Positions 1 to 49,398 of a stretch of DNA of 49,398 bases are shown piece by piece. How positions within the stretch are numbered: position 1 is the first letter of the stretch; each line of letters begins with the position of its first letter. The DNA lies in assembly GCA_031292145.1 (NCBI GenBank), contig JARLHR010000095.1, forward strand, positions 1 to 49,398, given 5' to 3'. Source of the DNA: Clostridium sp. (GTDB lineage Bacteria > Bacillota > Clostridia > Clostridiales > Clostridiaceae). Under the pieces are notes generated by a model. That model worked only from the letters and a program-made list of their open reading frames with translations, searched no databases and had not been told where the DNA came from. The translations under genes were made by a program, and so were the position numbers.

Positions 1-312
1 ATGCGTGATATGAAAAAGGGTACAGTTGTAGTCGACGATTTAAATCACTTTGAAACTGCGGCATTCATTAAGCAATTAAAACTTGATATGTTTTTCTCAG
101 GTATTAATGATAAGTATTCAATTCAAAAAGGTGGAGTATTATCTAGACAATTACACTCTTACGATTATAGCGGACCTTATGCAGGATTTACAGGTGCTGT
201 AAACTTTGGTAGAGATGTAACTATGAGTTTATATACTCCAGCATGGGGATACACTGTAGCTCCATGGAAGACAGAATCTATACTAGAAGGAACATTTGGA
301 GGTGACGTATAA
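1..312 (+). CDS. nifD: Nitrogenase MoFe protein alpha chain NifD, C-terminal fragment
   Basis: This is the last 103 residues of the alpha subunit of dinitrogenase; the rest lies upstream of the window. The motif LHSYDYSGPY contains the histidine that in this family ligates molybdenum of FeMo-co (His442 in Azotobacter NifD). The following residues (AGFTGAVNFGRDV) and the ending with APWK are typical of NifD. The stop codon overlaps the nifK start by one base, so the two are translationally coupled, as expected for subunits made in equal amounts. The first in-window methionine is internal to the protein and is not a start. Mo-type identity is inferred from the short NifK and downstream nifEN-B. 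VnfD elsewhere in the window has [10 protein letters not shown] at the same place, so the two are clearly different paralogs. Confidence 0.93.
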   Translation: MRDMKKGTVVVDDLNHFETAAFIKQLKLDMFFSGINDKYSIQKGGVLSRQLHSYDYSGPYAGFTGAVNFGRDVTMSLYTPAWGYTVAPWKTESILEGTFGGDV

Positions 313-1676
313 TGTTAGATTTAACACCGAAAGAAATAAAGGAAAGAAGTGCTATTACTATTAATCCGAGTAAGACATGTCAACCAGTTGGAGCAATGTA
401 TGCAGCACTTGGAGTTCATGGATGTATGCCACATAGTCATGGTTCACAAGGATGTTGTTCATATCATAGAACAGTTTTATCTAGACATTTTAAGGAACCT
501 GCTATAGCAACAAGTTCATCATTTAGTGAAGGTGCATGCGTATTTGGTGGAGGTAGTAATATTAAAGCTGCTGTAAAAAATATCTTCGATATGTATGATC
601 CAGAAATAATTGCTGTTCACACTACATGTTTATCAGAAACTATAGGTGATGACTTAAATGCATTTATTGAAGATATAAGTATTCCAGATGGAAAACGCGT
701 AATATATACTAATACTCCAAGTTACGTTGGGTCTCATATTACTGGGTACTCAAATATGGTTAAAAGCTTTATTAATAGTTTAGCAGAATCAACAGGGGCA
801 AAGAATGGAAAAATGTGCGTAATTCCTGGATTCGTTAATCCTGGTGATATGCGTGAAGTAAAGAGATTATTAAAACTTATGGGTGTAGATTTCACAATGT
901 TACCAGATACAACTGGAGTTTTAGATGCTCCAATGACTGGAAAATATGAAATGTATCCTAAGGGTGGTACAAAGATTCAAGATATTGTTGAATTAGGTGA
1001 CTGCGAAAAAACACTAGCATTAGGAAGCTTTGCGTCAGAAGCAGGTGCATCTGCACTTGAAAAATTATACAAAGTTCCTTATACGACTTTAAAGATGCCA
1101 ATAGGTATTGGATCTACAGATGATTTAATTATGGAATTAAGCAAATTTAGCAAACAAGAAGTTCCTTATGAAATCGAAGAAGAAAGAGGACAATTGGTTG
1201 ATATAATGATAGACTCTCATCCATATTATGATGGGAAGAAAGTAGCTTTATATGGAGATCCAGATGTACTAATTGCATTATCTAAATTCTTATTAGAACT
1301 TGGAATGATTCCTAAGTATGTAATTACAGGAACTCCGTCGAATGTATTTGAAAAACAAATGAAAGCATTATTTGATGAATTTGGTGTTGAAGGCTGTATT
1401 GCAAAACAAGATACTGACCTTTTTGAATTACATCAATTAATAAAGAATGAACCAGTTGATTTACTAATGGGTGGAACTCATGGTAAATACATAGCAAGAG
1501 CTGAAGATATTCCATTAATCAGAATTGGATTCCCAGTATTAGACAGATATGTGCATGCATATATGCCAACTGTTGGATATAGAGGAGCTATGAGATTATT
1601 AGAATTAATGCTTGGTGCATTAATGGATAGACAAGACAGAGATGCTAAGGAAGAAGATTTCGAATTAGTAATGTAG
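312..1676 (+). CDS. nifK: Nitrogenase MoFe protein beta chain NifK
   Basis: This is the beta subunit of the Mo-nitrogenase, which shares the P-cluster with NifD. It is 454 residues, the short clostridial form; proteobacterial NifK is about 520 and carries an N-terminal extension. Candidate P-cluster cysteines are in SKTCQPVGA, GSQGCCSY and HTTCLSETIGDD. The motif SYVGSHITGY is also typical of the family. The start is fixed by the strong ribosome-binding site GGAGGTG six bases upstream of the ATG that overlaps the nifD stop. It is followed by a 660-base gap before nifE, containing an inverted-repeat element and a leader terminator. nifHDK and nifEN-B may therefore be separately controlled. Confidence 0.95.
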   Translation: MLDLTPKEIKERSAITINPSKTCQPVGAMYAALGVHGCMPHSHGSQGCCSYHRTVLSRHFKEPAIATSSSFSEGACVFGGGSNIKAAVKNIFDMYDPEIIAVHTTCLSETIGDDLNAFIEDISIPDGKRVIYTNTPSYVGSHITGYSNMVKSFINSLAESTGAKNGKMCVIPGFVNPGDMREVKRLLKLMGVDFTMLPDTTGVLDAPMTGKYEMYPKGGTKIQDIVELGDCEKTLALGSFASEAGASALEKLYKVPYTTLKMPIGIGSTDDLIMELSKFSKQEVPYEIEEERGQLVDIMIDSHPYYDGKKVALYGDPDVLIALSKFLLELGMIPKYVITGTPSNVFEKQMKALFDEFGVEGCIAKQDTDLFELHQLIKNEPVDLLMGGTHGKYIARAEDIPLIRIGFPVLDRYVHAYMPTVGYRGAMRLLELMLGALMDRQDRDAKEEDFELVM

Positions 1677-1705
1677 ATAAACAAGGTGTAAATTTAGAGG
1701 TTGGA

Positions 1706-1918
1706 TATGGCTAACCGAAATGATGGGTACTCTATTGTTTCGGTTGCTATAGAATATTACTGTGGATTTCTAGCATTAGAAGTTGTACCCATTTTTGCTT
1801 GCTCCAAATGCAAGATTTGGAGCAAGCAAAAATGGAACAACTTCTAATGAAGAAATCCTACAGCAATATTCTAAATGCAACACTGCACAACAGAGTACTC
1901 ACCCTTTCTGGTATAGTG
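1706..1918. repeat. Long inverted-repeat element, family A copy 1
   Basis: An imperfect palindrome of about 210 bases lies between nifK and nifE. Outer arms pair CTAACCGAAA...GGGTACTCT with AGAGTACTCACCCTTTCTGG. Inner arms pair a stretch around CATTAGAAGTTGT and TTTTTGCTTGCTCC with GGAGCAAGCAAAAA and ACAACTTCTAATG. A second copy is at 47468-47678, and two related elements (family B) are at 21145-21345 and 45566-45770. There is no transposase and no credible coding. It could be a MITE-like element or a structured transcribed RNA. Confidence 0.7.
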
Positions 1919-2076
1919 TATACTCTAAAATCGAAAGTTGCTTTTTTATAATCTATTTATCTAAAAAAATTGTGTGAAATAAGTATAAACCGAAAAGATA
2001 TGTATGATGTAACTGTTAAATTAATTAACTGATAAAAATTATTATGTCAAAGTTCCTTATTAAATATATAAAAAAA

Positions 2077-2128
2077 CTCAATGTTGAGCAATTGTATGTG
2101 GAAATACATAACAATTGCTCAATTTTTA
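2077..2128 (+). promoter_or_regulatory. ANTAR-like hexaloop hairpin plus leader terminator before nifE
   Basis: The hairpin CTC-AATGTT-GAG at 2077-2088 has a six-base loop with A first and G fourth. It runs into a strong stem GAGCAATTGT/ACAATTGCTC (2086-2120) followed by AATTTTTA. A second small hairpin GCA-ATTGTA-TGT, also with an A1/G4 loop, can be drawn inside the 5' arm of the terminator. The two structures exclude each other, as in ANTAR-controlled attenuators. The T-tract is weak, so termination may be partial. Confidence 0.6.
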
Positions 2129-2341
2129 TAAATATGTATTGATAAATGAATTTATAATTTTCAATATTATTTTAAATAAGTTTCAAGTCGGAAAAAACAA
2201 CTGTAAAAGTTAATTGTTATTATTTAATTTTATTTGTTAACTGATTTAAGTTTTATTTATAAATTTATATTCAGCGAAAATTATAGTCTGGAATTTAAAT
2301 TTATAAATCTGATACATAAAGAAAGGTGGTGCAAAAGCCTT

Positions 2342-3706
2342 ATGGAAAAGAAAATAAGTAATTCGCTTCTTGAAGAAAGAGAAGACTTTGTATGTTTTAA
2401 GGAAGGCCATAGTAAAAAATCTATGAAATGTGATGGGGACAGTGTATCTGGTTCAGTTAGTCAAAGAGCTTGTGTTTATTGTGGCGCAAGAGTAGTGCTA
2501 AATCCAATAACTGATGCATACCACATAGTTCATGGTCCAATAGGATGTGCCAGCTATACCTGGGATATTAGAGGAAGTCTTTCAAGTGGCGAAAATTTAT
2601 ATAGAAATAGTTTTTCAACAGATTTGAGTGAACAAGATGTTATTTTTGGTGGAGAAAAGAAATTAACAGCAGCAATAGAGGGGATTATGGAAAATCATAA
2701 TCCAAAATTAATTTTTGTTTATGCTACTTGTATTGTTGGTGTTATTGGAGATGATATTAAGGCAGTCTGTAAAATGGCTGAGCAAAAATATAATGTGCCA
2801 GTTATACCTGTAATGGCACCAGGTTTTTCGGGAAATAAATCAAAAGGGTATAAATTAGCATGTAATGCTCTTATGAACCTTTTTTCAAGAAATATTATTC
2901 CTAAGGCAAAAGGTATAAATATGCTTGGTGATTTTAATTTAGCAGGAGAAATCTGGATTATTAAAGAATATTTAAAGAAAATTGGAGTTGACGTAATATC
3001 AACTATTACTGGAGATTCTAGTTATGACAAACTAATAAAAGCTAGCAGTGCAAGCTTTAATGTTGTTCAATGTGCAGGATCTATGACATATTTAGCTAAA
3101 AGAATGGAAGCTGAAATGGAAATTCCTTTTGTTAAGATAAGCTTTGTTGGATTAGAAGACAGTAAAAATTCTTTACTTAAAATTGCAAGCTTATTTAATG
3201 ATGAAGAAATTTTAGAAAAGGCTAAAGCGTTAGTAAAAGAAGAAGAGGAAAAAGTAATACCTATCCTAAATCAATATAAAGAAAATTTAAAGGGCAAAAA
3301 AGCAGCTATATATGTTGGTGGCGGTTTTAAGGCGATTTCTTTAATTAAGCAATTTAACGAACTTGGAATAGATACTGTAATGGTAGGAACACAAACTGGA
3401 AAGAAAGAGGATTATGAAGTTATAAATAGTTTAGTTAATGAAGGCACTGTTATTTTAGACGATGCCAATCCATATGAATTAGAAAAATTTATGTTAGAGC
3501 AAGATGTAGATATATTAGTAGGTGGGGTAAAAGAAAGACCACTTGCCTATAAATTAGGAGTTGCTTTTTGTGATCACAATCATGAAAGAAAACATCCTCT
3601 AGGAGGCTTTATAGGTGCCGTTAATTTTGCTAAGGAAATAAATCTTTCTATAAATAGTCCAGTGTGGAAGTATGTAAAGGAGAGTGAAGATAATGAAGAC
3701 AGCTAA
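2342..3706 (+). CDS. nifE: Nitrogenase cofactor scaffold protein NifE
   Basis: NifE is one half of the NifEN scaffold on which the NifB product is converted to FeMo-co. It is 454 residues from the ATG preceded by AAAGGTGGT. The reading frame stays open further upstream to 2234, but that part is AT-rich, has no ribosome-binding site and does not resemble NifE. The conserved core begins at SQRACVYCGARVVLNPITDAYHIVHGPIGCASYTWD, split here as ACVYCGAR and HGPIGCASYTWDIRG, followed by ATCIVGVIGDD. These carry the cluster-ligating cysteines. The C-terminal HNHERKHPLGGFIGAVNFA replaces the FeMo-co site of NifD. It overlaps nifN-B by 14 bases. Confidence 0.95.
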   Translation: MEKKISNSLLEEREDFVCFKEGHSKKSMKCDGDSVSGSVSQRACVYCGARVVLNPITDAYHIVHGPIGCASYTWDIRGSLSSGENLYRNSFSTDLSEQDVIFGGEKKLTAAIEGIMENHNPKLIFVYATCIVGVIGDDIKAVCKMAEQKYNVPVIPVMAPGFSGNKSKGYKLACNALMNLFSRNIIPKAKGINMLGDFNLAGEIWIIKEYLKKIGVDVISTITGDSSYDKLIKASSASFNVVQCAGSMTYLAKRMEAEMEIPFVKISFVGLEDSKNSLLKIASLFNDEEILEKAKALVKEEEEKVIPILNQYKENLKGKKAAIYVGGGFKAISLIKQFNELGIDTVMVGTQTGKKEDYEVINSLVNEGTVILDDANPYELEKFMLEQDVDILVGGVKERPLAYKLGVAFCDHNHERKHPLGGFIGAVNFAKEINLSINSPVWKYVKESEDNEDS

Positions 3707-6392
3707 AGAAAGTTATGTGAATCTAACTGTTAACCCATGTAAAATGTGCATGCCTATGGGCGTTGCTACTGCACTTTATGGAATTAAGAATTGTATGACG
3801 ATTTTACATGGATCACAAGGATGCAGTACATATATTAGAAGACATATGGCGACACATTATAATGAACCAGTAGATGTTGCTTCATCTTCACTAACTGAAG
3901 AAGGAACTGTTTATGGGGGAGAAAATAATTTGATTAAGGGATTAGAAAATTTAATAAAATTATATAATCCTGAAGTTATAGGGATTGGTACAACTTGTCT
4001 TGCTGAGACAATAGGAGAGGATGTAAAAAGACTTTCAAAAATATTCTACGAAAAACACCCAGAAAGCAGTGTGAAGTTAATTCCAGTACAATCTCCAGGT
4101 TACGGTGGAACACAGTATGGAGGGTATTTTACAGCTTTAAGAGCAGTAGTTGAAAATGTAGAAATGAATGCTGACAGTAATGGAAAAGTAAATGTTGTTA
4201 CAGGTCCGATAAGTAATGCTGATACTAGGCATCTGAAAGAGATATTAGATGATTTTAATATCGATTATATATTGCTTCCAGACATATCTGAAAATTTAGA
4301 TGGAGTTCATAGTAAGAAGTACAATAGATTACCAAGCAATGGTACTAGCATAGAAGAAATTAAATTTATGGCAGGTGCAAAAGCTACCATTGAATTCACT
4401 ACATTTATTAAAGAAGAATATTCTGTTGGAAGTTATTTAGAAGGAGCTTTTGGTGTTCAAAATTATAGAATTAATATACCAAGAGGACTTAGGGACACTG
4501 ATAAGTTTTTGAAAGTATTATCTGAAATTTCAGGAAATCCAATTCCAGAAAAGTATAAAAAGCAAAGAGGAAGATACTTAGATGCTATGATTGATTCGCA
4601 TAAATATAATGCAGAAGCTAGAATGGCAATATTCGGAGAACCTGATTTTGTATATTCTTGCGCAAGATTAGCCATAGAAAATGGATCAGTTCCAATGCTT
4701 ATAGCAACTGCAGATGTATGTGCGGGTCTTGAAAAAAGCTTAAGGGAAGAAGTGGATGAACTTTCAAATCGATTATTTGCGGAAAAATGTGCTATTTTAG
4801 ATGAAGCTGACTTTAAGATAATAGAAAATTATGTTTTAGAAGCTAATGTGAATGTAATGCTTGGAAATTCTGATGGTAGAAGAATAGAAGAAAAACATAA
4901 GGTACCATTAGTTAGAGCAGCTTTTCCTATTCATGATAGAGTTGGGGGACAAAGAATCTTATCTATTGGATATGAAGGGTCATTAAATTTAAGTGATCAA
5001 ATTGCAAATATAATGTTAGCAAAAACAGAATCTACTTTTAGAGAAGATTTATATAATGAATTTTATAAAGAAGATAAAAATGAAGAAATAGTTGTAAATA
5101 ATGAAAAAGCATTAATAAAGGAGGAGAAAAAAGTGGAATTAAGAACTATTAGTAAAGAGGTAATAGAAGAAAAAACAAAAACTCATCCTTGTTTTAGTTG
5201 TTCATCAGCTCATAAGTATGCAAGAATGCATCTTCCTATAGCACCAAAGTGTAATATAAGTTGTAATTATTGTTTGAGAAAATTTGATTGTGTTAATGAA
5301 AGTAGACCAGGAGTTACTACAGAGGTATTATCACCAGAAGAAGCATTTGCAAAATATAAACTTGTAAAATCTAAAATGGATAATTTAAAAGTTGTTGGTA
5401 TAGCAGGACCAGGTGATGCACTTGCTAACTTTGATAATGTAAAAGCAACTTTAAAGCTTATAAGAGAACATGATCCAGAGGTTACATTTTGTTTATCAAC
5501 AAATGGTTTAATGCTTCCGTTTTATGCGCAAGAGTTAATTGATTTAGGTGTAAGCCATATAACAATAACTATGAATGCTATAGATCCTAAAATAACTGCT
5601 AAGGTATATAAATTTGTAGATTATTTAGGGGTTACTTATACTGGTGAAGAGGGAGCGCAAATTCTTTTAAATAATCAATTATCAGGTCTTAAATATTTAA
5701 CTGATAGGGGAATCGTGGTTAAGGTTAATATTGTAATGCTGAAGGGAATTAATGATAACCATATTGAGGAAGTAGTTAAAAAGGTTAGAGATTTAGGCGC
5801 TACAATAACAAATATAATGCAAATGATACCTGTTAAAGGTAGCGTGTTTGAAAACATGCCACTTACAAGTAATAAAGAAATAATGGATTTAAGAAAAAAA
5901 TGTGGGGAACATTTAGAACAAATGTATCATTGCAAACAATGTAGAGCTGATGCTATTGGATTACTTGGAGATGATCAATCTCAAAAATTTAATAAGCCTA
6001 CAGATAAAGTAACAGAGGATAAGCCGCTAAAATTTGCAATTGCATCAAAGAGTGGTATTGGAGTTGATATGCATTTTGGACATGCTTCAGAATTCTATAT
6101 TTATGAATATAAAAATGGTGATGCAAGATATTTAGAAAAAAGAGATGTTGAGAAATATTGCAATGGAAAAGAAATATGTGAGGAAGAAGAAGACAAATTT
6201 GCTAAACTATCTAAAGTTGTTTCAGATTGTGAGTGAGTAATATGTCTTAGAATTGGAGATGAGCCTAGAAAGAAATTTAGTGGTATGGGCATAGAAGTGT
6301 TTATGAGTTGCGATACGATAGAAAGTGCAGTTGCAAAAGCAGCAGAAGCTATATTAAAAGGAACAGAAGTGAAAGAAATGTTAAGAGCTTAA
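3693..6392 (+). pseudogene. nifN-B: NifN-NifB fusion protein interrupted near its C-terminus by an in-frame TGA
   Basis: This is a clostridial fusion. The first ~450 residues are NifN, the second scaffold subunit (PCKMCMP, HGSQGCSTY, TTCLAETIGED). After a short acidic linker come NifB radical SAM residues (HPCFSCSSAHKYARMHLPI, with CNISCNYC binding the SAM [4Fe-4S] cluster) and a NifX-like cofactor-binding tail. NifB makes the 8Fe core of all nitrogenase cofactors. The start is ATG 3693, ten bases after AAAGGAG. The frame stops at TGA 6234-6236 but remains open in the same frame for 51 more codons to TAA 6390-6392. That extension, VICLRIGDEPRKKF and onward, aligns with the tail of the intact NifB at 34231, where the TGA position is GGA (Gly). 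The stop removes about 52 residues of the NifX-like domain only, so the product may still work. Causes could be a one-base mutation, readthrough or a sequencing error. Confidence 0.85.
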
Positions 6393-6451
6393 AATCTTTA
6401 ATAACTTTAATATTATTAAGGAAAATATAAATATAAAGAGGTGTAAGTAAA

Positions 6452-6760
6452 ATGATTAATATAAAATATCATATTTTTGTGTGTGCAAGCTGTAGAGTTA
6501 ATGGAATTCAAAAAGGAATGTGCTATTCTAAAGATTCTGTAAAGGTTGTTCAAAAATTTATGGAGGAAGTTGAAGATAGAGACTTAATAAACGAAGTAAT
6601 GGTGACTAATACAGGATGTTTAGGTGTATGTAATAAAGGTCCTATAGTAGTTGTATACCCTGAAGGAACTTGGTATGGAAATGTAAAAGTTGAAGATGTG
6701 GAAAAAATTGTAGAACAACATATCGAAGGCGGAAAAGTAGTAGAAGAGTTAGTTATCTAA
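6452..6760 (+). CDS. Thioredoxin-like [2Fe-2S] ferredoxin
   Basis: This is a 102-residue ferredoxin with cysteines at positions 11, 14, 24, 56 and 60 (CASC, MCYS, GCLGVC). Length and cysteine positions match the well-studied Clostridium pasteurianum [2Fe-2S] ferredoxin, which is nif-linked and interacts with the MoFe protein. Its exact role in electron transfer or assembly is not settled. It lies 59 bases after the end of the nifN-B frame with a GAGGTG ribosome-binding site, and two terminators follow, so it is probably the last gene of the nifE operon. Confidence 0.9.
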   Translation: MINIKYHIFVCASCRVNGIQKGMCYSKDSVKVVQKFMEEVEDRDLINEVMVTNTGCLGVCNKGPIVVVYPEGTWYGNVKVEDVEKIVEQHIEGGKVVEELVI

Positions 6761-6848
6761 GAAATAAATATATTTTACATATATAAGAAATCAGAGTGTT
6801 ACTTTTACTCGGTTTTTACATATATGTTTAAGTTTCAACTGTAAATTT

Positions 6849-6878
6849 GAGATGTGCTTTTGTACATCTCTTTTTTTT
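6849..6878 (+). terminator. Intrinsic terminator after the ferredoxin gene
   Basis: GAGATGT...ACATCTC stem (6849-6870) followed directly by eight T. It ends the nifE/nifN-B/ferredoxin unit. Confidence 0.85.
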
Positions 6879-6979
6879 ATGAAAATATCATTTGAAATTG
6901 ATTCAAATTTAGGTAAAGTAGTAGGCAAAAGATAAGATATTTGTAATTCAATTTTATATAATTTAGAGTATTGAAAGAG

Positions 6980-7016
6980 GAATTGAATGAATATAATATT
7001 ATTCAATTCTTTTTTG
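6980..7016 (+). terminator. Second terminator-like hairpin
   Basis: GAATTGAAT (6980-6988) pairs with ATTCAATTC (7001-7009), followed by six T. The 100 bases between this and the previous terminator hold no supported gene. It may be a remnant of an attenuated leader. Confidence 0.6.
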
Positions 7017-7108
7017 TGTTGCAAATACTAACAGTGATAAAATCTGCATAGTAAAATATAATGGTTTTACTTAAAATGTTGGATTTAAATAGCCACGAGA
7101 AGAAGTGC

Positions 7109-7137
7109 TTGACAAATAAATAAATAGATTATAATAT
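7109..7137 (+). promoter_or_regulatory. Vegetative-type promoter upstream of the first regulator leader
   Basis: TTGACA at 7109-7114 has TATAAT at 7130-7135 (15-base spacer) overlapping TAATAT at 7132-7137 (17-base spacer). It drives the leader with tandem attenuators ahead of the regulator gene at 7894. Confidence 0.7.
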
Positions 7138-7147
7138 ATTATATAAT

Positions 7148-7186
7148 AAACAAAACCGAATAAAAACAAACAAAACCTGATTAAAA
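7148..7186 (+). promoter_or_regulatory. Direct-repeat operator candidate AAACAAAACC
   Basis: AAACAAAACCGAATAAAA (7148-7165) and AAACAAAACCTGATTAAAA (7168-7186) start exactly 20 bases apart, about two helical turns, just downstream of the -10 box. A similar arrangement follows the promoter at 8991. The position suggests a repressor site, possibly for the neighbouring regulator. This is inference. Confidence 0.5.
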
Positions 7187-7238
7187 GCTATATGAATTTA
7201 TAGAATATTATCATTTACGTTTGGTTAGGAATTATAAT

Positions 7239-7288
7239 CTCAATGTTGAGCACTATTTAAAAAGAAAAATTTCTTTTTAAATGGTGCT
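7239..7288 (+). promoter_or_regulatory. ANTAR-like hexaloop hairpin and terminator, copy 2
   Basis: CTC-AATGTT-GAG (7239-7250) runs into a long terminator stem, GCACTATTTAAAAAGAAA pairing with TTTCTTTTTAAATGGTGC, followed by TTTTTATTT. The GAG of the small hairpin also contributes to the terminator base (AGCAC/GTGCT), so the two compete. Confidence 0.65.
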
Positions 7289-7354
7289 TTTTATTTAAAA
7301 ATTAATAAGGATGTGATAAATAGTATTATCAATTTAAAATGGGAGGGATTATTA

Positions 7355-7483
7355 ATGAAAGAAAATAACAAAAGTTTATTAAAGAAATTATCGTGGTTAT
7401 TAATAAAAGCATTTTATCCTGATCAGTTTACAGATTTAGATCTGGAAAAAGATTTAGAGGTGTTCTATAATTTTTATTTATGA
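7355..7483 (+). CDS. 42-residue peptide resembling the C-terminal tail of FecB-type binding proteins
   Basis: A small frame with a good ribosome-binding site (GGGAGGG, seven bases upstream) and an ATG start. The sequence WLLIKAFYPDQFTDLDLEKD followed by LEVFYNFYL matches the extreme C-terminus of the binding proteins in this window (for example WLANLLYPDYVKLDINTEIK then NFYKTFYNYNL at 15844). Nothing resembling the rest of a binding protein lies upstream, only a leader attenuator. It is therefore either a remnant of a deleted binding-protein gene that still has a start, or a short expressed peptide. Lying between two attenuators, it could also act as a leader cistron. I favour a remnant. Confidence 0.55.
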   Translation: MKENNKSLLKKLSWLLIKAFYPDQFTDLDLEKDLEVFYNFYL

Positions 7484-7606
7484 GAATATTTAACAAAACA
7501 ATGTAAACTTACCTTACAAAACAAAATGATAACACATAAAAACTGATTATGAGAAATATATTATAAATTAAGAATTTCAAGAACTAAAATACATTTTATA
7601 ATATAA

Positions 7607-7660
7607 CTCAATGTTGAGTGCTAAAAAAGATGTACATTCTTTTTATTAGTGCTTTTTTGT
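7607..7660 (+). promoter_or_regulatory. ANTAR-like hexaloop hairpin and terminator, copy 3
   Basis: CTC-AATGTT-GAG at 7607-7618, then a stem based on AAAAAAGA/TTCTTTTT with GTGC/GTGC closing through G-C and G-U pairs, then TTTTTT. Upstream at about 7492-7530 are AACAAAACAATGT and ACAAAACAAAATG, which echo the operator repeats at 7148. This looks like a second duplicated leader in front of the regulator at 7894. Confidence 0.6.
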
Positions 7661-7662
7661 TT

Positions 7663-7720
7663 AACTTGGATTCAGCAAGTAATTTTGATGTTTTCAAAAT
7701 TACTTGCTGAATCCAAGTTT
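7663..7720. repeat. Perfect 26-bp inverted repeat
   Basis: AACTTGGATTCAGCAAGTAA plus TTTTGA pairs without mismatch with the segment ending 7720; the loop is four bases. It follows the leader terminator directly and has no T-tract of its own. It could be a small hairpin element or an extra barrier to transcription. Confidence 0.7.
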
Positions 7721-7893
7721 ATTAAATAATTGATATAGATATCAAAAAAATATATAAATTATGAATAAAGAAAAGGTGCTAATATTAATAGTATAAAATA
7801 TAGTAAATTTATATATTTAATGTTAAAATATAATAAATTCAATTTGAGTAAATAAAAAAACAGACACAGGAAAAAGATTGGAGGTTAATTTAG

Positions 7894-8874
7894 ATGCCAA
7901 ATGAAACATTAACGCCTCAAGAGGTTGCAGATTTGTTAAAGATATCTAAATGTACAGTATACGAATTGATAAAAAGAAAAGAACTAAATGGATATAAAGT
8001 AGGTAATAAACTTAGAATAGATGTTGGTGATGTAGAAGAATATAAGCTTAAAAATAGAAAGCTTCGTGAGGAAAAAGTAAATAAAAAAAATAAAAATGAT
8101 ACGATTTCTGAATCTAATTCACAGCAATATAATGCATATAATGAAATTGAAAATAATAATAGTAATTTAAACAATTTCATTATTTGTGGCCAAGATAACA
8201 TTTTAGATATTTTGTCTAGGTATTTGAGATACCATTCAAAAGGAAATAATGTATTGAGAGCTTATGAAGGCAGTTATAATGGATTATGCGCATTATATAG
8301 AAATCAAGTTCATGCAGTCGCGGCACATATTTGGGATAGAGAAACTGGAGAATATAATACCCCATTTGTTAAAGGGATGTTACCTGGTATATCAACAGTT
8401 ATTATAAACTTATGTTATAGAGTTCAAGGTTTTTATGTAGCTAAAAATAATCCAAAGAAAATTAAAGGCTGGGAAGATTTGAAGAGAGAAGATATTACTG
8501 TTATTAATAGGGAGCCAGGCAGTGGAAGCAGAGTTTTGTTAGACCAATATTTGAGATTAAATGGAATTAATACTAGTGATGTTAAAGGATATGAAAAAGA
8601 AACTTTCTCTCCAATGGCAATTGTAAGCGCTGTTGCAAGAGGAAGTGCTGATTTAGGAATAGGAACAGAGCGAACTTATTTACATTCTAAAGAAATTGAT
8701 TTTATTCCAATACAAAAAGAAAGGTATGACTTGGTTATACGAAAAGATACGGTTTCTAAATATCAAATCAAAGCTATTATTGAAATACTTTCATCTGAAA
8801 GCTTTAAAGATGAACTTATCGAGCTTAGAGGATATGATTTTTCGGATTCGGGTAAAATAGTGGGCGAAACTTAA
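7894..8874 (+). CDS. Helix-turn-helix regulator with a C-terminal PBP-like (COG1910/PF12727) ligand domain, paralog 1
   Basis: 326 residues. Residues 1-50 are an excisionase/MerR-like DNA-binding domain (LTPQEVADLLKISKCTVYEL, then IKRKELNGYKVGNKLRI). A low-complexity Asn/Lys linker follows. Residues ~90-326 are a cytosolic domain related to molybdate-type periplasmic binding proteins (NFIICGQDNILDILSRYL; NREPGSGSRVLLDQYL; ARGSADLGIG). In sulfate reducers a regulator of this architecture (TunR) responds to tungstate. Here a role in sensing molybdate, tungstate or vanadate oxyanions is likely but inferred. The ligand-loop sequence is GSGSR, against GCGVR and GSGTR in the paralogs at 20032 and 32005. 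It lies downstream of two attenuators and upstream of a metal-uptake locus. The ATG has GGAGG upstream. Confidence 0.8.
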   Translation: MPNETLTPQEVADLLKISKCTVYELIKRKELNGYKVGNKLRIDVGDVEEYKLKNRKLREEKVNKKNKNDTISESNSQQYNAYNEIENNNSNLNNFIICGQDNILDILSRYLRYHSKGNNVLRAYEGSYNGLCALYRNQVHAVAAHIWDRETGEYNTPFVKGMLPGISTVIINLCYRVQGFYVAKNNPKKIKGWEDLKREDITVINREPGSGSRVLLDQYLRLNGINTSDVKGYEKETFSPMAIVSAVARGSADLGIGTERTYLHSKEIDFIPIQKERYDLVIRKDTVSKYQIKAIIEILSSESFKDELIELRGYDFSDSGKIVGET

Positions 8875-8878
8875 TAAA

Positions 8879-8931
8879 AATAAGTATTTTATGTATTTGT
8901 AAATTAAATATATATAATACTTATTTTTTAT
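8879..8931 (+). terminator. Terminator after regulator 1
   Basis: AATAAGTATT (8879-8888) pairs with AATACTTATT (8917-8926), followed by a T-rich stretch. Confidence 0.65.
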
Positions 8932-8990
8932 TTGCCAATAATGAATCGCAGTATATAATAATTAAATTTATAAAAAATAAATACAAATAC

Positions 8991-9019
8991 TTGACAATAA
9001 AATGGAAAGATAGTAATAT
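8991..9019 (+). promoter_or_regulatory. Vegetative promoter of the first binding-protein operon
   Basis: TTGACA 8991-8996, a 17-base spacer, and TAATAT 9014-9019: a near-ideal housekeeping promoter. The leader runs about 560 bases to the gene at 9582 and contains two attenuators. Confidence 0.8.
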
Positions 9020-9029
9020 AAATACAAGC

Positions 9030-9070
9030 AAACAAAAACTAATACAAACTAATAAAAACAAACAAAACAT
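9030..9070 (+). promoter_or_regulatory. AAACAAAAC direct repeats downstream of the promoter
   Basis: AAACAAAAACT at 9030-9040 and AAACAAAACAT at 9060-9070, 30 bases apart, with a degenerate ACAAACTAATAA between. Same motif and same place relative to the -10 as at 7148-7186. Candidate operator. Confidence 0.5.
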
Positions 9071-9090
9071 AAAAATATTTCATGATAAAA

Positions 9091-9147
9091 CTCATAGTCG
9101 AGCGCTAAATAAAAAAGAATTAATTCTTTTTATTGGTGCTTTTTTTA
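9091..9147 (+). promoter_or_regulatory. ANTAR-like hexaloop hairpin and terminator, copy 4
   Basis: CTC-ATAGTC-GAG (9091-9102). The loop sequence differs from the other copies but keeps A at position 1 and G at position 4. AGCGCTAA (from 9101) pairs with TTGGTGCT (9133-9140), with an A/T-rich inner stem, then seven T. Confidence 0.65.
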
Positions 9148-9154
9148 TATCATA

Positions 9155-9375
9155 GAATCATGAGGCGAAGTTTTTTTATTCTTAATGAATTTGTAATGCA
9201 GTTAAATCTGTGGACATTGTGCCTCTTGATGTAAAAGGCTAATTAAATAGTTTTTGGGGTGTAAAAAGAATAAAAAATAAATCATATTCGCCTGCCAAAT
9301 TTTTCTCACATGAGTTCGAAAAGGCAGATGCGCAAAAAATCTTCGGCTCCACAGTCGCCTGCGATTTTTTACAAT
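9155..9375. repeat. Nested inverted-repeat insertion inside the leader
   Basis: CATGAGGC near 9158 pairs with GCCTCTTG near 9219. A second block has GCAAAAAATC (about 9332-9341) opposite GATTTTTTAC (about 9364-9373), with GC-rich patches (TTCGGCTCCACAGTCGCCTG) unlike the surrounding DNA. It separates two attenuators and looks inserted. No protein is supported. Confidence 0.5.
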
Positions 9376-9382
9376 TAATAAG

Positions 9383-9442
9383 TTCAATGATGAGCACAAC
9401 ATTCAATGAGGGCAATTTCTTGATTGAATAGAGTGCTTTTTT
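9383..9442 (+). promoter_or_regulatory. ANTAR-like hexaloop hairpin and terminator, copy 5
   Basis: TTC-AATGAT-GAG (9383-9394; one U-G pair, loop A1/G4 kept) overlaps AGCAC, which pairs with GTGCT (9433-9437). The inner stem is ATTCAAT/ATTGAAT, followed by six T. It is the second attenuator in the leader of the gene at 9582. Confidence 0.65.
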
Positions 9443-9581
9443 ATATTAATAAAAAATTATTTCAAGAAAGGAGACTGGGTTTAATAAAGTTTTATATTTT
9501 AAGAGTTAACTGGTTTATATAATTTTTTACTTAGATTTAATCATGTGTTTGAAGTTATAAATACTGAAAGAGGGTGATAAA

Positions 9582-10670
9582 ATGATGAAAAGATTACTTT
9601 TGGGAGTATTAATTTTGGTGTTAGGTGTTGGATTAATTACAAGTTGTAGAAAATCTCCTGATACTAAAACAATAGAAGCTGGTGTTGAAAATAAAGCAGA
9701 AAAAGTAACAATTACTGATTCGAGTGGATCTAATGTTGAGATTCCTGTGAATATTAATAATATTGCAGATGCTTGGGGGGCTCACAACGCTATTGTTGCA
9801 ATGTTGGGAGCAGGAGATAAAATATCAGCTACTACTCTCACTGAAAAGACTAAGCCATGGCTGTTTAAAGTTACGCCTGCAATGAGTAAAGCAGAACTTG
9901 CTTTTAATGTCGATGCAACAGACATAAATATGGAAGAACTTATTAAAAATAAACCAGATATTTTATTTATGTCTCAAGGAAATAAAAATATAAGTAAAAT
10001 AACAGATGTGGGTATTCCGGTTGTACAAGTTAGTTTTAAAGATTTCAATAGTTTAAAAGAATGTGTAAATTTAACAGGAAAAATACTTGGTGAAAAAGGC
10101 GAGGCAAGAGCTGAAAAATATAACTCTTATTTAGCTGAAAAATTAAAGATGGTAACTGATGAGACATCAAAAATTCCACAGGATAAAAAAATTAAAATAC
10201 TTCATTTAGCAGATTTTTCACCAATTAAAGTTGATGGGAAAGATACAATAATTGATGCGTGGATACAAGCAGCAGGTGGTATAAATGCTGCAGATTTTAG
10301 TGGTACTAAAGAGGTGACGATTGAGCAGATAATGAATTGGAATCCTGATGTTATTATTTTAAGTAGTACTGTAGGAAGTTCAGATAGGAAAAAAAGTGCT
10401 GTTGAAATGTTGAATGATGATACATGGAAAGAATTAAGTGCTGTTAGAAATGGAAAGGTATATATTAATCCTGATGGAGCATTTTCATGGGATAGATATA
10501 GTGCAGAAGAAGCTTTGCAGATTCAATGGGCAGCAAAAACTATGTATCCTAATAAATTTAAAGATATAGATATTTCTAATGAAACTAAATGGTTTTACAA
10601 AACATTTTTCAATTATGAGCTCTCAGATGATGAGGTTCAAAGAATTTTAAATGCAGAACCGCCACAATAA
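9582..10670 (+). CDS. FecB/BtuF-type ABC transporter substrate-binding lipoprotein
   Basis: 362 residues. The signal peptide ends in a lipobox (LITSC, Cys near residue 22), so the protein is anchored outside the membrane. The two-lobed PF01497-type domain starts at VTITDSSGSNVEIPVNINNI. The C-terminus has the TYKTFFNYELSDDEV-like tail typical of clostridial members (here FYKTFFNYELSDDEV). The ligand is unknown. The family binds iron-siderophores, haem or cobalamin, and some clostridial members are grouped with nitrogenase genes. It lies behind a promoter and two attenuators. No permease follows directly; the permease is four genes on, after a radical SAM gene and a binding-protein remnant. 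Confidence 0.85.
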   Translation: MMKRLLLGVLILVLGVGLITSCRKSPDTKTIEAGVENKAEKVTITDSSGSNVEIPVNINNIADAWGAHNAIVAMLGAGDKISATTLTEKTKPWLFKVTPAMSKAELAFNVDATDINMEELIKNKPDILFMSQGNKNISKITDVGIPVVQVSFKDFNSLKECVNLTGKILGEKGEARAEKYNSYLAEKLKMVTDETSKIPQDKKIKILHLADFSPIKVDGKDTIIDAWIQAAGGINAADFSGTKEVTIEQIMNWNPDVIILSSTVGSSDRKKSAVEMLNDDTWKELSAVRNGKVYINPDGAFSWDRYSAEEALQIQWAAKTMYPNKFKDIDISNETKWFYKTFFNYELSDDEVQRILNAEPPQ

Positions 10671-10738
10671 GTAGTAGAAAATAAATTTAGTGAGCATTAA
10701 CTTTTTAATAATAAAAATAAGAAATGGAGTTGAATTTT

Positions 10739-11227
10739 ATGAAAATTAGAACCGATTTTGTAACAAATAGCAGTTCAGTAAGTTATATTATTACAATGAA
10801 TTTGGACTTTATTGAATTTATGAAAAAAAAGAAACCGGAATTTTATACAGGTAATGTAAAAAGAAGCAGAATTTATAATGCAGTACGAGAAGATTTAATT
10901 GATAATGGAGAGAAAGTGAAATTGCTAGATAGGGAAGTATATTCAAAAAGATATGCGCTTATTAAAAAAAGAGATTGTAAGTATGATGATTCTTTTGATA
11001 AATCTATAGAAGAAATAGATTTTAGTGCTTTAAGTGAAGAAGAATTATGGTCATATATATATGGTGAATATTTTGTAAATGGAAGACTTTCGAATGAGCT
11101 TAAAGGTTTTGGTTCTGTTCAGGTAATAAAAGATGCTGATACATCGTTAGGAAACAATTGCGAAGGTGAAGCATGTAATTTTTGTGAAAGAACAGGAACG
11201 GAGAAATGTCACAAATTTAAAGCTTAA
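10739..11227 (+). CDS. FVTNSSS-motif protein with a Cys-rich C-terminus, function unknown
   Basis: 162 residues from the ATG at 10739 (GGAG nine bases upstream; an ATG at 10724 precedes the ribosome-binding site). The N-terminus MKIRTDFVTNSSSVSYIIT is a motif seen at the start of many otherwise different clostridial proteins. The middle is charged, with no recognised domain. The C-terminus has NNCEGEACNFCERTGTEKCH, five cysteines in 20 residues, suggesting metal or cluster binding, or residues modified by the neighbouring radical SAM enzyme. Not a standard metallothionein. It sits 35 bases before that enzyme and likely works with it. Function otherwise unknown. Confidence 0.7.
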   Translation: MKIRTDFVTNSSSVSYIITMNLDFIEFMKKKKPEFYTGNVKRSRIYNAVREDLIDNGEKVKLLDREVYSKRYALIKKRDCKYDDSFDKSIEEIDFSALSEEELWSYIYGEYFVNGRLSNELKGFGSVQVIKDADTSLGNNCEGEACNFCERTGTEKCHKFKA

Positions 11228-11262
11228 CTAAACTTAATGAATATACTATTGGAGGTGTGAAT

Positions 11263-12288
11263 ATGAAGATTAGAAGACATAGTAAAGATTACAACTTTTT
11301 TGGTGATACAGAAACAGGTTTAACAATGAGGTGGGGAGATTCAATTAATACTAATCCAGAGTATGCACCTTGGCCAGAACTTGCGGATATATCAATTAGC
11401 AATCACTGTACTAAGGGATGCGAATTTTGTTATAAAGGAAGTACTAATAATAACTCTTTCATGACGATTGAACAATATGAGCATGTTTTATCCTCTTTAC
11501 AAAGTGAGAAGTGGGGGAATGTATTTCAAGTTGCTTTGGGTGGAGGTGAGCCATTAGAGCATCCGAATTTTATAGATATAATTAATATAACAAATGAAAA
11601 AGGAATTGTAGCAAATTTCACAACTAATGGAATACATTTGAATGAAGATATAGTTAATAATATAAAAAATAAAATTGGAGCTGTTGCAATATCTGTTAAT
11701 AAAATAGAAGAATTAAACACTGATAAAATGAAACTTCTTATGGATGCTGGTATAAAGACTAATATTCATTTTGTTTTAGATAATAGATCTATATATGAAG
11801 GGATTGATATTCTTTCAGGAAAATATAATGACCTGTTGAAAGGTGTGAATGGAGTAATTTTTCTTACATATAAGCCGAAAGGCAGAGCAGGCTTAGATAA
11901 ATGCTTAGATATGGATGATGTGCTTAATAAATTTATAAGCTTAATTGATAGTAATATGGCAAGTGTAAGAATAGGATTTGATGCTTGTTTTGTACCATTA
12001 TTAATGAAGGATACAAAAGTTAATGTTGATTATATTGATTCTTGTGAATGTGGATTTTTTTCTGTATATATTGACGAAGAAATGAATGTTCAGCCATGTT
12101 CTTTTGCTAATGATGATAGATTTTCATATAATCTTAAAAATTACGACTTTAATGATATTTGGACAAATAAATATAGTTCTTACAGAAACGATATAATGCA
12201 AAACAACTGCAAAAATGAATGTACAAACAAATCAAATTGCAGGGGAAAATGTGTTTATTATGATTCAATAGCGTTTTGTTATATTTAA
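11263..12288 (+). CDS. Radical SAM/SPASM-type enzyme
   Basis: 341 residues. The radical SAM motif is CTKGCEFCYKG (CxxxCxxC near residue 50), followed by GGGEPLEHP, the usual SAM-binding glycine motif. The C-terminus has a SPASM-like set of cysteines (SCECGFF, PCSFAND, then CKNECTNKSNCRGKCVYY) for auxiliary [4Fe-4S] clusters. SPASM enzymes commonly modify ribosomally made peptides or proteins. The start is ATG 11263 after GGAGG; an upstream GTG lies on the ribosome-binding site. Its partner is probably the FVTNSSS-motif protein just upstream. Placement inside a metal-uptake locus suggests maturation of a metal-binding peptide or protein, but no substrate is shown. Confidence 0.8.
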   Translation: MKIRRHSKDYNFFGDTETGLTMRWGDSINTNPEYAPWPELADISISNHCTKGCEFCYKGSTNNNSFMTIEQYEHVLSSLQSEKWGNVFQVALGGGEPLEHPNFIDIINITNEKGIVANFTTNGIHLNEDIVNNIKNKIGAVAISVNKIEELNTDKMKLLMDAGIKTNIHFVLDNRSIYEGIDILSGKYNDLLKGVNGVIFLTYKPKGRAGLDKCLDMDDVLNKFISLIDSNMASVRIGFDACFVPLLMKDTKVNVDYIDSCECGFFSVYIDEEMNVQPCSFANDDRFSYNLKNYDFNDIWTNKYSSYRNDIMQNNCKNECTNKSNCRGKCVYYDSIAFCYI

Positions 12289-12308
12289 AACGGATTGCAA
12301 AGGAGGGA

Positions 12309-12598
12309 TGTTATAATAGCTAATACTAAGGATGCTTATGATTATAATGGATAAATCTAATGGCAGTCAATGGCAGGATGTTAATGCTGTGAAAAATAAT
12401 AGACCAAAAGGAACTTATCTTTGGCCAGTAAAGAGTGCTGAAGGTGCACTGCAGCCTTTGTGGTTGGGCAAAATATTACATCCAGATTTGTTTGAAGATT
12501 TAGATATGAACCAAAAAGTTAAAGAGTTTTATAAAACATATTATAATTATGACCTAAGTGAAAAGGAACTAGATGATATTATGAATCCTAAGTCATAA
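12309..12598 (+). pseudogene. Frameshifted C-terminal remnant of a FecB-type binding protein
   Basis: Reading from 12310, one frame gives VIIANTKDAYDYNG then a stop. A +1 shift near 12350 continues as SQWQDVNAVKNNRPKGTYLW and so on to FYKTYYNYDLSEKELDDIMN. Together this aligns with the last third of the binding proteins at 9582 and 14661. A perfect ribosome-binding site (AAGGAGGG) stands before an ATG followed at once by stop codons. The 88-residue frame from 12332 has no ribosome-binding site at a usable distance. This is debris of a fourth binding protein, lost by deletion and frameshift. Confidence 0.75.
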
Positions 12599-12609
12599 TC
12601 TACAATAAT

Positions 12610-12662
12610 CTCAATGGGGAGTGCTATTAAAAAAGAAAGTTTCTTTTTAATAGTGCTTTTTT
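12610..12662 (+). promoter_or_regulatory. ANTAR-like hexaloop hairpin and terminator, copy 6
   Basis: CTC-AATGGG-GAG (12610-12621), loop A1/G4. The terminator is AGTGCTATTAAAAAAGAAA against TTTCTTTTTAATAGTGCT, then TTTTTT. It separates the first binding-protein/radical SAM group from the permease group, so downstream transport genes are probably expressed only on readthrough. Confidence 0.65.
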
Positions 12663-12702
12663 ATTAAATAAAAATAGTTTGTGTTAGGGAGTGACAATAT
12701 TA

Positions 12703-13782
12703 ATGGTTAATGAATTAAGTACAAATAAAAGTGAAAAAAGACAAATTATTATGGATATATTCAGAAATGTAAAAGGTAAGAGTTCAATTTTGTTAGTTTT
12801 ATTAGCGGTTCTTATATCAGCTATTCTCTTTTCTTTTACAATTGGCAGATATTCAGTTACATTAAATCAGTTCTTTGAAATCATTAGATGTAAAATTTTT
12901 GGAGGTACTGTAAATTGGCCTGAATCTGTTTCAACTGTATTGTTTAAGATAAGAATCCCCAGGATTTTCATAGCAGTTATAATAGGTGCTGCTTTAGCTA
13001 TTGCAGGAGTAGCGTATCAAGGTTTGTTTAAAAATCCTATGGTATCGCCAGATATATTGGGAGCATCATCTGGTGCAGGATATGGTGCCGCAATTGCAAT
13101 TTTATTATCTTTTGGTTCATCTGGAATTCAAATATCAGCATTTCTTTTTGGATTAGCTGCAGTATTAATTACAATTATAATAAGCAAATGTGTAGCTAGA
13201 TCAAATAATAACATTTTGGCATTGGTATTAACTGGAATGGTAGTTAATACATTGTTTTCATCATTTACATCCATTACTAAATATTTAGCCTACACTGATG
13301 ATAAGCTTCCAGCAATAACATTTTGGTTAATGGGTGGTCTTTCGGCAGTAAGTTTGAAGGATTTGTTAATAATTTTATTTCCTTTTATTTTGGGTATAAC
13401 TCCATTAATTTTGATAAGATGGAAATTAAATGTTCTTTCCTTTGGAGAAGAAGAAGCTCAAGGACTTGGGATAGATACTGGCAAAATAAGAGGAATAACA
13501 ATATTGTGTTCAACTCTTCTTACTGCATCAGCTGTGTCGGTTGGAGGGATGATTGGTTGGATAGGACTTATAATACCTCACATAGCAAGACTTATAGTAG
13601 GTCCTAATTATAAAGTATTACTGCCAGCTTCTGCACTTATTGGAGGGGCATTTTTATTAATAGTTGACGATGTTGCGCGTTGTCTGTTTAGTATAGAAAT
13701 TCCTATAGGCATATTAACTTCAATAATAGGAGCGCCATTTTTCCTATATTTATTATTTAAAGAGAGGAGAGGAAAAGAATGA
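12703..13782 (+). CDS. FecCD-family ABC transporter permease, paralog 1
   Basis: 359-residue polytopic membrane protein of the BtuC/FecCD type. Motifs include RIPRIFIAVIIGAALAIAGV, YQGLFKNPMVSPDILGASSG and GMIGWIGLIIPHIARLIVG. It forms the membrane pore of an importer for chelated metal. The ATG at 12703 is preferred; the upstream GTG at 12691 lies against the GGGAG ribosome-binding site. The stop overlaps the ATPase start by four bases, showing coupling. A close paralog is at 16988. Confidence 0.9.
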   Translation: MVNELSTNKSEKRQIIMDIFRNVKGKSSILLVLLAVLISAILFSFTIGRYSVTLNQFFEIIRCKIFGGTVNWPESVSTVLFKIRIPRIFIAVIIGAALAIAGVAYQGLFKNPMVSPDILGASSGAGYGAAIAILLSFGSSGIQISAFLFGLAAVLITIIISKCVARSNNNILALVLTGMVVNTLFSSFTSITKYLAYTDDKLPAITFWLMGGLSAVSLKDLLIILFPFILGITPLILIRWKLNVLSFGEEEAQGLGIDTGKIRGITILCSTLLTASAVSVGGMIGWIGLIIPHIARLIVGPNYKVLLPASALIGGAFLLIVDDVARCLFSIEIPIGILTSIIGAPFFLYLLFKERRGKE

Positions 13783-14561
13783 AGATGGAAATTAAAGATA
13801 TAGTATGTGGTTATGGAAATAGAAAAGTGGTTAATGGGATTTCCATAAGTATTTCTTCTGGAGAAATATTATGTTTGCTTGGACCTAATGGAGTTGGGAA
13901 AACTACGCTTTTTAAAAGTTTATTAGGATTTTTGAAAATAAAGAGTGGAAAGGTATTAATTGATGGGGAAGACATAACAAAGTGGACTAGAAAAAGGCTG
14001 GCTAAATCAGTTGGATATGTTCCTCAAGCTCATAATTCATATTTTGAATTTAAAGTTTTAGATGTTGTTGTTATGGGTCGTGCAGCTTATATTGGATCGA
14101 TGTCATCCCCATCTAAAAACGATATTGAAATAGCTGAAGAATCCTTAAAGTCGTTAGGAATATACTTTTTGAAAGACAGAATATATACAGAAATTAGTGG
14201 GGGAGAAAGGCAGATGGTATTATTGGCTAGAGCGCTTACGCAACAGCCTAAGATATTAATTATGGATGAACCAACTTCGAACTTAGATTATGGAAACCAA
14301 GTGAGATTATTGCAGCAAGTTAATGAATTGGCAAAAAAAGGGCTAGCTATTATAATGACAACCCATTCTCCAGATCATGCGTTTCTTTGTTCATCAAAGG
14401 TAGCACTTTTAGAAAGAAATAATAAATTTAGAGTTGGTTCTGTTAATGATATTGTAACAGAAAGAAATCTAAAAGAGGCTTATGGAGTTAATGTAAGCAT
14501 AGTCAAGACTATAGGAAGCAATGGGGAAGAAATAAGTACATGTGTACCGTTGTTAAATTAA
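13779..14561 (+). CDS. ABC transporter ATP-binding protein (FecE/BtuD type)
   Basis: 260 residues. Walker A is GPNGVGKTT, signature EISGGERQM, Walker B LIMDEPTSNLD, switch histidine in TTHSPDH. It is the only ATPase in the locus, although there are two permeases and three intact binding proteins, so it may energise both. It overlaps the permease at 12703 by four bases and has GAGAGGAG upstream. Confidence 0.92.
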   Translation: MKMEIKDIVCGYGNRKVVNGISISISSGEILCLLGPNGVGKTTLFKSLLGFLKIKSGKVLIDGEDITKWTRKRLAKSVGYVPQAHNSYFEFKVLDVVVMGRAAYIGSMSSPSKNDIEIAEESLKSLGIYFLKDRIYTEISGGERQMVLLARALTQQPKILIMDEPTSNLDYGNQVRLLQQVNELAKKGLAIIMTTHSPDHAFLCSSKVALLERNNKFRVGSVNDIVTERNLKEAYGVNVSIVKTIGSNGEEISTCVPLLN

Positions 14562-14660
14562 GCTTTTTATCAGATGTTTTTTATTTCCTAAATACTTGAA
14601 ATTTATTAAGCAATACAAGGAGTTTCATAGTTAAGTAGATAATTGAAGGGAGTGATTAAA

Positions 14661-15731
14661 TTGAAAAATAAAATTATTAATAAGATGAGTTTTATACTAA
14701 TTCTAATTTTAATGGTGTCATTTTATGGTTGTGAGCAGGTAAAAAAATCTTATACTAAAGAAAACAGTGTTGAATCAAGCAAAGTAAGCAATGAAATTAC
14801 TGATATGTCAGGCAAAAAAATAGAATTAAAGAATGAAATTAATAAAATATCCTGTATACATCCTATTGCTGCACATATGGTATGGCGATTAGCACCAAAT
14901 AAATTAGTTAATACTGATATCCAATTTGTTACGAGATTAGATCTTATGCCTGAAAAAGAAATTGAAAGACTAAAAAAATTACCTGTATTTAATACATATA
15001 GTGAAGGCATAGATACAGAAGCCGCATTAAATATTAATCCAGATTGTTTGATAACTATGACAAAGGATCCCAATAAAGATAATTATCAAGAAAAATTAGG
15101 TGATATTCCAATTATTAAGTTATCAAAAGATACATTACAAGATTATGGCAAGTCTTTCAAAATTATAGGTCAAGTTGTTGGTAATGAAAAGGAAGGAAAT
15201 GAGTTAGCAGATTATTGGAGTCAAACCTTTGATAAAGTGGAAAAGGAGGTAGATAAGGTTAAACCTGCTAACAAAATCAGAATATATTATGCTCAGGAAA
15301 AAGCAAATTGTACAGTTGGACCTAAAACAATAATGGCATCTATTATTGGATATGTTGGAGGAGAAAATTTTTATGACACGCATGAAATATCTTCTTCTCA
15401 AGTACAAAATGAGTCAATAGAAACAAACCTGGAAGACATTGTTATGTGGAATCCTGAAATAATAATAGCTAAAAACCAAAAAGCGTATGATGATATAATG
15501 TCAAACCCAGCTTGGGCACAAGTAGATGCAGTTAAAAATAAAAAAGTTTATGTTACAAAGAAATATTCAATGCTTGATAGAATTCAATCTATAATGGGCC
15601 TTATGTGGACTGCAAAAACAGTTTATCCAAATATAAATCTAGATTTTGAAAAAGAAATGAAAGAATTTTATTCAAAAGTTTATTTATGTGATGATATCTC
15701 AAAAGAAACTATAGATACCCCGACAGATTAA
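14661..15731 (+). CDS. FecB-type substrate-binding lipoprotein, paralog 2
   Basis: 356 residues from a TTG start eight bases after GGGAGTGA. The in-frame TTG at 14643 lies upstream of the ribosome-binding site. Lipobox VSFYGC. The mature part begins with EITDMSGKKIELKNEINKIS, the PF01497 opening, and ends with a shortened FYSKVYLCDDIS tail. It has insertions not shared with the paralog at 15844. Ligand unknown. It probably delivers to the upstream permease. Confidence 0.85.
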   Translation: MKNKIINKMSFILILILMVSFYGCEQVKKSYTKENSVESSKVSNEITDMSGKKIELKNEINKISCIHPIAAHMVWRLAPNKLVNTDIQFVTRLDLMPEKEIERLKKLPVFNTYSEGIDTEAALNINPDCLITMTKDPNKDNYQEKLGDIPIIKLSKDTLQDYGKSFKIIGQVVGNEKEGNELADYWSQTFDKVEKEVDKVKPANKIRIYYAQEKANCTVGPKTIMASIIGYVGGENFYDTHEISSSQVQNESIETNLEDIVMWNPEIIIAKNQKAYDDIMSNPAWAQVDAVKNKKVYVTKKYSMLDRIQSIMGLMWTAKTVYPNINLDFEKEMKEFYSKVYLCDDISKETIDTPTD

Positions 15732-15843
15732 CATTAATTATATATTCAGAGTTATTTGAAAATCTGGATATAAAGAAGATTGATATGAAGTTTTGTAATA
15801 ATGATAAAAATCAAATAAATGATAGTAAAGGAAGTGTATATTT

Positions 15844-16950
15844 ATGAAAAATAATATTAGTATCAAATTTAAAAGTATTGTTATTAAAATAATATGTGCA
15901 ATTACATGTCTATTTCTATTTGCAGGATGTAGTAAAACATCACAAGAAAAAATAACTGAAAATAAGGAATTCTCGACTAAAGAAGTTACTGATATGTCAG
16001 GAAGGAAAGTTACAATACCAACAAAGGTTGAAAAGGTGGTATCGCTTAGTAATAATACTACAGTAGATTTATATACTTTAGCCCCTGACAAATTAGTAGG
16101 TTTAAGTTTTTCTCCAAAAGCAGAAGCTAAAAAATACCTAAATGATAAATTTTTTAATAGCCCTGTTATTGGTACAACCTCTGATAAAAAACTTGATTAT
16201 GAAAGTGTTTTAAAATTGAAACCTGATTTAATTGTATGTTCTGATGAAGATGAAGTATATCCAGCAGACGATCTTCAAGAACAATTAAAAATTCCAGTTG
16301 TAAAGGTATCAACAGACTTAGAATCTACTGATAAAGTTTATGAATTTTTAGGAGAATGCCTAGGAGAGCAGCAACGCGGAAAAGAACTTGCAGATTATTC
16401 AAGGAAAACTATTGATAATATAAAATCTCTTGTGAAAAAAATACCTGAGGATAAAAAGGTAAAGGTATATTATGCTGAAGGTGGAACAGGACTTCAAACT
16501 GATATTTCAGGTAATGTACATACTGAAGTATTGGATTTAGTACAAGGCAAAAACGTTGCAGATATAACTGAAGAAAAGGTTGGTTCTATGGCTAGTGTAT
16601 CAATGGAGCAAGTTTTATCTTGGAATCCAGATGTCATTTTAGAAGGTGCTACAGCGGTTAAAGGGGGCTTCTTTAAGAATGTGTATAATGATCAAAAATG
16701 GGCTAATGTAAAAGCTGTAAAATATAAAAAGGTATATGAAATTCCAGCGTTGCCATTTAATTTCTTTGATAGGCCACCTTCAGCCACAAGAATAATTGGA
16801 ATAGAATGGTTAGCAAATTTATTATATCCTGACTACGTAAAGTTAGATATAAATACAGAAATAAAGAATTTCTATAAAACTTTTTATAATTATAATTTAA
16901 CTGATGATGAAGTTGAAGAGTTATTGAATAATGCTGAATTAAATAAGTAA
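15844..16950 (+). CDS. FecB-type substrate-binding lipoprotein, paralog 3
   Basis: 368 residues. Signal peptide with lipobox FLFAGC. Domain opening EVTDMSGRKVTIPTKVEKVV, then a two-lobed fold and the tail NFYKTFYNYNLTDDEVEELL. The RBS GGAAGTG precedes the ATG. It is directly followed (37 bases) by the second permease, so it probably pairs with that one. Three binding proteins on two permeases suggests several related ligands, perhaps different metal chelates. Confidence 0.87.
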   Translation: MKNNISIKFKSIVIKIICAITCLFLFAGCSKTSQEKITENKEFSTKEVTDMSGRKVTIPTKVEKVVSLSNNTTVDLYTLAPDKLVGLSFSPKAEAKKYLNDKFFNSPVIGTTSDKKLDYESVLKLKPDLIVCSDEDEVYPADDLQEQLKIPVVKVSTDLESTDKVYEFLGECLGEQQRGKELADYSRKTIDNIKSLVKKIPEDKKVKVYYAEGGTGLQTDISGNVHTEVLDLVQGKNVADITEEKVGSMASVSMEQVLSWNPDVILEGATAVKGGFFKNVYNDQKWANVKAVKYKKVYEIPALPFNFFDRPPSATRIIGIEWLANLLYPDYVKLDINTEIKNFYKTFYNYNLTDDEVEELLNNAELNK

Positions 16951-16987
16951 AAGTTAAATTTTAATTTAAAAATTTGTTATTAAAGGA

Positions 16988-18079
16988 GTGATTAATATAG
17001 AACCAGCAAGAAGACTTCGATTGGGGAAAGGAATATTAAAAAATCATCTAACTAGTGAACAGAACAGTAATAATCCTAAAGATAATATTATTATATGTGG
17101 TCTTGTGGTTTTGCTTATTATATTATTTCTATTATCTTTTTCTATAGGAAATTATGCTGTTTCATTACCCGAATTGATTAAGATTTTTGTAGGCAAACTA
17201 TTAAATTTACAAGTTACTTGGGATGCTACTATGGAAACAGCTCTATTTAATATACGTATTCCTAGAATTTTGACAGCTATTTTAATAGGTGCTGCCTTAG
17301 CTGCATCAGGAGCTGCATATCAAGGTATGTTTAATAATCCAATGGTTTCACCTGATATTTTGGGAGTTTCTGCTGGTTCTGGATTTGGAGCCGCTATAGC
17401 AATTTTATTATCTTGGAATATAGTAAGTATACAATTATCGTCACTTCTAGTTGGGCTAACAGCAGTATCCTTAACATATTTTATTAGTAAAATTCTTAGT
17501 AAAGGAAATAACACAGTCTTAATTTTGATATTAACAGGTATGGTAATTTCAACAATTTTCTCATCGTTTATATCAATTGCTAAATATGTGGCTGATCCTG
17601 AAACTAAATTACCAGCAATTACATTTTGGTTAATGGGGAGTCTGTCTTCTATAAGAAACAAGGATTTAATTATATTAATATTTCCATTAATTTTAGGAAT
17701 TGTTCCATTATTTTTGATGAGATGGAGACTAAATATTCTATCAGTTGGGGAAGAAGAAGCACAAGTAATGGGGATTAATACTAAAAAAACAAGGTTGACA
17801 GTAATTATATGCTCTACTTTATTAACTGCATCATCTATTTCAATATGCGGAGAAATAGGTTGGATTGGTCTTATAATTCCTCACATAGCACGTTTTGTAG
17901 TGGGGCCTAATTATAAAAAGTTACTACCAGTTTCAATGTTAATTGGAAGCATATTTTTACTTTTAGTTGATGATATTGCTAGAGGTATTTTAATTAAAGA
18001 AGTGCCTCTTGGTATTTTAACATCATTAATTGGTGCACCATTATTTTTCTACTTACTTCTTAAGTCCACGAGAGGATAG
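16988..18079 (+). CDS. FecCD-family ABC transporter permease, paralog 2
   Basis: 363 residues if started at GTG 16988. The protein closely follows the permease at 12703 (RIPRILTAILIGAALAASGA, YQGMFNNPMVSPDILGVSAG, EIGWIGLIIPHIARFVVG). The start is odd: the GTG is part of the AAAGGAG ribosome-binding site, and the codon at ideal spacing (16997) is ATA, where the paralog has ATG. Either GTG or ATA is used, or translation is weak. No ATPase follows; it presumably shares the one at 13779. Confidence 0.87.
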   Translation: MINIEPARRLRLGKGILKNHLTSEQNSNNPKDNIIICGLVVLLIILFLLSFSIGNYAVSLPELIKIFVGKLLNLQVTWDATMETALFNIRIPRILTAILIGAALAASGAAYQGMFNNPMVSPDILGVSAGSGFGAAIAILLSWNIVSIQLSSLLVGLTAVSLTYFISKILSKGNNTVLILILTGMVISTIFSSFISIAKYVADPETKLPAITFWLMGSLSSIRNKDLIILIFPLILGIVPLFLMRWRLNILSVGEEEAQVMGINTKKTRLTVIICSTLLTASSISICGEIGWIGLIIPHIARFVVGPNYKKLLPVSMLIGSIFLLLVDDIARGILIKEVPLGILTSLIGAPLFFYLLLKSTRG

Positions 18080-18120
18080 AAATAAGGAATTAATAATAAA
18101 TAATACATGAATTAAAATTA

Positions 18121-18170
18121 GAGGGATTTCACAATAATTAAAAAATTATTGTGAAATCCCTCTAATTTAT
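18121..18170. terminator. Bidirectional terminator between convergent genes
   Basis: A 19-bp perfect stem, GAGGGATTTCACAATAATT with its complement, loop of four bases, at 18121-18162. It serves the permease on the plus strand and the DUF2325 gene on the minus strand, overlapping the latter's stop codon. Confidence 0.85.
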
Positions 18171-19712
18171 TTTCTCTAATTCGTCAATAAGTTCATCTTC
18201 GACTAATTCCATATTAGTTTTTCCGATATATCCAAACTTAATATTATAGGAGCGGATAAAGTTTATAGCCCGATAATATGTAGCGTGGTCCATGTATCCA
18301 GTATAGAAAAAAACGTAATCGTAGTTACTTAAAATATTTGTATCAAAATTTCCGTTAAATCCATTTAAGGTTCTTAAGTCTGGATATTTTTCTCGGAATT
18401 TTCTTCTCCAATCTTTAGTTCCTCCAATAATAATTATATTTTTTCTTGCAATGTAATAATCTAATGTTTTTTTAGGAGTAGTTGAAACATAATTATTATT
18501 TACTTTAAATAAATATTCTCTTAATTCGTTTAGTTCATTTCTATATTTTTTTTCTGATAATAATTGATTTTCAAGTTCTTCAATTCTATTAGTTAAGGTT
18601 GATACTTCAGAAATATGCTTTTTATTTAAATTGCTTGTTAGGTCGTTAAGAGTCTTATTGAGTGCGTTATTTTCATTTTCTAGAAAATCCATTTTGGATA
18701 AAATTTCTGTTTTTTCATTATTCACCTTAGAAAGATTCTTTTCTAAAGAGCTTATTTCAAAAAATAGTGTTTCTTGAGCATTTTGAAAATATAATGTTCT
18801 AGAGTTTTTGTATTCATTAATTAGAGATTTGATAAAGATACCGTTTATTACTGTTTGAAGTACAACTTTCAAATCTATTTTTCCGCTATTACTTTTAATA
18901 TAGGATAAAATTATTTCATCAATATTTAAAAAATCTGAATTAGAAAAGAGGTGGTTTATATCAAATTTATTGATAATAAACAGATTTTCTAATATTTCAC
19001 CATACTCTAAAATTGAATGTGAGCAATGGTTTAAGATGTCCTTATAATTGTTTAGTTTTCCGTATTCTCTTTTTAATAAAGATTTAATTTCCTGTAATTC
19101 ATATTTGTGAAGCTCAATTTCTTTATCTATTATCCTAGTCATTGGATCACAAAATTCAAAATATTTCATATCTTCAATAATAGATATAACGAAACCTTGA
19201 TCAACTATTTCGTTTGAGCGATATACACAAAAATAAAAGTAGATTGATGCATCTAATCGTGATTCTATTTTTTGATTAATATCATCCATTTTAATGTATC
19301 TTTTGGCTAAATCTCGTTTGTCATGCTTTTTAACAGCATTAAAAATTACAGGATAAGACTTTCTTAATAAATTAATTACAGTATTTCTTAAATTATGGTC
19401 GTTTTCTGCAACTAAAAGTATGCCTAACGCTTTTCTGGCTTCAATTTCTTGTTCGAGAGTACCTTGTGTCATTATAATATGATTAGCAGAAGATGAATTT
19501 ATAGCAGCATTGTAGTATTTAATTCTGTCTAGATTATATAGCTTATTAATGTTTTTTCTTAGTTCACCGTTTCTCGTCATGGCAACGCTTATGTTGGTTA
19601 AAATATAGTTTTTAAAAACAGATGAAGATATAGTCCATTCCTCTCCAATCATTTTTGAAAAATCATTCAAGTTTAAATTCGTTGAATAGAAATTATTTTT
19701 TATGGATTCCAT
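18162..19712 (-). CDS. Coiled-coil protein with a C-terminal DUF2325-like domain
   Basis: 516 residues from the ATG read at 19712 (AAGGGAGGTG upstream). An alpha-helical N-terminal region of ~330 residues is followed by a coiled coil (ISSLEKNLSKVNNEKTEILS and further heptads to about residue 415). The last ~90 residues, beginning NIIIIGGTKDWRRKFREKYP, look like the DUF2325 domain, a small alpha/beta domain of unknown function. No transmembrane segment. It is divergent from regulator 2 and not part of the uptake operon. Role in metal or nitrogen physiology unknown. Confidence 0.65.
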   Translation of the reverse strand: MESIKNNFYSTNLNLNDFSKMIGEEWTISSSVFKNYILTNISVAMTRNGELRKNINKLYNLDRIKYYNAAINSSSANHIIMTQGTLEQEIEARKALGILLVAENDHNLRNTVINLLRKSYPVIFNAVKKHDKRDLAKRYIKMDDINQKIESRLDASIYFYFCVYRSNEIVDQGFVISIIEDMKYFEFCDPMTRIIDKEIELHKYELQEIKSLLKREYGKLNNYKDILNHCSHSILEYGEILENLFIINKFDINHLFSNSDFLNIDEIILSYIKSNSGKIDLKVVLQTVINGIFIKSLINEYKNSRTLYFQNAQETLFFEISSLEKNLSKVNNEKTEILSKMDFLENENNALNKTLNDLTSNLNKKHISEVSTLTNRIEELENQLLSEKKYRNELNELREYLFKVNNNYVSTTPKKTLDYYIARKNIIIIGGTKDWRRKFREKYPDLRTLNGFNGNFDTNILSNYDYVFFYTGYMDHATYYRAINFIRSYNIKFGYIGKTNMELVEDELIDELEKIN

Positions 19713-19718
19713 TTGCAA

Positions 19719-20022
19719 AACACCTCCCTTAGAAATTTTAATTACCTGTTAAGGAGTTCGTATTATCTAAATAATAAATGTAACTTGGTATGTAACGATA
19801 TGAAATTGTGTGAAATATAACCAAATGTATTTAGATATATTATAATGTCCGTGCTTTAAACTTGCAATAATTTTATTAGTATTTTTATATTAATTAAGCG
19901 AATGGTATTATAAATAGCGCGAAAACTTTGATAAATAAGCTAGAAAGCTTGCAAAACAAATGAATCTGTCAGATAATAAATTTATCATTATAATTTTTGC
20001 TAGATAGATAATTGAAAGGGGG
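19719..20022. other. Divergent intergenic region
   Basis: About 300 AT-rich bases between the DUF2325 gene (minus) and regulator 2 (plus), so promoters in both directions are expected. I see no terminator, hexaloop hairpin or AAACAAAAC repeat. Confidence 0.5.
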
Positions 20023-20031
20023 ATGTTTATA

Positions 20032-21006
20032 GTGAAAGCAAATGCAGGTCTGTCTACTCAAGAAGTTGCTGAAATTCTAAATATTTCTAAAAATACTGTT
20101 TATGAATTGATAAAAAGAGGAGAACTTCCTTCATATAGAATAGGTAGAAAAGTTCGTATAGATGAAGATGATATTGAAAAATATAAGAATAGATCAAGAA
20201 CTAATGTTAAACAATTGCACCAAGTTAATATTGAAAAAAGTGATAAACTTATTCGATCTAATATTAACTCCAATAAGTTGTTTTCAACCACAAATTACAA
20301 TAATGATTTTATAATTTGCGGTCAAGATATTTTATTAGACGTGCTAACAAGGCATTTAGAACGACATCCTAAAGGAATTCAAGCATTAAGGCGTTACATA
20401 GGTAGTTATAATGGTTTAGTAGAACTTTATAGAGGGAATGTATCAATTGCAACAGCACATTTGTGGGATGGAAATACTGGTGAATATAATCTTTCGTATA
20501 TTCCAAGATTACTACCTGGTGTTCCATGTGTAGTTGTTCATTTAGTGTGTAGAATGCAAGGCTTTTATGTCGCAAAAGGTAATCCTAAAAATATAAATAC
20601 TTGGGAGGATCTAACTCGTTCAGATGTTTTGATGGTAAATAGGGAAAAAGGTTGCGGTGTAAGAGTTTTGATTGATGAGCAGCTTAGAATAGAACAAATA
20701 TCTCATAATATTATAAAGGGATATGAAAATGAAGAATTATCTCATTTAGCTGTTGCTAGCACAGTGGCAAGGGGAGCTGTTGATGTTGGGGTTGGAAATG
20801 AAAAGGCAGCTCTTCAAGTTGAAAATGTTGATTTTGTTCCGTTACAAAAGGAAAGATATGATTTAATAGTAAAAAAAGAAGATGTAAATACATCAGCTAT
20901 ACAAGCTGTATTGGAAATCCTTAATTCAAAAGAGTTTCAATTGGAACTACAAGGGATAGGCGGATATGATATAAGTGAAACTGGTAAAATTATTATGCAA
21001 GACTAA
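20032..21006 (+). CDS. Helix-turn-helix regulator with PBP-like ligand domain, paralog 2
   Basis: 324 residues from the GTG about nine bases after AAAGGGGG; the in-frame ATG at 20023 overlaps that ribosome-binding site. Excisionase-like N-terminus (LSTQEVAEILNISKNTVYEL). The C-terminal domain is related to molybdate-type binding proteins (DFIICGQDILLDVLTRHLER). The ligand loop reads NREKGCGVRVLIDEQ, with Cys and Val where paralogs have Ser and Ser/Thr. A second loop reads ARGAVDVGVGNE. These changes may alter anion preference. As the nearest regulator upstream of the vnf operon, it is a candidate vanadium- or molybdenum-responsive controller of it. That is inference. Confidence 0.8.
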   Translation: MKANAGLSTQEVAEILNISKNTVYELIKRGELPSYRIGRKVRIDEDDIEKYKNRSRTNVKQLHQVNIEKSDKLIRSNINSNKLFSTTNYNNDFIICGQDILLDVLTRHLERHPKGIQALRRYIGSYNGLVELYRGNVSIATAHLWDGNTGEYNLSYIPRLLPGVPCVVVHLVCRMQGFYVAKGNPKNINTWEDLTRSDVLMVNREKGCGVRVLIDEQLRIEQISHNIIKGYENEELSHLAVASTVARGAVDVGVGNEKAALQVENVDFVPLQKERYDLIVKKEDVNTSAIQAVLEILNSKEFQLELQGIGGYDISETGKIIMQD

Positions 21007-21079
21007 ATAGTATGAAGAACAATATTATTTATATATAATATAGATAATTATATGCTTTATGCTAGTTAAATATAATTTT

Positions 21080-21116
<37 letters not shown>

Positions 21117-21144
21117 CCAAATCATATTCTAGACTTATACGATA

Positions 21145-21345
21145 ATCTACCGAAATCAAATACATTTGTGTTACGCAGGATTATGAAAATTTCGCTGAAA
21201 GCACTAAATGGGAGCTTGCATCAACATTAGCTTGCTCCCACTTTCAGTGTGACAAGCTAATGTGGAATAAGCTACCATTAAGTGCTTTTAGCATCGAAAT
21301 TTTCAAATGCCTGCTACCCACAAATGTATTTGATTTCTAGTGTAG
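21145..21345. repeat. Long inverted-repeat element, family B copy 1
   Basis: Terminal stem GAAATCAAATACATTTGTG pairs perfectly over 19 bp with CACAAATGTATTTGATTTC. The core contains TCGCTGAAAGCACTAA, AGCTTGCTCCCACTTTCAG and GACAAGCTAATGTGGAA. The copy at 45566-45770 keeps the core but has a different, still fully paired terminal stem. Related to family A. Confidence 0.75.
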
Positions 21346-21446
21346 ATATATACTCAAAATTTAGTATGATTTCAGAATAATTCAAGTTATAAGTATAAAT
21401 CTTAAATTGGATATCTATAGCAAGAGCAACTTGCTATATTGTTGTC

Positions 21447-22415
21447 TTATACTATAGAAATAGAGCTAGATGAACATGAAGCTCTACAAGTTGAGCAATC
21501 ACTTGTACACTCGGGGAGGGTAGGCAATATGAGATCTTCAATGATGAAAGTACATTCATTTATTGGAAAGTTATTTACATCATTAAAACATACTGAATCA
21601 TCTAGAAAACTTATTTTAAGTGGGTAAATATAATAATCTCCATTACCGAGGTCGTCATAGTATTTCGGTTCAAAAGCATGTACTTTTTTAGAAGAATCTA
21701 TTACTTTGATTGTATTTTTTGATGTAAGTATAGAATCAAGGGAGTTATTTTCAGTAAAATTTACAGATTTTATGTCTTTAAAAAATGTATAATTATTAGA
21801 ATCAAAAGCTAATATATTGCCTATTGGAGTAGAAATTGAAATTGGTGAACTTGGTTCGAAGGCTTTAATATCACCATTTTCGTATAAGGAAAAACCAAGA
21901 CGAACTGATTGTTCTCCTATGGGTGTATTTATTTTTAGTTCTTCATTAGGCCAAAGAGAAACACCTTTAACATTACCATTTTCATAAAAATATATGCCGG
22001 TAGTTCTTAATTTAACATTTCCAAAAGGGAAAGATAAGTTTATTTTTTTACTTAAAGCGTATTCTTGTTCTTCGTCCCAATAAGCCGAAAGCTGTCCATT
22101 TAAAGGGAAAATTCTGTTGATATTTCCATTAGGATAAAAAGTAATTAACTCTGCGTTTATAATACCTATAGAGGTTTCTGATGGAGTTTGGTTGTTTAAA
22201 GATATGCGTTGTATATCCCCATTTTCATAAAATGAAATTGATTTTATATATTTTCTTCTAATATCAATATAGTCATATTGTGGTGTTAAATCCCCGTATT
22301 TGGTTTTTAAAATATTGGGTTTATCTGTAGTGCAATCTTTAAGATTGCCATTTTCGTATAAACTATATTTTATTATTCCTGATATTTCTCCGTATTTTGT
22401 TGCAAAAGATTTCAT
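21447..22415 (-). CDS. YENG-repeat (MORN-like) protein with a Cys-rich tail
   Basis: 322 residues. At least five repeats of the form (F/L)YENG(N/D)(I/L/V)K: SLYENGNLKD, SFYENGDIQR, TFYPNGNINR, YFYENGNVKG, SLYENGDIKA, spaced about 35-45 residues. These resemble the beta-hairpin repeats of the YwqK/MORN-like group. The C-terminus has CTSDCSTCRASCSSSS (Cys-x3-Cys-x2-Cys-x3-Cys), a plausible metal or cluster site. GGAGG precedes the start. It lies downstream of the AnfO-like gene on the same strand, so the pair is probably cotranscribed divergently from vnf. Function unknown. Confidence 0.65.
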   Translation of the reverse strand: MKSFATKYGEISGIIKYSLYENGNLKDCTTDKPNILKTKYGDLTPQYDYIDIRRKYIKSISFYENGDIQRISLNNQTPSETSIGIINAELITFYPNGNINRIFPLNGQLSAYWDEEQEYALSKKINLSFPFGNVKLRTTGIYFYENGNVKGVSLWPNEELKINTPIGEQSVRLGFSLYENGDIKAFEPSSPISISTPIGNILAFDSNNYTFFKDIKSVNFTENNSLDSILTSKNTIKVIDSSKKVHAFEPKYYDDLGNGDYYIYPLKISFLDDSVCFNDVNNFPINECTFIIEDLILPTLPECTSDCSTCRASCSSSSISIV

Positions 22416-22547
22416 AATAAATCCTCCTATCTAGTTTAAATTATCAACTTATTTATATATAGTGAAAAAATAACTGTTCATTAAATTTAAGAAATTCTAT
22501 CAAGAATTTCAACCTAAATTGCTAATTGATAATTGCATTGTATATAA

Positions 22548-23183
22548 TTACTTGGAATTACGTTTTGGAAAAATAGAGACACTGATGTTGCCATCTTTAC
22601 GAGTAGCCATATGAAAGTTATAGCCCATATTTGATAAATCTCTATCAAACCATTTTGGGACATGATCACAAACAACTTCTAAACTTTCAAATACCTCATC
22701 TTTTAAAAAAGGTATTAATATTTGTTTAGATGAAATAGTTCCGTCTTCCTGTAAAAGCTTTTTTAAATCAATGGTATAATTTCCGTACATATCTATTTTT
22801 TCTGGAAAAAACTTATTTGCGGCTTGGGAAGCTAAAAGAAGTTCTTCTCTATGAAGTTTTTCTTCAGAAATTAATACGGAATTTAAAAAAGTACTAGGCG
22901 TTCCGTTAAGTTCATAAACGTTGAAAAAATAGGCTTCTAAAATACTGAAAAGCTGCCCAGATATCTCTTTTGCAACAAAGATTTTGCAATCATCAAGTTG
23001 TTCTACTAATTTAGATAAGCTTTTTCTTAAACTAATAATAGTACTATTGTTAGAAATGGAATATTCTAAGCTCTTTGATTCTAACCATTCTTCATTTACC
23101 CTTTTGTATAATTTTACTGTTCCGTTATCTAACCAGGAACCTGTCTCGCCATCATTGTTTAATAAAACTGCAATTGAATTCAT
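22548..23183 (-). CDS. AnfO-family nitrogenase accessory protein
   Basis: 211 residues. The opening IAVLLNNDGETGSWLDNGTV, the segment LDDCKIFVAKEISGQLFSIL and FNVYELNGTPSTFLNSVL match what I know of the AnfO family, named from the iron-only nitrogenase of Azotobacter and Rhodobacter. Its biochemical role is poorly known; it is thought to support alternative nitrogenase. It is divergent from vnfH across an 850-base regulatory region, consistent with a role for the V enzyme here. GGAG precedes the ATG. Identification is from memory of the family. Confidence 0.65.
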   Translation of the reverse strand: MNSIAVLLNNDGETGSWLDNGTVKLYKRVNEEWLESKSLEYSISNNSTIISLRKSLSKLVEQLDDCKIFVAKEISGQLFSILEAYFFNVYELNGTPSTFLNSVLISEEKLHREELLLASQAANKFFPEKIDMYGNYTIDLKKLLQEDGTISSKQILIPFLKDEVFESLEVVCDHVPKWFDRDLSNMGYNFHMATRKDGNISVSIFPKRNSK

Positions 23184-23247
23184 ATAATCACTCTCCTAAT
23201 AATATATTGTATAAAACTATTGAAAAAGTATAAATGTACAAAACGAG

Positions 23248-23503
23248 TCTAAACGTGATATGTTGTACTAATTATAGAGTGGATAAAATATAAAATCAAC
23301 AAGTTTTTATAATATATACTTAATTTTACATGAAAATGATTTTTAAAACTTGAAAATAATACAAAAAAACTATTGACAAGCGCTAAAAGAACGCTTAAAA
23401 TAACAACAAGTCAGTATTAAACGTTGTTAAATTGTATGAAAGCATACTAAACTGTTCTAAACGGAAAAAATATATCAAAAAAATATTGACAAATGATTAA
23501 ACT
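23248..23503 (+). promoter_or_regulatory. Repeated TAAAC motifs around the vnf promoters
   Basis: Five copies of an (A/T)(C/T)TAAAC(G/T) octamer at 23248, 23416, 23446, 23457 and 23496. Most spacings are near multiples of a helical turn (30, 11, 39). They flank two promoters and may be a regulator-binding array. Confidence 0.4.
23373..23401 (+). promoter_or_regulatory. vnf promoter P1
   Basis: TTGACA 23373-23378, 17-base spacer, TAAAAT 23396-23401. The spacer contains an inverted repeat, AGCG-CTAAAAGAA-CGCT. Confidence 0.65.
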
Positions 23504-23514
23504 ATACGTAAAAT
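23486..23514 (+). promoter_or_regulatory. vnf promoter P2
   Basis: TTGACA 23486-23491, 17-base spacer, TAAAAT 23509-23514. Same hexamers and spacing as P1. It implies a leader of about 515 bases before vnfH. No sigma-54 -24/-12 site was seen. Confidence 0.65.
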
Positions 23515-23708
23515 GATAACAAGGTAGTTAATAAATACAGTAGTTATAATTAAATAAAATATAAATTTTTGTTTAAAATACTAGTTATTTTGAGCCTATA
23601 TATTAATACAATAAATAAAAAAGTTATTGAACAAATCTAAGAATCTCATGATACTAAGGTATATAATTAATGACATAATATAGTTATAACGCATAGTATC
23701 AATCAACT

Positions 23709-23783
23709 AAATATAGAAGTTTCAGTGTATACAAAGATGTATAGGTAACTAGCTTAGAGGCAGTTAACTATACATCTTTTTTT
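23709..23783 (+). promoter_or_regulatory. Two-hairpin ANTAR-type antiterminator and terminator in the vnfH leader
   Basis: First hairpin AAAT-ATAGAA-GTTT (23709-23722), a five-base linker, second hairpin TATAC-AAAGAT-GTATA (23728-23743). Both loops are six bases with A1 and G4, the ANTAR target signature. The second overlaps the 5' arm of a terminator, AAGATGTATAG (23734-23744) with CTATACATCTT (23768-23778), followed by seven T. The two folds are mutually exclusive. Binding of an ANTAR protein to the hairpins would allow readthrough into vnfH. The regulator is not in the window. Confidence 0.75.
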
Positions 23784-24015
23784 CTTAATTAAATCTAAAA
23801 ATTTTCCTTATGCAAAGGTGTATATTTAAATTTCAATTAATTTACTTTCAAGAATATATAAGCATATATGAATTAAATATAGATTCAACGGTGCATATTC
23901 TTAATTGATTTTACATCATTAAATAATAAGATTTATATTATCGAATAATGAGTGATTCTTAGTCTTTAATATTGCTTCTTATATAATGATTAAAATATAT
24001 AAAAAATATTTTTAA

Positions 24016-24861
<846 letters not shown>

Positions 24862-24880
24862 AAAATAATAGGAGGTGTAG

Positions 24881-26299
<1,419 letters not shown>

Positions 26300-26323
26300 T
26301 ACTTATTGAAAGAGGTGGAGATT

Positions 26324-26665
26324 GTGGAAAGTAATGTAAATGAATTATATAAATATATCCAACAAAAATATTTATGGCAATTTTATTCAAGAAGCTGGGA
26401 TAGAGTAAATAATATTAATGGTATTTTAGATGCAACTAAAGAGCTATTAATTACTGGAGAATGTACTTTAGGAGATAGTTTAGAAGAAAAACATTATTAT
26501 AGTGAAGCTAGAATGGTAGCAAAAGATATTAAAAGGGATCTAAAATTTATAGAAGGCCTAAATCAAAAAGGTATTACAGATTTAATAGATAGAGTTAAGG
26601 CAAAATTGCTTGACATTACTGTAACAAATTCATTAAATGGTGAGCTTAATGTTGAATACTATTAA
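26324..26665 (+). CDS. vnfG: Vanadium nitrogenase delta chain VnfG
   Basis: 113 residues from the GTG eight bases after AGAGGTGG, the same length as Azotobacter VnfG. An in-frame TTG at 26306 is upstream of the ribosome-binding site. YLWQFYSRSWDRVNNINGIL is the family signature, and the C-terminus LLDITVTNSLNGELN also matches. The delta subunit exists only in alternative nitrogenases; it stabilises the alpha-beta complex and helps cofactor insertion. It lies between vnfD and vnfK as in other vnfDGK operons. Confidence 0.92.
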   Translation: MESNVNELYKYIQQKYLWQFYSRSWDRVNNINGILDATKELLITGECTLGDSLEEKHYYSEARMVAKDIKRDLKFIEGLNQKGITDLIDRVKAKLLDITVTNSLNGELNVEYY

Positions 26666-26699
26666 TAGTGATATTTTAAAAGCACAAAAGGATTCTTAA

Positions 26700-28106
<1,407 letters not shown>

Positions 28107-28164
28107 GTGATTAAAGTGATGTAAATAGGTTGACTCGTAAAATCTCACAAAATATGTAATGATA

Positions 28165-28200
28165 GAATATGTCCTAATTTAGAGGAATTAGGACATATTC
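28165..28200 (+). promoter_or_regulatory. Intra-operon hairpin between vnfK and the ZIP gene
   Basis: A perfect 15-bp stem, GAATATGTCCTAATT with its complement, loop of six bases. There is no T-tract, so an RNA-stabilising or processing hairpin is more likely than a terminator. It may keep vnfHDGK mRNA more abundant than the distal genes. Confidence 0.7.
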
Positions 28201-28234
28201 AGTATTAAAAATTTAATATAGGAGGATGATTATT

Positions 28235-28912
28235 ATGGATATAAAATTTATTATATTAATACTAGTTTTAGTAATTGCAGAGTTGACAGGTGCATTTATA
28301 TTTTATAAGACAAAGAACTCTGTTAGAAGAATGGCTTTATCGTGTCTAGGTTTAGGGTTTGCATTTGCAATTGTATTAATGGATGTATTACCAGATGCAA
28401 CAGAAAATTTTTCACTAGGTTTTATAATATGCGGGATTGGAATAATAGTTATGTTTGGTATAACAAAGTTTGCAAAGAAAGCAGGTAGTTATACTTCAGT
28501 TGTGGGAATGGGATTTCATAACTTTTGTGAAGGCGTAGTTTTGAAAACTTTATGTAGTACAATGTCACCACTTTTACTAGTAGGGGCAGTATTGCATAAG
28601 CTTCCAGAAGGAATGGCGACTTTTGCATTACTAGATGGGGTTAAAGAGAAAACTAGATTTATTATGTCATCTATAGTCGGTTTATTAATACCAATAGGAG
28701 CATTAATTGTTATACCTGAAGAGATTGATCAACCAATAATGTCCTTTGTAGCAGGAGTAATCTTATTTACTGTATCTAGAGCAATATTTATGGTTGTATC
28801 AGATGCGTACAAAAGTAGAAATAATGAAAATGCTAGACTTTCAATGCCAAAGATGGCTAGTGCTTTAGCTACAGGAATGGTTGTGGGGGGAATATCCTGT
28901 TTATTAGTTTAA
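28235..28912 (+). CDS. ZIP-family metal transporter within the vnf operon
   Basis: 225 residues, multi-pass. The two ZIP metal-site segments are visible: GMGFHNFCEGVVL (TM4-like, HNxxEG) and AVLHKLPEGMATF (TM5-like, HxxPEG). The second has Lys after His where many ZIPs have Glu. Start ATG 28235, after AGGAGGATG. ZIP proteins import Zn, Fe, Mn or other divalent cations. A cation such as vanadyl or Fe(II) is possible in this operon, but specificity cannot be read from sequence. Flanked on both sides by hairpins. Confidence 0.8.
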   Translation: MDIKFIILILVLVIAELTGAFIFYKTKNSVRRMALSCLGLGFAFAIVLMDVLPDATENFSLGFIICGIGIIVMFGITKFAKKAGSYTSVVGMGFHNFCEGVVLKTLCSTMSPLLLVGAVLHKLPEGMATFALLDGVKEKTRFIMSSIVGLLIPIGALIVIPEEIDQPIMSFVAGVILFTVSRAIFMVVSDAYKSRNNENARLSMPKMASALATGMVVGGISCLLV

Positions 28913-28933
28913 AATGTATATTTAAATTTCAAG

Positions 28934-28976
28934 TTGCTGCCCTATATAAACTAATTAGTTTTTTAGTTGGGGCAGC
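28934..28976 (+). promoter_or_regulatory. Intra-operon hairpin before the vnfE-like gene
   Basis: GCTGCCC...GGGGCAGC with an inner AAACTAA/TTAGTT stem; it lacks a T-tract. Probably sets mRNA stability between operon segments. Confidence 0.6.
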
Positions 28977-29001
28977 ATTAAAAGTAAGGAGGATGATTGT
29001 T

Positions 29002-30531
29002 ATGAGTACAAAATCAGATAGTAATGTAGTTTTTCAAGGAAGATTAAGTAAACTTTATAGTTTAGCTAAGGAAGGCAAAATTCCTACAAGTCTTCAAGGA
29101 AGTCATACACGTCCTTGTAAATTTTGGACTGCTACAAAAATATTAAGTGGAATAAATAATTCTGTTATTATTACACATGGTCCTAGTGGTTGTGCGTATG
29201 GTGTTAAAAAGACATATAAATTAACGAATTCTAGAAATAGTGGTTTTATATACGAACCAGTAATAAGTACTAATATGGACGAAAAGAAAATAGTATATGG
29301 TGGAGACAAGGAATTAGAAGGAGCAATTTTAGAAGTAGATGAAAAATATCATCCTGATGTGATTTTTGTAGCATCAAGTTGTGCTACGGGAATTATAGGA
29401 GATAATATAGATGCAATTGTTGAAAAAAAGAGCAAAGAAATAAATGCTGAAATTATGGCAATACATTGTGAGGGTTTTGCTGGTGAATATAGAAGCGGTT
29501 TTGATTTAGTTTTTGAGCAATTAGTAAAATTAATGGAACCTCCAACTGAAGAATTAAAAGAAGAATTGAAACATTCAGTAAATATAGTTGGCGGAAAAAT
29601 GGGAGCTGAAAGAACAGAAGTTCAAACTGATGTTAAGGAATTAATTAGACTCGTAACTGAAATGGGAGCTAAAGTAAATTCTGTTATAGCTGGGAACTGT
29701 ACTTTAGAAGAATTAAGAAAAGCACCAAGTGTCGCTGTAAATTGTGGTTTATGCTTAGATATTGGGTATGCTATAGGAAATACAATGAGAAAGGAATTTA
29801 ATACACCATTGAATTCAACTATACTTCCGTATGGTATTGAAGCAACTAAAAAATGGCTTATGGGAGCAGCTAAATATTTAAATATGGAAGCTGAAGCAGA
29901 GGCTTTAATCAAGAAAGAGTTTGATAATATAAAGGAAGAATTTGATCAGGCAAAAAATAATTTAAAGGGAAAAACAGCAATAATAGAGGGACATGATGCA
30001 GTGAAATGTTTATCTATTGCACATATGCTAGAAAAAGATTTTGAAATGGATGTAATTATATATAATTTTCATCCATGGAGCACCGATGCAAGGCAAACAA
30101 GTATAGATTATTTGTTGGAAACAGGTATGGATCCTAAAATATTAATTACTAAAGGGACATTAGCTTTTGGAAAATACGAATCTATGAAGGAAACTGAAGA
30201 AGAATTAATGAGCTTTATAGGTGATTTAAATCCAAAAACCACAGTATACTTTGGATCTTCTTTAAGTTTTCCAAAGATTCCGGTTGTAGATTTAAATGCA
30301 ATATTAAATCGCCCAAGGTTTGGTTTTAAAGGTGCATTAAAGGTAGCGCAATGTATCAATACTGCGCTTCAATATTCATTTAGAGAAAGAAGTGCAATGT
30401 TTAAACAAATAGTTTTTCCAAAGGAAAATGTAGGATTAACTTCAAATTCACTTACAGCAAAACTTGGTAATGACTTACCTGATTGTACTATGTACGGGGA
30501 AAGGAGAAGAGGAAAATGTATGATGAGTTAA
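29002..30531 (+). CDS. vnfE: VnfE-like nitrogenase cofactor scaffold protein
   Basis: 509 residues from ATG 29002 (AAGGAGG nine bases upstream; ATG 28993 abuts the ribosome-binding site). A NifE-family protein with cluster cysteines in HTRPCKFWTA, GPSGCAYGVKK and SSCATGIIGDN. The sequence TRPCKFWTATKILSGI and YKLTNSRNSG differ strongly from NifE at 2342, fitting a separate V-specific scaffold. It lacks the NifD His ligand context. With its partner at 30516 it would carry the FeV-co precursor. vnfE rather than anf-type is inferred from the operon. Confidence 0.8.
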   Translation: MSTKSDSNVVFQGRLSKLYSLAKEGKIPTSLQGSHTRPCKFWTATKILSGINNSVIITHGPSGCAYGVKKTYKLTNSRNSGFIYEPVISTNMDEKKIVYGGDKELEGAILEVDEKYHPDVIFVASSCATGIIGDNIDAIVEKKSKEINAEIMAIHCEGFAGEYRSGFDLVFEQLVKLMEPPTEELKEELKHSVNIVGGKMGAERTEVQTDVKELIRLVTEMGAKVNSVIAGNCTLEELRKAPSVAVNCGLCLDIGYAIGNTMRKEFNTPLNSTILPYGIEATKKWLMGAAKYLNMEAEAEALIKKEFDNIKEEFDQAKNNLKGKTAIIEGHDAVKCLSIAHMLEKDFEMDVIIYNFHPWSTDARQTSIDYLLETGMDPKILITKGTLAFGKYESMKETEEELMSFIGDLNPKTTVYFGSSLSFPKIPVVDLNAILNRPRFGFKGALKVAQCINTALQYSFRERSAMFKQIVFPKENVGLTSNSLTAKLGNDLPDCTMYGERRRGKCMMS

Positions 30532-31859
30532 AATTTGATAATTGTAATCATAGTAAAGATCCTATTGTAGGATGTGCATTAGAGGGAGTTGCAAGTGTTA
30601 TTGCCGGTATAAAAGATGTCAGCATATCAATACATTCACCCCAAGGATGTGCAACAACAGTGGCATCAGCCTTTGACAGTCATGAAGTTGATTTTACTAA
30701 AAGAAAAGTTGGATGTACCAGATTATTTGAATCAGATATTATTCTAGGTGCATCGGAGAAACTTAGTAACCTTATAATGGAAGCTGACAATACTTATAAA
30801 ACAAAAGTAATGTTTGTTGTAGGAACTTGTGCAGCAGATATTATCGGTGAGGATATTAAGGGTTTATGTGATTCTCTTCAAAATAAAGTAAGTTCTAAGC
30901 TGATTCCCATATTTGCCGGGGGATTTAGAGGAAATTATTATGATGGAATAGATATTGGTTTAATGGAGTTATTAAATTTTATAGATAAGAGTGATTATAA
31001 AATTGCTAATACTGTAAATATAATAGCACCTCAAGGAAGTATAAATCCAACTTGGTGGGCAGATTTAGCATGGGTAAAAAATACGTTAAATCTTTTAGGA
31101 ATAAGGGTTCAAGCTGTAATACCATATGACATTTCTTTAGAGGAATTAAAAGAGGCTAGTAAAGCATCTGCCAATATTCTTTTAAGTCAGGATGTGGGAT
31201 ATAAGTTCTGTGATAAAATGGAGAAGCTGCACAATGTTCCGCTGATTCTTAAAGATATTCCTCTTCCAATTGGATTAGATAATACTGCACGATGGTTAAG
31301 GGCATTAGGAAAATATTTTAATATAGAGAAAAGAGTAGAAACATTAATAAAGGAAGGCGAAGAATCAGTTATTAATATCCTTAGAAGAAGAGCTCTAATG
31401 ATAATTCCTAGATATAGAAATTGTAGGATTGCAATTTCAGCTGATGCTAGCATGGGAATAGGTCTTGTTAGAATGCTGTTTAAAGAGCTAGAAATGATTC
31501 CAGAAGTTATACTTATAAGATCAAATAATAAAGAAAGTATTAATATTTTACAAAGGGAGCTAGAAGAATTAGGGATTTCGCCAAAAGTCGCTTTTGGAAT
31601 TGATGGATATCAAATAAAAGAAGCCCTAAAAAATAAAAAAATTGATTCTATCATAGGTTCAGCATGGGAAAAATATATAGGAGAAGAAATTGGAATTAAA
31701 TTAACTTTTGATAATTTTACTCCTACAAATAGGGATGTATATGTTGATAGATCTTATATGGGATATGATGGAATGCTAAACTTATTAGAAATAGTTGGAA
31801 ACGATTGGGAAAGAGCTTATCGATCAAAGGAGATTGATTGGCAGGAAAGTTTTAAATAA
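30516..31859 (+). CDS. vnfN: VnfN-like nitrogenase cofactor scaffold protein
   Basis: 447 residues from ATG 30516, which overlaps the vnfE-like gene by 16 bases and has AAGGAGAAGAGG upstream. The in-frame TTG at 30483 lies before the ribosome-binding site. NifN-family features include DPIVGCALEGV, SPQGCATTVAS and GTCAADIIGEDIKG. Unlike nifN at 3693, it is not fused to nifB. The stand-alone nifB at 34231 may supply NifB-co to this VnfEN pair. Confidence 0.78.
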   Translation: MYDELKFDNCNHSKDPIVGCALEGVASVIAGIKDVSISIHSPQGCATTVASAFDSHEVDFTKRKVGCTRLFESDIILGASEKLSNLIMEADNTYKTKVMFVVGTCAADIIGEDIKGLCDSLQNKVSSKLIPIFAGGFRGNYYDGIDIGLMELLNFIDKSDYKIANTVNIIAPQGSINPTWWADLAWVKNTLNLLGIRVQAVIPYDISLEELKEASKASANILLSQDVGYKFCDKMEKLHNVPLILKDIPLPIGLDNTARWLRALGKYFNIEKRVETLIKEGEESVINILRRRALMIIPRYRNCRIAISADASMGIGLVRMLFKELEMIPEVILIRSNNKESINILQRELEELGISPKVAFGIDGYQIKEALKNKKIDSIIGSAWEKYIGEEIGIKLTFDNFTPTNRDVYVDRSYMGYDGMLNLLEIVGNDWERAYRSKEIDWQESFK

Positions 31860-32004
31860 GCTTGTAACTATATATTATAATATTTTAGGAAGCTAGATGG
31901 AAGAGTGGCAAGATGGGGATATTTAAAACTTTGGCATTGAAATAGCAAATATTTATTGCTATAGTAAAACTATCTAAAATACTAAAAAAGGAAGGATGGG
32001 TTTT

Positions 32005-32979
32005 ATGGATAAGAATACCCCACTTACACCTCAGGAAGTTGCCGATATGTTAAAGATATCCAAGAGCACTGTGTATGAATTAATTAAAAAGAATTCAATT
32101 AATTCATATAAGGTGGGTAAGAAATTACGTATAGATCTAAAAGATGTAGAAAAATATAAAAATAAGACTAAGACAGTTATAAATATAGAACAAGATGATA
32201 ACGATAATGAAAAAAAAACTATTCAGTTAATTGGAAGTTTAAATAATTCATATAATACTAATTATAGTTTGCCGGCACAATTTATAATCTGTGGCCAGGA
32301 TATAATTTTAGATATATTATCTCGGTATTTAGAGATGCATACAAGTGGAATACATAATTTGAGAAACTATCAAGGCAGCTATAATAGTTTATACTCCATG
32401 TATAAAGGGAAAGCGACTATAGCAACAGCTCATATGTGGGATAGAAAAAGCGGTTTATATAATATTCCGTATGTTCAAAAAATGCTTCCAGGTACACCTT
32501 GCATTTTAATAAATTTAGCACATATAAATGTAGGTTATTATGTAGCTAAAGGAAATCCAAAAAATATTTTGTCATGGGAAGACTTAAGACGTGATGATAT
32601 TGTTATGGTTAATAGAGAAAAAGGAAGCGGAACACGGATATTATTGGATGAACGCATGCAAGAAATGAAAATTTCTCATAGCAATATTAAGGGATATGAA
32701 AGAGAATGTCTTGCACATATTGCAGTGGCTAGTGCTATTGCTCGTGGAGAGGCGGATTTTGGACTTGGCTCTGAAAAGGCATCATATCAAGTTAAAGATA
32801 TTGATTTTATTCCGTTACAAAAGGAACAATATGATTTAATTATAAAGAAAGAAGATTTTAACTTGCCAAGTGTTCAAGCAGTTATAGAGATACTTGGATC
32901 AGAGGAATTTAAAATGGAAGTGTCAAGTTTAGGCGGATATGATGTTTCACAATTGGGTAAAGTTGTAGGTGAAACTTAA
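32005..32979 (+). CDS. Helix-turn-helix regulator with PBP-like ligand domain, paralog 3
   Basis: 324 residues from ATG 32005 (AAGGAAGG nine bases upstream). Excisionase-like N-terminus (LTPQEVADMLKISKSTVYEL). The C-terminal molybdate-binding-like domain (QFIICGQDIILDILSRYLEM) has ligand loop NREKGSGTRILLDER and second loop ARGEADFGLG. The GSGTR form is closest to what I would expect of an oxyanion-binding member. It follows the vnf operon and precedes nifI, so it may be the molybdate sensor of this segment; that is inferred. Confidence 0.8.
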   Translation: MDKNTPLTPQEVADMLKISKSTVYELIKKNSINSYKVGKKLRIDLKDVEKYKNKTKTVINIEQDDNDNEKKTIQLIGSLNNSYNTNYSLPAQFIICGQDIILDILSRYLEMHTSGIHNLRNYQGSYNSLYSMYKGKATIATAHMWDRKSGLYNIPYVQKMLPGTPCILINLAHINVGYYVAKGNPKNILSWEDLRRDDIVMVNREKGSGTRILLDERMQEMKISHSNIKGYERECLAHIAVASAIARGEADFGLGSEKASYQVKDIDFIPLQKEQYDLIIKKEDFNLPSVQAVIEILGSEEFKMEVSSLGGYDVSQLGKVVGET

Positions 32980-33009
32980 AATAAATATTTATAAATAATT
33001 AATTATTAC

Positions 33010-33050
33010 AAAGAGGTCTAGTTCGGTAATGAATTAGACCTCTTTGTGTT
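33010..33050 (+). terminator. Terminator after regulator 3
   Basis: AAAGAGGTCTA pairs with TAGACCTCTTT around a ~14-base loop. Confidence 0.8.
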
Positions 33051-33148
33051 AATTATATATTACTTTTTGTTACCAAAGTAATCTCAATTATAAAAAAACT
33101 ATGGGGTATTGCTTTTGGCATAAATAATATGATAGGAGTGGTTAAATT

Positions 33149-33475
33149 ATGTACATGATTCGATCAATTATCAGACCAGAAAAGGTGAATGGGGTATTAG
33201 CGGCGCTATTAGAAGCAGGTTTTCCTCAAATTACTAAGATGGATGTGTTTGGTAGAGGTAAACAAAAGGGGATAAGAGTTGGAAGTGTAGAATATGATGA
33301 ACTTCCTAAAGAAATGCTTATGATTACTGTGAGAGATGAAGATAAGGATGAAGTAATAAAAATAGTAATGGACAATTCTAGAACTGGAGACAAAGGAACC
33401 TTTGGAGATGGAAAGATATTTGTATCTGAGGTTGAAGAAGTATACACAGTTAGTAGCGGAAAGGAAGGCTTATAA
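33149..33475 (+). CDS. nifI1: Nitrogen-fixation PII protein NifI1
   Basis: 108-residue PII-family protein of the nif-specific branch (MYMIRSIIRPEKVNGVLAAL, KMDVFGRGKQKGIRVG, GDGKIFVSEVEEVYTV). NifI1 and NifI2 form a complex that blocks the MoFe protein when ammonium is plentiful and is relieved by 2-oxoglutarate and ATP, as shown in methanogens. The uridylylated Tyr context of GlnB is absent. Usually these genes lie between nifH and nifD; here they follow the vnf operon. RBS AGGAGTGG. Confidence 0.9.
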   Translation: MYMIRSIIRPEKVNGVLAALLEAGFPQITKMDVFGRGKQKGIRVGSVEYDELPKEMLMITVRDEDKDEVIKIVMDNSRTGDKGTFGDGKIFVSEVEEVYTVSSGKEGL

Positions 33476-33497
33476 AAGATAAGGAGGAAAGGTAAAG

Positions 33498-33881
33498 ATG
33501 AAAGAGGTAATATGTATTATCCGTTTAAACAAAGTTAGTCAAACTAAAGAAGCTCTATATGAAGCAGGATTTCCAGCTATTACGTTTATAAAAGTATTTG
33601 GCAGGGGAAAAAAATCTTTAGATCAAGCAATGGCGCAAACTTTTATCGATGCTGGGAAAAAAGTGCCAGCTTCATATGATGAAAGTATATCAGAAAAGGG
33701 TAGATTGATTCCTAAGAGATTAATTACGTTAATAGTAAATGATGATCAAGTTAAAAAAGTAGTTGATACAGTAATGACAATAAATTCTACTGGATCACCT
33801 GGAGATGGGAAAATATTTGTATTACCTATTAAAGAAAGTTATAGAGTAAGAGATGGTAAAGCAGGAGAAGAAGTTTTATAG
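33498..33881 (+). CDS. nifI2: Nitrogen-fixation PII protein NifI2
   Basis: 127-residue partner of NifI1 with the longer T-loop typical of NifI2 (DQAMAQTFIDAGKKVPASYD before GRLIPKRLITLIV). It begins 22 bases after nifI1 with AAGGAGG upstream. The T-loop is the part that contacts nitrogenase in this family. Whether this pair acts on the Mo enzyme, the V enzyme or both cannot be told from the sequence. Confidence 0.9.
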   Translation: MKEVICIIRLNKVSQTKEALYEAGFPAITFIKVFGRGKKSLDQAMAQTFIDAGKKVPASYDESISEKGRLIPKRLITLIVNDDQVKKVVDTVMTINSTGSPGDGKIFVLPIKESYRVRDGKAGEEVL

Positions 33882-33927
33882 TAACGTATGATTGTTAGAA
33901 ATGGTAAAAGACGTGTGTGAAATAAGT

Positions 33928-34092
33928 TTAAGGCACAATCAAAAAAATAATAGACCAGTATGCTTGCATATTTCGCGTCATACTGCGTCAGCAAATTCAG
34001 CTAATAGGCCCGCTATGAGCAGAATTTACTTCCTTGTCTGACACGAAATATGCGTCACATCTTTGGTCTATTATTTTTTTTCATGTGCCTAA
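33928..34092. repeat. Inverted-repeat element, family C copy 1
   Basis: Ends AAGGCACA... and ...CATGTGCCT. Inside are AATAATAGACCA/TGGTCTATTATT and TATTTCGCGTCA/TGACACGAAATA. GC-rich core unlike neighbours. Shorter relatives with the same ends are at 36794-36851 and 39610-39665. Confidence 0.65.
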
Positions 34093-34155
34093 ACCAATAA
34101 TTTAATTAACCAAGATATGTATAGTGTATGGATGTAAGTCCTATAGATTTCAAGT

Positions 34156-34190
34156 GATACTTATCTATAGGGTTTACATTTTAAAGTATT
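34156..34190 (+). terminator. Leader hairpin before nifB
   Basis: Around 34137-34174, CCTATAGAT pairs with ATCTATAGG, followed by GTTTACATTTT, a poor T-tract. A possible weak attenuator; GGATGTAAGTCC just upstream can form a small hairpin but its loop does not fit the A1/G4 rule. Confidence 0.4.
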
Positions 34191-34230
34191 GAAAAGTACA
34201 AAACTAATGTTTTAAAGGAGGCGAAGTGTT

Positions 34231-35484
34231 ATGAATGAAATTGAAATTAAGAATTATTCAAGTGCTAATGAGGAAAAAACTAAAAAACATCCATGTTTTA
34301 GCTGCGGTTCTGCACATAAATATGCAAGAATGCATTTACCAATAGCACCAAAATGTAATATTAGCTGCAATTATTGTTTAAGAAAATATGATTGTGTAAA
34401 TGAAAGCAGACCAGGTGTAACAACAGAATTATTATCACCAAGGGAAGCATTTTTAAAATATAAATATGTTAAGGCTAAAATGCCCAATTTAGCTGTAGTT
34501 GGAATAGCAGGACCTGGAGATGCTTTAGCAAATTTCGATGATGTAAAAGAGACACTTAAGCTTATTAAGGAATATGATTCAGAAGTTACTTTTTGTTTAT
34601 CAACAAATGGATTGATGCTCCCATTTTATTGCGAAGAAATTATTGGGCTTGGTGTTAGCCATGTTACAATAACTATTAATGGAGTTGATCCTAAGATAAC
34701 TTCTAAGATTTATAAATACATCGATTATTTAGGAACTACTTATACTGAAATAGAAGGAGCAGAAATACTTTTAAATAACCAATTATCAGGATTAAAATAT
34801 TTATCAGATAGAGGAATTGTATGTAAAGTTAATATAGTAATGCTTAAGGGAATTAATGATAATCATATTGAAGACATAGTTAAAAAAGTTAAAACACTTG
34901 GGGCATCAATAACTAATATAATGCAAATGATACCTGTTAAGGGGAGTGCATTTGAGCAAATGCCTTTAGTTAATATTAAAGAGATAATGGAGCTACGAAA
35001 AAAGTGTGAAGTACATATTCCTCAAATGTATCATTGCAAACAATGCAGAGCAGATGCCATTGGAACATTAGATAATGATCAATCTTTAGAATTTGCTAAC
35101 AATACTAACCAAGAAAAAAAAATAAGGTTTGCAATAGCATCGAAAACAGGTAAGGTTGTAGATTTACATTTTGGACATGCTACGGAATTCTATATTTATG
35201 ATTATATAAATGACAATACTGTATTTATAGAAAAAAGAAGTACTCAAAAATATTGCAATGGTAAGGATGAGGTTGAAGAAATAGATAAATTTGAAGAAAC
35301 TATGAAGATATTAGCTGATTGTAATGGAATAATATCTTTAAGAATAGGAAACAGTCCTACAAATAAATTTAAAAGTAAAGGCATAGAAGTATTTATGACT
35401 TGTGATGAAGTAGAAAGTGCAGTAGAAAAAGCTGCAGAATCAATTTTAAAAGGAATGGAAGTAGAAAATATTTTAAAGGTTTAA
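34231..35484 (+). CDS. nifB: Nitrogenase cofactor biosynthesis radical SAM protein NifB
   Basis: 417 residues: an intact stand-alone NifB with a C-terminal NifX-like domain. HPCFSCGSAHKYARMHLPI then CNISCNYCLRKYDC provide the radical SAM cluster and K-cluster-type cysteines; YHCKQCRADA gives further ligands. It closely follows the NifB half of the fusion at 3693 and keeps the full tail (IISLRIGNSPTNKF onward) that the fusion has lost to a stop codon. It can therefore supply NifB-co for both nitrogenases. RBS AAAGGAGGCG. Confidence 0.95.
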   Translation: MNEIEIKNYSSANEEKTKKHPCFSCGSAHKYARMHLPIAPKCNISCNYCLRKYDCVNESRPGVTTELLSPREAFLKYKYVKAKMPNLAVVGIAGPGDALANFDDVKETLKLIKEYDSEVTFCLSTNGLMLPFYCEEIIGLGVSHVTITINGVDPKITSKIYKYIDYLGTTYTEIEGAEILLNNQLSGLKYLSDRGIVCKVNIVMLKGINDNHIEDIVKKVKTLGASITNIMQMIPVKGSAFEQMPLVNIKEIMELRKKCEVHIPQMYHCKQCRADAIGTLDNDQSLEFANNTNQEKKIRFAIASKTGKVVDLHFGHATEFYIYDYINDNTVFIEKRSTQKYCNGKDEVEEIDKFEETMKILADCNGIISLRIGNSPTNKFKSKGIEVFMTCDEVESAVEKAAESILKGMEVENILKV

Positions 35485-35601
35485 TAAATAAATTTTAATT
35501 AGATAATTACTAAATTAATTAAGAAATAATAAAATATTATACAAAATATTTCTATATTGTGATAACATTATATTAATTAAAATTGTAACAAAATCTCAAA
35601 T

Positions 35602-35652
35602 GGCAATGAGGCCTAAAAATGGACTAAGTATTAGTTGATTTTTAGGTTATTT
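35602..35652 (+). promoter_or_regulatory. ANTAR-like hexaloop hairpin and terminator, nifV leader copy 7
   Basis: GGC-AATGAG-GCC (35602-35613), loop A1/G4, overlaps CCTAAAAA (35612-35619), which pairs with TTTTTAGG (35639-35646) ahead of TTATTTTTA. Confidence 0.6.
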
Positions 35653-35657
35653 TTATT

Positions 35658-35705
35658 GGCAAAGAAGCCTATTTAATATAAACAATATATTAAACAGGTT
35701 TTTTA
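35658..35705 (+). promoter_or_regulatory. ANTAR-like hexaloop hairpin and terminator, nifV leader copy 8
   Basis: GGC-AAAGAA-GCC (35658-35669), loop A1/G4, overlaps CCTATTTAATATA, which pairs with ATATATTAAACAGG (35685-35698) followed by six T. It is a tandem variant of copy 7 (TGGCAATGAGGCCTA against TGGCAAAGAAGCCTA). Confidence 0.62.
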
Positions 35706-35877
35706 TTATATTTGGAATAATTTAAATTGTTTTTTATAAATACGAAGAAAAAATATGCAAATTGAAAGTATTTCAATGTGTTTATATAGATAATCAATAG
35801 GCTTAAGTATAGTGTGTATTTTGAAATATTGTAATTGGAATGAAAGAAAATTTAAATAAATAAAAGGAAGTGGAATT

Positions 35878-36795
35878 ATGGTTAAAAGGAAATTGGAGAT
35901 AATAGACAAAACATTAGTTGTGCTTGATTCGTTATATGGAGAGAAGATTAGAAAAAAGATTCCACTGTTGCGAGCTTTAATTAAGTTGCTTCATGAAATT
36001 GGAAGTGATTATATCGAGATAACGCCTGAACTATATAAGGCTTTATGTCCATTACCTGAAGGTATATATATTAGGATTAGCAACAAGCTAAGAGATATCG
36101 AAGGTGAATTAAATATACATGGTGGATTTAATAAAGAACTTATAGGTAAGAATAATAAAAGCTTTAGAATTATTGGCTTAGATGATGTAATATTTTATGA
36201 TTATGAAAAAATTTTTCTCGATATAATAAAGGAATTTGGTAATAACATTGAAATGTGCATTAAAAATGAATATAATTCAGCGATAGCTATGAGCTTGGAG
36301 TGGATTCGTTCTGGGGGAAGAAAAATAGTAACGACTTTTGCTGGAATAGGAGGATATGCATCTCTGGAAAGTATACTAGGTTCTCTAGAATTTTTAGAAA
36401 ATATGAAACCTCGTGGTAATTATGTGTTATTTCCAGAAGTACTTAAAATATTTGAAGAAATAACTGAAAATGAAATTAAACCTAATACGCCGTTTATAGG
36501 AAAAGATATTTTTAACGTAGAATCTGGTATACATGTAAATGGTATTGCTAAGAATCCTAGTACTTATGAACCTTATGATCCAAGTAAAATCGGAAGAAAG
36601 AGGCAGATAATAATTGGAAAGCATTCTGGCGTTAGTTCACTGGAAATAAAATTAAAAGAGCTGCATATAGAGTATAAAGATAACAATTTAAGCAATATGT
36701 TAGAAAAAATAAGAAGAATCTGTACTCAAAAAAAGCGAGGCCTAAATGATGAAGAAATAAGACAACTGTTTATGAGTTGTGGCAAGTGTGTTTAG
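35878..36795 (+). CDS. nifV-omega: Homocitrate synthase omega subunit NifV-omega
   Basis: 305 residues. In Clostridium homocitrate synthase is split: omega carries the C-terminal part of the enzyme and alpha the catalytic barrel. Visible features are TFAGIGGYASLESILGSLEF, then FIGKDIFNVESGIHVNGIAK and GRKRQIIIGKHSG, all typical of the homocitrate/isopropylmalate synthase family C-terminal half. Homocitrate is the organic ligand of both FeMo-co and FeV-co, so it serves both nitrogenases. RBS AAAGGAAGTGG. Preceded by two attenuators. Confidence 0.9.
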   Translation: MVKRKLEIIDKTLVVLDSLYGEKIRKKIPLLRALIKLLHEIGSDYIEITPELYKALCPLPEGIYIRISNKLRDIEGELNIHGGFNKELIGKNNKSFRIIGLDDVIFYDYEKIFLDIIKEFGNNIEMCIKNEYNSAIAMSLEWIRSGGRKIVTTFAGIGGYASLESILGSLEFLENMKPRGNYVLFPEVLKIFEEITENEIKPNTPFIGKDIFNVESGIHVNGIAKNPSTYEPYDPSKIGRKRQIIIGKHSGVSSLEIKLKELHIEYKDNNLSNMLEKIRRICTQKKRGLNDEEIRQLFMSCGKCV

Positions 36796-36851
36796 GCACA
36801 TGAAATAAAATAGATTAGCAGATTGACTTGTTATTTTTTAAATGTGCCTTA
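36794..36851. repeat. Inverted-repeat element, family C copy 2
   Basis: TAGGCACATGAAATAAAATA opposite TATTTTTTAAATGTGCCTTA. Lies between the two nifV genes and touches the nifV-omega stop. Confidence 0.6.
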
Positions 36852-36880
36852 GTTAAAGATTAGTGAAATGGGGTGAAAAT

Positions 36881-37627
36881 ATGAATATAGAAGACGTATA
36901 TATTGTAGATACAACTTTAAGAGATGGTGAGCAAAGCGCAGGGAAGGCTTTTTCTATAGATGAAAAGATAGAAATAGCAAAATATATGGACGAAAATTAT
37001 ATATATCTAATAGAAGCAGGAATTCCTGCAATGGGAGATTTAGAAAAAGAATGCATAAAAAGAATTATTTCAACTAGGAAAAATTCCTTAATTTCAACTT
37101 GGAATAGGATGAACAAAAAGGATATAGCAAATTCATTTGAATGCAAACCAGATATAATTCACATAAGCGTTCCGACTTCAGATATACAAATATATTCGAA
37201 TTTGAGAAAAGATAAGGAATGGATTGAGGGGAATCTTAGAGAATGCGTGTATTTTGCGAAGAATAAGGGATATGAGGTTACTATAGGGTTTGAAGATGCT
37301 TCAAGAGCAGATATCAATTATTTAATTAAATTATGTGGGATTGTCAAAGCTTTAGATGTCAAAAGAGTAAGGTATGCAGATACAGTAGGAATATTAATGC
37401 CGTCTACAGTTAGTAAAGCAGTTAAAGGTATAATTGATAATACAGGCATGGAAATAGAAATACATGCACATAATGATTTTGGCATGGCTCTTCCTATTTC
37501 AATAGAAGCAATAAAAAGTGGAGCTAAATATGTAAATTGTACTTTAGATGGAATTGGAGAACGAACAGGTAATTGTAATCTACAAGAGTTTATTAGAATA
37601 GCTGATGCTTTTTTTAGAAAAAAATAA
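36881..37627 (+). CDS. nifV-alpha: Homocitrate synthase alpha subunit NifV-alpha
   Basis: 248 residues from ATG 36881 (TGGGGTG upstream); an in-frame GTG at 36863 precedes the ribosome-binding site. The catalytic barrel is marked by IVDTTLRDGEQSAGKAFSID, the Arg-Asp pair that starts the Claisen condensation, and the metal ligands in EIHAHNDFGMALP. GFEDASRAD and RYADTVGILMP are also diagnostic. It condenses acetyl-CoA with 2-oxoglutarate, with NifV-omega as partner. Confidence 0.92.
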   Translation: MNIEDVYIVDTTLRDGEQSAGKAFSIDEKIEIAKYMDENYIYLIEAGIPAMGDLEKECIKRIISTRKNSLISTWNRMNKKDIANSFECKPDIIHISVPTSDIQIYSNLRKDKEWIEGNLRECVYFAKNKGYEVTIGFEDASRADINYLIKLCGIVKALDVKRVRYADTVGILMPSTVSKAVKGIIDNTGMEIEIHAHNDFGMALPISIEAIKSGAKYVNCTLDGIGERTGNCNLQEFIRIADAFFRKK

Positions 37628-37830
37628 GAAAGTACATCCTTAATAAACTCATAGATAGATCCTAGGTATAAAGAAAGTTTTCTTAATATTTATATCCTAA
37701 ATTATCAATATTAAAGAATGTTAATAGGAACATAATATAAACAATAAAGTATACATTTGCGTGGCAAAAAGTCAAAGTTATTGTTATAAAACGTATATTT
37801 TTAGGAATAAAAAGAAGACTTTGAAAAAAT

Positions 37831-37860
37831 AAAGCAGATACATAAAGTATCTGCTTTTAA
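37831..37860. terminator. Terminator at the end of the nif island
   Basis: AAAGCAGATAC-ATAAA-GTATCTGCTTTT, 11-bp stem and T-tract. About 200 bases after nifV-alpha, no gene between. Confidence 0.8.
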
Positions 37861-37958
37861 TGCATGATTTTGTATGTTTAGAGGAAAAAGTATTTATTTT
37901 ATTTGCTTATTATGAGAATATGCAATAGTAAGTTGATGAATTATAGGAGGGAAATTTA

Positions 37959-39188
37959 ATGAAAAAACTTTATCTTTGTGTGGGAGTAATGTTACTAAGT
38001 TTAGTACTCTTACCATTAATACCAAAAACTTCTGCTTATGCTGCTAATTATTATGTGTCTCCAGGTGGTAACGACAATAATTCAGGAACCATAGCAACTC
38101 CATTTGCAAGCATAACAAAAGCACAAGCAGTGGCATCATCAGGTGATACAGTATATTTGCGGGGAGGTACCTATAAAAATTTTACTATTGCAAAGTCGGA
38201 TAGTGTTTACAATTATGTGCATGAAATAACTAAAAGTGGGATTACTTATACAGCGTACTCTAGTGAAATTCCTGTATTTGATTTTTCAAATGTAACTACT
38301 TCTAAACGTGTAGCAGCATTTCATATTGCAAAAGGGGCCTCTAACGTTAATTTTTCAAGGATAACAGTAACAGGAGTACCAGTAGGTAACCAAAAGCAAT
38401 CAGAATGTTTTAGAATCGAAGGTGATGCTGCATTTAATCAAGTAAGTTGTCATGATAATGAAGCAATTGGTTTTTACTTTACAAATGATGGAACGGGAAG
38501 TTGCATTAGATGTGATTCGTATAATAACATAGGACCTACAAGTTTATCAATAGGAAATACAGATGGATTTGGTGCTCATGGTAATGGTGTTACATTTAAG
38601 GAATGCCGTGCATGGAATTGCAGCGATGATGGATATGATTGTATAGGATCAAAAGGATCTAATACTTTTGATAACTGTTGGGCATTTAATATGAATGCTG
38701 GAGGTGACTCTAATGGGTTTAAAATAGGTGGATATGGAACAGCTACACCATCAAGTACAACACCAGTTCACATAGTTAAAAATTGTCTTTCAGCGAATAA
38801 TAAGGCTCATGGCTTTTATGCAAATCATCAACCGGGACAATCTGCAATATGGACAAACAATACTGCCTATAATAATGCAGAGGGGAATTTTAACATGCTT
38901 GAACGTATAAGTACAACTGATGCTACTGATATTTCAGGTACTAGAGAAGTGTTACATAATAATCTAGCTTTTAAAGGAATATTAATAGACAAAGCTAATT
39001 TACCAGCAGCTAATGTAACTAATAATTCATGGAATAAAAGTGGAGTTACTGTAACAGCAGATGATTTTCAAAGTTTAGATGCTAGTCAAATGACTGGACC
39101 AAGAGGAGCAGACGGATCTTTACCCAATATTACATTCATGAAACCAGTTAGTGGAAGTGATGTAGCAGATTTGGGATGTTTTAAATAG
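37959..39188 (+). CDS. Secreted right-handed beta-helix protein, family-9-like pectate lyase
   Basis: 409 residues with a signal peptide ending about TSAYAA. YYVSPGGNDNNSGTIATPFA and SGDTVYLRGGTYKN form the usual N-cap, followed by beta-helix rungs. The putative calcium site is SDDGYDC and the putative catalytic Lys is in NGFKIGG, matching the arrangement in polysaccharide lyase family 9 (PelL type). It would cleave pectate outside the cell. The gene is not obviously linked to nitrogen fixation and marks the island boundary. RBS ATAGGAGGG. Confidence 0.8.
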   Translation: MKKLYLCVGVMLLSLVLLPLIPKTSAYAANYYVSPGGNDNNSGTIATPFASITKAQAVASSGDTVYLRGGTYKNFTIAKSDSVYNYVHEITKSGITYTAYSSEIPVFDFSNVTTSKRVAAFHIAKGASNVNFSRITVTGVPVGNQKQSECFRIEGDAAFNQVSCHDNEAIGFYFTNDGTGSCIRCDSYNNIGPTSLSIGNTDGFGAHGNGVTFKECRAWNCSDDGYDCIGSKGSNTFDNCWAFNMNAGGDSNGFKIGGYGTATPSSTTPVHIVKNCLSANNKAHGFYANHQPGQSAIWTNNTAYNNAEGNFNMLERISTTDATDISGTREVLHNNLAFKGILIDKANLPAANVTNNSWNKSGVTVTADDFQSLDASQMTGPRGADGSLPNITFMKPVSGSDVADLGCFK

Positions 39189-39199
39189 TGTAAATATAT

Positions 39200-39252
39200 A
39201 ATAAGGGTGTTGTATATATTGATTTGTGAAATCATATTGCAGCATCCTTTAT
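39200..39252 (+). terminator. Terminator after the pectate lyase
   Basis: AAGGGTGTTG pairs with CAGCATCCTTT (one mismatch region), followed by a T-rich stretch. Confidence 0.65.
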
Positions 39253-39325
39253 TTATGTATAGGAAAATATAAACATTTTGATTTTTGAGATCTAGTGATA
39301 TAAATGCTTATAAGGTTATTAAAGG

Positions 39326-39456
39326 GTGAAAAATGAATGATGAATGATGAATAATTAAGGAAGAAAAGCCTAAGGCTTTTCAAAAAATAATTTTAAGAAA
39401 TTACACAGTAATTTCAACCTTAATCATTCATTATTCACCATTCATCATTAATTAAC
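39326..39456. repeat. AT-rich inverted-repeat element with ATGAATGATGAA ends
   Basis: ATGAATGATGAATGATGAAT and AATTAAGG oppose CCTTAATCATTCATTATTCA and CCATTCATCATTAAT. The middle contains AAAGCCTAAGGCTTTTC and a GAAATTACACAGTAATTTC hairpin. MITE-like; no coding. Confidence 0.65.
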
Positions 39457-39609
39457 GTGGCGCAGCCACTTTGTTGTTATGTGTCTAAAATAAAGAATTT
39501 AACATTTAATGACATAAGCAGTTATCTATTTTTAATTCGTCAAATTGTGTTATAATTGATTAAATAAGGCATAATAAAAAAATGAATAGGTATTAGAATT
39601 ATTTAGTTT

Positions 39610-39665
39610 GTAGGCACATGAAAGAAAATAATAAGCAAAGATGCACCGCATATTTTGTGCCTTAC
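39610..39665. repeat. Inverted-repeat element, family C copy 3
   Basis: GTAGGCACATGAAAGAAAAT opposite ATATTTTGTGCCTTA; same ends as the copies at 33928 and 36794. Confidence 0.55.
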
Positions 39666-39728
39666 TTTTAATATAAAAACACGATAGTATCAAATTTAAT
39701 AGAAGTACATAGTAATTTAGGAGAAAAC

Positions 39729-42665
39729 ATGCTAGAAGGATTAAGTAGTATTTTAGATAATGTAATATATTTGGATATTGAAACAACTGGACTTGATGAA
39801 ACAAGTTCAGAAATTATAGAAATTGGTGCAGTTAAAATAAAAAATGGAATTATAACTACTTATGAAACCTTAATAAAACCAAGGGGACGCGTGCCAATAA
39901 GTATTTATAATCTTTGTTTTGGCTTAAAGGAAATAGATTTATTAAGTGCTAGGGGGTTAAATTCTATAAAACAAGAACTTTTAGAATTTTTAGAAAATCT
40001 TCCTTTAATATGCCATAATGCAAATTTTGAAACAAAGTTTTTAGGTTTTCACATTCCAGAAATTAAGAACACAATAATGGATTCTATGGAACTTGCAGCA
40101 ATTTTAGAGCCTTGGAGAAAAGAATTTAACTTGGATGCTCTACTAAGGGAAGTTACTAATATAAAAAAGAATGAAATACATAGAGGATTATCAGATTCAA
40201 TTGATACATTAAAAGTAGTAAATTCACTTCTTTTAAGACAATGGTCAAGAGAGGAAAGAAGTAATAAGAAATATAATTCATTGTATGAAATAATAAATAA
40301 GGATTATGGATACTTAAAGACATGGGATTGGTTAAATTATTTGCTTAAGCCACCCTTCTTAACTGATGAAGAATTTCAATATGTGAATTACGAAGAAGAC
40401 AGAAAAGATGAAAATAAATTAAAGAGGATACCTATAGATTATACATTATATGAAAATCTACTAAAAAATGAAGAAATATGGAATAATGGTGGAGATTTCG
40501 GATACCAATACAGAAAAGAGCAAAAGGAATTTTCAAAAAGAATAAGAGAAAACTTTGAAAAATCCGAAAGGATTTTTATTGAAGCACCAACAGGTAGTGG
40601 TAAAACTTTTGCATATGTAATAATAGCTGCAATTGAAACTTATTTAAATAAGCAGAAAAATAGGAAAGATGATGCTAGTTTTATTATTTCAACAAATACA
40701 AAAGAATTACAAAACCAGCTTATTGAGAGAGATATTCCAACAATTCTTAAAAAGTTAAGATTGGATGATAAGTTAAGGTATGGTGCAATGAAAGGTAAGG
40801 GTAATTATCTTTGTATAGAGAGATTAAATAAATGTGAAGCTTTAGAATTTGATAAAAAAGGGAATTTAACATTACTTTTACTTAGAAGGCTTTGTGAAAC
40901 TGGAAATTATGGAGACATAGAAAGTATAAATTATTCAGTGCAAAAGCATTTTGAATTAGATAATTACATAAATGAAGTTAATTGCGATAGCGAGCAATGT
41001 AAATTAGAAAAATGCAAAAAACCTTGTTATTTAAGAAAAAGATATAATGAACTTCCAGAAGAAAATATAACTGTTATTAATCATTCTCTATTATCATGTT
41101 GGCCATATGCTGAAAAGAAAAAAATAAATCATATTATAATTGATGAGGGACATAACTTAATGGAAAAATGTTATGATTTTTTTGCGGAAGAATTCTCTTC
41201 TTATCAATTCTTAGAGCTATTAGATTTGATAGAAAAAGGTCATCCAAGTATTATAGCTATGCTCTTGAATTTAAATGCAAGTTATGGATACAGAGAAACC
41301 ATAGAAAAAGATAGAATTGTATATTTAGTTAACGAGATTATAGTAAATATTAACATACTCTTAAATGATTTTAGAAGCATGAGGCTAGTTAGTGGGGAGT
41401 ATAATTTTACTACTGAATTCTTTATTCCAAGAGAAGATTTAAAGGGTGTTACAAAAGCTTTAGGTAGTGAGATATCAGTTTTAAAAGAAAGTATATATCC
41501 TTTATATAAAATGTTAAATGATTATGTATCAAATATTACAATGGACGATGAAATTAATGGAGATAGTGATCATAAAAGTTTATCAGATTACATAGCAAAA
41601 CTTCGAGGTAATTTTGACGTATTAGATAAGTTTTTAGAAAGCTCAGTATTTTTTGCAAAAGTACTAGAAGTAGATTCAGAATATAAGTCTTTTACTTTTA
41701 GAAATGTTCCTTTAAATGTTGGGGAATTAGTTAATGAACATATGCTTAAAGATGTTAAAAGTACAACATTCTTATCAGCAACTTTTAGAATAGAAAATTC
41801 ATTTAACAAGATAAAAAGGCATTTAGGACAGGAAAAAGCAAATGAATTTATAATTCCTCCAACCTTTGATTTAAAAAGGAGAACAAAAATATTTGCATTA
41901 AATGATGTGGGGCGATATGATGAGCCATCTTACATTAAGAATATTTCTAGATTCATATTTGAAACTGCTCAAAAAATTAATGGTCACATTCTTGTATTGT
42001 TCAATAATAATGCAAGGAGAACATCTGTAAGTGAAGAATTAGAATTGCTTACGAGGGGAACAAAAATAGAAGTTCATACTAGTAAAAAATCTGTATCGGC
42101 TTTAAATGATAAAAATAGGCAGGTTATAATACTTGGCAGCAAAGGATTTTTTGAAGGAATTGATGTACCAGGTGATGCTTTAACTTGTGTTATGTTGGAT
42201 AAAATTCCAAATTACAGTCCAGAATATCCTATTTTAAGGGCTATAACAACATATCAAAAAAAAGGTTATCAAGATGTGAATTATCCACAAGTTTGCATAA
42301 AAGCTAAACAAATATATGGAAGGCTTATTCGAAGTACTTTTGATTATGGATATTTTATTATTTTAGATCCAGGACAAAATTCATATACTATTCGTAATTT
42401 AGAAAGGGATCTTGGAGGGCCAAGTATAGAATATGCATCAACTAAGAAAGTACTTTCAGAAATGCAATTTGATTATAATAATTGGAAAAGAAGCAATATT
42501 AATATTATTTTAAATACTATGAAAAGAAATAATAAGAATATCCAAGAAGAATTCAATAATGAAGCTAAAAAGCATAAGATGTTTTGGGAGTTATCAAAGG
42601 TTGAAAATCAAGAATACTATTTTGAAAATATCGATTTCAAATTGAATGGGAAAATAAAACATTAA
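39729..42665 (+). CDS. dinG: DinG-family helicase with N-terminal exonuclease domain
   Basis: 978 residues. N-terminal DnaQ-like 3'-5' exonuclease (YLDIETTGLDE; NANFETKFLGF; LSDSIDTL). Then an XPD/DinG superfamily 2 helicase: Walker A APTGSGKTFAY, an iron-sulfur cysteine set (CDSEQCKLEKCKKPC), DEGHNL as the DEAH box, and GSKGFFEGIDVPGDAL near the C-terminus. Members act in DNA repair and R-loop or structure unwinding. RBS TAGGAG. Firmicute DinG proteins commonly carry this exonuclease fusion; here the cysteine cluster is retained as well. Confidence 0.9.
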   Translation: MLEGLSSILDNVIYLDIETTGLDETSSEIIEIGAVKIKNGIITTYETLIKPRGRVPISIYNLCFGLKEIDLLSARGLNSIKQELLEFLENLPLICHNANFETKFLGFHIPEIKNTIMDSMELAAILEPWRKEFNLDALLREVTNIKKNEIHRGLSDSIDTLKVVNSLLLRQWSREERSNKKYNSLYEIINKDYGYLKTWDWLNYLLKPPFLTDEEFQYVNYEEDRKDENKLKRIPIDYTLYENLLKNEEIWNNGGDFGYQYRKEQKEFSKRIRENFEKSERIFIEAPTGSGKTFAYVIIAAIETYLNKQKNRKDDASFIISTNTKELQNQLIERDIPTILKKLRLDDKLRYGAMKGKGNYLCIERLNKCEALEFDKKGNLTLLLLRRLCETGNYGDIESINYSVQKHFELDNYINEVNCDSEQCKLEKCKKPCYLRKRYNELPEENITVINHSLLSCWPYAEKKKINHIIIDEGHNLMEKCYDFFAEEFSSYQFLELLDLIEKGHPSIIAMLLNLNASYGYRETIEKDRIVYLVNEIIVNINILLNDFRSMRLVSGEYNFTTEFFIPREDLKGVTKALGSEISVLKESIYPLYKMLNDYVSNITMDDEINGDSDHKSLSDYIAKLRGNFDVLDKFLESSVFFAKVLEVDSEYKSFTFRNVPLNVGELVNEHMLKDVKSTTFLSATFRIENSFNKIKRHLGQEKANEFIIPPTFDLKRRTKIFALNDVGRYDEPSYIKNISRFIFETAQKINGHILVLFNNNARRTSVSEELELLTRGTKIEVHTSKKSVSALNDKNRQVIILGSKGFFEGIDVPGDALTCVMLDKIPNYSPEYPILRAITTYQKKGYQDVNYPQVCIKAKQIYGRLIRSTFDYGYFIILDPGQNSYTIRNLERDLGGPSIEYASTKKVLSEMQFDYNNWKRSNINIILNTMKRNNKNIQEEFNNEAKKHKMFWELSKVENQEYYFENIDFKLNGKIKH

Positions 42666-42817
42666 ATCTGGAAAATATATTCATTTTTTATGGAATAAAT
42701 GATATAATCTTAATATATAATTATAAAAAGTTAGTATAAATTTCTGGAGGGAGGAAATAATAAAAAATATATTTTAAAAACTATAATGATCATGTAATGT
42801 AAGGAAGTGTAGAGGGT

Positions 42818-42982
42818 ATGGTAGAAAATTTATCACAATTATTACAAGAATATAAAAGTACAAAGGAATGTCTAGAAAGTGGGTTAAAATGGTTACCTAA
42901 AAATGAATATGCTAAATCTAAAATAGAAGTTATTAATATGGTAATAAGAGATTTAGAATTATTAGAACAAAAACTTAGTTAG
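42818..42982 (+). CDS. Small hypothetical protein (54 residues)
   Basis: MVENLSQLLQEYKSTKECLE followed by SGLKWLPKNEYAKSK and IEVINMVIRDLELLEQ. Predicted helical, acidic, with no recognised domain. AAGGAAG lies 11 bases upstream. Codon use fits the neighbours and it stops before a strong terminator, so it is probably real. Confidence 0.55.
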   Translation: MVENLSQLLQEYKSTKECLESGLKWLPKNEYAKSKIEVINMVIRDLELLEQKLS

Positions 42983-43066
42983 TACAAAATGAAACCCATA
43001 AAAAGTTAAATACATGAATAAGAAAGTAATAACTTAAAAGAAATTAATAAAGTTATTGACATAAGA

Positions 43067-43101
43067 ACTGCCTCAAATGATGTGTATTCATTTGAGGCAG
43101 T
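43067..43101. terminator. Bidirectional terminator
   Basis: ACTGCCTCAAATGA and TCATTTGAGGCAGT, a 14-bp perfect stem, between the small plus-strand gene and the convergent cotJC. Confidence 0.88.
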
Positions 43102-43127
43102 CTTATATTTATATAAATAAAATAAAT

Positions 43128-43694
43128 TTATTTTTTCATGTCCATCATATCATAAACATGATCCAAGCATTCACCAAATCTTTGGTAGTGAACAACTTCT
43201 CTTTCTCTTAAAAAAGTTAGTATTTCTTTAATTTCTGGTTCATCAGTTAGGTGTATTAAGTTTTCATAAGTTGATCTTGCTTTTTGTTCTGCAGCTAAAT
43301 CTTCATGTAAATCTGCAATAGGATCTCCTTTTGCTTGTATATAAGTAGCTGTCCATGGGTTTCCGGTAGCATCAGTATAAAATAAGGCTTTTCTATGATC
43401 AGCATAGTGTCCGGCAAGACCAGCTTTCTTAATTTCATCCATAGTAGCATTTTCCATAAGTTGATATGCCATAGTAGCAATAATCTCAACATGGGCCATT
43501 TCTTCTGTTCCTATATCAGTTAATAATGCTTTAGATTTACCAGTTGGCATTGTATAACGTTGATCTAAATATCTAAGGGCAGCACCTAATTCACCATCAG
43601 GCCCTCCATATTGAGTAATTAAATATTTAGCCATATTAATGTCTTTGCATTTTAGATTTACTGGATATTGTAATGTTTTTACATAATACCACAT
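43128..43694 (-). CDS. cotJC: Spore coat protein CotJC (manganese-catalase-like)
   Basis: 188 residues with the ferritin-like fold of manganese catalases (YGGPDGELGAALRYLDQRY; GTEEMAHVEIIATM; HEDLAAEQKARSTYENLI; REREVVHYQRFGE). The Glu and His residues in these helices are the di-metal ligands. It is a coat component in spore formers and is last in the cotJA-cotJB-cotJC operon, read leftward. AGGAGG precedes the ATG. Confidence 0.93.
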   Translation of the reverse strand: MWYYVKTLQYPVNLKCKDINMAKYLITQYGGPDGELGAALRYLDQRYTMPTGKSKALLTDIGTEEMAHVEIIATMAYQLMENATMDEIKKAGLAGHYADHRKALFYTDATGNPWTATYIQAKGDPIADLHEDLAAEQKARSTYENLIHLTDEPEIKEILTFLREREVVHYQRFGECLDHVYDMMDMKK

Positions 43695-43709
43695 AAACTT
43701 GTACTCCTC

Positions 43710-43961
43710 CTATTCACATTGTTCCCATGGCCATGGTTGTTCTACCCAAGCTTTTGGATTTTCTACAAAAGCTGAACCAAAGTTTGTCAATGGTCCATAT
43801 TCTTTTTCATAGTCATTAATTAAGGTAGTTAATTTGCGAGATACTTTGTTGTAATCTTCCATAGCATTTTTATCATTAGGGAAATTATCAAGGTACAAGT
43901 TAAGATCTAAAGCACAAAATTGGTATATTCTTATACTATTTAATACATCTTTTGGATTCAT
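43710..43961 (-). CDS. cotJB: Spore coat protein CotJB
   Basis: 83 residues, small acidic coat protein (FCALDLNLYLDNFPNDKNAM; AWVEQPWPWE at the C-terminus, a CotJB hallmark). Between cotJA and cotJC with 6 and 15 bases spacing. Confidence 0.9.
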   Translation of the reverse strand: MNPKDVLNSIRIYQFCALDLNLYLDNFPNDKNAMEDYNKVSRKLTTLINDYEKEYGPLTNFGSAFVENPKAWVEQPWPWEQCE

Positions 43962-43967
43962 AATATA

Positions 43968-44294
43968 CTACCTCTCAATTTCAATTTTTTTATATTCATA
44001 TTTTGGGGCATAAATGACATCAACATCAACATCATATTTTTGCTTGTGCTCAAGACCTTGTTCATATTTTTGCTCGTGCTCATGATCTTGTTCATATTTG
44101 TGTTCATGCTCACATTTGTGTTCATGTGCATGGTCATGACCGTGCTCTGGATGATATGGTCTGTAAAGATCTTTAAAAATTGTTCCTCTTAAAAATCCTT
44201 CTTTACATGAATACAAGTTTTCGTATTTTTGAGGTAATATATATGCACGTGCATATTCATTTGATTTACACGCACAATCTTCGTGTTTGTACAT
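43968..44294 (-). CDS. cotJA: Spore coat protein CotJA with His/Glu-rich insertion
   Basis: 108 residues. The N-terminal half (RAYILPQKYENLYSCKEGFL, GTIFKDLYRPY) is CotJA-like. The second half is a run of HEHEHK/YEQDHEHE-type repeats with over a dozen His, absent from the usual ~80-residue CotJA. Possible metal-binding tail, matching the metal-dependent CotJC. First gene of the operon. Confidence 0.85.
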   Translation of the reverse strand: MYKHEDCACKSNEYARAYILPQKYENLYSCKEGFLRGTIFKDLYRPYHPEHGHDHAHEHKCEHEHKYEQDHEHEQKYEQGLEHKQKYDVDVDVIYAPKYEYKKIEIER

Positions 44295-44635
44295 AAAAGG
44301 CTATCTCCTTCGTTTGCTTCTTACTAATAAATAACTTATGAGGATATTTATAAAATGTGATAAAAAAATGAAATTTAATGAGATAAAAAAGTAAGACTTA
44401 AAGTAGATATTTGAGTTTTTTAGTAAAAAGGGATTATATATTTAGAAATAAGTAAAATATACATTGAATTTTATGATTGTTATTTTTAGAGTGATAATAA
44501 AAAATTAAATATTAATTGCATGGAACTATTTACAATTAAGACCATATAGTATATTATAAATACATAAAATCAAATTGATATTATCTAAATGATTAAAACA
44601 AAAATACTTAGTCATTATAGAATGAGGTGTTTTTA
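44295..44635. other. Divergent intergenic region between cotJA and the NrtR-like gene
   Basis: AT-rich, about 340 bases, must hold the sporulation promoter of cotJ and the promoter of the NAD-salvage group. I could not pick out convincing boxes or an NrtR palindrome. Confidence 0.4.
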
Positions 44636-45529
44636 TTGAATAAAGAAAAAATTAACAAAAGTGAAGAAGATTTTTTAAGAGAATACGATGTAAATATTTA
44701 TGAAAGACCAAGTGTTACTAATGATGTAATAATATTTACAACTGATGATAAGATAGAGAAAAATAATAGAAAGGTACCGAAGAAGGGAATGCAGGTACTT
44801 TTAATTAAAAGAGATGATTATCCATATAAAGATAACTGGGCGATTCCAGGAGGGTTTGTTGATATTAATGAGAGCTTAGCAGATGGTGCTATAAGAAAAT
44901 TAAAGGAAGAAACAGGAATTGATAATGTGTATACGGAGCAGTTATATACTTTTGGTGAAGTAAATAGAGATCCAAGAACTAGAGTAATAAGTATAGGGAA
45001 TATAGCATTAGTATCAAAAGATAAAATTAATTTTGAGACACAAAAGGATATAAAAAAATCTCAATGGTTTTGGATAGAAAAGAACTTAATTGATTCAAGT
45101 GATGATGAAAAATATATATTGAATAGATATACCTTAAAGCTTGAAAGCGAAGATGAGGAAATTAAAATCAGTTATGAAATAGTTGAAAAAATAGAAAAGA
45201 GTATTTTTAGAAGAAAAGAAGAAAATTACAATCTGTTAGAGGGCAGTAATGAAAAATTGGCTTTTGATCATTATAAAATAATAGATTATGCATTAGATAG
45301 AGTAAGAAATAAAATTGAATATACACCTATTGCTTTAAATCTTTTACCTAGATTATTTACAGTTAAGGAACTTCAAAATGTTTATGAAGCAATAATGGGG
45401 CGAGAAATTCTGAATTTCAGAAGAAAAATGGGTGATATGATTATTGAAACCGATGAAGTGCTTGAAGGAAAACCTTTTAGACCAGCGAAGATGTTTAAGT
45501 TTAACGAAAACTTTGAACATAATTTTTAA
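44636..45529 (+). CDS. NrtR-type Nudix-domain regulator
   Basis: 297 residues from TTG 44636, seven bases after GAGGTG. The Nudix domain (residues ~30-160) has box GGFVDINESLADGAIRKLKE followed by ETGI; the canonical REUxEE reads RKLKEE, so hydrolase activity is probably weakened. The C-terminal ~80 residues (LPRLFTVKELQNVYEAIMGR, NFRRKM) are a winged helix. NrtR proteins bind ADP-ribose and control NAD synthesis genes. The following prs-like, pncA and nadV genes fit exactly. Confidence 0.85.
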   Translation: MNKEKINKSEEDFLREYDVNIYERPSVTNDVIIFTTDDKIEKNNRKVPKKGMQVLLIKRDDYPYKDNWAIPGGFVDINESLADGAIRKLKEETGIDNVYTEQLYTFGEVNRDPRTRVISIGNIALVSKDKINFETQKDIKKSQWFWIEKNLIDSSDDEKYILNRYTLKLESEDEEIKISYEIVEKIEKSIFRRKEENYNLLEGSNEKLAFDHYKIIDYALDRVRNKIEYTPIALNLLPRLFTVKELQNVYEAIMGREILNFRRKMGDMIIETDEVLEGKPFRPAKMFKFNENFEHNF

Positions 45530-45565
45530 ATTATAGATATTCAAATGTGAACTTAGACTTACGTG

Positions 45566-45770
45566 GTAGCTTACCGAAATAATAAATATTTTTATTTCGA
45601 AGGACTATGAAAATATCGCTGAAGGTACTAAGTTGCAAGTTGTACCCAACTCAGCATGCTCCCGCTTTCAGCGTGACAAGCTAAATTGGAACAACTTACA
45701 ACTAAGAACCTTAAGTAGCTCATTTTCAAATGCCTTCTGCACAAAAATATTTATTATTTCTAGTAAAGAT
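45566..45770. repeat. Long inverted-repeat element, family B copy 2
   Basis: Core shared with 21145-21345 (ACTATGAAAATATCGCTGAA, GACAAGCTAAATTGGAACAA). The terminal stem GAAATAATAAATATTTTT pairs perfectly with AAAAATATTTATTATTTC, unlike copy 1 in sequence but equally paired. Confidence 0.75.
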
Positions 45771-45873
45771 TATCCATTTAAGATTTGGAAGATATGTGAG
45801 TTTATCACATAAATAATTTGAGTTAGATGTTGGTTCCTAATTTAATTTTTAAGGGAGAGAGAGGAGAATTAAT

Positions 45874-46674
45874 ATGATTTGGTTAAATAATATAAAAGTT
45901 GATGTTACAAGGTTTCCTAATGGGGAAAGTTTAGTTAGCAGTGAAAATTTAATTATCAATGATGAGATTAATACAATAAAACTTAAATTTGAAAATGATG
46001 AGGATATAACTCATTTAGTTTTTTTAAAAGGACATTTAGATGATTTAAATGTAAAAAGTAAATTAGTCATTGGATATTTGCCATATAGTAGAATGGATAG
46101 AACTGAAGGGATGACGGTTTTCACATTAAAACATTTATGCAGGCTTATAAATAATTTGAAATTTGAAGATGTGTCAATTTATGAACCCCATTCAGATGTA
46201 TGTGTTGCATTGCTAGATAGAGTAAAAGTTATAAATATGTCTCAGAGTTTAGCAAAGACAGCTTTAGAAAAAATAAATAAAGATAATGAAGCAATTTACT
46301 TAGTATATCCTGATGCAGGTGCAGCAAAGAGGTATGGTAAGCAAATTAAATATGATAAAGTGCTTACAGCAAATAAGGAAAGAGATTTTAAAACTGGACG
46401 TATAATGAAGCTTGAGGTAAATGGTACTATAGAAAGCAATAGTTTTACGGCTGTTATAGTAGATGACTTATGTTCAAAAGGTGGAACTTTTATTTTAACT
46501 GCAGAGAAACTTAAGGAAATGGGAGCTAATGAAATTTATTTAGTGGTTACTCATTGTGAAGATACTATATTTGAGGGAGATATACTAAATAGTAATTTAA
46601 TCACTAAAGTATTTACTACAAATAGTATTTTATCCAAGGAGCATGAGAAGTTAGATGTGATCAATATTATATAG
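45874..46674 (+). CDS. Ribose-phosphate pyrophosphokinase-like protein (NadV-associated)
   Basis: 266 residues, shorter than housekeeping Prs (~315). GYLPYSRMDRTEGM and AVIVDDLCSKGGTFILTAEK (PRPP loop) are visible. Makes or handles PRPP, the co-substrate of NadV two genes downstream. Similar prs-nadV pairs occur in phages and many bacteria. RBS GAGAGGAG. Confidence 0.85.
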   Translation: MIWLNNIKVDVTRFPNGESLVSSENLIINDEINTIKLKFENDEDITHLVFLKGHLDDLNVKSKLVIGYLPYSRMDRTEGMTVFTLKHLCRLINNLKFEDVSIYEPHSDVCVALLDRVKVINMSQSLAKTALEKINKDNEAIYLVYPDAGAAKRYGKQIKYDKVLTANKERDFKTGRIMKLEVNGTIESNSFTAVIVDDLCSKGGTFILTAEKLKEMGANEIYLVVTHCEDTIFEGDILNSNLITKVFTTNSILSKEHEKLDVINII

Positions 46675-46903
46675 ATGAGAATGCTTTGTTTAGAAAAACA
46701 TTTAAATATAAAAGAATAAAAACATGTAAGTATTTAAATAGTTATCTATATTAATAGATTCACATTTAAGAATATAAATATATAAAAATATAAATATGTA
46801 AATAGTTAAATATTTATAGTATTTTCAACGGTTTAGGGCAATTTTTATATAAAAAATTACATTACTTTTAATAATTTGATTTGTAAAGTAGGAGGAAAAA
46901 ATT

Positions 46904-47443
46904 ATGCAAAAATTATTAGTTGTTATTGATTATCAAAAGGATTTTGTTGATGGAGCTTTAGGCTTCAAGAAGGCTGAAACATTAGAAGAAGGCATTTATA
47001 ATAAGGTGAAAAAATATTTAGATAATGGTGATAAAGTGCTATTTACTTACGATACTCATTTTGAAAATTATTTAGAAACAAGGGAAGGAAAAAGTTTACC
47101 AGTTCCTCATTGCTATATAAATACAGAAGGGCATGAACTTTATGGAAGGCTAAAAGAATTTGTTGGTGTTAAAAATACTTTTCATTATAATAAAAGCGCA
47201 TTTGGAATAACTCCAAAGGATATGCTTAAAATAGTTTCTGAAATTGGAGAAGATTTAGATGAAATAGAATTAGTAGGGGTTGTTACAAATATGTGCGTTA
47301 TAAGCAATGTGGTAACCTTTCAAGCTCAATATATAAATACTAATTTGGCCGTTGATGGAACACTTTGCGCAAGTTTTGATGATAGTCTGCATGACAAGGC
47401 TTTAGATGTAATTGAAGCACTTAGTGTTAAAGTAATAAGATAG
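46904..47443 (+). CDS. pncA: Nicotinamidase / isochorismatase-family hydrolase
   Basis: 179 residues. Asp9 in VVIDYQKDFVDGALG and the nucleophile Cys in GVVTNMCVISN are the family's catalytic residues; a metal-site DTHFENY follows the first strand. Converts nicotinamide to nicotinate. Its presence beside nadV, which uses nicotinamide directly, gives the cell both salvage routes. RBS TAGGAGG. Confidence 0.87.
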   Translation: MQKLLVVIDYQKDFVDGALGFKKAETLEEGIYNKVKKYLDNGDKVLFTYDTHFENYLETREGKSLPVPHCYINTEGHELYGRLKEFVGVKNTFHYNKSAFGITPKDMLKIVSEIGEDLDEIELVGVVTNMCVISNVVTFQAQYINTNLAVDGTLCASFDDSLHDKALDVIEALSVKVIR

Positions 47444-47467
47444 ATAATATCAAGCCTAGATTTATGT

Positions 47468-47678
47468 GATAGCTAGCCGAAAGAGCGGGTACTCTGTTGT
47501 TTCGGTTGCTAGAGAATATGTCTGTGGATTTCTACCATTAGAAGTTGTACCCATTCCTGCATGCTCCTTAGGCGAGCTAAGGACAAGCAAGAATGGAACA
47601 ACTTCTAATGAAGAAATACCTACATTCATATTCTCAATGCAACACTGCACAAAAGAGTACCCGCTCTTTCTGGTATAG
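47468..47678. repeat. Long inverted-repeat element, family A copy 2
   Basis: CCGAAAGAGCGGGTACTCT opposite AGAGTACCCGCTCTTTC, a perfect outer stem. The inner segment is CATTAGAAGTTGTACCCATT opposite AATGGAACAACTTCTAATG. Compared with copy 1, changes in the outer stem are mostly compensated. Between pncA and nadV. Confidence 0.75.
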
Positions 47679-47770
47679 AATATATCAAAGTGTAAATCTT
47701 GATTATATTAAGATTATCTTTGTGTAATTAACAAGTAAAAAATTGAAAGTGAATTAAGGGGAGATTGAGA

Positions 47771-49240
47771 ATGATAAATCCATTATTGTTAACAGATTTT
47801 TATAAAACAATACATCATATGTGCTATGCAGAAGGAATGACAAAGCTTGTAAGTTACTGGACACCAAGAATGTCTAGAAAAGAGAATATGAATAAGGTTG
47901 TTATGTTTGGACTTCAATCTTTTATGAAAAAGTATTTAATAGAATATTTTAATGAAAATTTCTTTGAGGTTCCTAAGGATGAAATTGTTAAAGAGTATAA
48001 GAGAGTGATTTCTAGAACTATGGGAACAATTGCTGCAGATACAACTCATATAGAAAAGCTTCATGACCTTGGATATTTACCTATACAAATTAAAGCAGTT
48101 CCAGAAGGGACAAGAGTGAATATAAAGACACCTATGATTGAAATTACTAATACTCATGATGATTTTGCTTGGCTTGTAAATTATTTAGAAACCTTTATGA
48201 GCTGTAATATATGGCAGCCTATGACAAGTGCTACTATAGCGTATAGGTATAGAGAAATTGTAGAAAAGTATTTTGATTTAACTGTAGAAAATGGTGATGT
48301 AACTAAAGCGTGTGGTGACTTTAGTATGAGAGGTTTTAGTTCAATAGAAAGCGCGCGGGTCAGCAGTGCAGGACATTTACTATCCTTTACTGGAACAGCA
48401 ACAATTTCTTCAATTTTATATTTAGAAAAATATTATAACTGTAATGTGGAAAATGAAATTGTAGGTCTTGGGACTCCATCAACTGAGCATAGCGTAATGT
48501 GCAGCTACGGTACTGATGAGTTAAAGGCTTACAAGAGATTAATAAACGAAGTTTTTCCAAGTGGAGTATTGAGTATTGTTTCAGATACCTACGATTATTG
48601 GAATCTTATAACTAATATACTTCCTATATTAAAGGAAGATATATTAAATAGAGATGGAAAAATAGTTATAAGAGGAGATAGTGGTGATCCTATAAAAATT
48701 ATCTGTGGAGATAAGGAAGCATCAAAGGATAGTCCAGCTTATAAAGGAACTGTTGAACTTTTATGGGATATATTTGGAGGAGAAATTAATTCAAAAGGAT
48801 ATAAAGTTTTAAATTCTCATATAGGAACAATTTATGGAGACAGTATTACTGTTGAAAGATGCGAAGAAATTTGCAAACAGCTTACTGAAAAGGGTCTTGC
48901 GGTGAATAATTGTACCTTTGGAATTGGCTCATATACTTATCAATATAATACTCGTGATACTTTTGGATTTGCCCTAAAAGCAACTCATGCAATAATCAAT
49001 GGAGAAGAAAAGTTTATCTTTAAAGATCCAAAGACTGATACTGGAAACTTTAAAAAATCTCAAAAGGGTATGTGCTATGTTTATAGGGATGGCGAGGATA
49101 TTCTTTATAAAGATGAGCTTACTATTAAAGAGCAAGAGGAGTGTAAAGATAATTTATTAGAGGTTGTTTTTAACGATGGTAAATTAATTAGGGATTATTC
49201 GTTAAAGGAAATTAGAGATAGATTGCATGTGGAATTTTAA
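47771..49240 (+). CDS. nadV: Nicotinamide phosphoribosyltransferase NadV
   Basis: 489 residues from ATG 47771 (AAGGGGA upstream); an in-frame TTG at 47765 overlaps the ribosome-binding site. NAMPT family: LLLTDFYKTIHHMCY, DFSMRGFSS, IVSDTYDYWN, VIRGDSGDP (phosphate/PRPP site) and GIGSYTYQYNTRDTFGFALK. Makes NMN from nicotinamide and PRPP. Last gene of the NrtR-linked group. Confidence 0.92.
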   Translation: MINPLLLTDFYKTIHHMCYAEGMTKLVSYWTPRMSRKENMNKVVMFGLQSFMKKYLIEYFNENFFEVPKDEIVKEYKRVISRTMGTIAADTTHIEKLHDLGYLPIQIKAVPEGTRVNIKTPMIEITNTHDDFAWLVNYLETFMSCNIWQPMTSATIAYRYREIVEKYFDLTVENGDVTKACGDFSMRGFSSIESARVSSAGHLLSFTGTATISSILYLEKYYNCNVENEIVGLGTPSTEHSVMCSYGTDELKAYKRLINEVFPSGVLSIVSDTYDYWNLITNILPILKEDILNRDGKIVIRGDSGDPIKIICGDKEASKDSPAYKGTVELLWDIFGGEINSKGYKVLNSHIGTIYGDSITVERCEEICKQLTEKGLAVNNCTFGIGSYTYQYNTRDTFGFALKATHAIINGEEKFIFKDPKTDTGNFKKSQKGMCYVYRDGEDILYKDELTIKEQEECKDNLLEVVFNDGKLIRDYSLKEIRDRLHVEF

Positions 49241-49398
49241 TGTGAATGTTTTTTTAGGGTAGTGTAAAGTAAGCTATGAAAAAATAGAAGTAAAAATCAA
49301 TCTACACTATTAAGTAAAAATGTTTAATTTTACAATTTGTTATTTAATTTTGCGTATGACAAAAGACCTCCGTCGCCGAAGGCAAAAACTGTAAAGTG
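49241..49398. other. Noncoding end of the window
   Basis: AT-rich; contains GTGTAAAGTAAGC... and a GC patch GACCTCCGTCGCCGAAGGC at the very end, which may begin another repeat element. No gene supported. Confidence 0.4.

Follow-up and report, generated by a model that had tools for sequence, protein, structure and literature searches.

Single-hexaloop leader elements at nitrogenase, metal-uptake and glnA genes of Clostridium, most likely read by the ANTAR protein NitR

A short hairpin with a six-base loop recurs ahead of nif, vnf, metal-uptake and homocitrate synthase genes of a Clostridium sp., each copy overlapping an intrinsic terminator. To judge from their sequences, these copies belong to the ANTAR antitermination switches, with NitR as their most likely reader, and we have good confidence in an explanation in which they act as NitR-read single-hairpin leader attenuators for nitrogen genes, one hexaloop being sufficient. 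One RNA-binding protein would then appear to control both nitrogenases, molybdenum and vanadium, along with uptake of their metals and the main ammonia-assimilating enzyme, through leader switches that have just one of the two hairpins held to be necessary. Sequence comparison establishes the anatomy of the element, the overlap of its two folds, covariation in its stem and its enrichment in ANTAR-bearing genomes, with no detectable upstream hairpin P1. The window, the whole stretch of DNA analysed, comprises 49,398 nt (contig JARLHR010000095.1 of Clostridium sp. assembly GCA_031292145.1, forward strand).

Copies and anatomy of the element

The sequence-only reading had listed eight hairpins in the window, and all eight were recovered with their stems and loops as described (AATGTT in three, then ATAGTC, AATGAT, AATGGG, AATGAG and AAAGAA); every loop has A at position 1 and G at position 4 (A1/G4). 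A terminator hairpin with a U-tract lies at each of the eight in an RNAfold-based scan, as had been proposed, with energies of -10.5 to -21.8 kcal/mol, those of the hexaloop hairpins by themselves being -0.5 to -3.2. The 3' arm of the hairpin shares 3-8 nt with the 5' arm of the terminator in 8/8, and the overlap extends to 9/9 window copies (3-11 nt) with inclusion of a copy at vnfH. Folded alone, six of the nine window hairpins adopt a four-base loop.

All nine copies lie on the plus strand, as do their genes. The first hairpin (CTC AATGTT GAG, 2077..2088, position and loop checked) and its terminator fold (2083..2123, -20.4 kcal/mol, RNAfold-based scan) precede a Pfam Oxidored_nitro gene at 2234..3706, which we take to be nifE from its position ahead of a nifN-B fusion; the nifE leaders L013 and L028 have the loop AATGAT. 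A second CTC AATGTT GAG (7239..7250; terminator 7248..7289, -21.8 kcal/mol) lies ahead of a 42-aa substrate-binding-protein remnant, and need not be functional because what follows is a decayed tail. Its terminator is the only one of the nine listed by the built-in terminator scan, which accepts neither bulged stems nor loops outside 3-8, and which does not list that of vnfH. The leader of an HTH_17 + PBP_like regulator (7894..8874, domain matches) carries ACTC AATGTT GAGT at 7606..7619 and a terminator fold at 7616..7654 (-10.5 kcal/mol, RNAfold-based scan); three such regulators adjoin element copies in the window.

Two successive units, CTC ATAGTC GAG at 9091..9102 with a terminator at 9100..9141 (-14.0 kcal/mol) and GTTC AATGAT GAGC at 9382..9395 with a terminator at 9392..9438 (-15.8 kcal/mol), precede a Pfam Peripla_BP_2 substrate-binding protein (9582..10670), whose substrate is probably a metal or oxyanion, given the gene context. 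CTC AATGGG GAG (12610..12621; terminator 12619..12658, -13.6 kcal/mol) heads a FecCD-type permease identified by domain match (12691..13782), orthologues of which in genomes G031 and G049 have leaders with the loop AAAGGT. The vnfH hairpin, TATAC AAAGAT GTATA at 23728..23743 (terminator 23733..23779, -20.7 kcal/mol), was absent from the earlier list and is also matched by the covariance model R1, whose training set had no window sequences; vnfH itself spans 24037..24861 and is followed by vnfD (TIGR01860 above cut-off). The homocitrate synthase leader again has two units, GGC AATGAG GCC at 35602..35613 (terminator 35611..35647, -16.0 kcal/mol) and GGC AAAGAA GCC at 35658..35669 (terminator 35662..35704, -13.2 kcal/mol), ahead of the post-HMGL part (35878..36795), which we take to be nifV-omega-like, and the catalytic part (36863-37627).

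A1 and G4 are not the only constant letters. Thirteen clostridial genomes provided 60 hexaloops with at least two G-C pairs from their nif/vnf regions; with letters that played no part in selection compared, 53 are A1/G4, A2/G4 is found in 57 and A1/A2 in 52, so A in position 2 is no less constant than A1. Other loop sizes in this comparison gave 0/5, in a further sample of nif and glnA loci 39/49 were A1/G4, and the control, consisting of random stretches rather than nif leaders of four ANTAR-less genomes, gave A1/G4 in one of four hexaloops with at least two G-C pairs.

Covariation was evaluated in an alignment (labelled A2) of 55 sites, from which nine window sites and four doubtful by eye had been excluded out of 68 distinct sites. 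It contains 64 both-side cells vs 18.4 in shuffles, which supports a stem of at least three pairs, and the outermost stem pair, which was no selection criterion, pairs in 39/55 sites. The C-G closing pair is present at 90/91 sites, and the site lacking it, L012, is among the four excluded from the alignment. Orthologous sites cannot count as independent, the 91 having 48 distinct cores. The exclusion of L012 is a decision by eye, making C-G invariance in the alignment partly a curator's choice.

Absence of the upstream hairpin P1

Dual-hexaloop ANTAR targets are described for EutV/eutP, NasR/nasF and AmiR/amiE in the relevant part of Ramesh et al. 2012 (PMC3369931). In the dual-hexaloop definition, P1 is a second A1/G4 hairpin upstream, with a linker of about 5-12 nt (2-25 in actinobacteria). 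The remark that copies show one hairpin, unlike the classical two-hairpin target, was borne out: an A1/G4 P1 with any G-C pair occurs at 0/91 annotated sites (0.6 expected), and an A1/G4 P1 without that demand at 4/91, fewer than the 7.3 expected from shuffles. The 91 sites are 98 A1/G4 sites minus seven that have no annotated downstream match and stand outside the P1 count; downstream genes were taken from the best BLAST match lying within 1.5 kb at E 1e-4, and a small number of these assignments, resting on at most 30% identity to glnA or nifI2, must be regarded as doubtful. The same test detects P1 at the clostridial eutP leader L121 (linker 10) and at nifH of the sister genus g24 (3/3).

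We regard it as unlikely that these are classical dual-hairpin sites in which a P1 divergent in loop size, loop bases or a bulged stem was overlooked. EutV depends on P1 in vivo, according to the EutV experiments in PMC3369931, and one-hairpin sites might for that reason work poorly. The P1 at nifH of g24 points the same way, as do two AT-only P1-like hairpins, one with linker 10 in the permease leader of G031/G049 and one with linker 5 in the vnfH leader of the window. At the eut-linked site L119, inspection by eye gave a hairpin upstream whose loop is GCTGTA; the longer leaders, those of the metal genes among them, would offer space. Against a divergent P1, upstream hexaloops with G4 number 18/91 vs 17.9 expected (5/91 vs 3.1 with C-G closure), and upstream hairpins with loops of 5-8 are near expectation, the largest excesses among those with a G-C pair being at loop 8 (19 vs 11.0) and loop 5 (16 vs 11.8). 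The called -10 box ends at most 17 nt before the hairpin at 16/23 glnA leaders (21-36 nt at the other seven), which leaves scant or zero space for P1 in those 16, although some called boxes, 5-8 nt from the hairpin, are too near to be true promoters.

A second hexaloop at the terminator apex was considered as a hidden partner and rejected: it occurs at 11/26 nifH sites but 0/65 other sites, and cannot explain the class (controls, 0/224 ANTAR-less terminators and 3/187 other terminators of the same genomes). In place of a P1, a number of leaders, belonging to nifH, homocitrate synthase, glnA and transporter genes, repeat the whole hairpin-terminator unit.

NitR as the candidate reader

The search for a cognate ANTAR gene, which had been suggested from the sequence, returned one detectable in the assembly, nitR (73.6 bits), 29 nt behind glnA. 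In solventogenic clostridia, nitR likewise lies directly behind glnA. The ANTAR domain (PF03861) scores 71.1 bits with a cut-off of 27.3, and the receiver falls under the Response_reg cut-off (23.0 bits vs 30.2). The EutV RNA-contact residues K143, K147, M172 and R177 are conserved in this NitR, and its predicted structure has RNA-bound EutV as best Foldseek match (TM 0.76), with the AmiR entry 1qo0 also matched.

Among the glnA-linked ANTAR proteins fetched in the genus, the acidic pair is lost in 37/37, and the acceptor position is G in 28, N in 4 and D in 5; by these residues, they carry pseudo-receivers. Nine of ten glnA-linked ANTARs from other genera are without both acidic residues; G164 retains one, and the acceptor Asp is retained in G164 and G177. 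A strict pairing of single hairpins with pseudo-receivers was rejected, as g24 combines a dual-hairpin leader at nifH with pseudo-receivers linked to glnA.

An ANTAR regulon over nif, vnf, oxyanion regulators, metal uptake and homocitrate synthesis, as put forward earlier, is supported by the controls, the covariation, the ANTAR gene adjoining glnA and the orthologous leaders, and its scope is wider: the glnA leader of the same genome carries the element, which stands ahead of ammonium-transporter, putrescine and tyramine genes as well. Of the genus genomes in which nifN-B is strongly matched, 15/16 have an ANTAR gene, and the one without is 70% complete; 38/52 remaining genus genomes have one too. 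Among nif genomes of other genera, those without ANTAR have the element ahead of the scanned nifH in 0/9, and in a further 12 an ANTAR gene is present while the scanned nifH is without the element; g24, with NitR linked to glnA, has the classical dual-hairpin form there.

That several copies precede transporter genes, with three HTH_17 + PBP_like regulators nearby, could hint at another reader protein or at none, for example a riboswitch sensing metal or glutamine. This is improbable: Rfam gave 0 matches at or above gathering score in the window, the conserved portion is the hexaloop, a known ANTAR signature, the element is rare at terminators in ANTAR-less genomes, and what the glnA, nifH, ammonium-transporter and amine genes have in common is nitrogen, not metal.

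Proposed mechanism and relation to known systems

In the mechanism that we propose for NitR, the nascent RNA would by default form the strong terminator and transcription would end. Under nitrogen shortage, NitR would catch the weak A1/G4 hexaloop hairpin on its exit from RNA polymerase; because the hairpin 3' arm is the terminator 5' arm, holding the hairpin would prevent termination, and the gene would be read. A single hexaloop would be enough per terminator, the recruitment hairpin P1 being absent, and several leaders repeat the complete unit in its place. The predicted regulon comprises glnA-nitR, nif, vnf, Mo/V-type oxyanion uptake, homocitrate synthase and amine catabolism, with ammonium transporters in relatives. 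Binding by NitR, the direction of control, the sufficiency of one hexaloop and nitrogen as the signal are the steps that we infer. Since the NitR receiver has no phosphorylation residues, signalling probably works through contact with a protein or a metabolite.

NitR might also bind without antitermination and act through its own titration or through stabilisation of mRNA 5' ends, given that the hairpin is close to the predicted 5' end in many glnA leaders and that EutX RNA sequesters EutV (as PMC8934654 describes for that system). This too we consider very unlikely, as the sites were defined by terminator fold and U-tract overlap and all 91 lie ahead of a same-strand gene. Returning to antitermination by NitR, a fuller version is held only tentatively: the element would be a native single-hexaloop ANTAR class, NitR would act independently of phosphorylation, its strongly conserved pseudo-receiver reading nitrogen status via contact with glutamine synthetase or glutamine, and metal-specific DNA regulators would pick the promoter while NitR gates the leader, giving an AND gate for the Mo and V nitrogenases.

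The receiver-like domain of Pseudomonas aeruginosa AmiR acts through contact with AmiC. NitR is likewise an ANTAR protein with a receiver-like domain, but is linked to glnA and has no linkage to an AmiC-like sensor. The NitR of Clostridium saccharobutylicum was reportedly studied by Stutz et al. 2007, and is said in the section on it in PMC6316151 to antiterminate GS/GOGAT genes under N limitation. Going by that section, GS/GOGAT antitermination by NitR has been reported before; we came across no report on the single-hairpin class, nor on its reach into nif and vnf. The antiterminator is of the same ANTAR kind, but in the present case the element also precedes nif, vnf, transporter, homocitrate synthase, ammonium-transporter and amine genes.

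Like dual-hexaloop ANTAR RNA, the element has a short stem, an A1/G4 six-base loop and a P2 that is part of the terminator 5' arm, and serves nitrogen genes in regulons of several units; unlike it, the 91 genus sites have no G-C-containing P1, and several leaders repeat the whole unit. Nitrogenase units were already named as ANTAR targets for Pelobacter in the target survey of PMC3369931. The EutV dimer is described in PMC8934654 as binding one hexaloop at once, single-hexaloop sites being allowed where transcription timing is not limiting; the single hexaloops here differ in overlapping terminators, the case in which that proposal, as worded there, requires both hairpins. The search procedures given in PMC3369931 and PMC8164766 both used the dual form. 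If our reading is true, the two-hairpin definition has concealed a set of ANTAR targets, and clostridial diazotrophs gain a testable nitrogen master switch spanning the Mo and V nitrogenases together with the supply of metal and the synthesis of cofactor. As a regulatory part, the 12-16-nt hairpin with its terminator would be compact, and the pseudo-receiver linked to glnA raises the question of signal sensing.

Specificity of the element

Of the strong intergenic terminators in the window, 9/25 are accompanied by an A1/G4 hexaloop whose stem has one or more G-C pairs, vs 1/224 in stretches of four ANTAR-less genomes (Fisher 2e-9), with a strand split of 9/17 on the plus and 0/8 on the minus strand. 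A1/G4 hexaloop hairpins with at least two G-C pairs also lie elsewhere in the window (totals 14 on plus, 6 on minus), but the idea that a small hairpin commonly begins A/T-rich terminators by chance is rejected on the loop-size, loop-letter, strand and ANTAR-less controls and on the covariation, and an equal A1/G4 rate was not seen in ANTAR-less terminators (380 kb).

The covariance-model check that had been suggested did not discriminate when run with the hairpin alone. Model R1, built from the hairpin only of the 55 non-window sites, at E <= 3 found five of the nine window copies and six other places, missing four copies; in the 380 kb ANTAR-less control it found 25 places at E <= 10, 12 of them of at least 15 bits, the window having four such. 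As a stand-alone detector it was rejected as unspecific, and the overlapping terminator is required for detection. Hairpin and terminator together did discriminate. A pattern match in G033 with loop CACTAC was scored as a miss, and a window match at 39203, with no G-C pair, was removed by the filter. A pattern with fixed stem and terminator and a free loop gave four matches in the 6.3-Mb assembly, all within the window and all A1/G4.

Hairpin–terminator units in the window

All eight hairpins described in the sequence-only reading were found as written, and the proposed contact with terminators was likewise observed, each 3' arm also forming part of a terminator fold with a U-tract behind it. 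A ninth hairpin (TATAC AAAGAT GTATA, 23728-23743) is located in the vnfH leader. Energies range from -0.5 to -3.2 kcal/mol for the window hairpins alone and from -10.5 to -21.8 kcal/mol for the window terminators; since the hairpins are weak and the terminators strong, termination should be the default. A stricter built-in terminator scan recovers one of the nine window terminators (7248-7289), and we attribute the loss of the other eight to bulges or larger loops. The vnfH leader also contains an extra hexaloop with A first and G fourth (A1/G4; AAAGGT, 23807-23826), for which the scan finds no overlapping terminator.

For comparison with chance, strong intergenic terminators were scanned together with every hairpin that has a stem of at least 3 pairs and a 3' arm meeting the terminator foot. 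In 400 kb of nif/vnf sequence from 13 genomes, containing 213 terminators, A1/G4 was present in 53/60 hexaloop hairpins with at least 2 G-C pairs, and in 0/5 with loops of 5, 7 or 8. Random stretches from four genomes of the genus that lack an ANTAR match (380 kb, 224 terminators) gave 1/4, and other stretches of the window's own genome (347 kb) gave 1/6, the sole one being the glnA leader. Without the G-C demand, the respective counts were 62/158, 5/114 and 7/68. Counted per terminator, 53/213 in the nif/vnf regions versus 1/224 in the ANTAR-less stretches (Fisher 3e-17), and 9/25 versus 1/224 for the window only with at least 1 G-C pair (Fisher 2e-9), yield p-values that overstate independence because the sites are partly orthologous. 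A pattern of the fixed CTC/GAG stem plus terminator, with a free loop, occurs at 7 places in 68 genus genomes; six have an A1/G4 loop (four of them within the window, one in genome G031 and one in G049), and the seventh, in G033, does not.

Stem covariation and conserved bases

Covariation was analyzed in a gap-free alignment of 55 distinct non-window sites, four doubtful sites being left out. Paired cells amounted to 92.7% versus 65.7% in shuffles, and 64 cells were changed on both sides versus 18.4; shifting the partner by 1-3 columns reduced pairing to 30-44%. The pairing percentage of the inner three pairs is circular, because site selection demanded these pairs; the fourth pair, which is free of selection, pairs in 39/55 sites, with both sides changed in 19. 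Across 91 annotated sites with 48 distinct cores, the closing pair is C-G at 90 and loop position 2 is A at 90. These sites precede nifH (26), glnA (25), AnfO-like genes (12), homocitrate synthase (8), a permease (5), nifE (3), a substrate-binding protein (3), vnfH (2), nifI1 (2) and others (5).

A probable single-hairpin architecture

Classical ANTAR targets carry an upstream hairpin (P1) before the terminator-overlapping one (P2). A P1 with an A1/G4 hexaloop, at least 1 G-C pair and a linker of up to 20 nt was found upstream of 0/91 sites, which supports the earlier suggestion of a reduced, one-hairpin class. Without the G-C demand, 4/91 sites scored versus 7.3 in shuffles, and looser searches gave counts close to those of shuffles, with the largest excess (19 versus 11.0) for hairpins that have an 8-base loop and a G-C pair. 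The test is able to detect P1, because a EutP-linked clostridial leader scored positive (P1 TATCAC AAAGGT GTGATG, linker 10, then P2 AAGC AACGGG GCTT); a G-C-containing P1 was absent from the other 19 A1/G4 sites of the set to which this leader belongs.

Promoters were called at 23/25 glnA sites, as consensus matches rather than mapped starts. In 16/23 the -10 box ends at most 17 nt before the hairpin, the distance being exactly 15 nt in nine; in the remaining 7/23 it is 21-36 nt. If the start lies some 7 nt beyond the -10 box, the 15-nt spacing would leave RNA too short to form a 12-nt hairpin. As a separate observation, an A1/G4 hexaloop closed by a C-G pair sits near the apex of the first-unit nifH terminator at 11/26 nifH sites (for example locus L009 6964-7009 and locus L018 4001-4048) and at 0/65 sites of other genes.

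In a sister genus, the nifH leaders of three genomes show the classical dual arrangement, with a P1 linker of 8-10; the glnA leader of one (G144) has a single hairpin, and the scan reports no element in those of the other two. Most simply read, the Clostridium lineage either lost P1 or never acquired it, with the reader protein unchanged.

NitR as the candidate reader

The search for a cognate ANTAR gene, which had been suggested as a check, returned one match in the assembly, 29 nt behind glnA, encoding NitR (ANTAR 71.1 bits; Response_reg 23.0 bits, below the cut-off of 30.2). Among fetched loci, 37/39 ANTAR genes are glnA-linked. The receiver acidic pair is absent in 37/37 glnA-linked proteins, in which the acceptor Asp position holds G (28 proteins), N (4) or D (5); two eut-linked proteins retain all three receiver residues. 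In the EutV numbering of PMC8934654, NitR retains the RNA contacts K143, K147, M172 and R177, and differs at N173 (D), R168 (Q) and R175 (G). Its AlphaFold model (pLDDT 87, pTM 0.65) best matches RNA-bound EutV (6ww6, TM 0.76). The pseudo-receiver is strongly conserved among close orthologues, which suggests a binding surface.

An ANTAR gene is present in 15/16 genus genomes that score 740 bits or more for nifN-B, the sixteenth being 70% complete; because the base rate is high (38/52 other genus genomes), this co-occurrence is weak evidence. A nifH match was found in 46/146 family genomes. Scanning 700 nt upstream of 30 nifH loci, one per genome, detected the A1/G4 hexaloop with terminator at 9/30 (one weak, G134); it was absent at the nifH loci of all nine ANTAR-less genomes and of 12 ANTAR-bearing ones.

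Judged by sequence, an ANTAR-type antitermination regulon with single-hexaloop attenuators appears real, and NitR most likely runs it. PMC6316151, citing Stutz et al. 2007, describes NitR of C. saccharobutylicum as antiterminating GS/GOGAT genes upon N limitation. Set against PMC3369931, PMC8934654, PMC6316151 and PMC8164766, the kind of regulation is already known; what would be new is its reduced architecture, a pseudo-receiver acting as reader, and its extension to V nitrogenase and metal supply. Single-hexaloop ANTAR control of clostridial nif/vnf appears in no title among the matches listed, and the supplementary hit tables of PMC3369931 may include some clostridial nif leaders.

Extent of the proposed regulon

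The element is present at the glnA-nitR locus, which would place nitR under the control of its own product. A second glnA attenuator (ATTGAGC AAAGGC GTTCAAT type) was seen by eye on the - strand at ~4600-4660 of locus L049 of this genome, where the scan lists the first only; relatives have it as well.

A hairpin-only covariance model from the 55 sites gave at least 31 matches in the genome, 30 as loci, a list that is incomplete because 150 of 1441 candidates were scored. Ten of the 30 overlap a terminator (eight by scan, two by reading) and 20 do not. The ten precede nifH (two), homocitrate synthase (two), an AnfO-like gene, glnA, an AspA/AstE-like gene, a PotD-like binding protein that scores below its cut-off, and two genes that exceed their NCBIfam cut-offs, for putrescine aminotransferase and tyramine oxidase subunit B. 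Relatives also carry the element before ammonium transporters (L128, L136, L223, L225) and before a TupA-like binding protein, which again scores below its cut-off.

Gene content and minor features

The 49.4-kb window is contig C256 of 282 in a 6.3-Mb clostridial assembly. It begins inside nifD, followed by nifK, nifE and nifN-B, and likewise holds nifI1/nifI2, nifB, a split homocitrate synthase gene and a vanadium nitrogenase set (vnfH, vnfD, vnfG, vnfK, vnfE, vnfN), with vnfD above the TIGR01860 cut-off; names inside the nitrogenase family are presumed partly from gene position. Three HTH_17 + PBP_like regulators (7894, 20023, 31996) and genes for substrate-binding-protein, FecCD and ABC components are also present.

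By eye, the nif operon is split across two contigs, the end of L009 (G000:C101) and window 1-312, which overlap within nifD with a few differing residues, reflecting either mixed strains or an assembly break. ORFs of 42 aa (7355-7483) and 88 aa (12332-12598) resemble, by eye, the C-terminal tails of nearby substrate-binding proteins and are apparently gene remnants. Between predicted promoter and hairpin lie AACAAAAC-rich direct repeats (7149-7176, 9031-9068), possibly operators for the HTH_17 + PBP_like regulators, or unstructured leader. Two long palindrome-like intergenic elements were read by eye at 1690-1930 and 21130-21340. A MITE-like repeat of ~165 nt occurs at 33921-34095; the copy at L049 4438-4604 (92%) lies immediately 5' of glnA and 3' of the glnA attenuators, with five more at 89-91% and weaker ones in other stretches searched in this genome. 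AnfO-family genes are found at both the V locus (22548-23183) and the Mo locus (L009 5092-5697), and at 12 sites a gene of the nif-side kind is preceded by a single-hexaloop leader.
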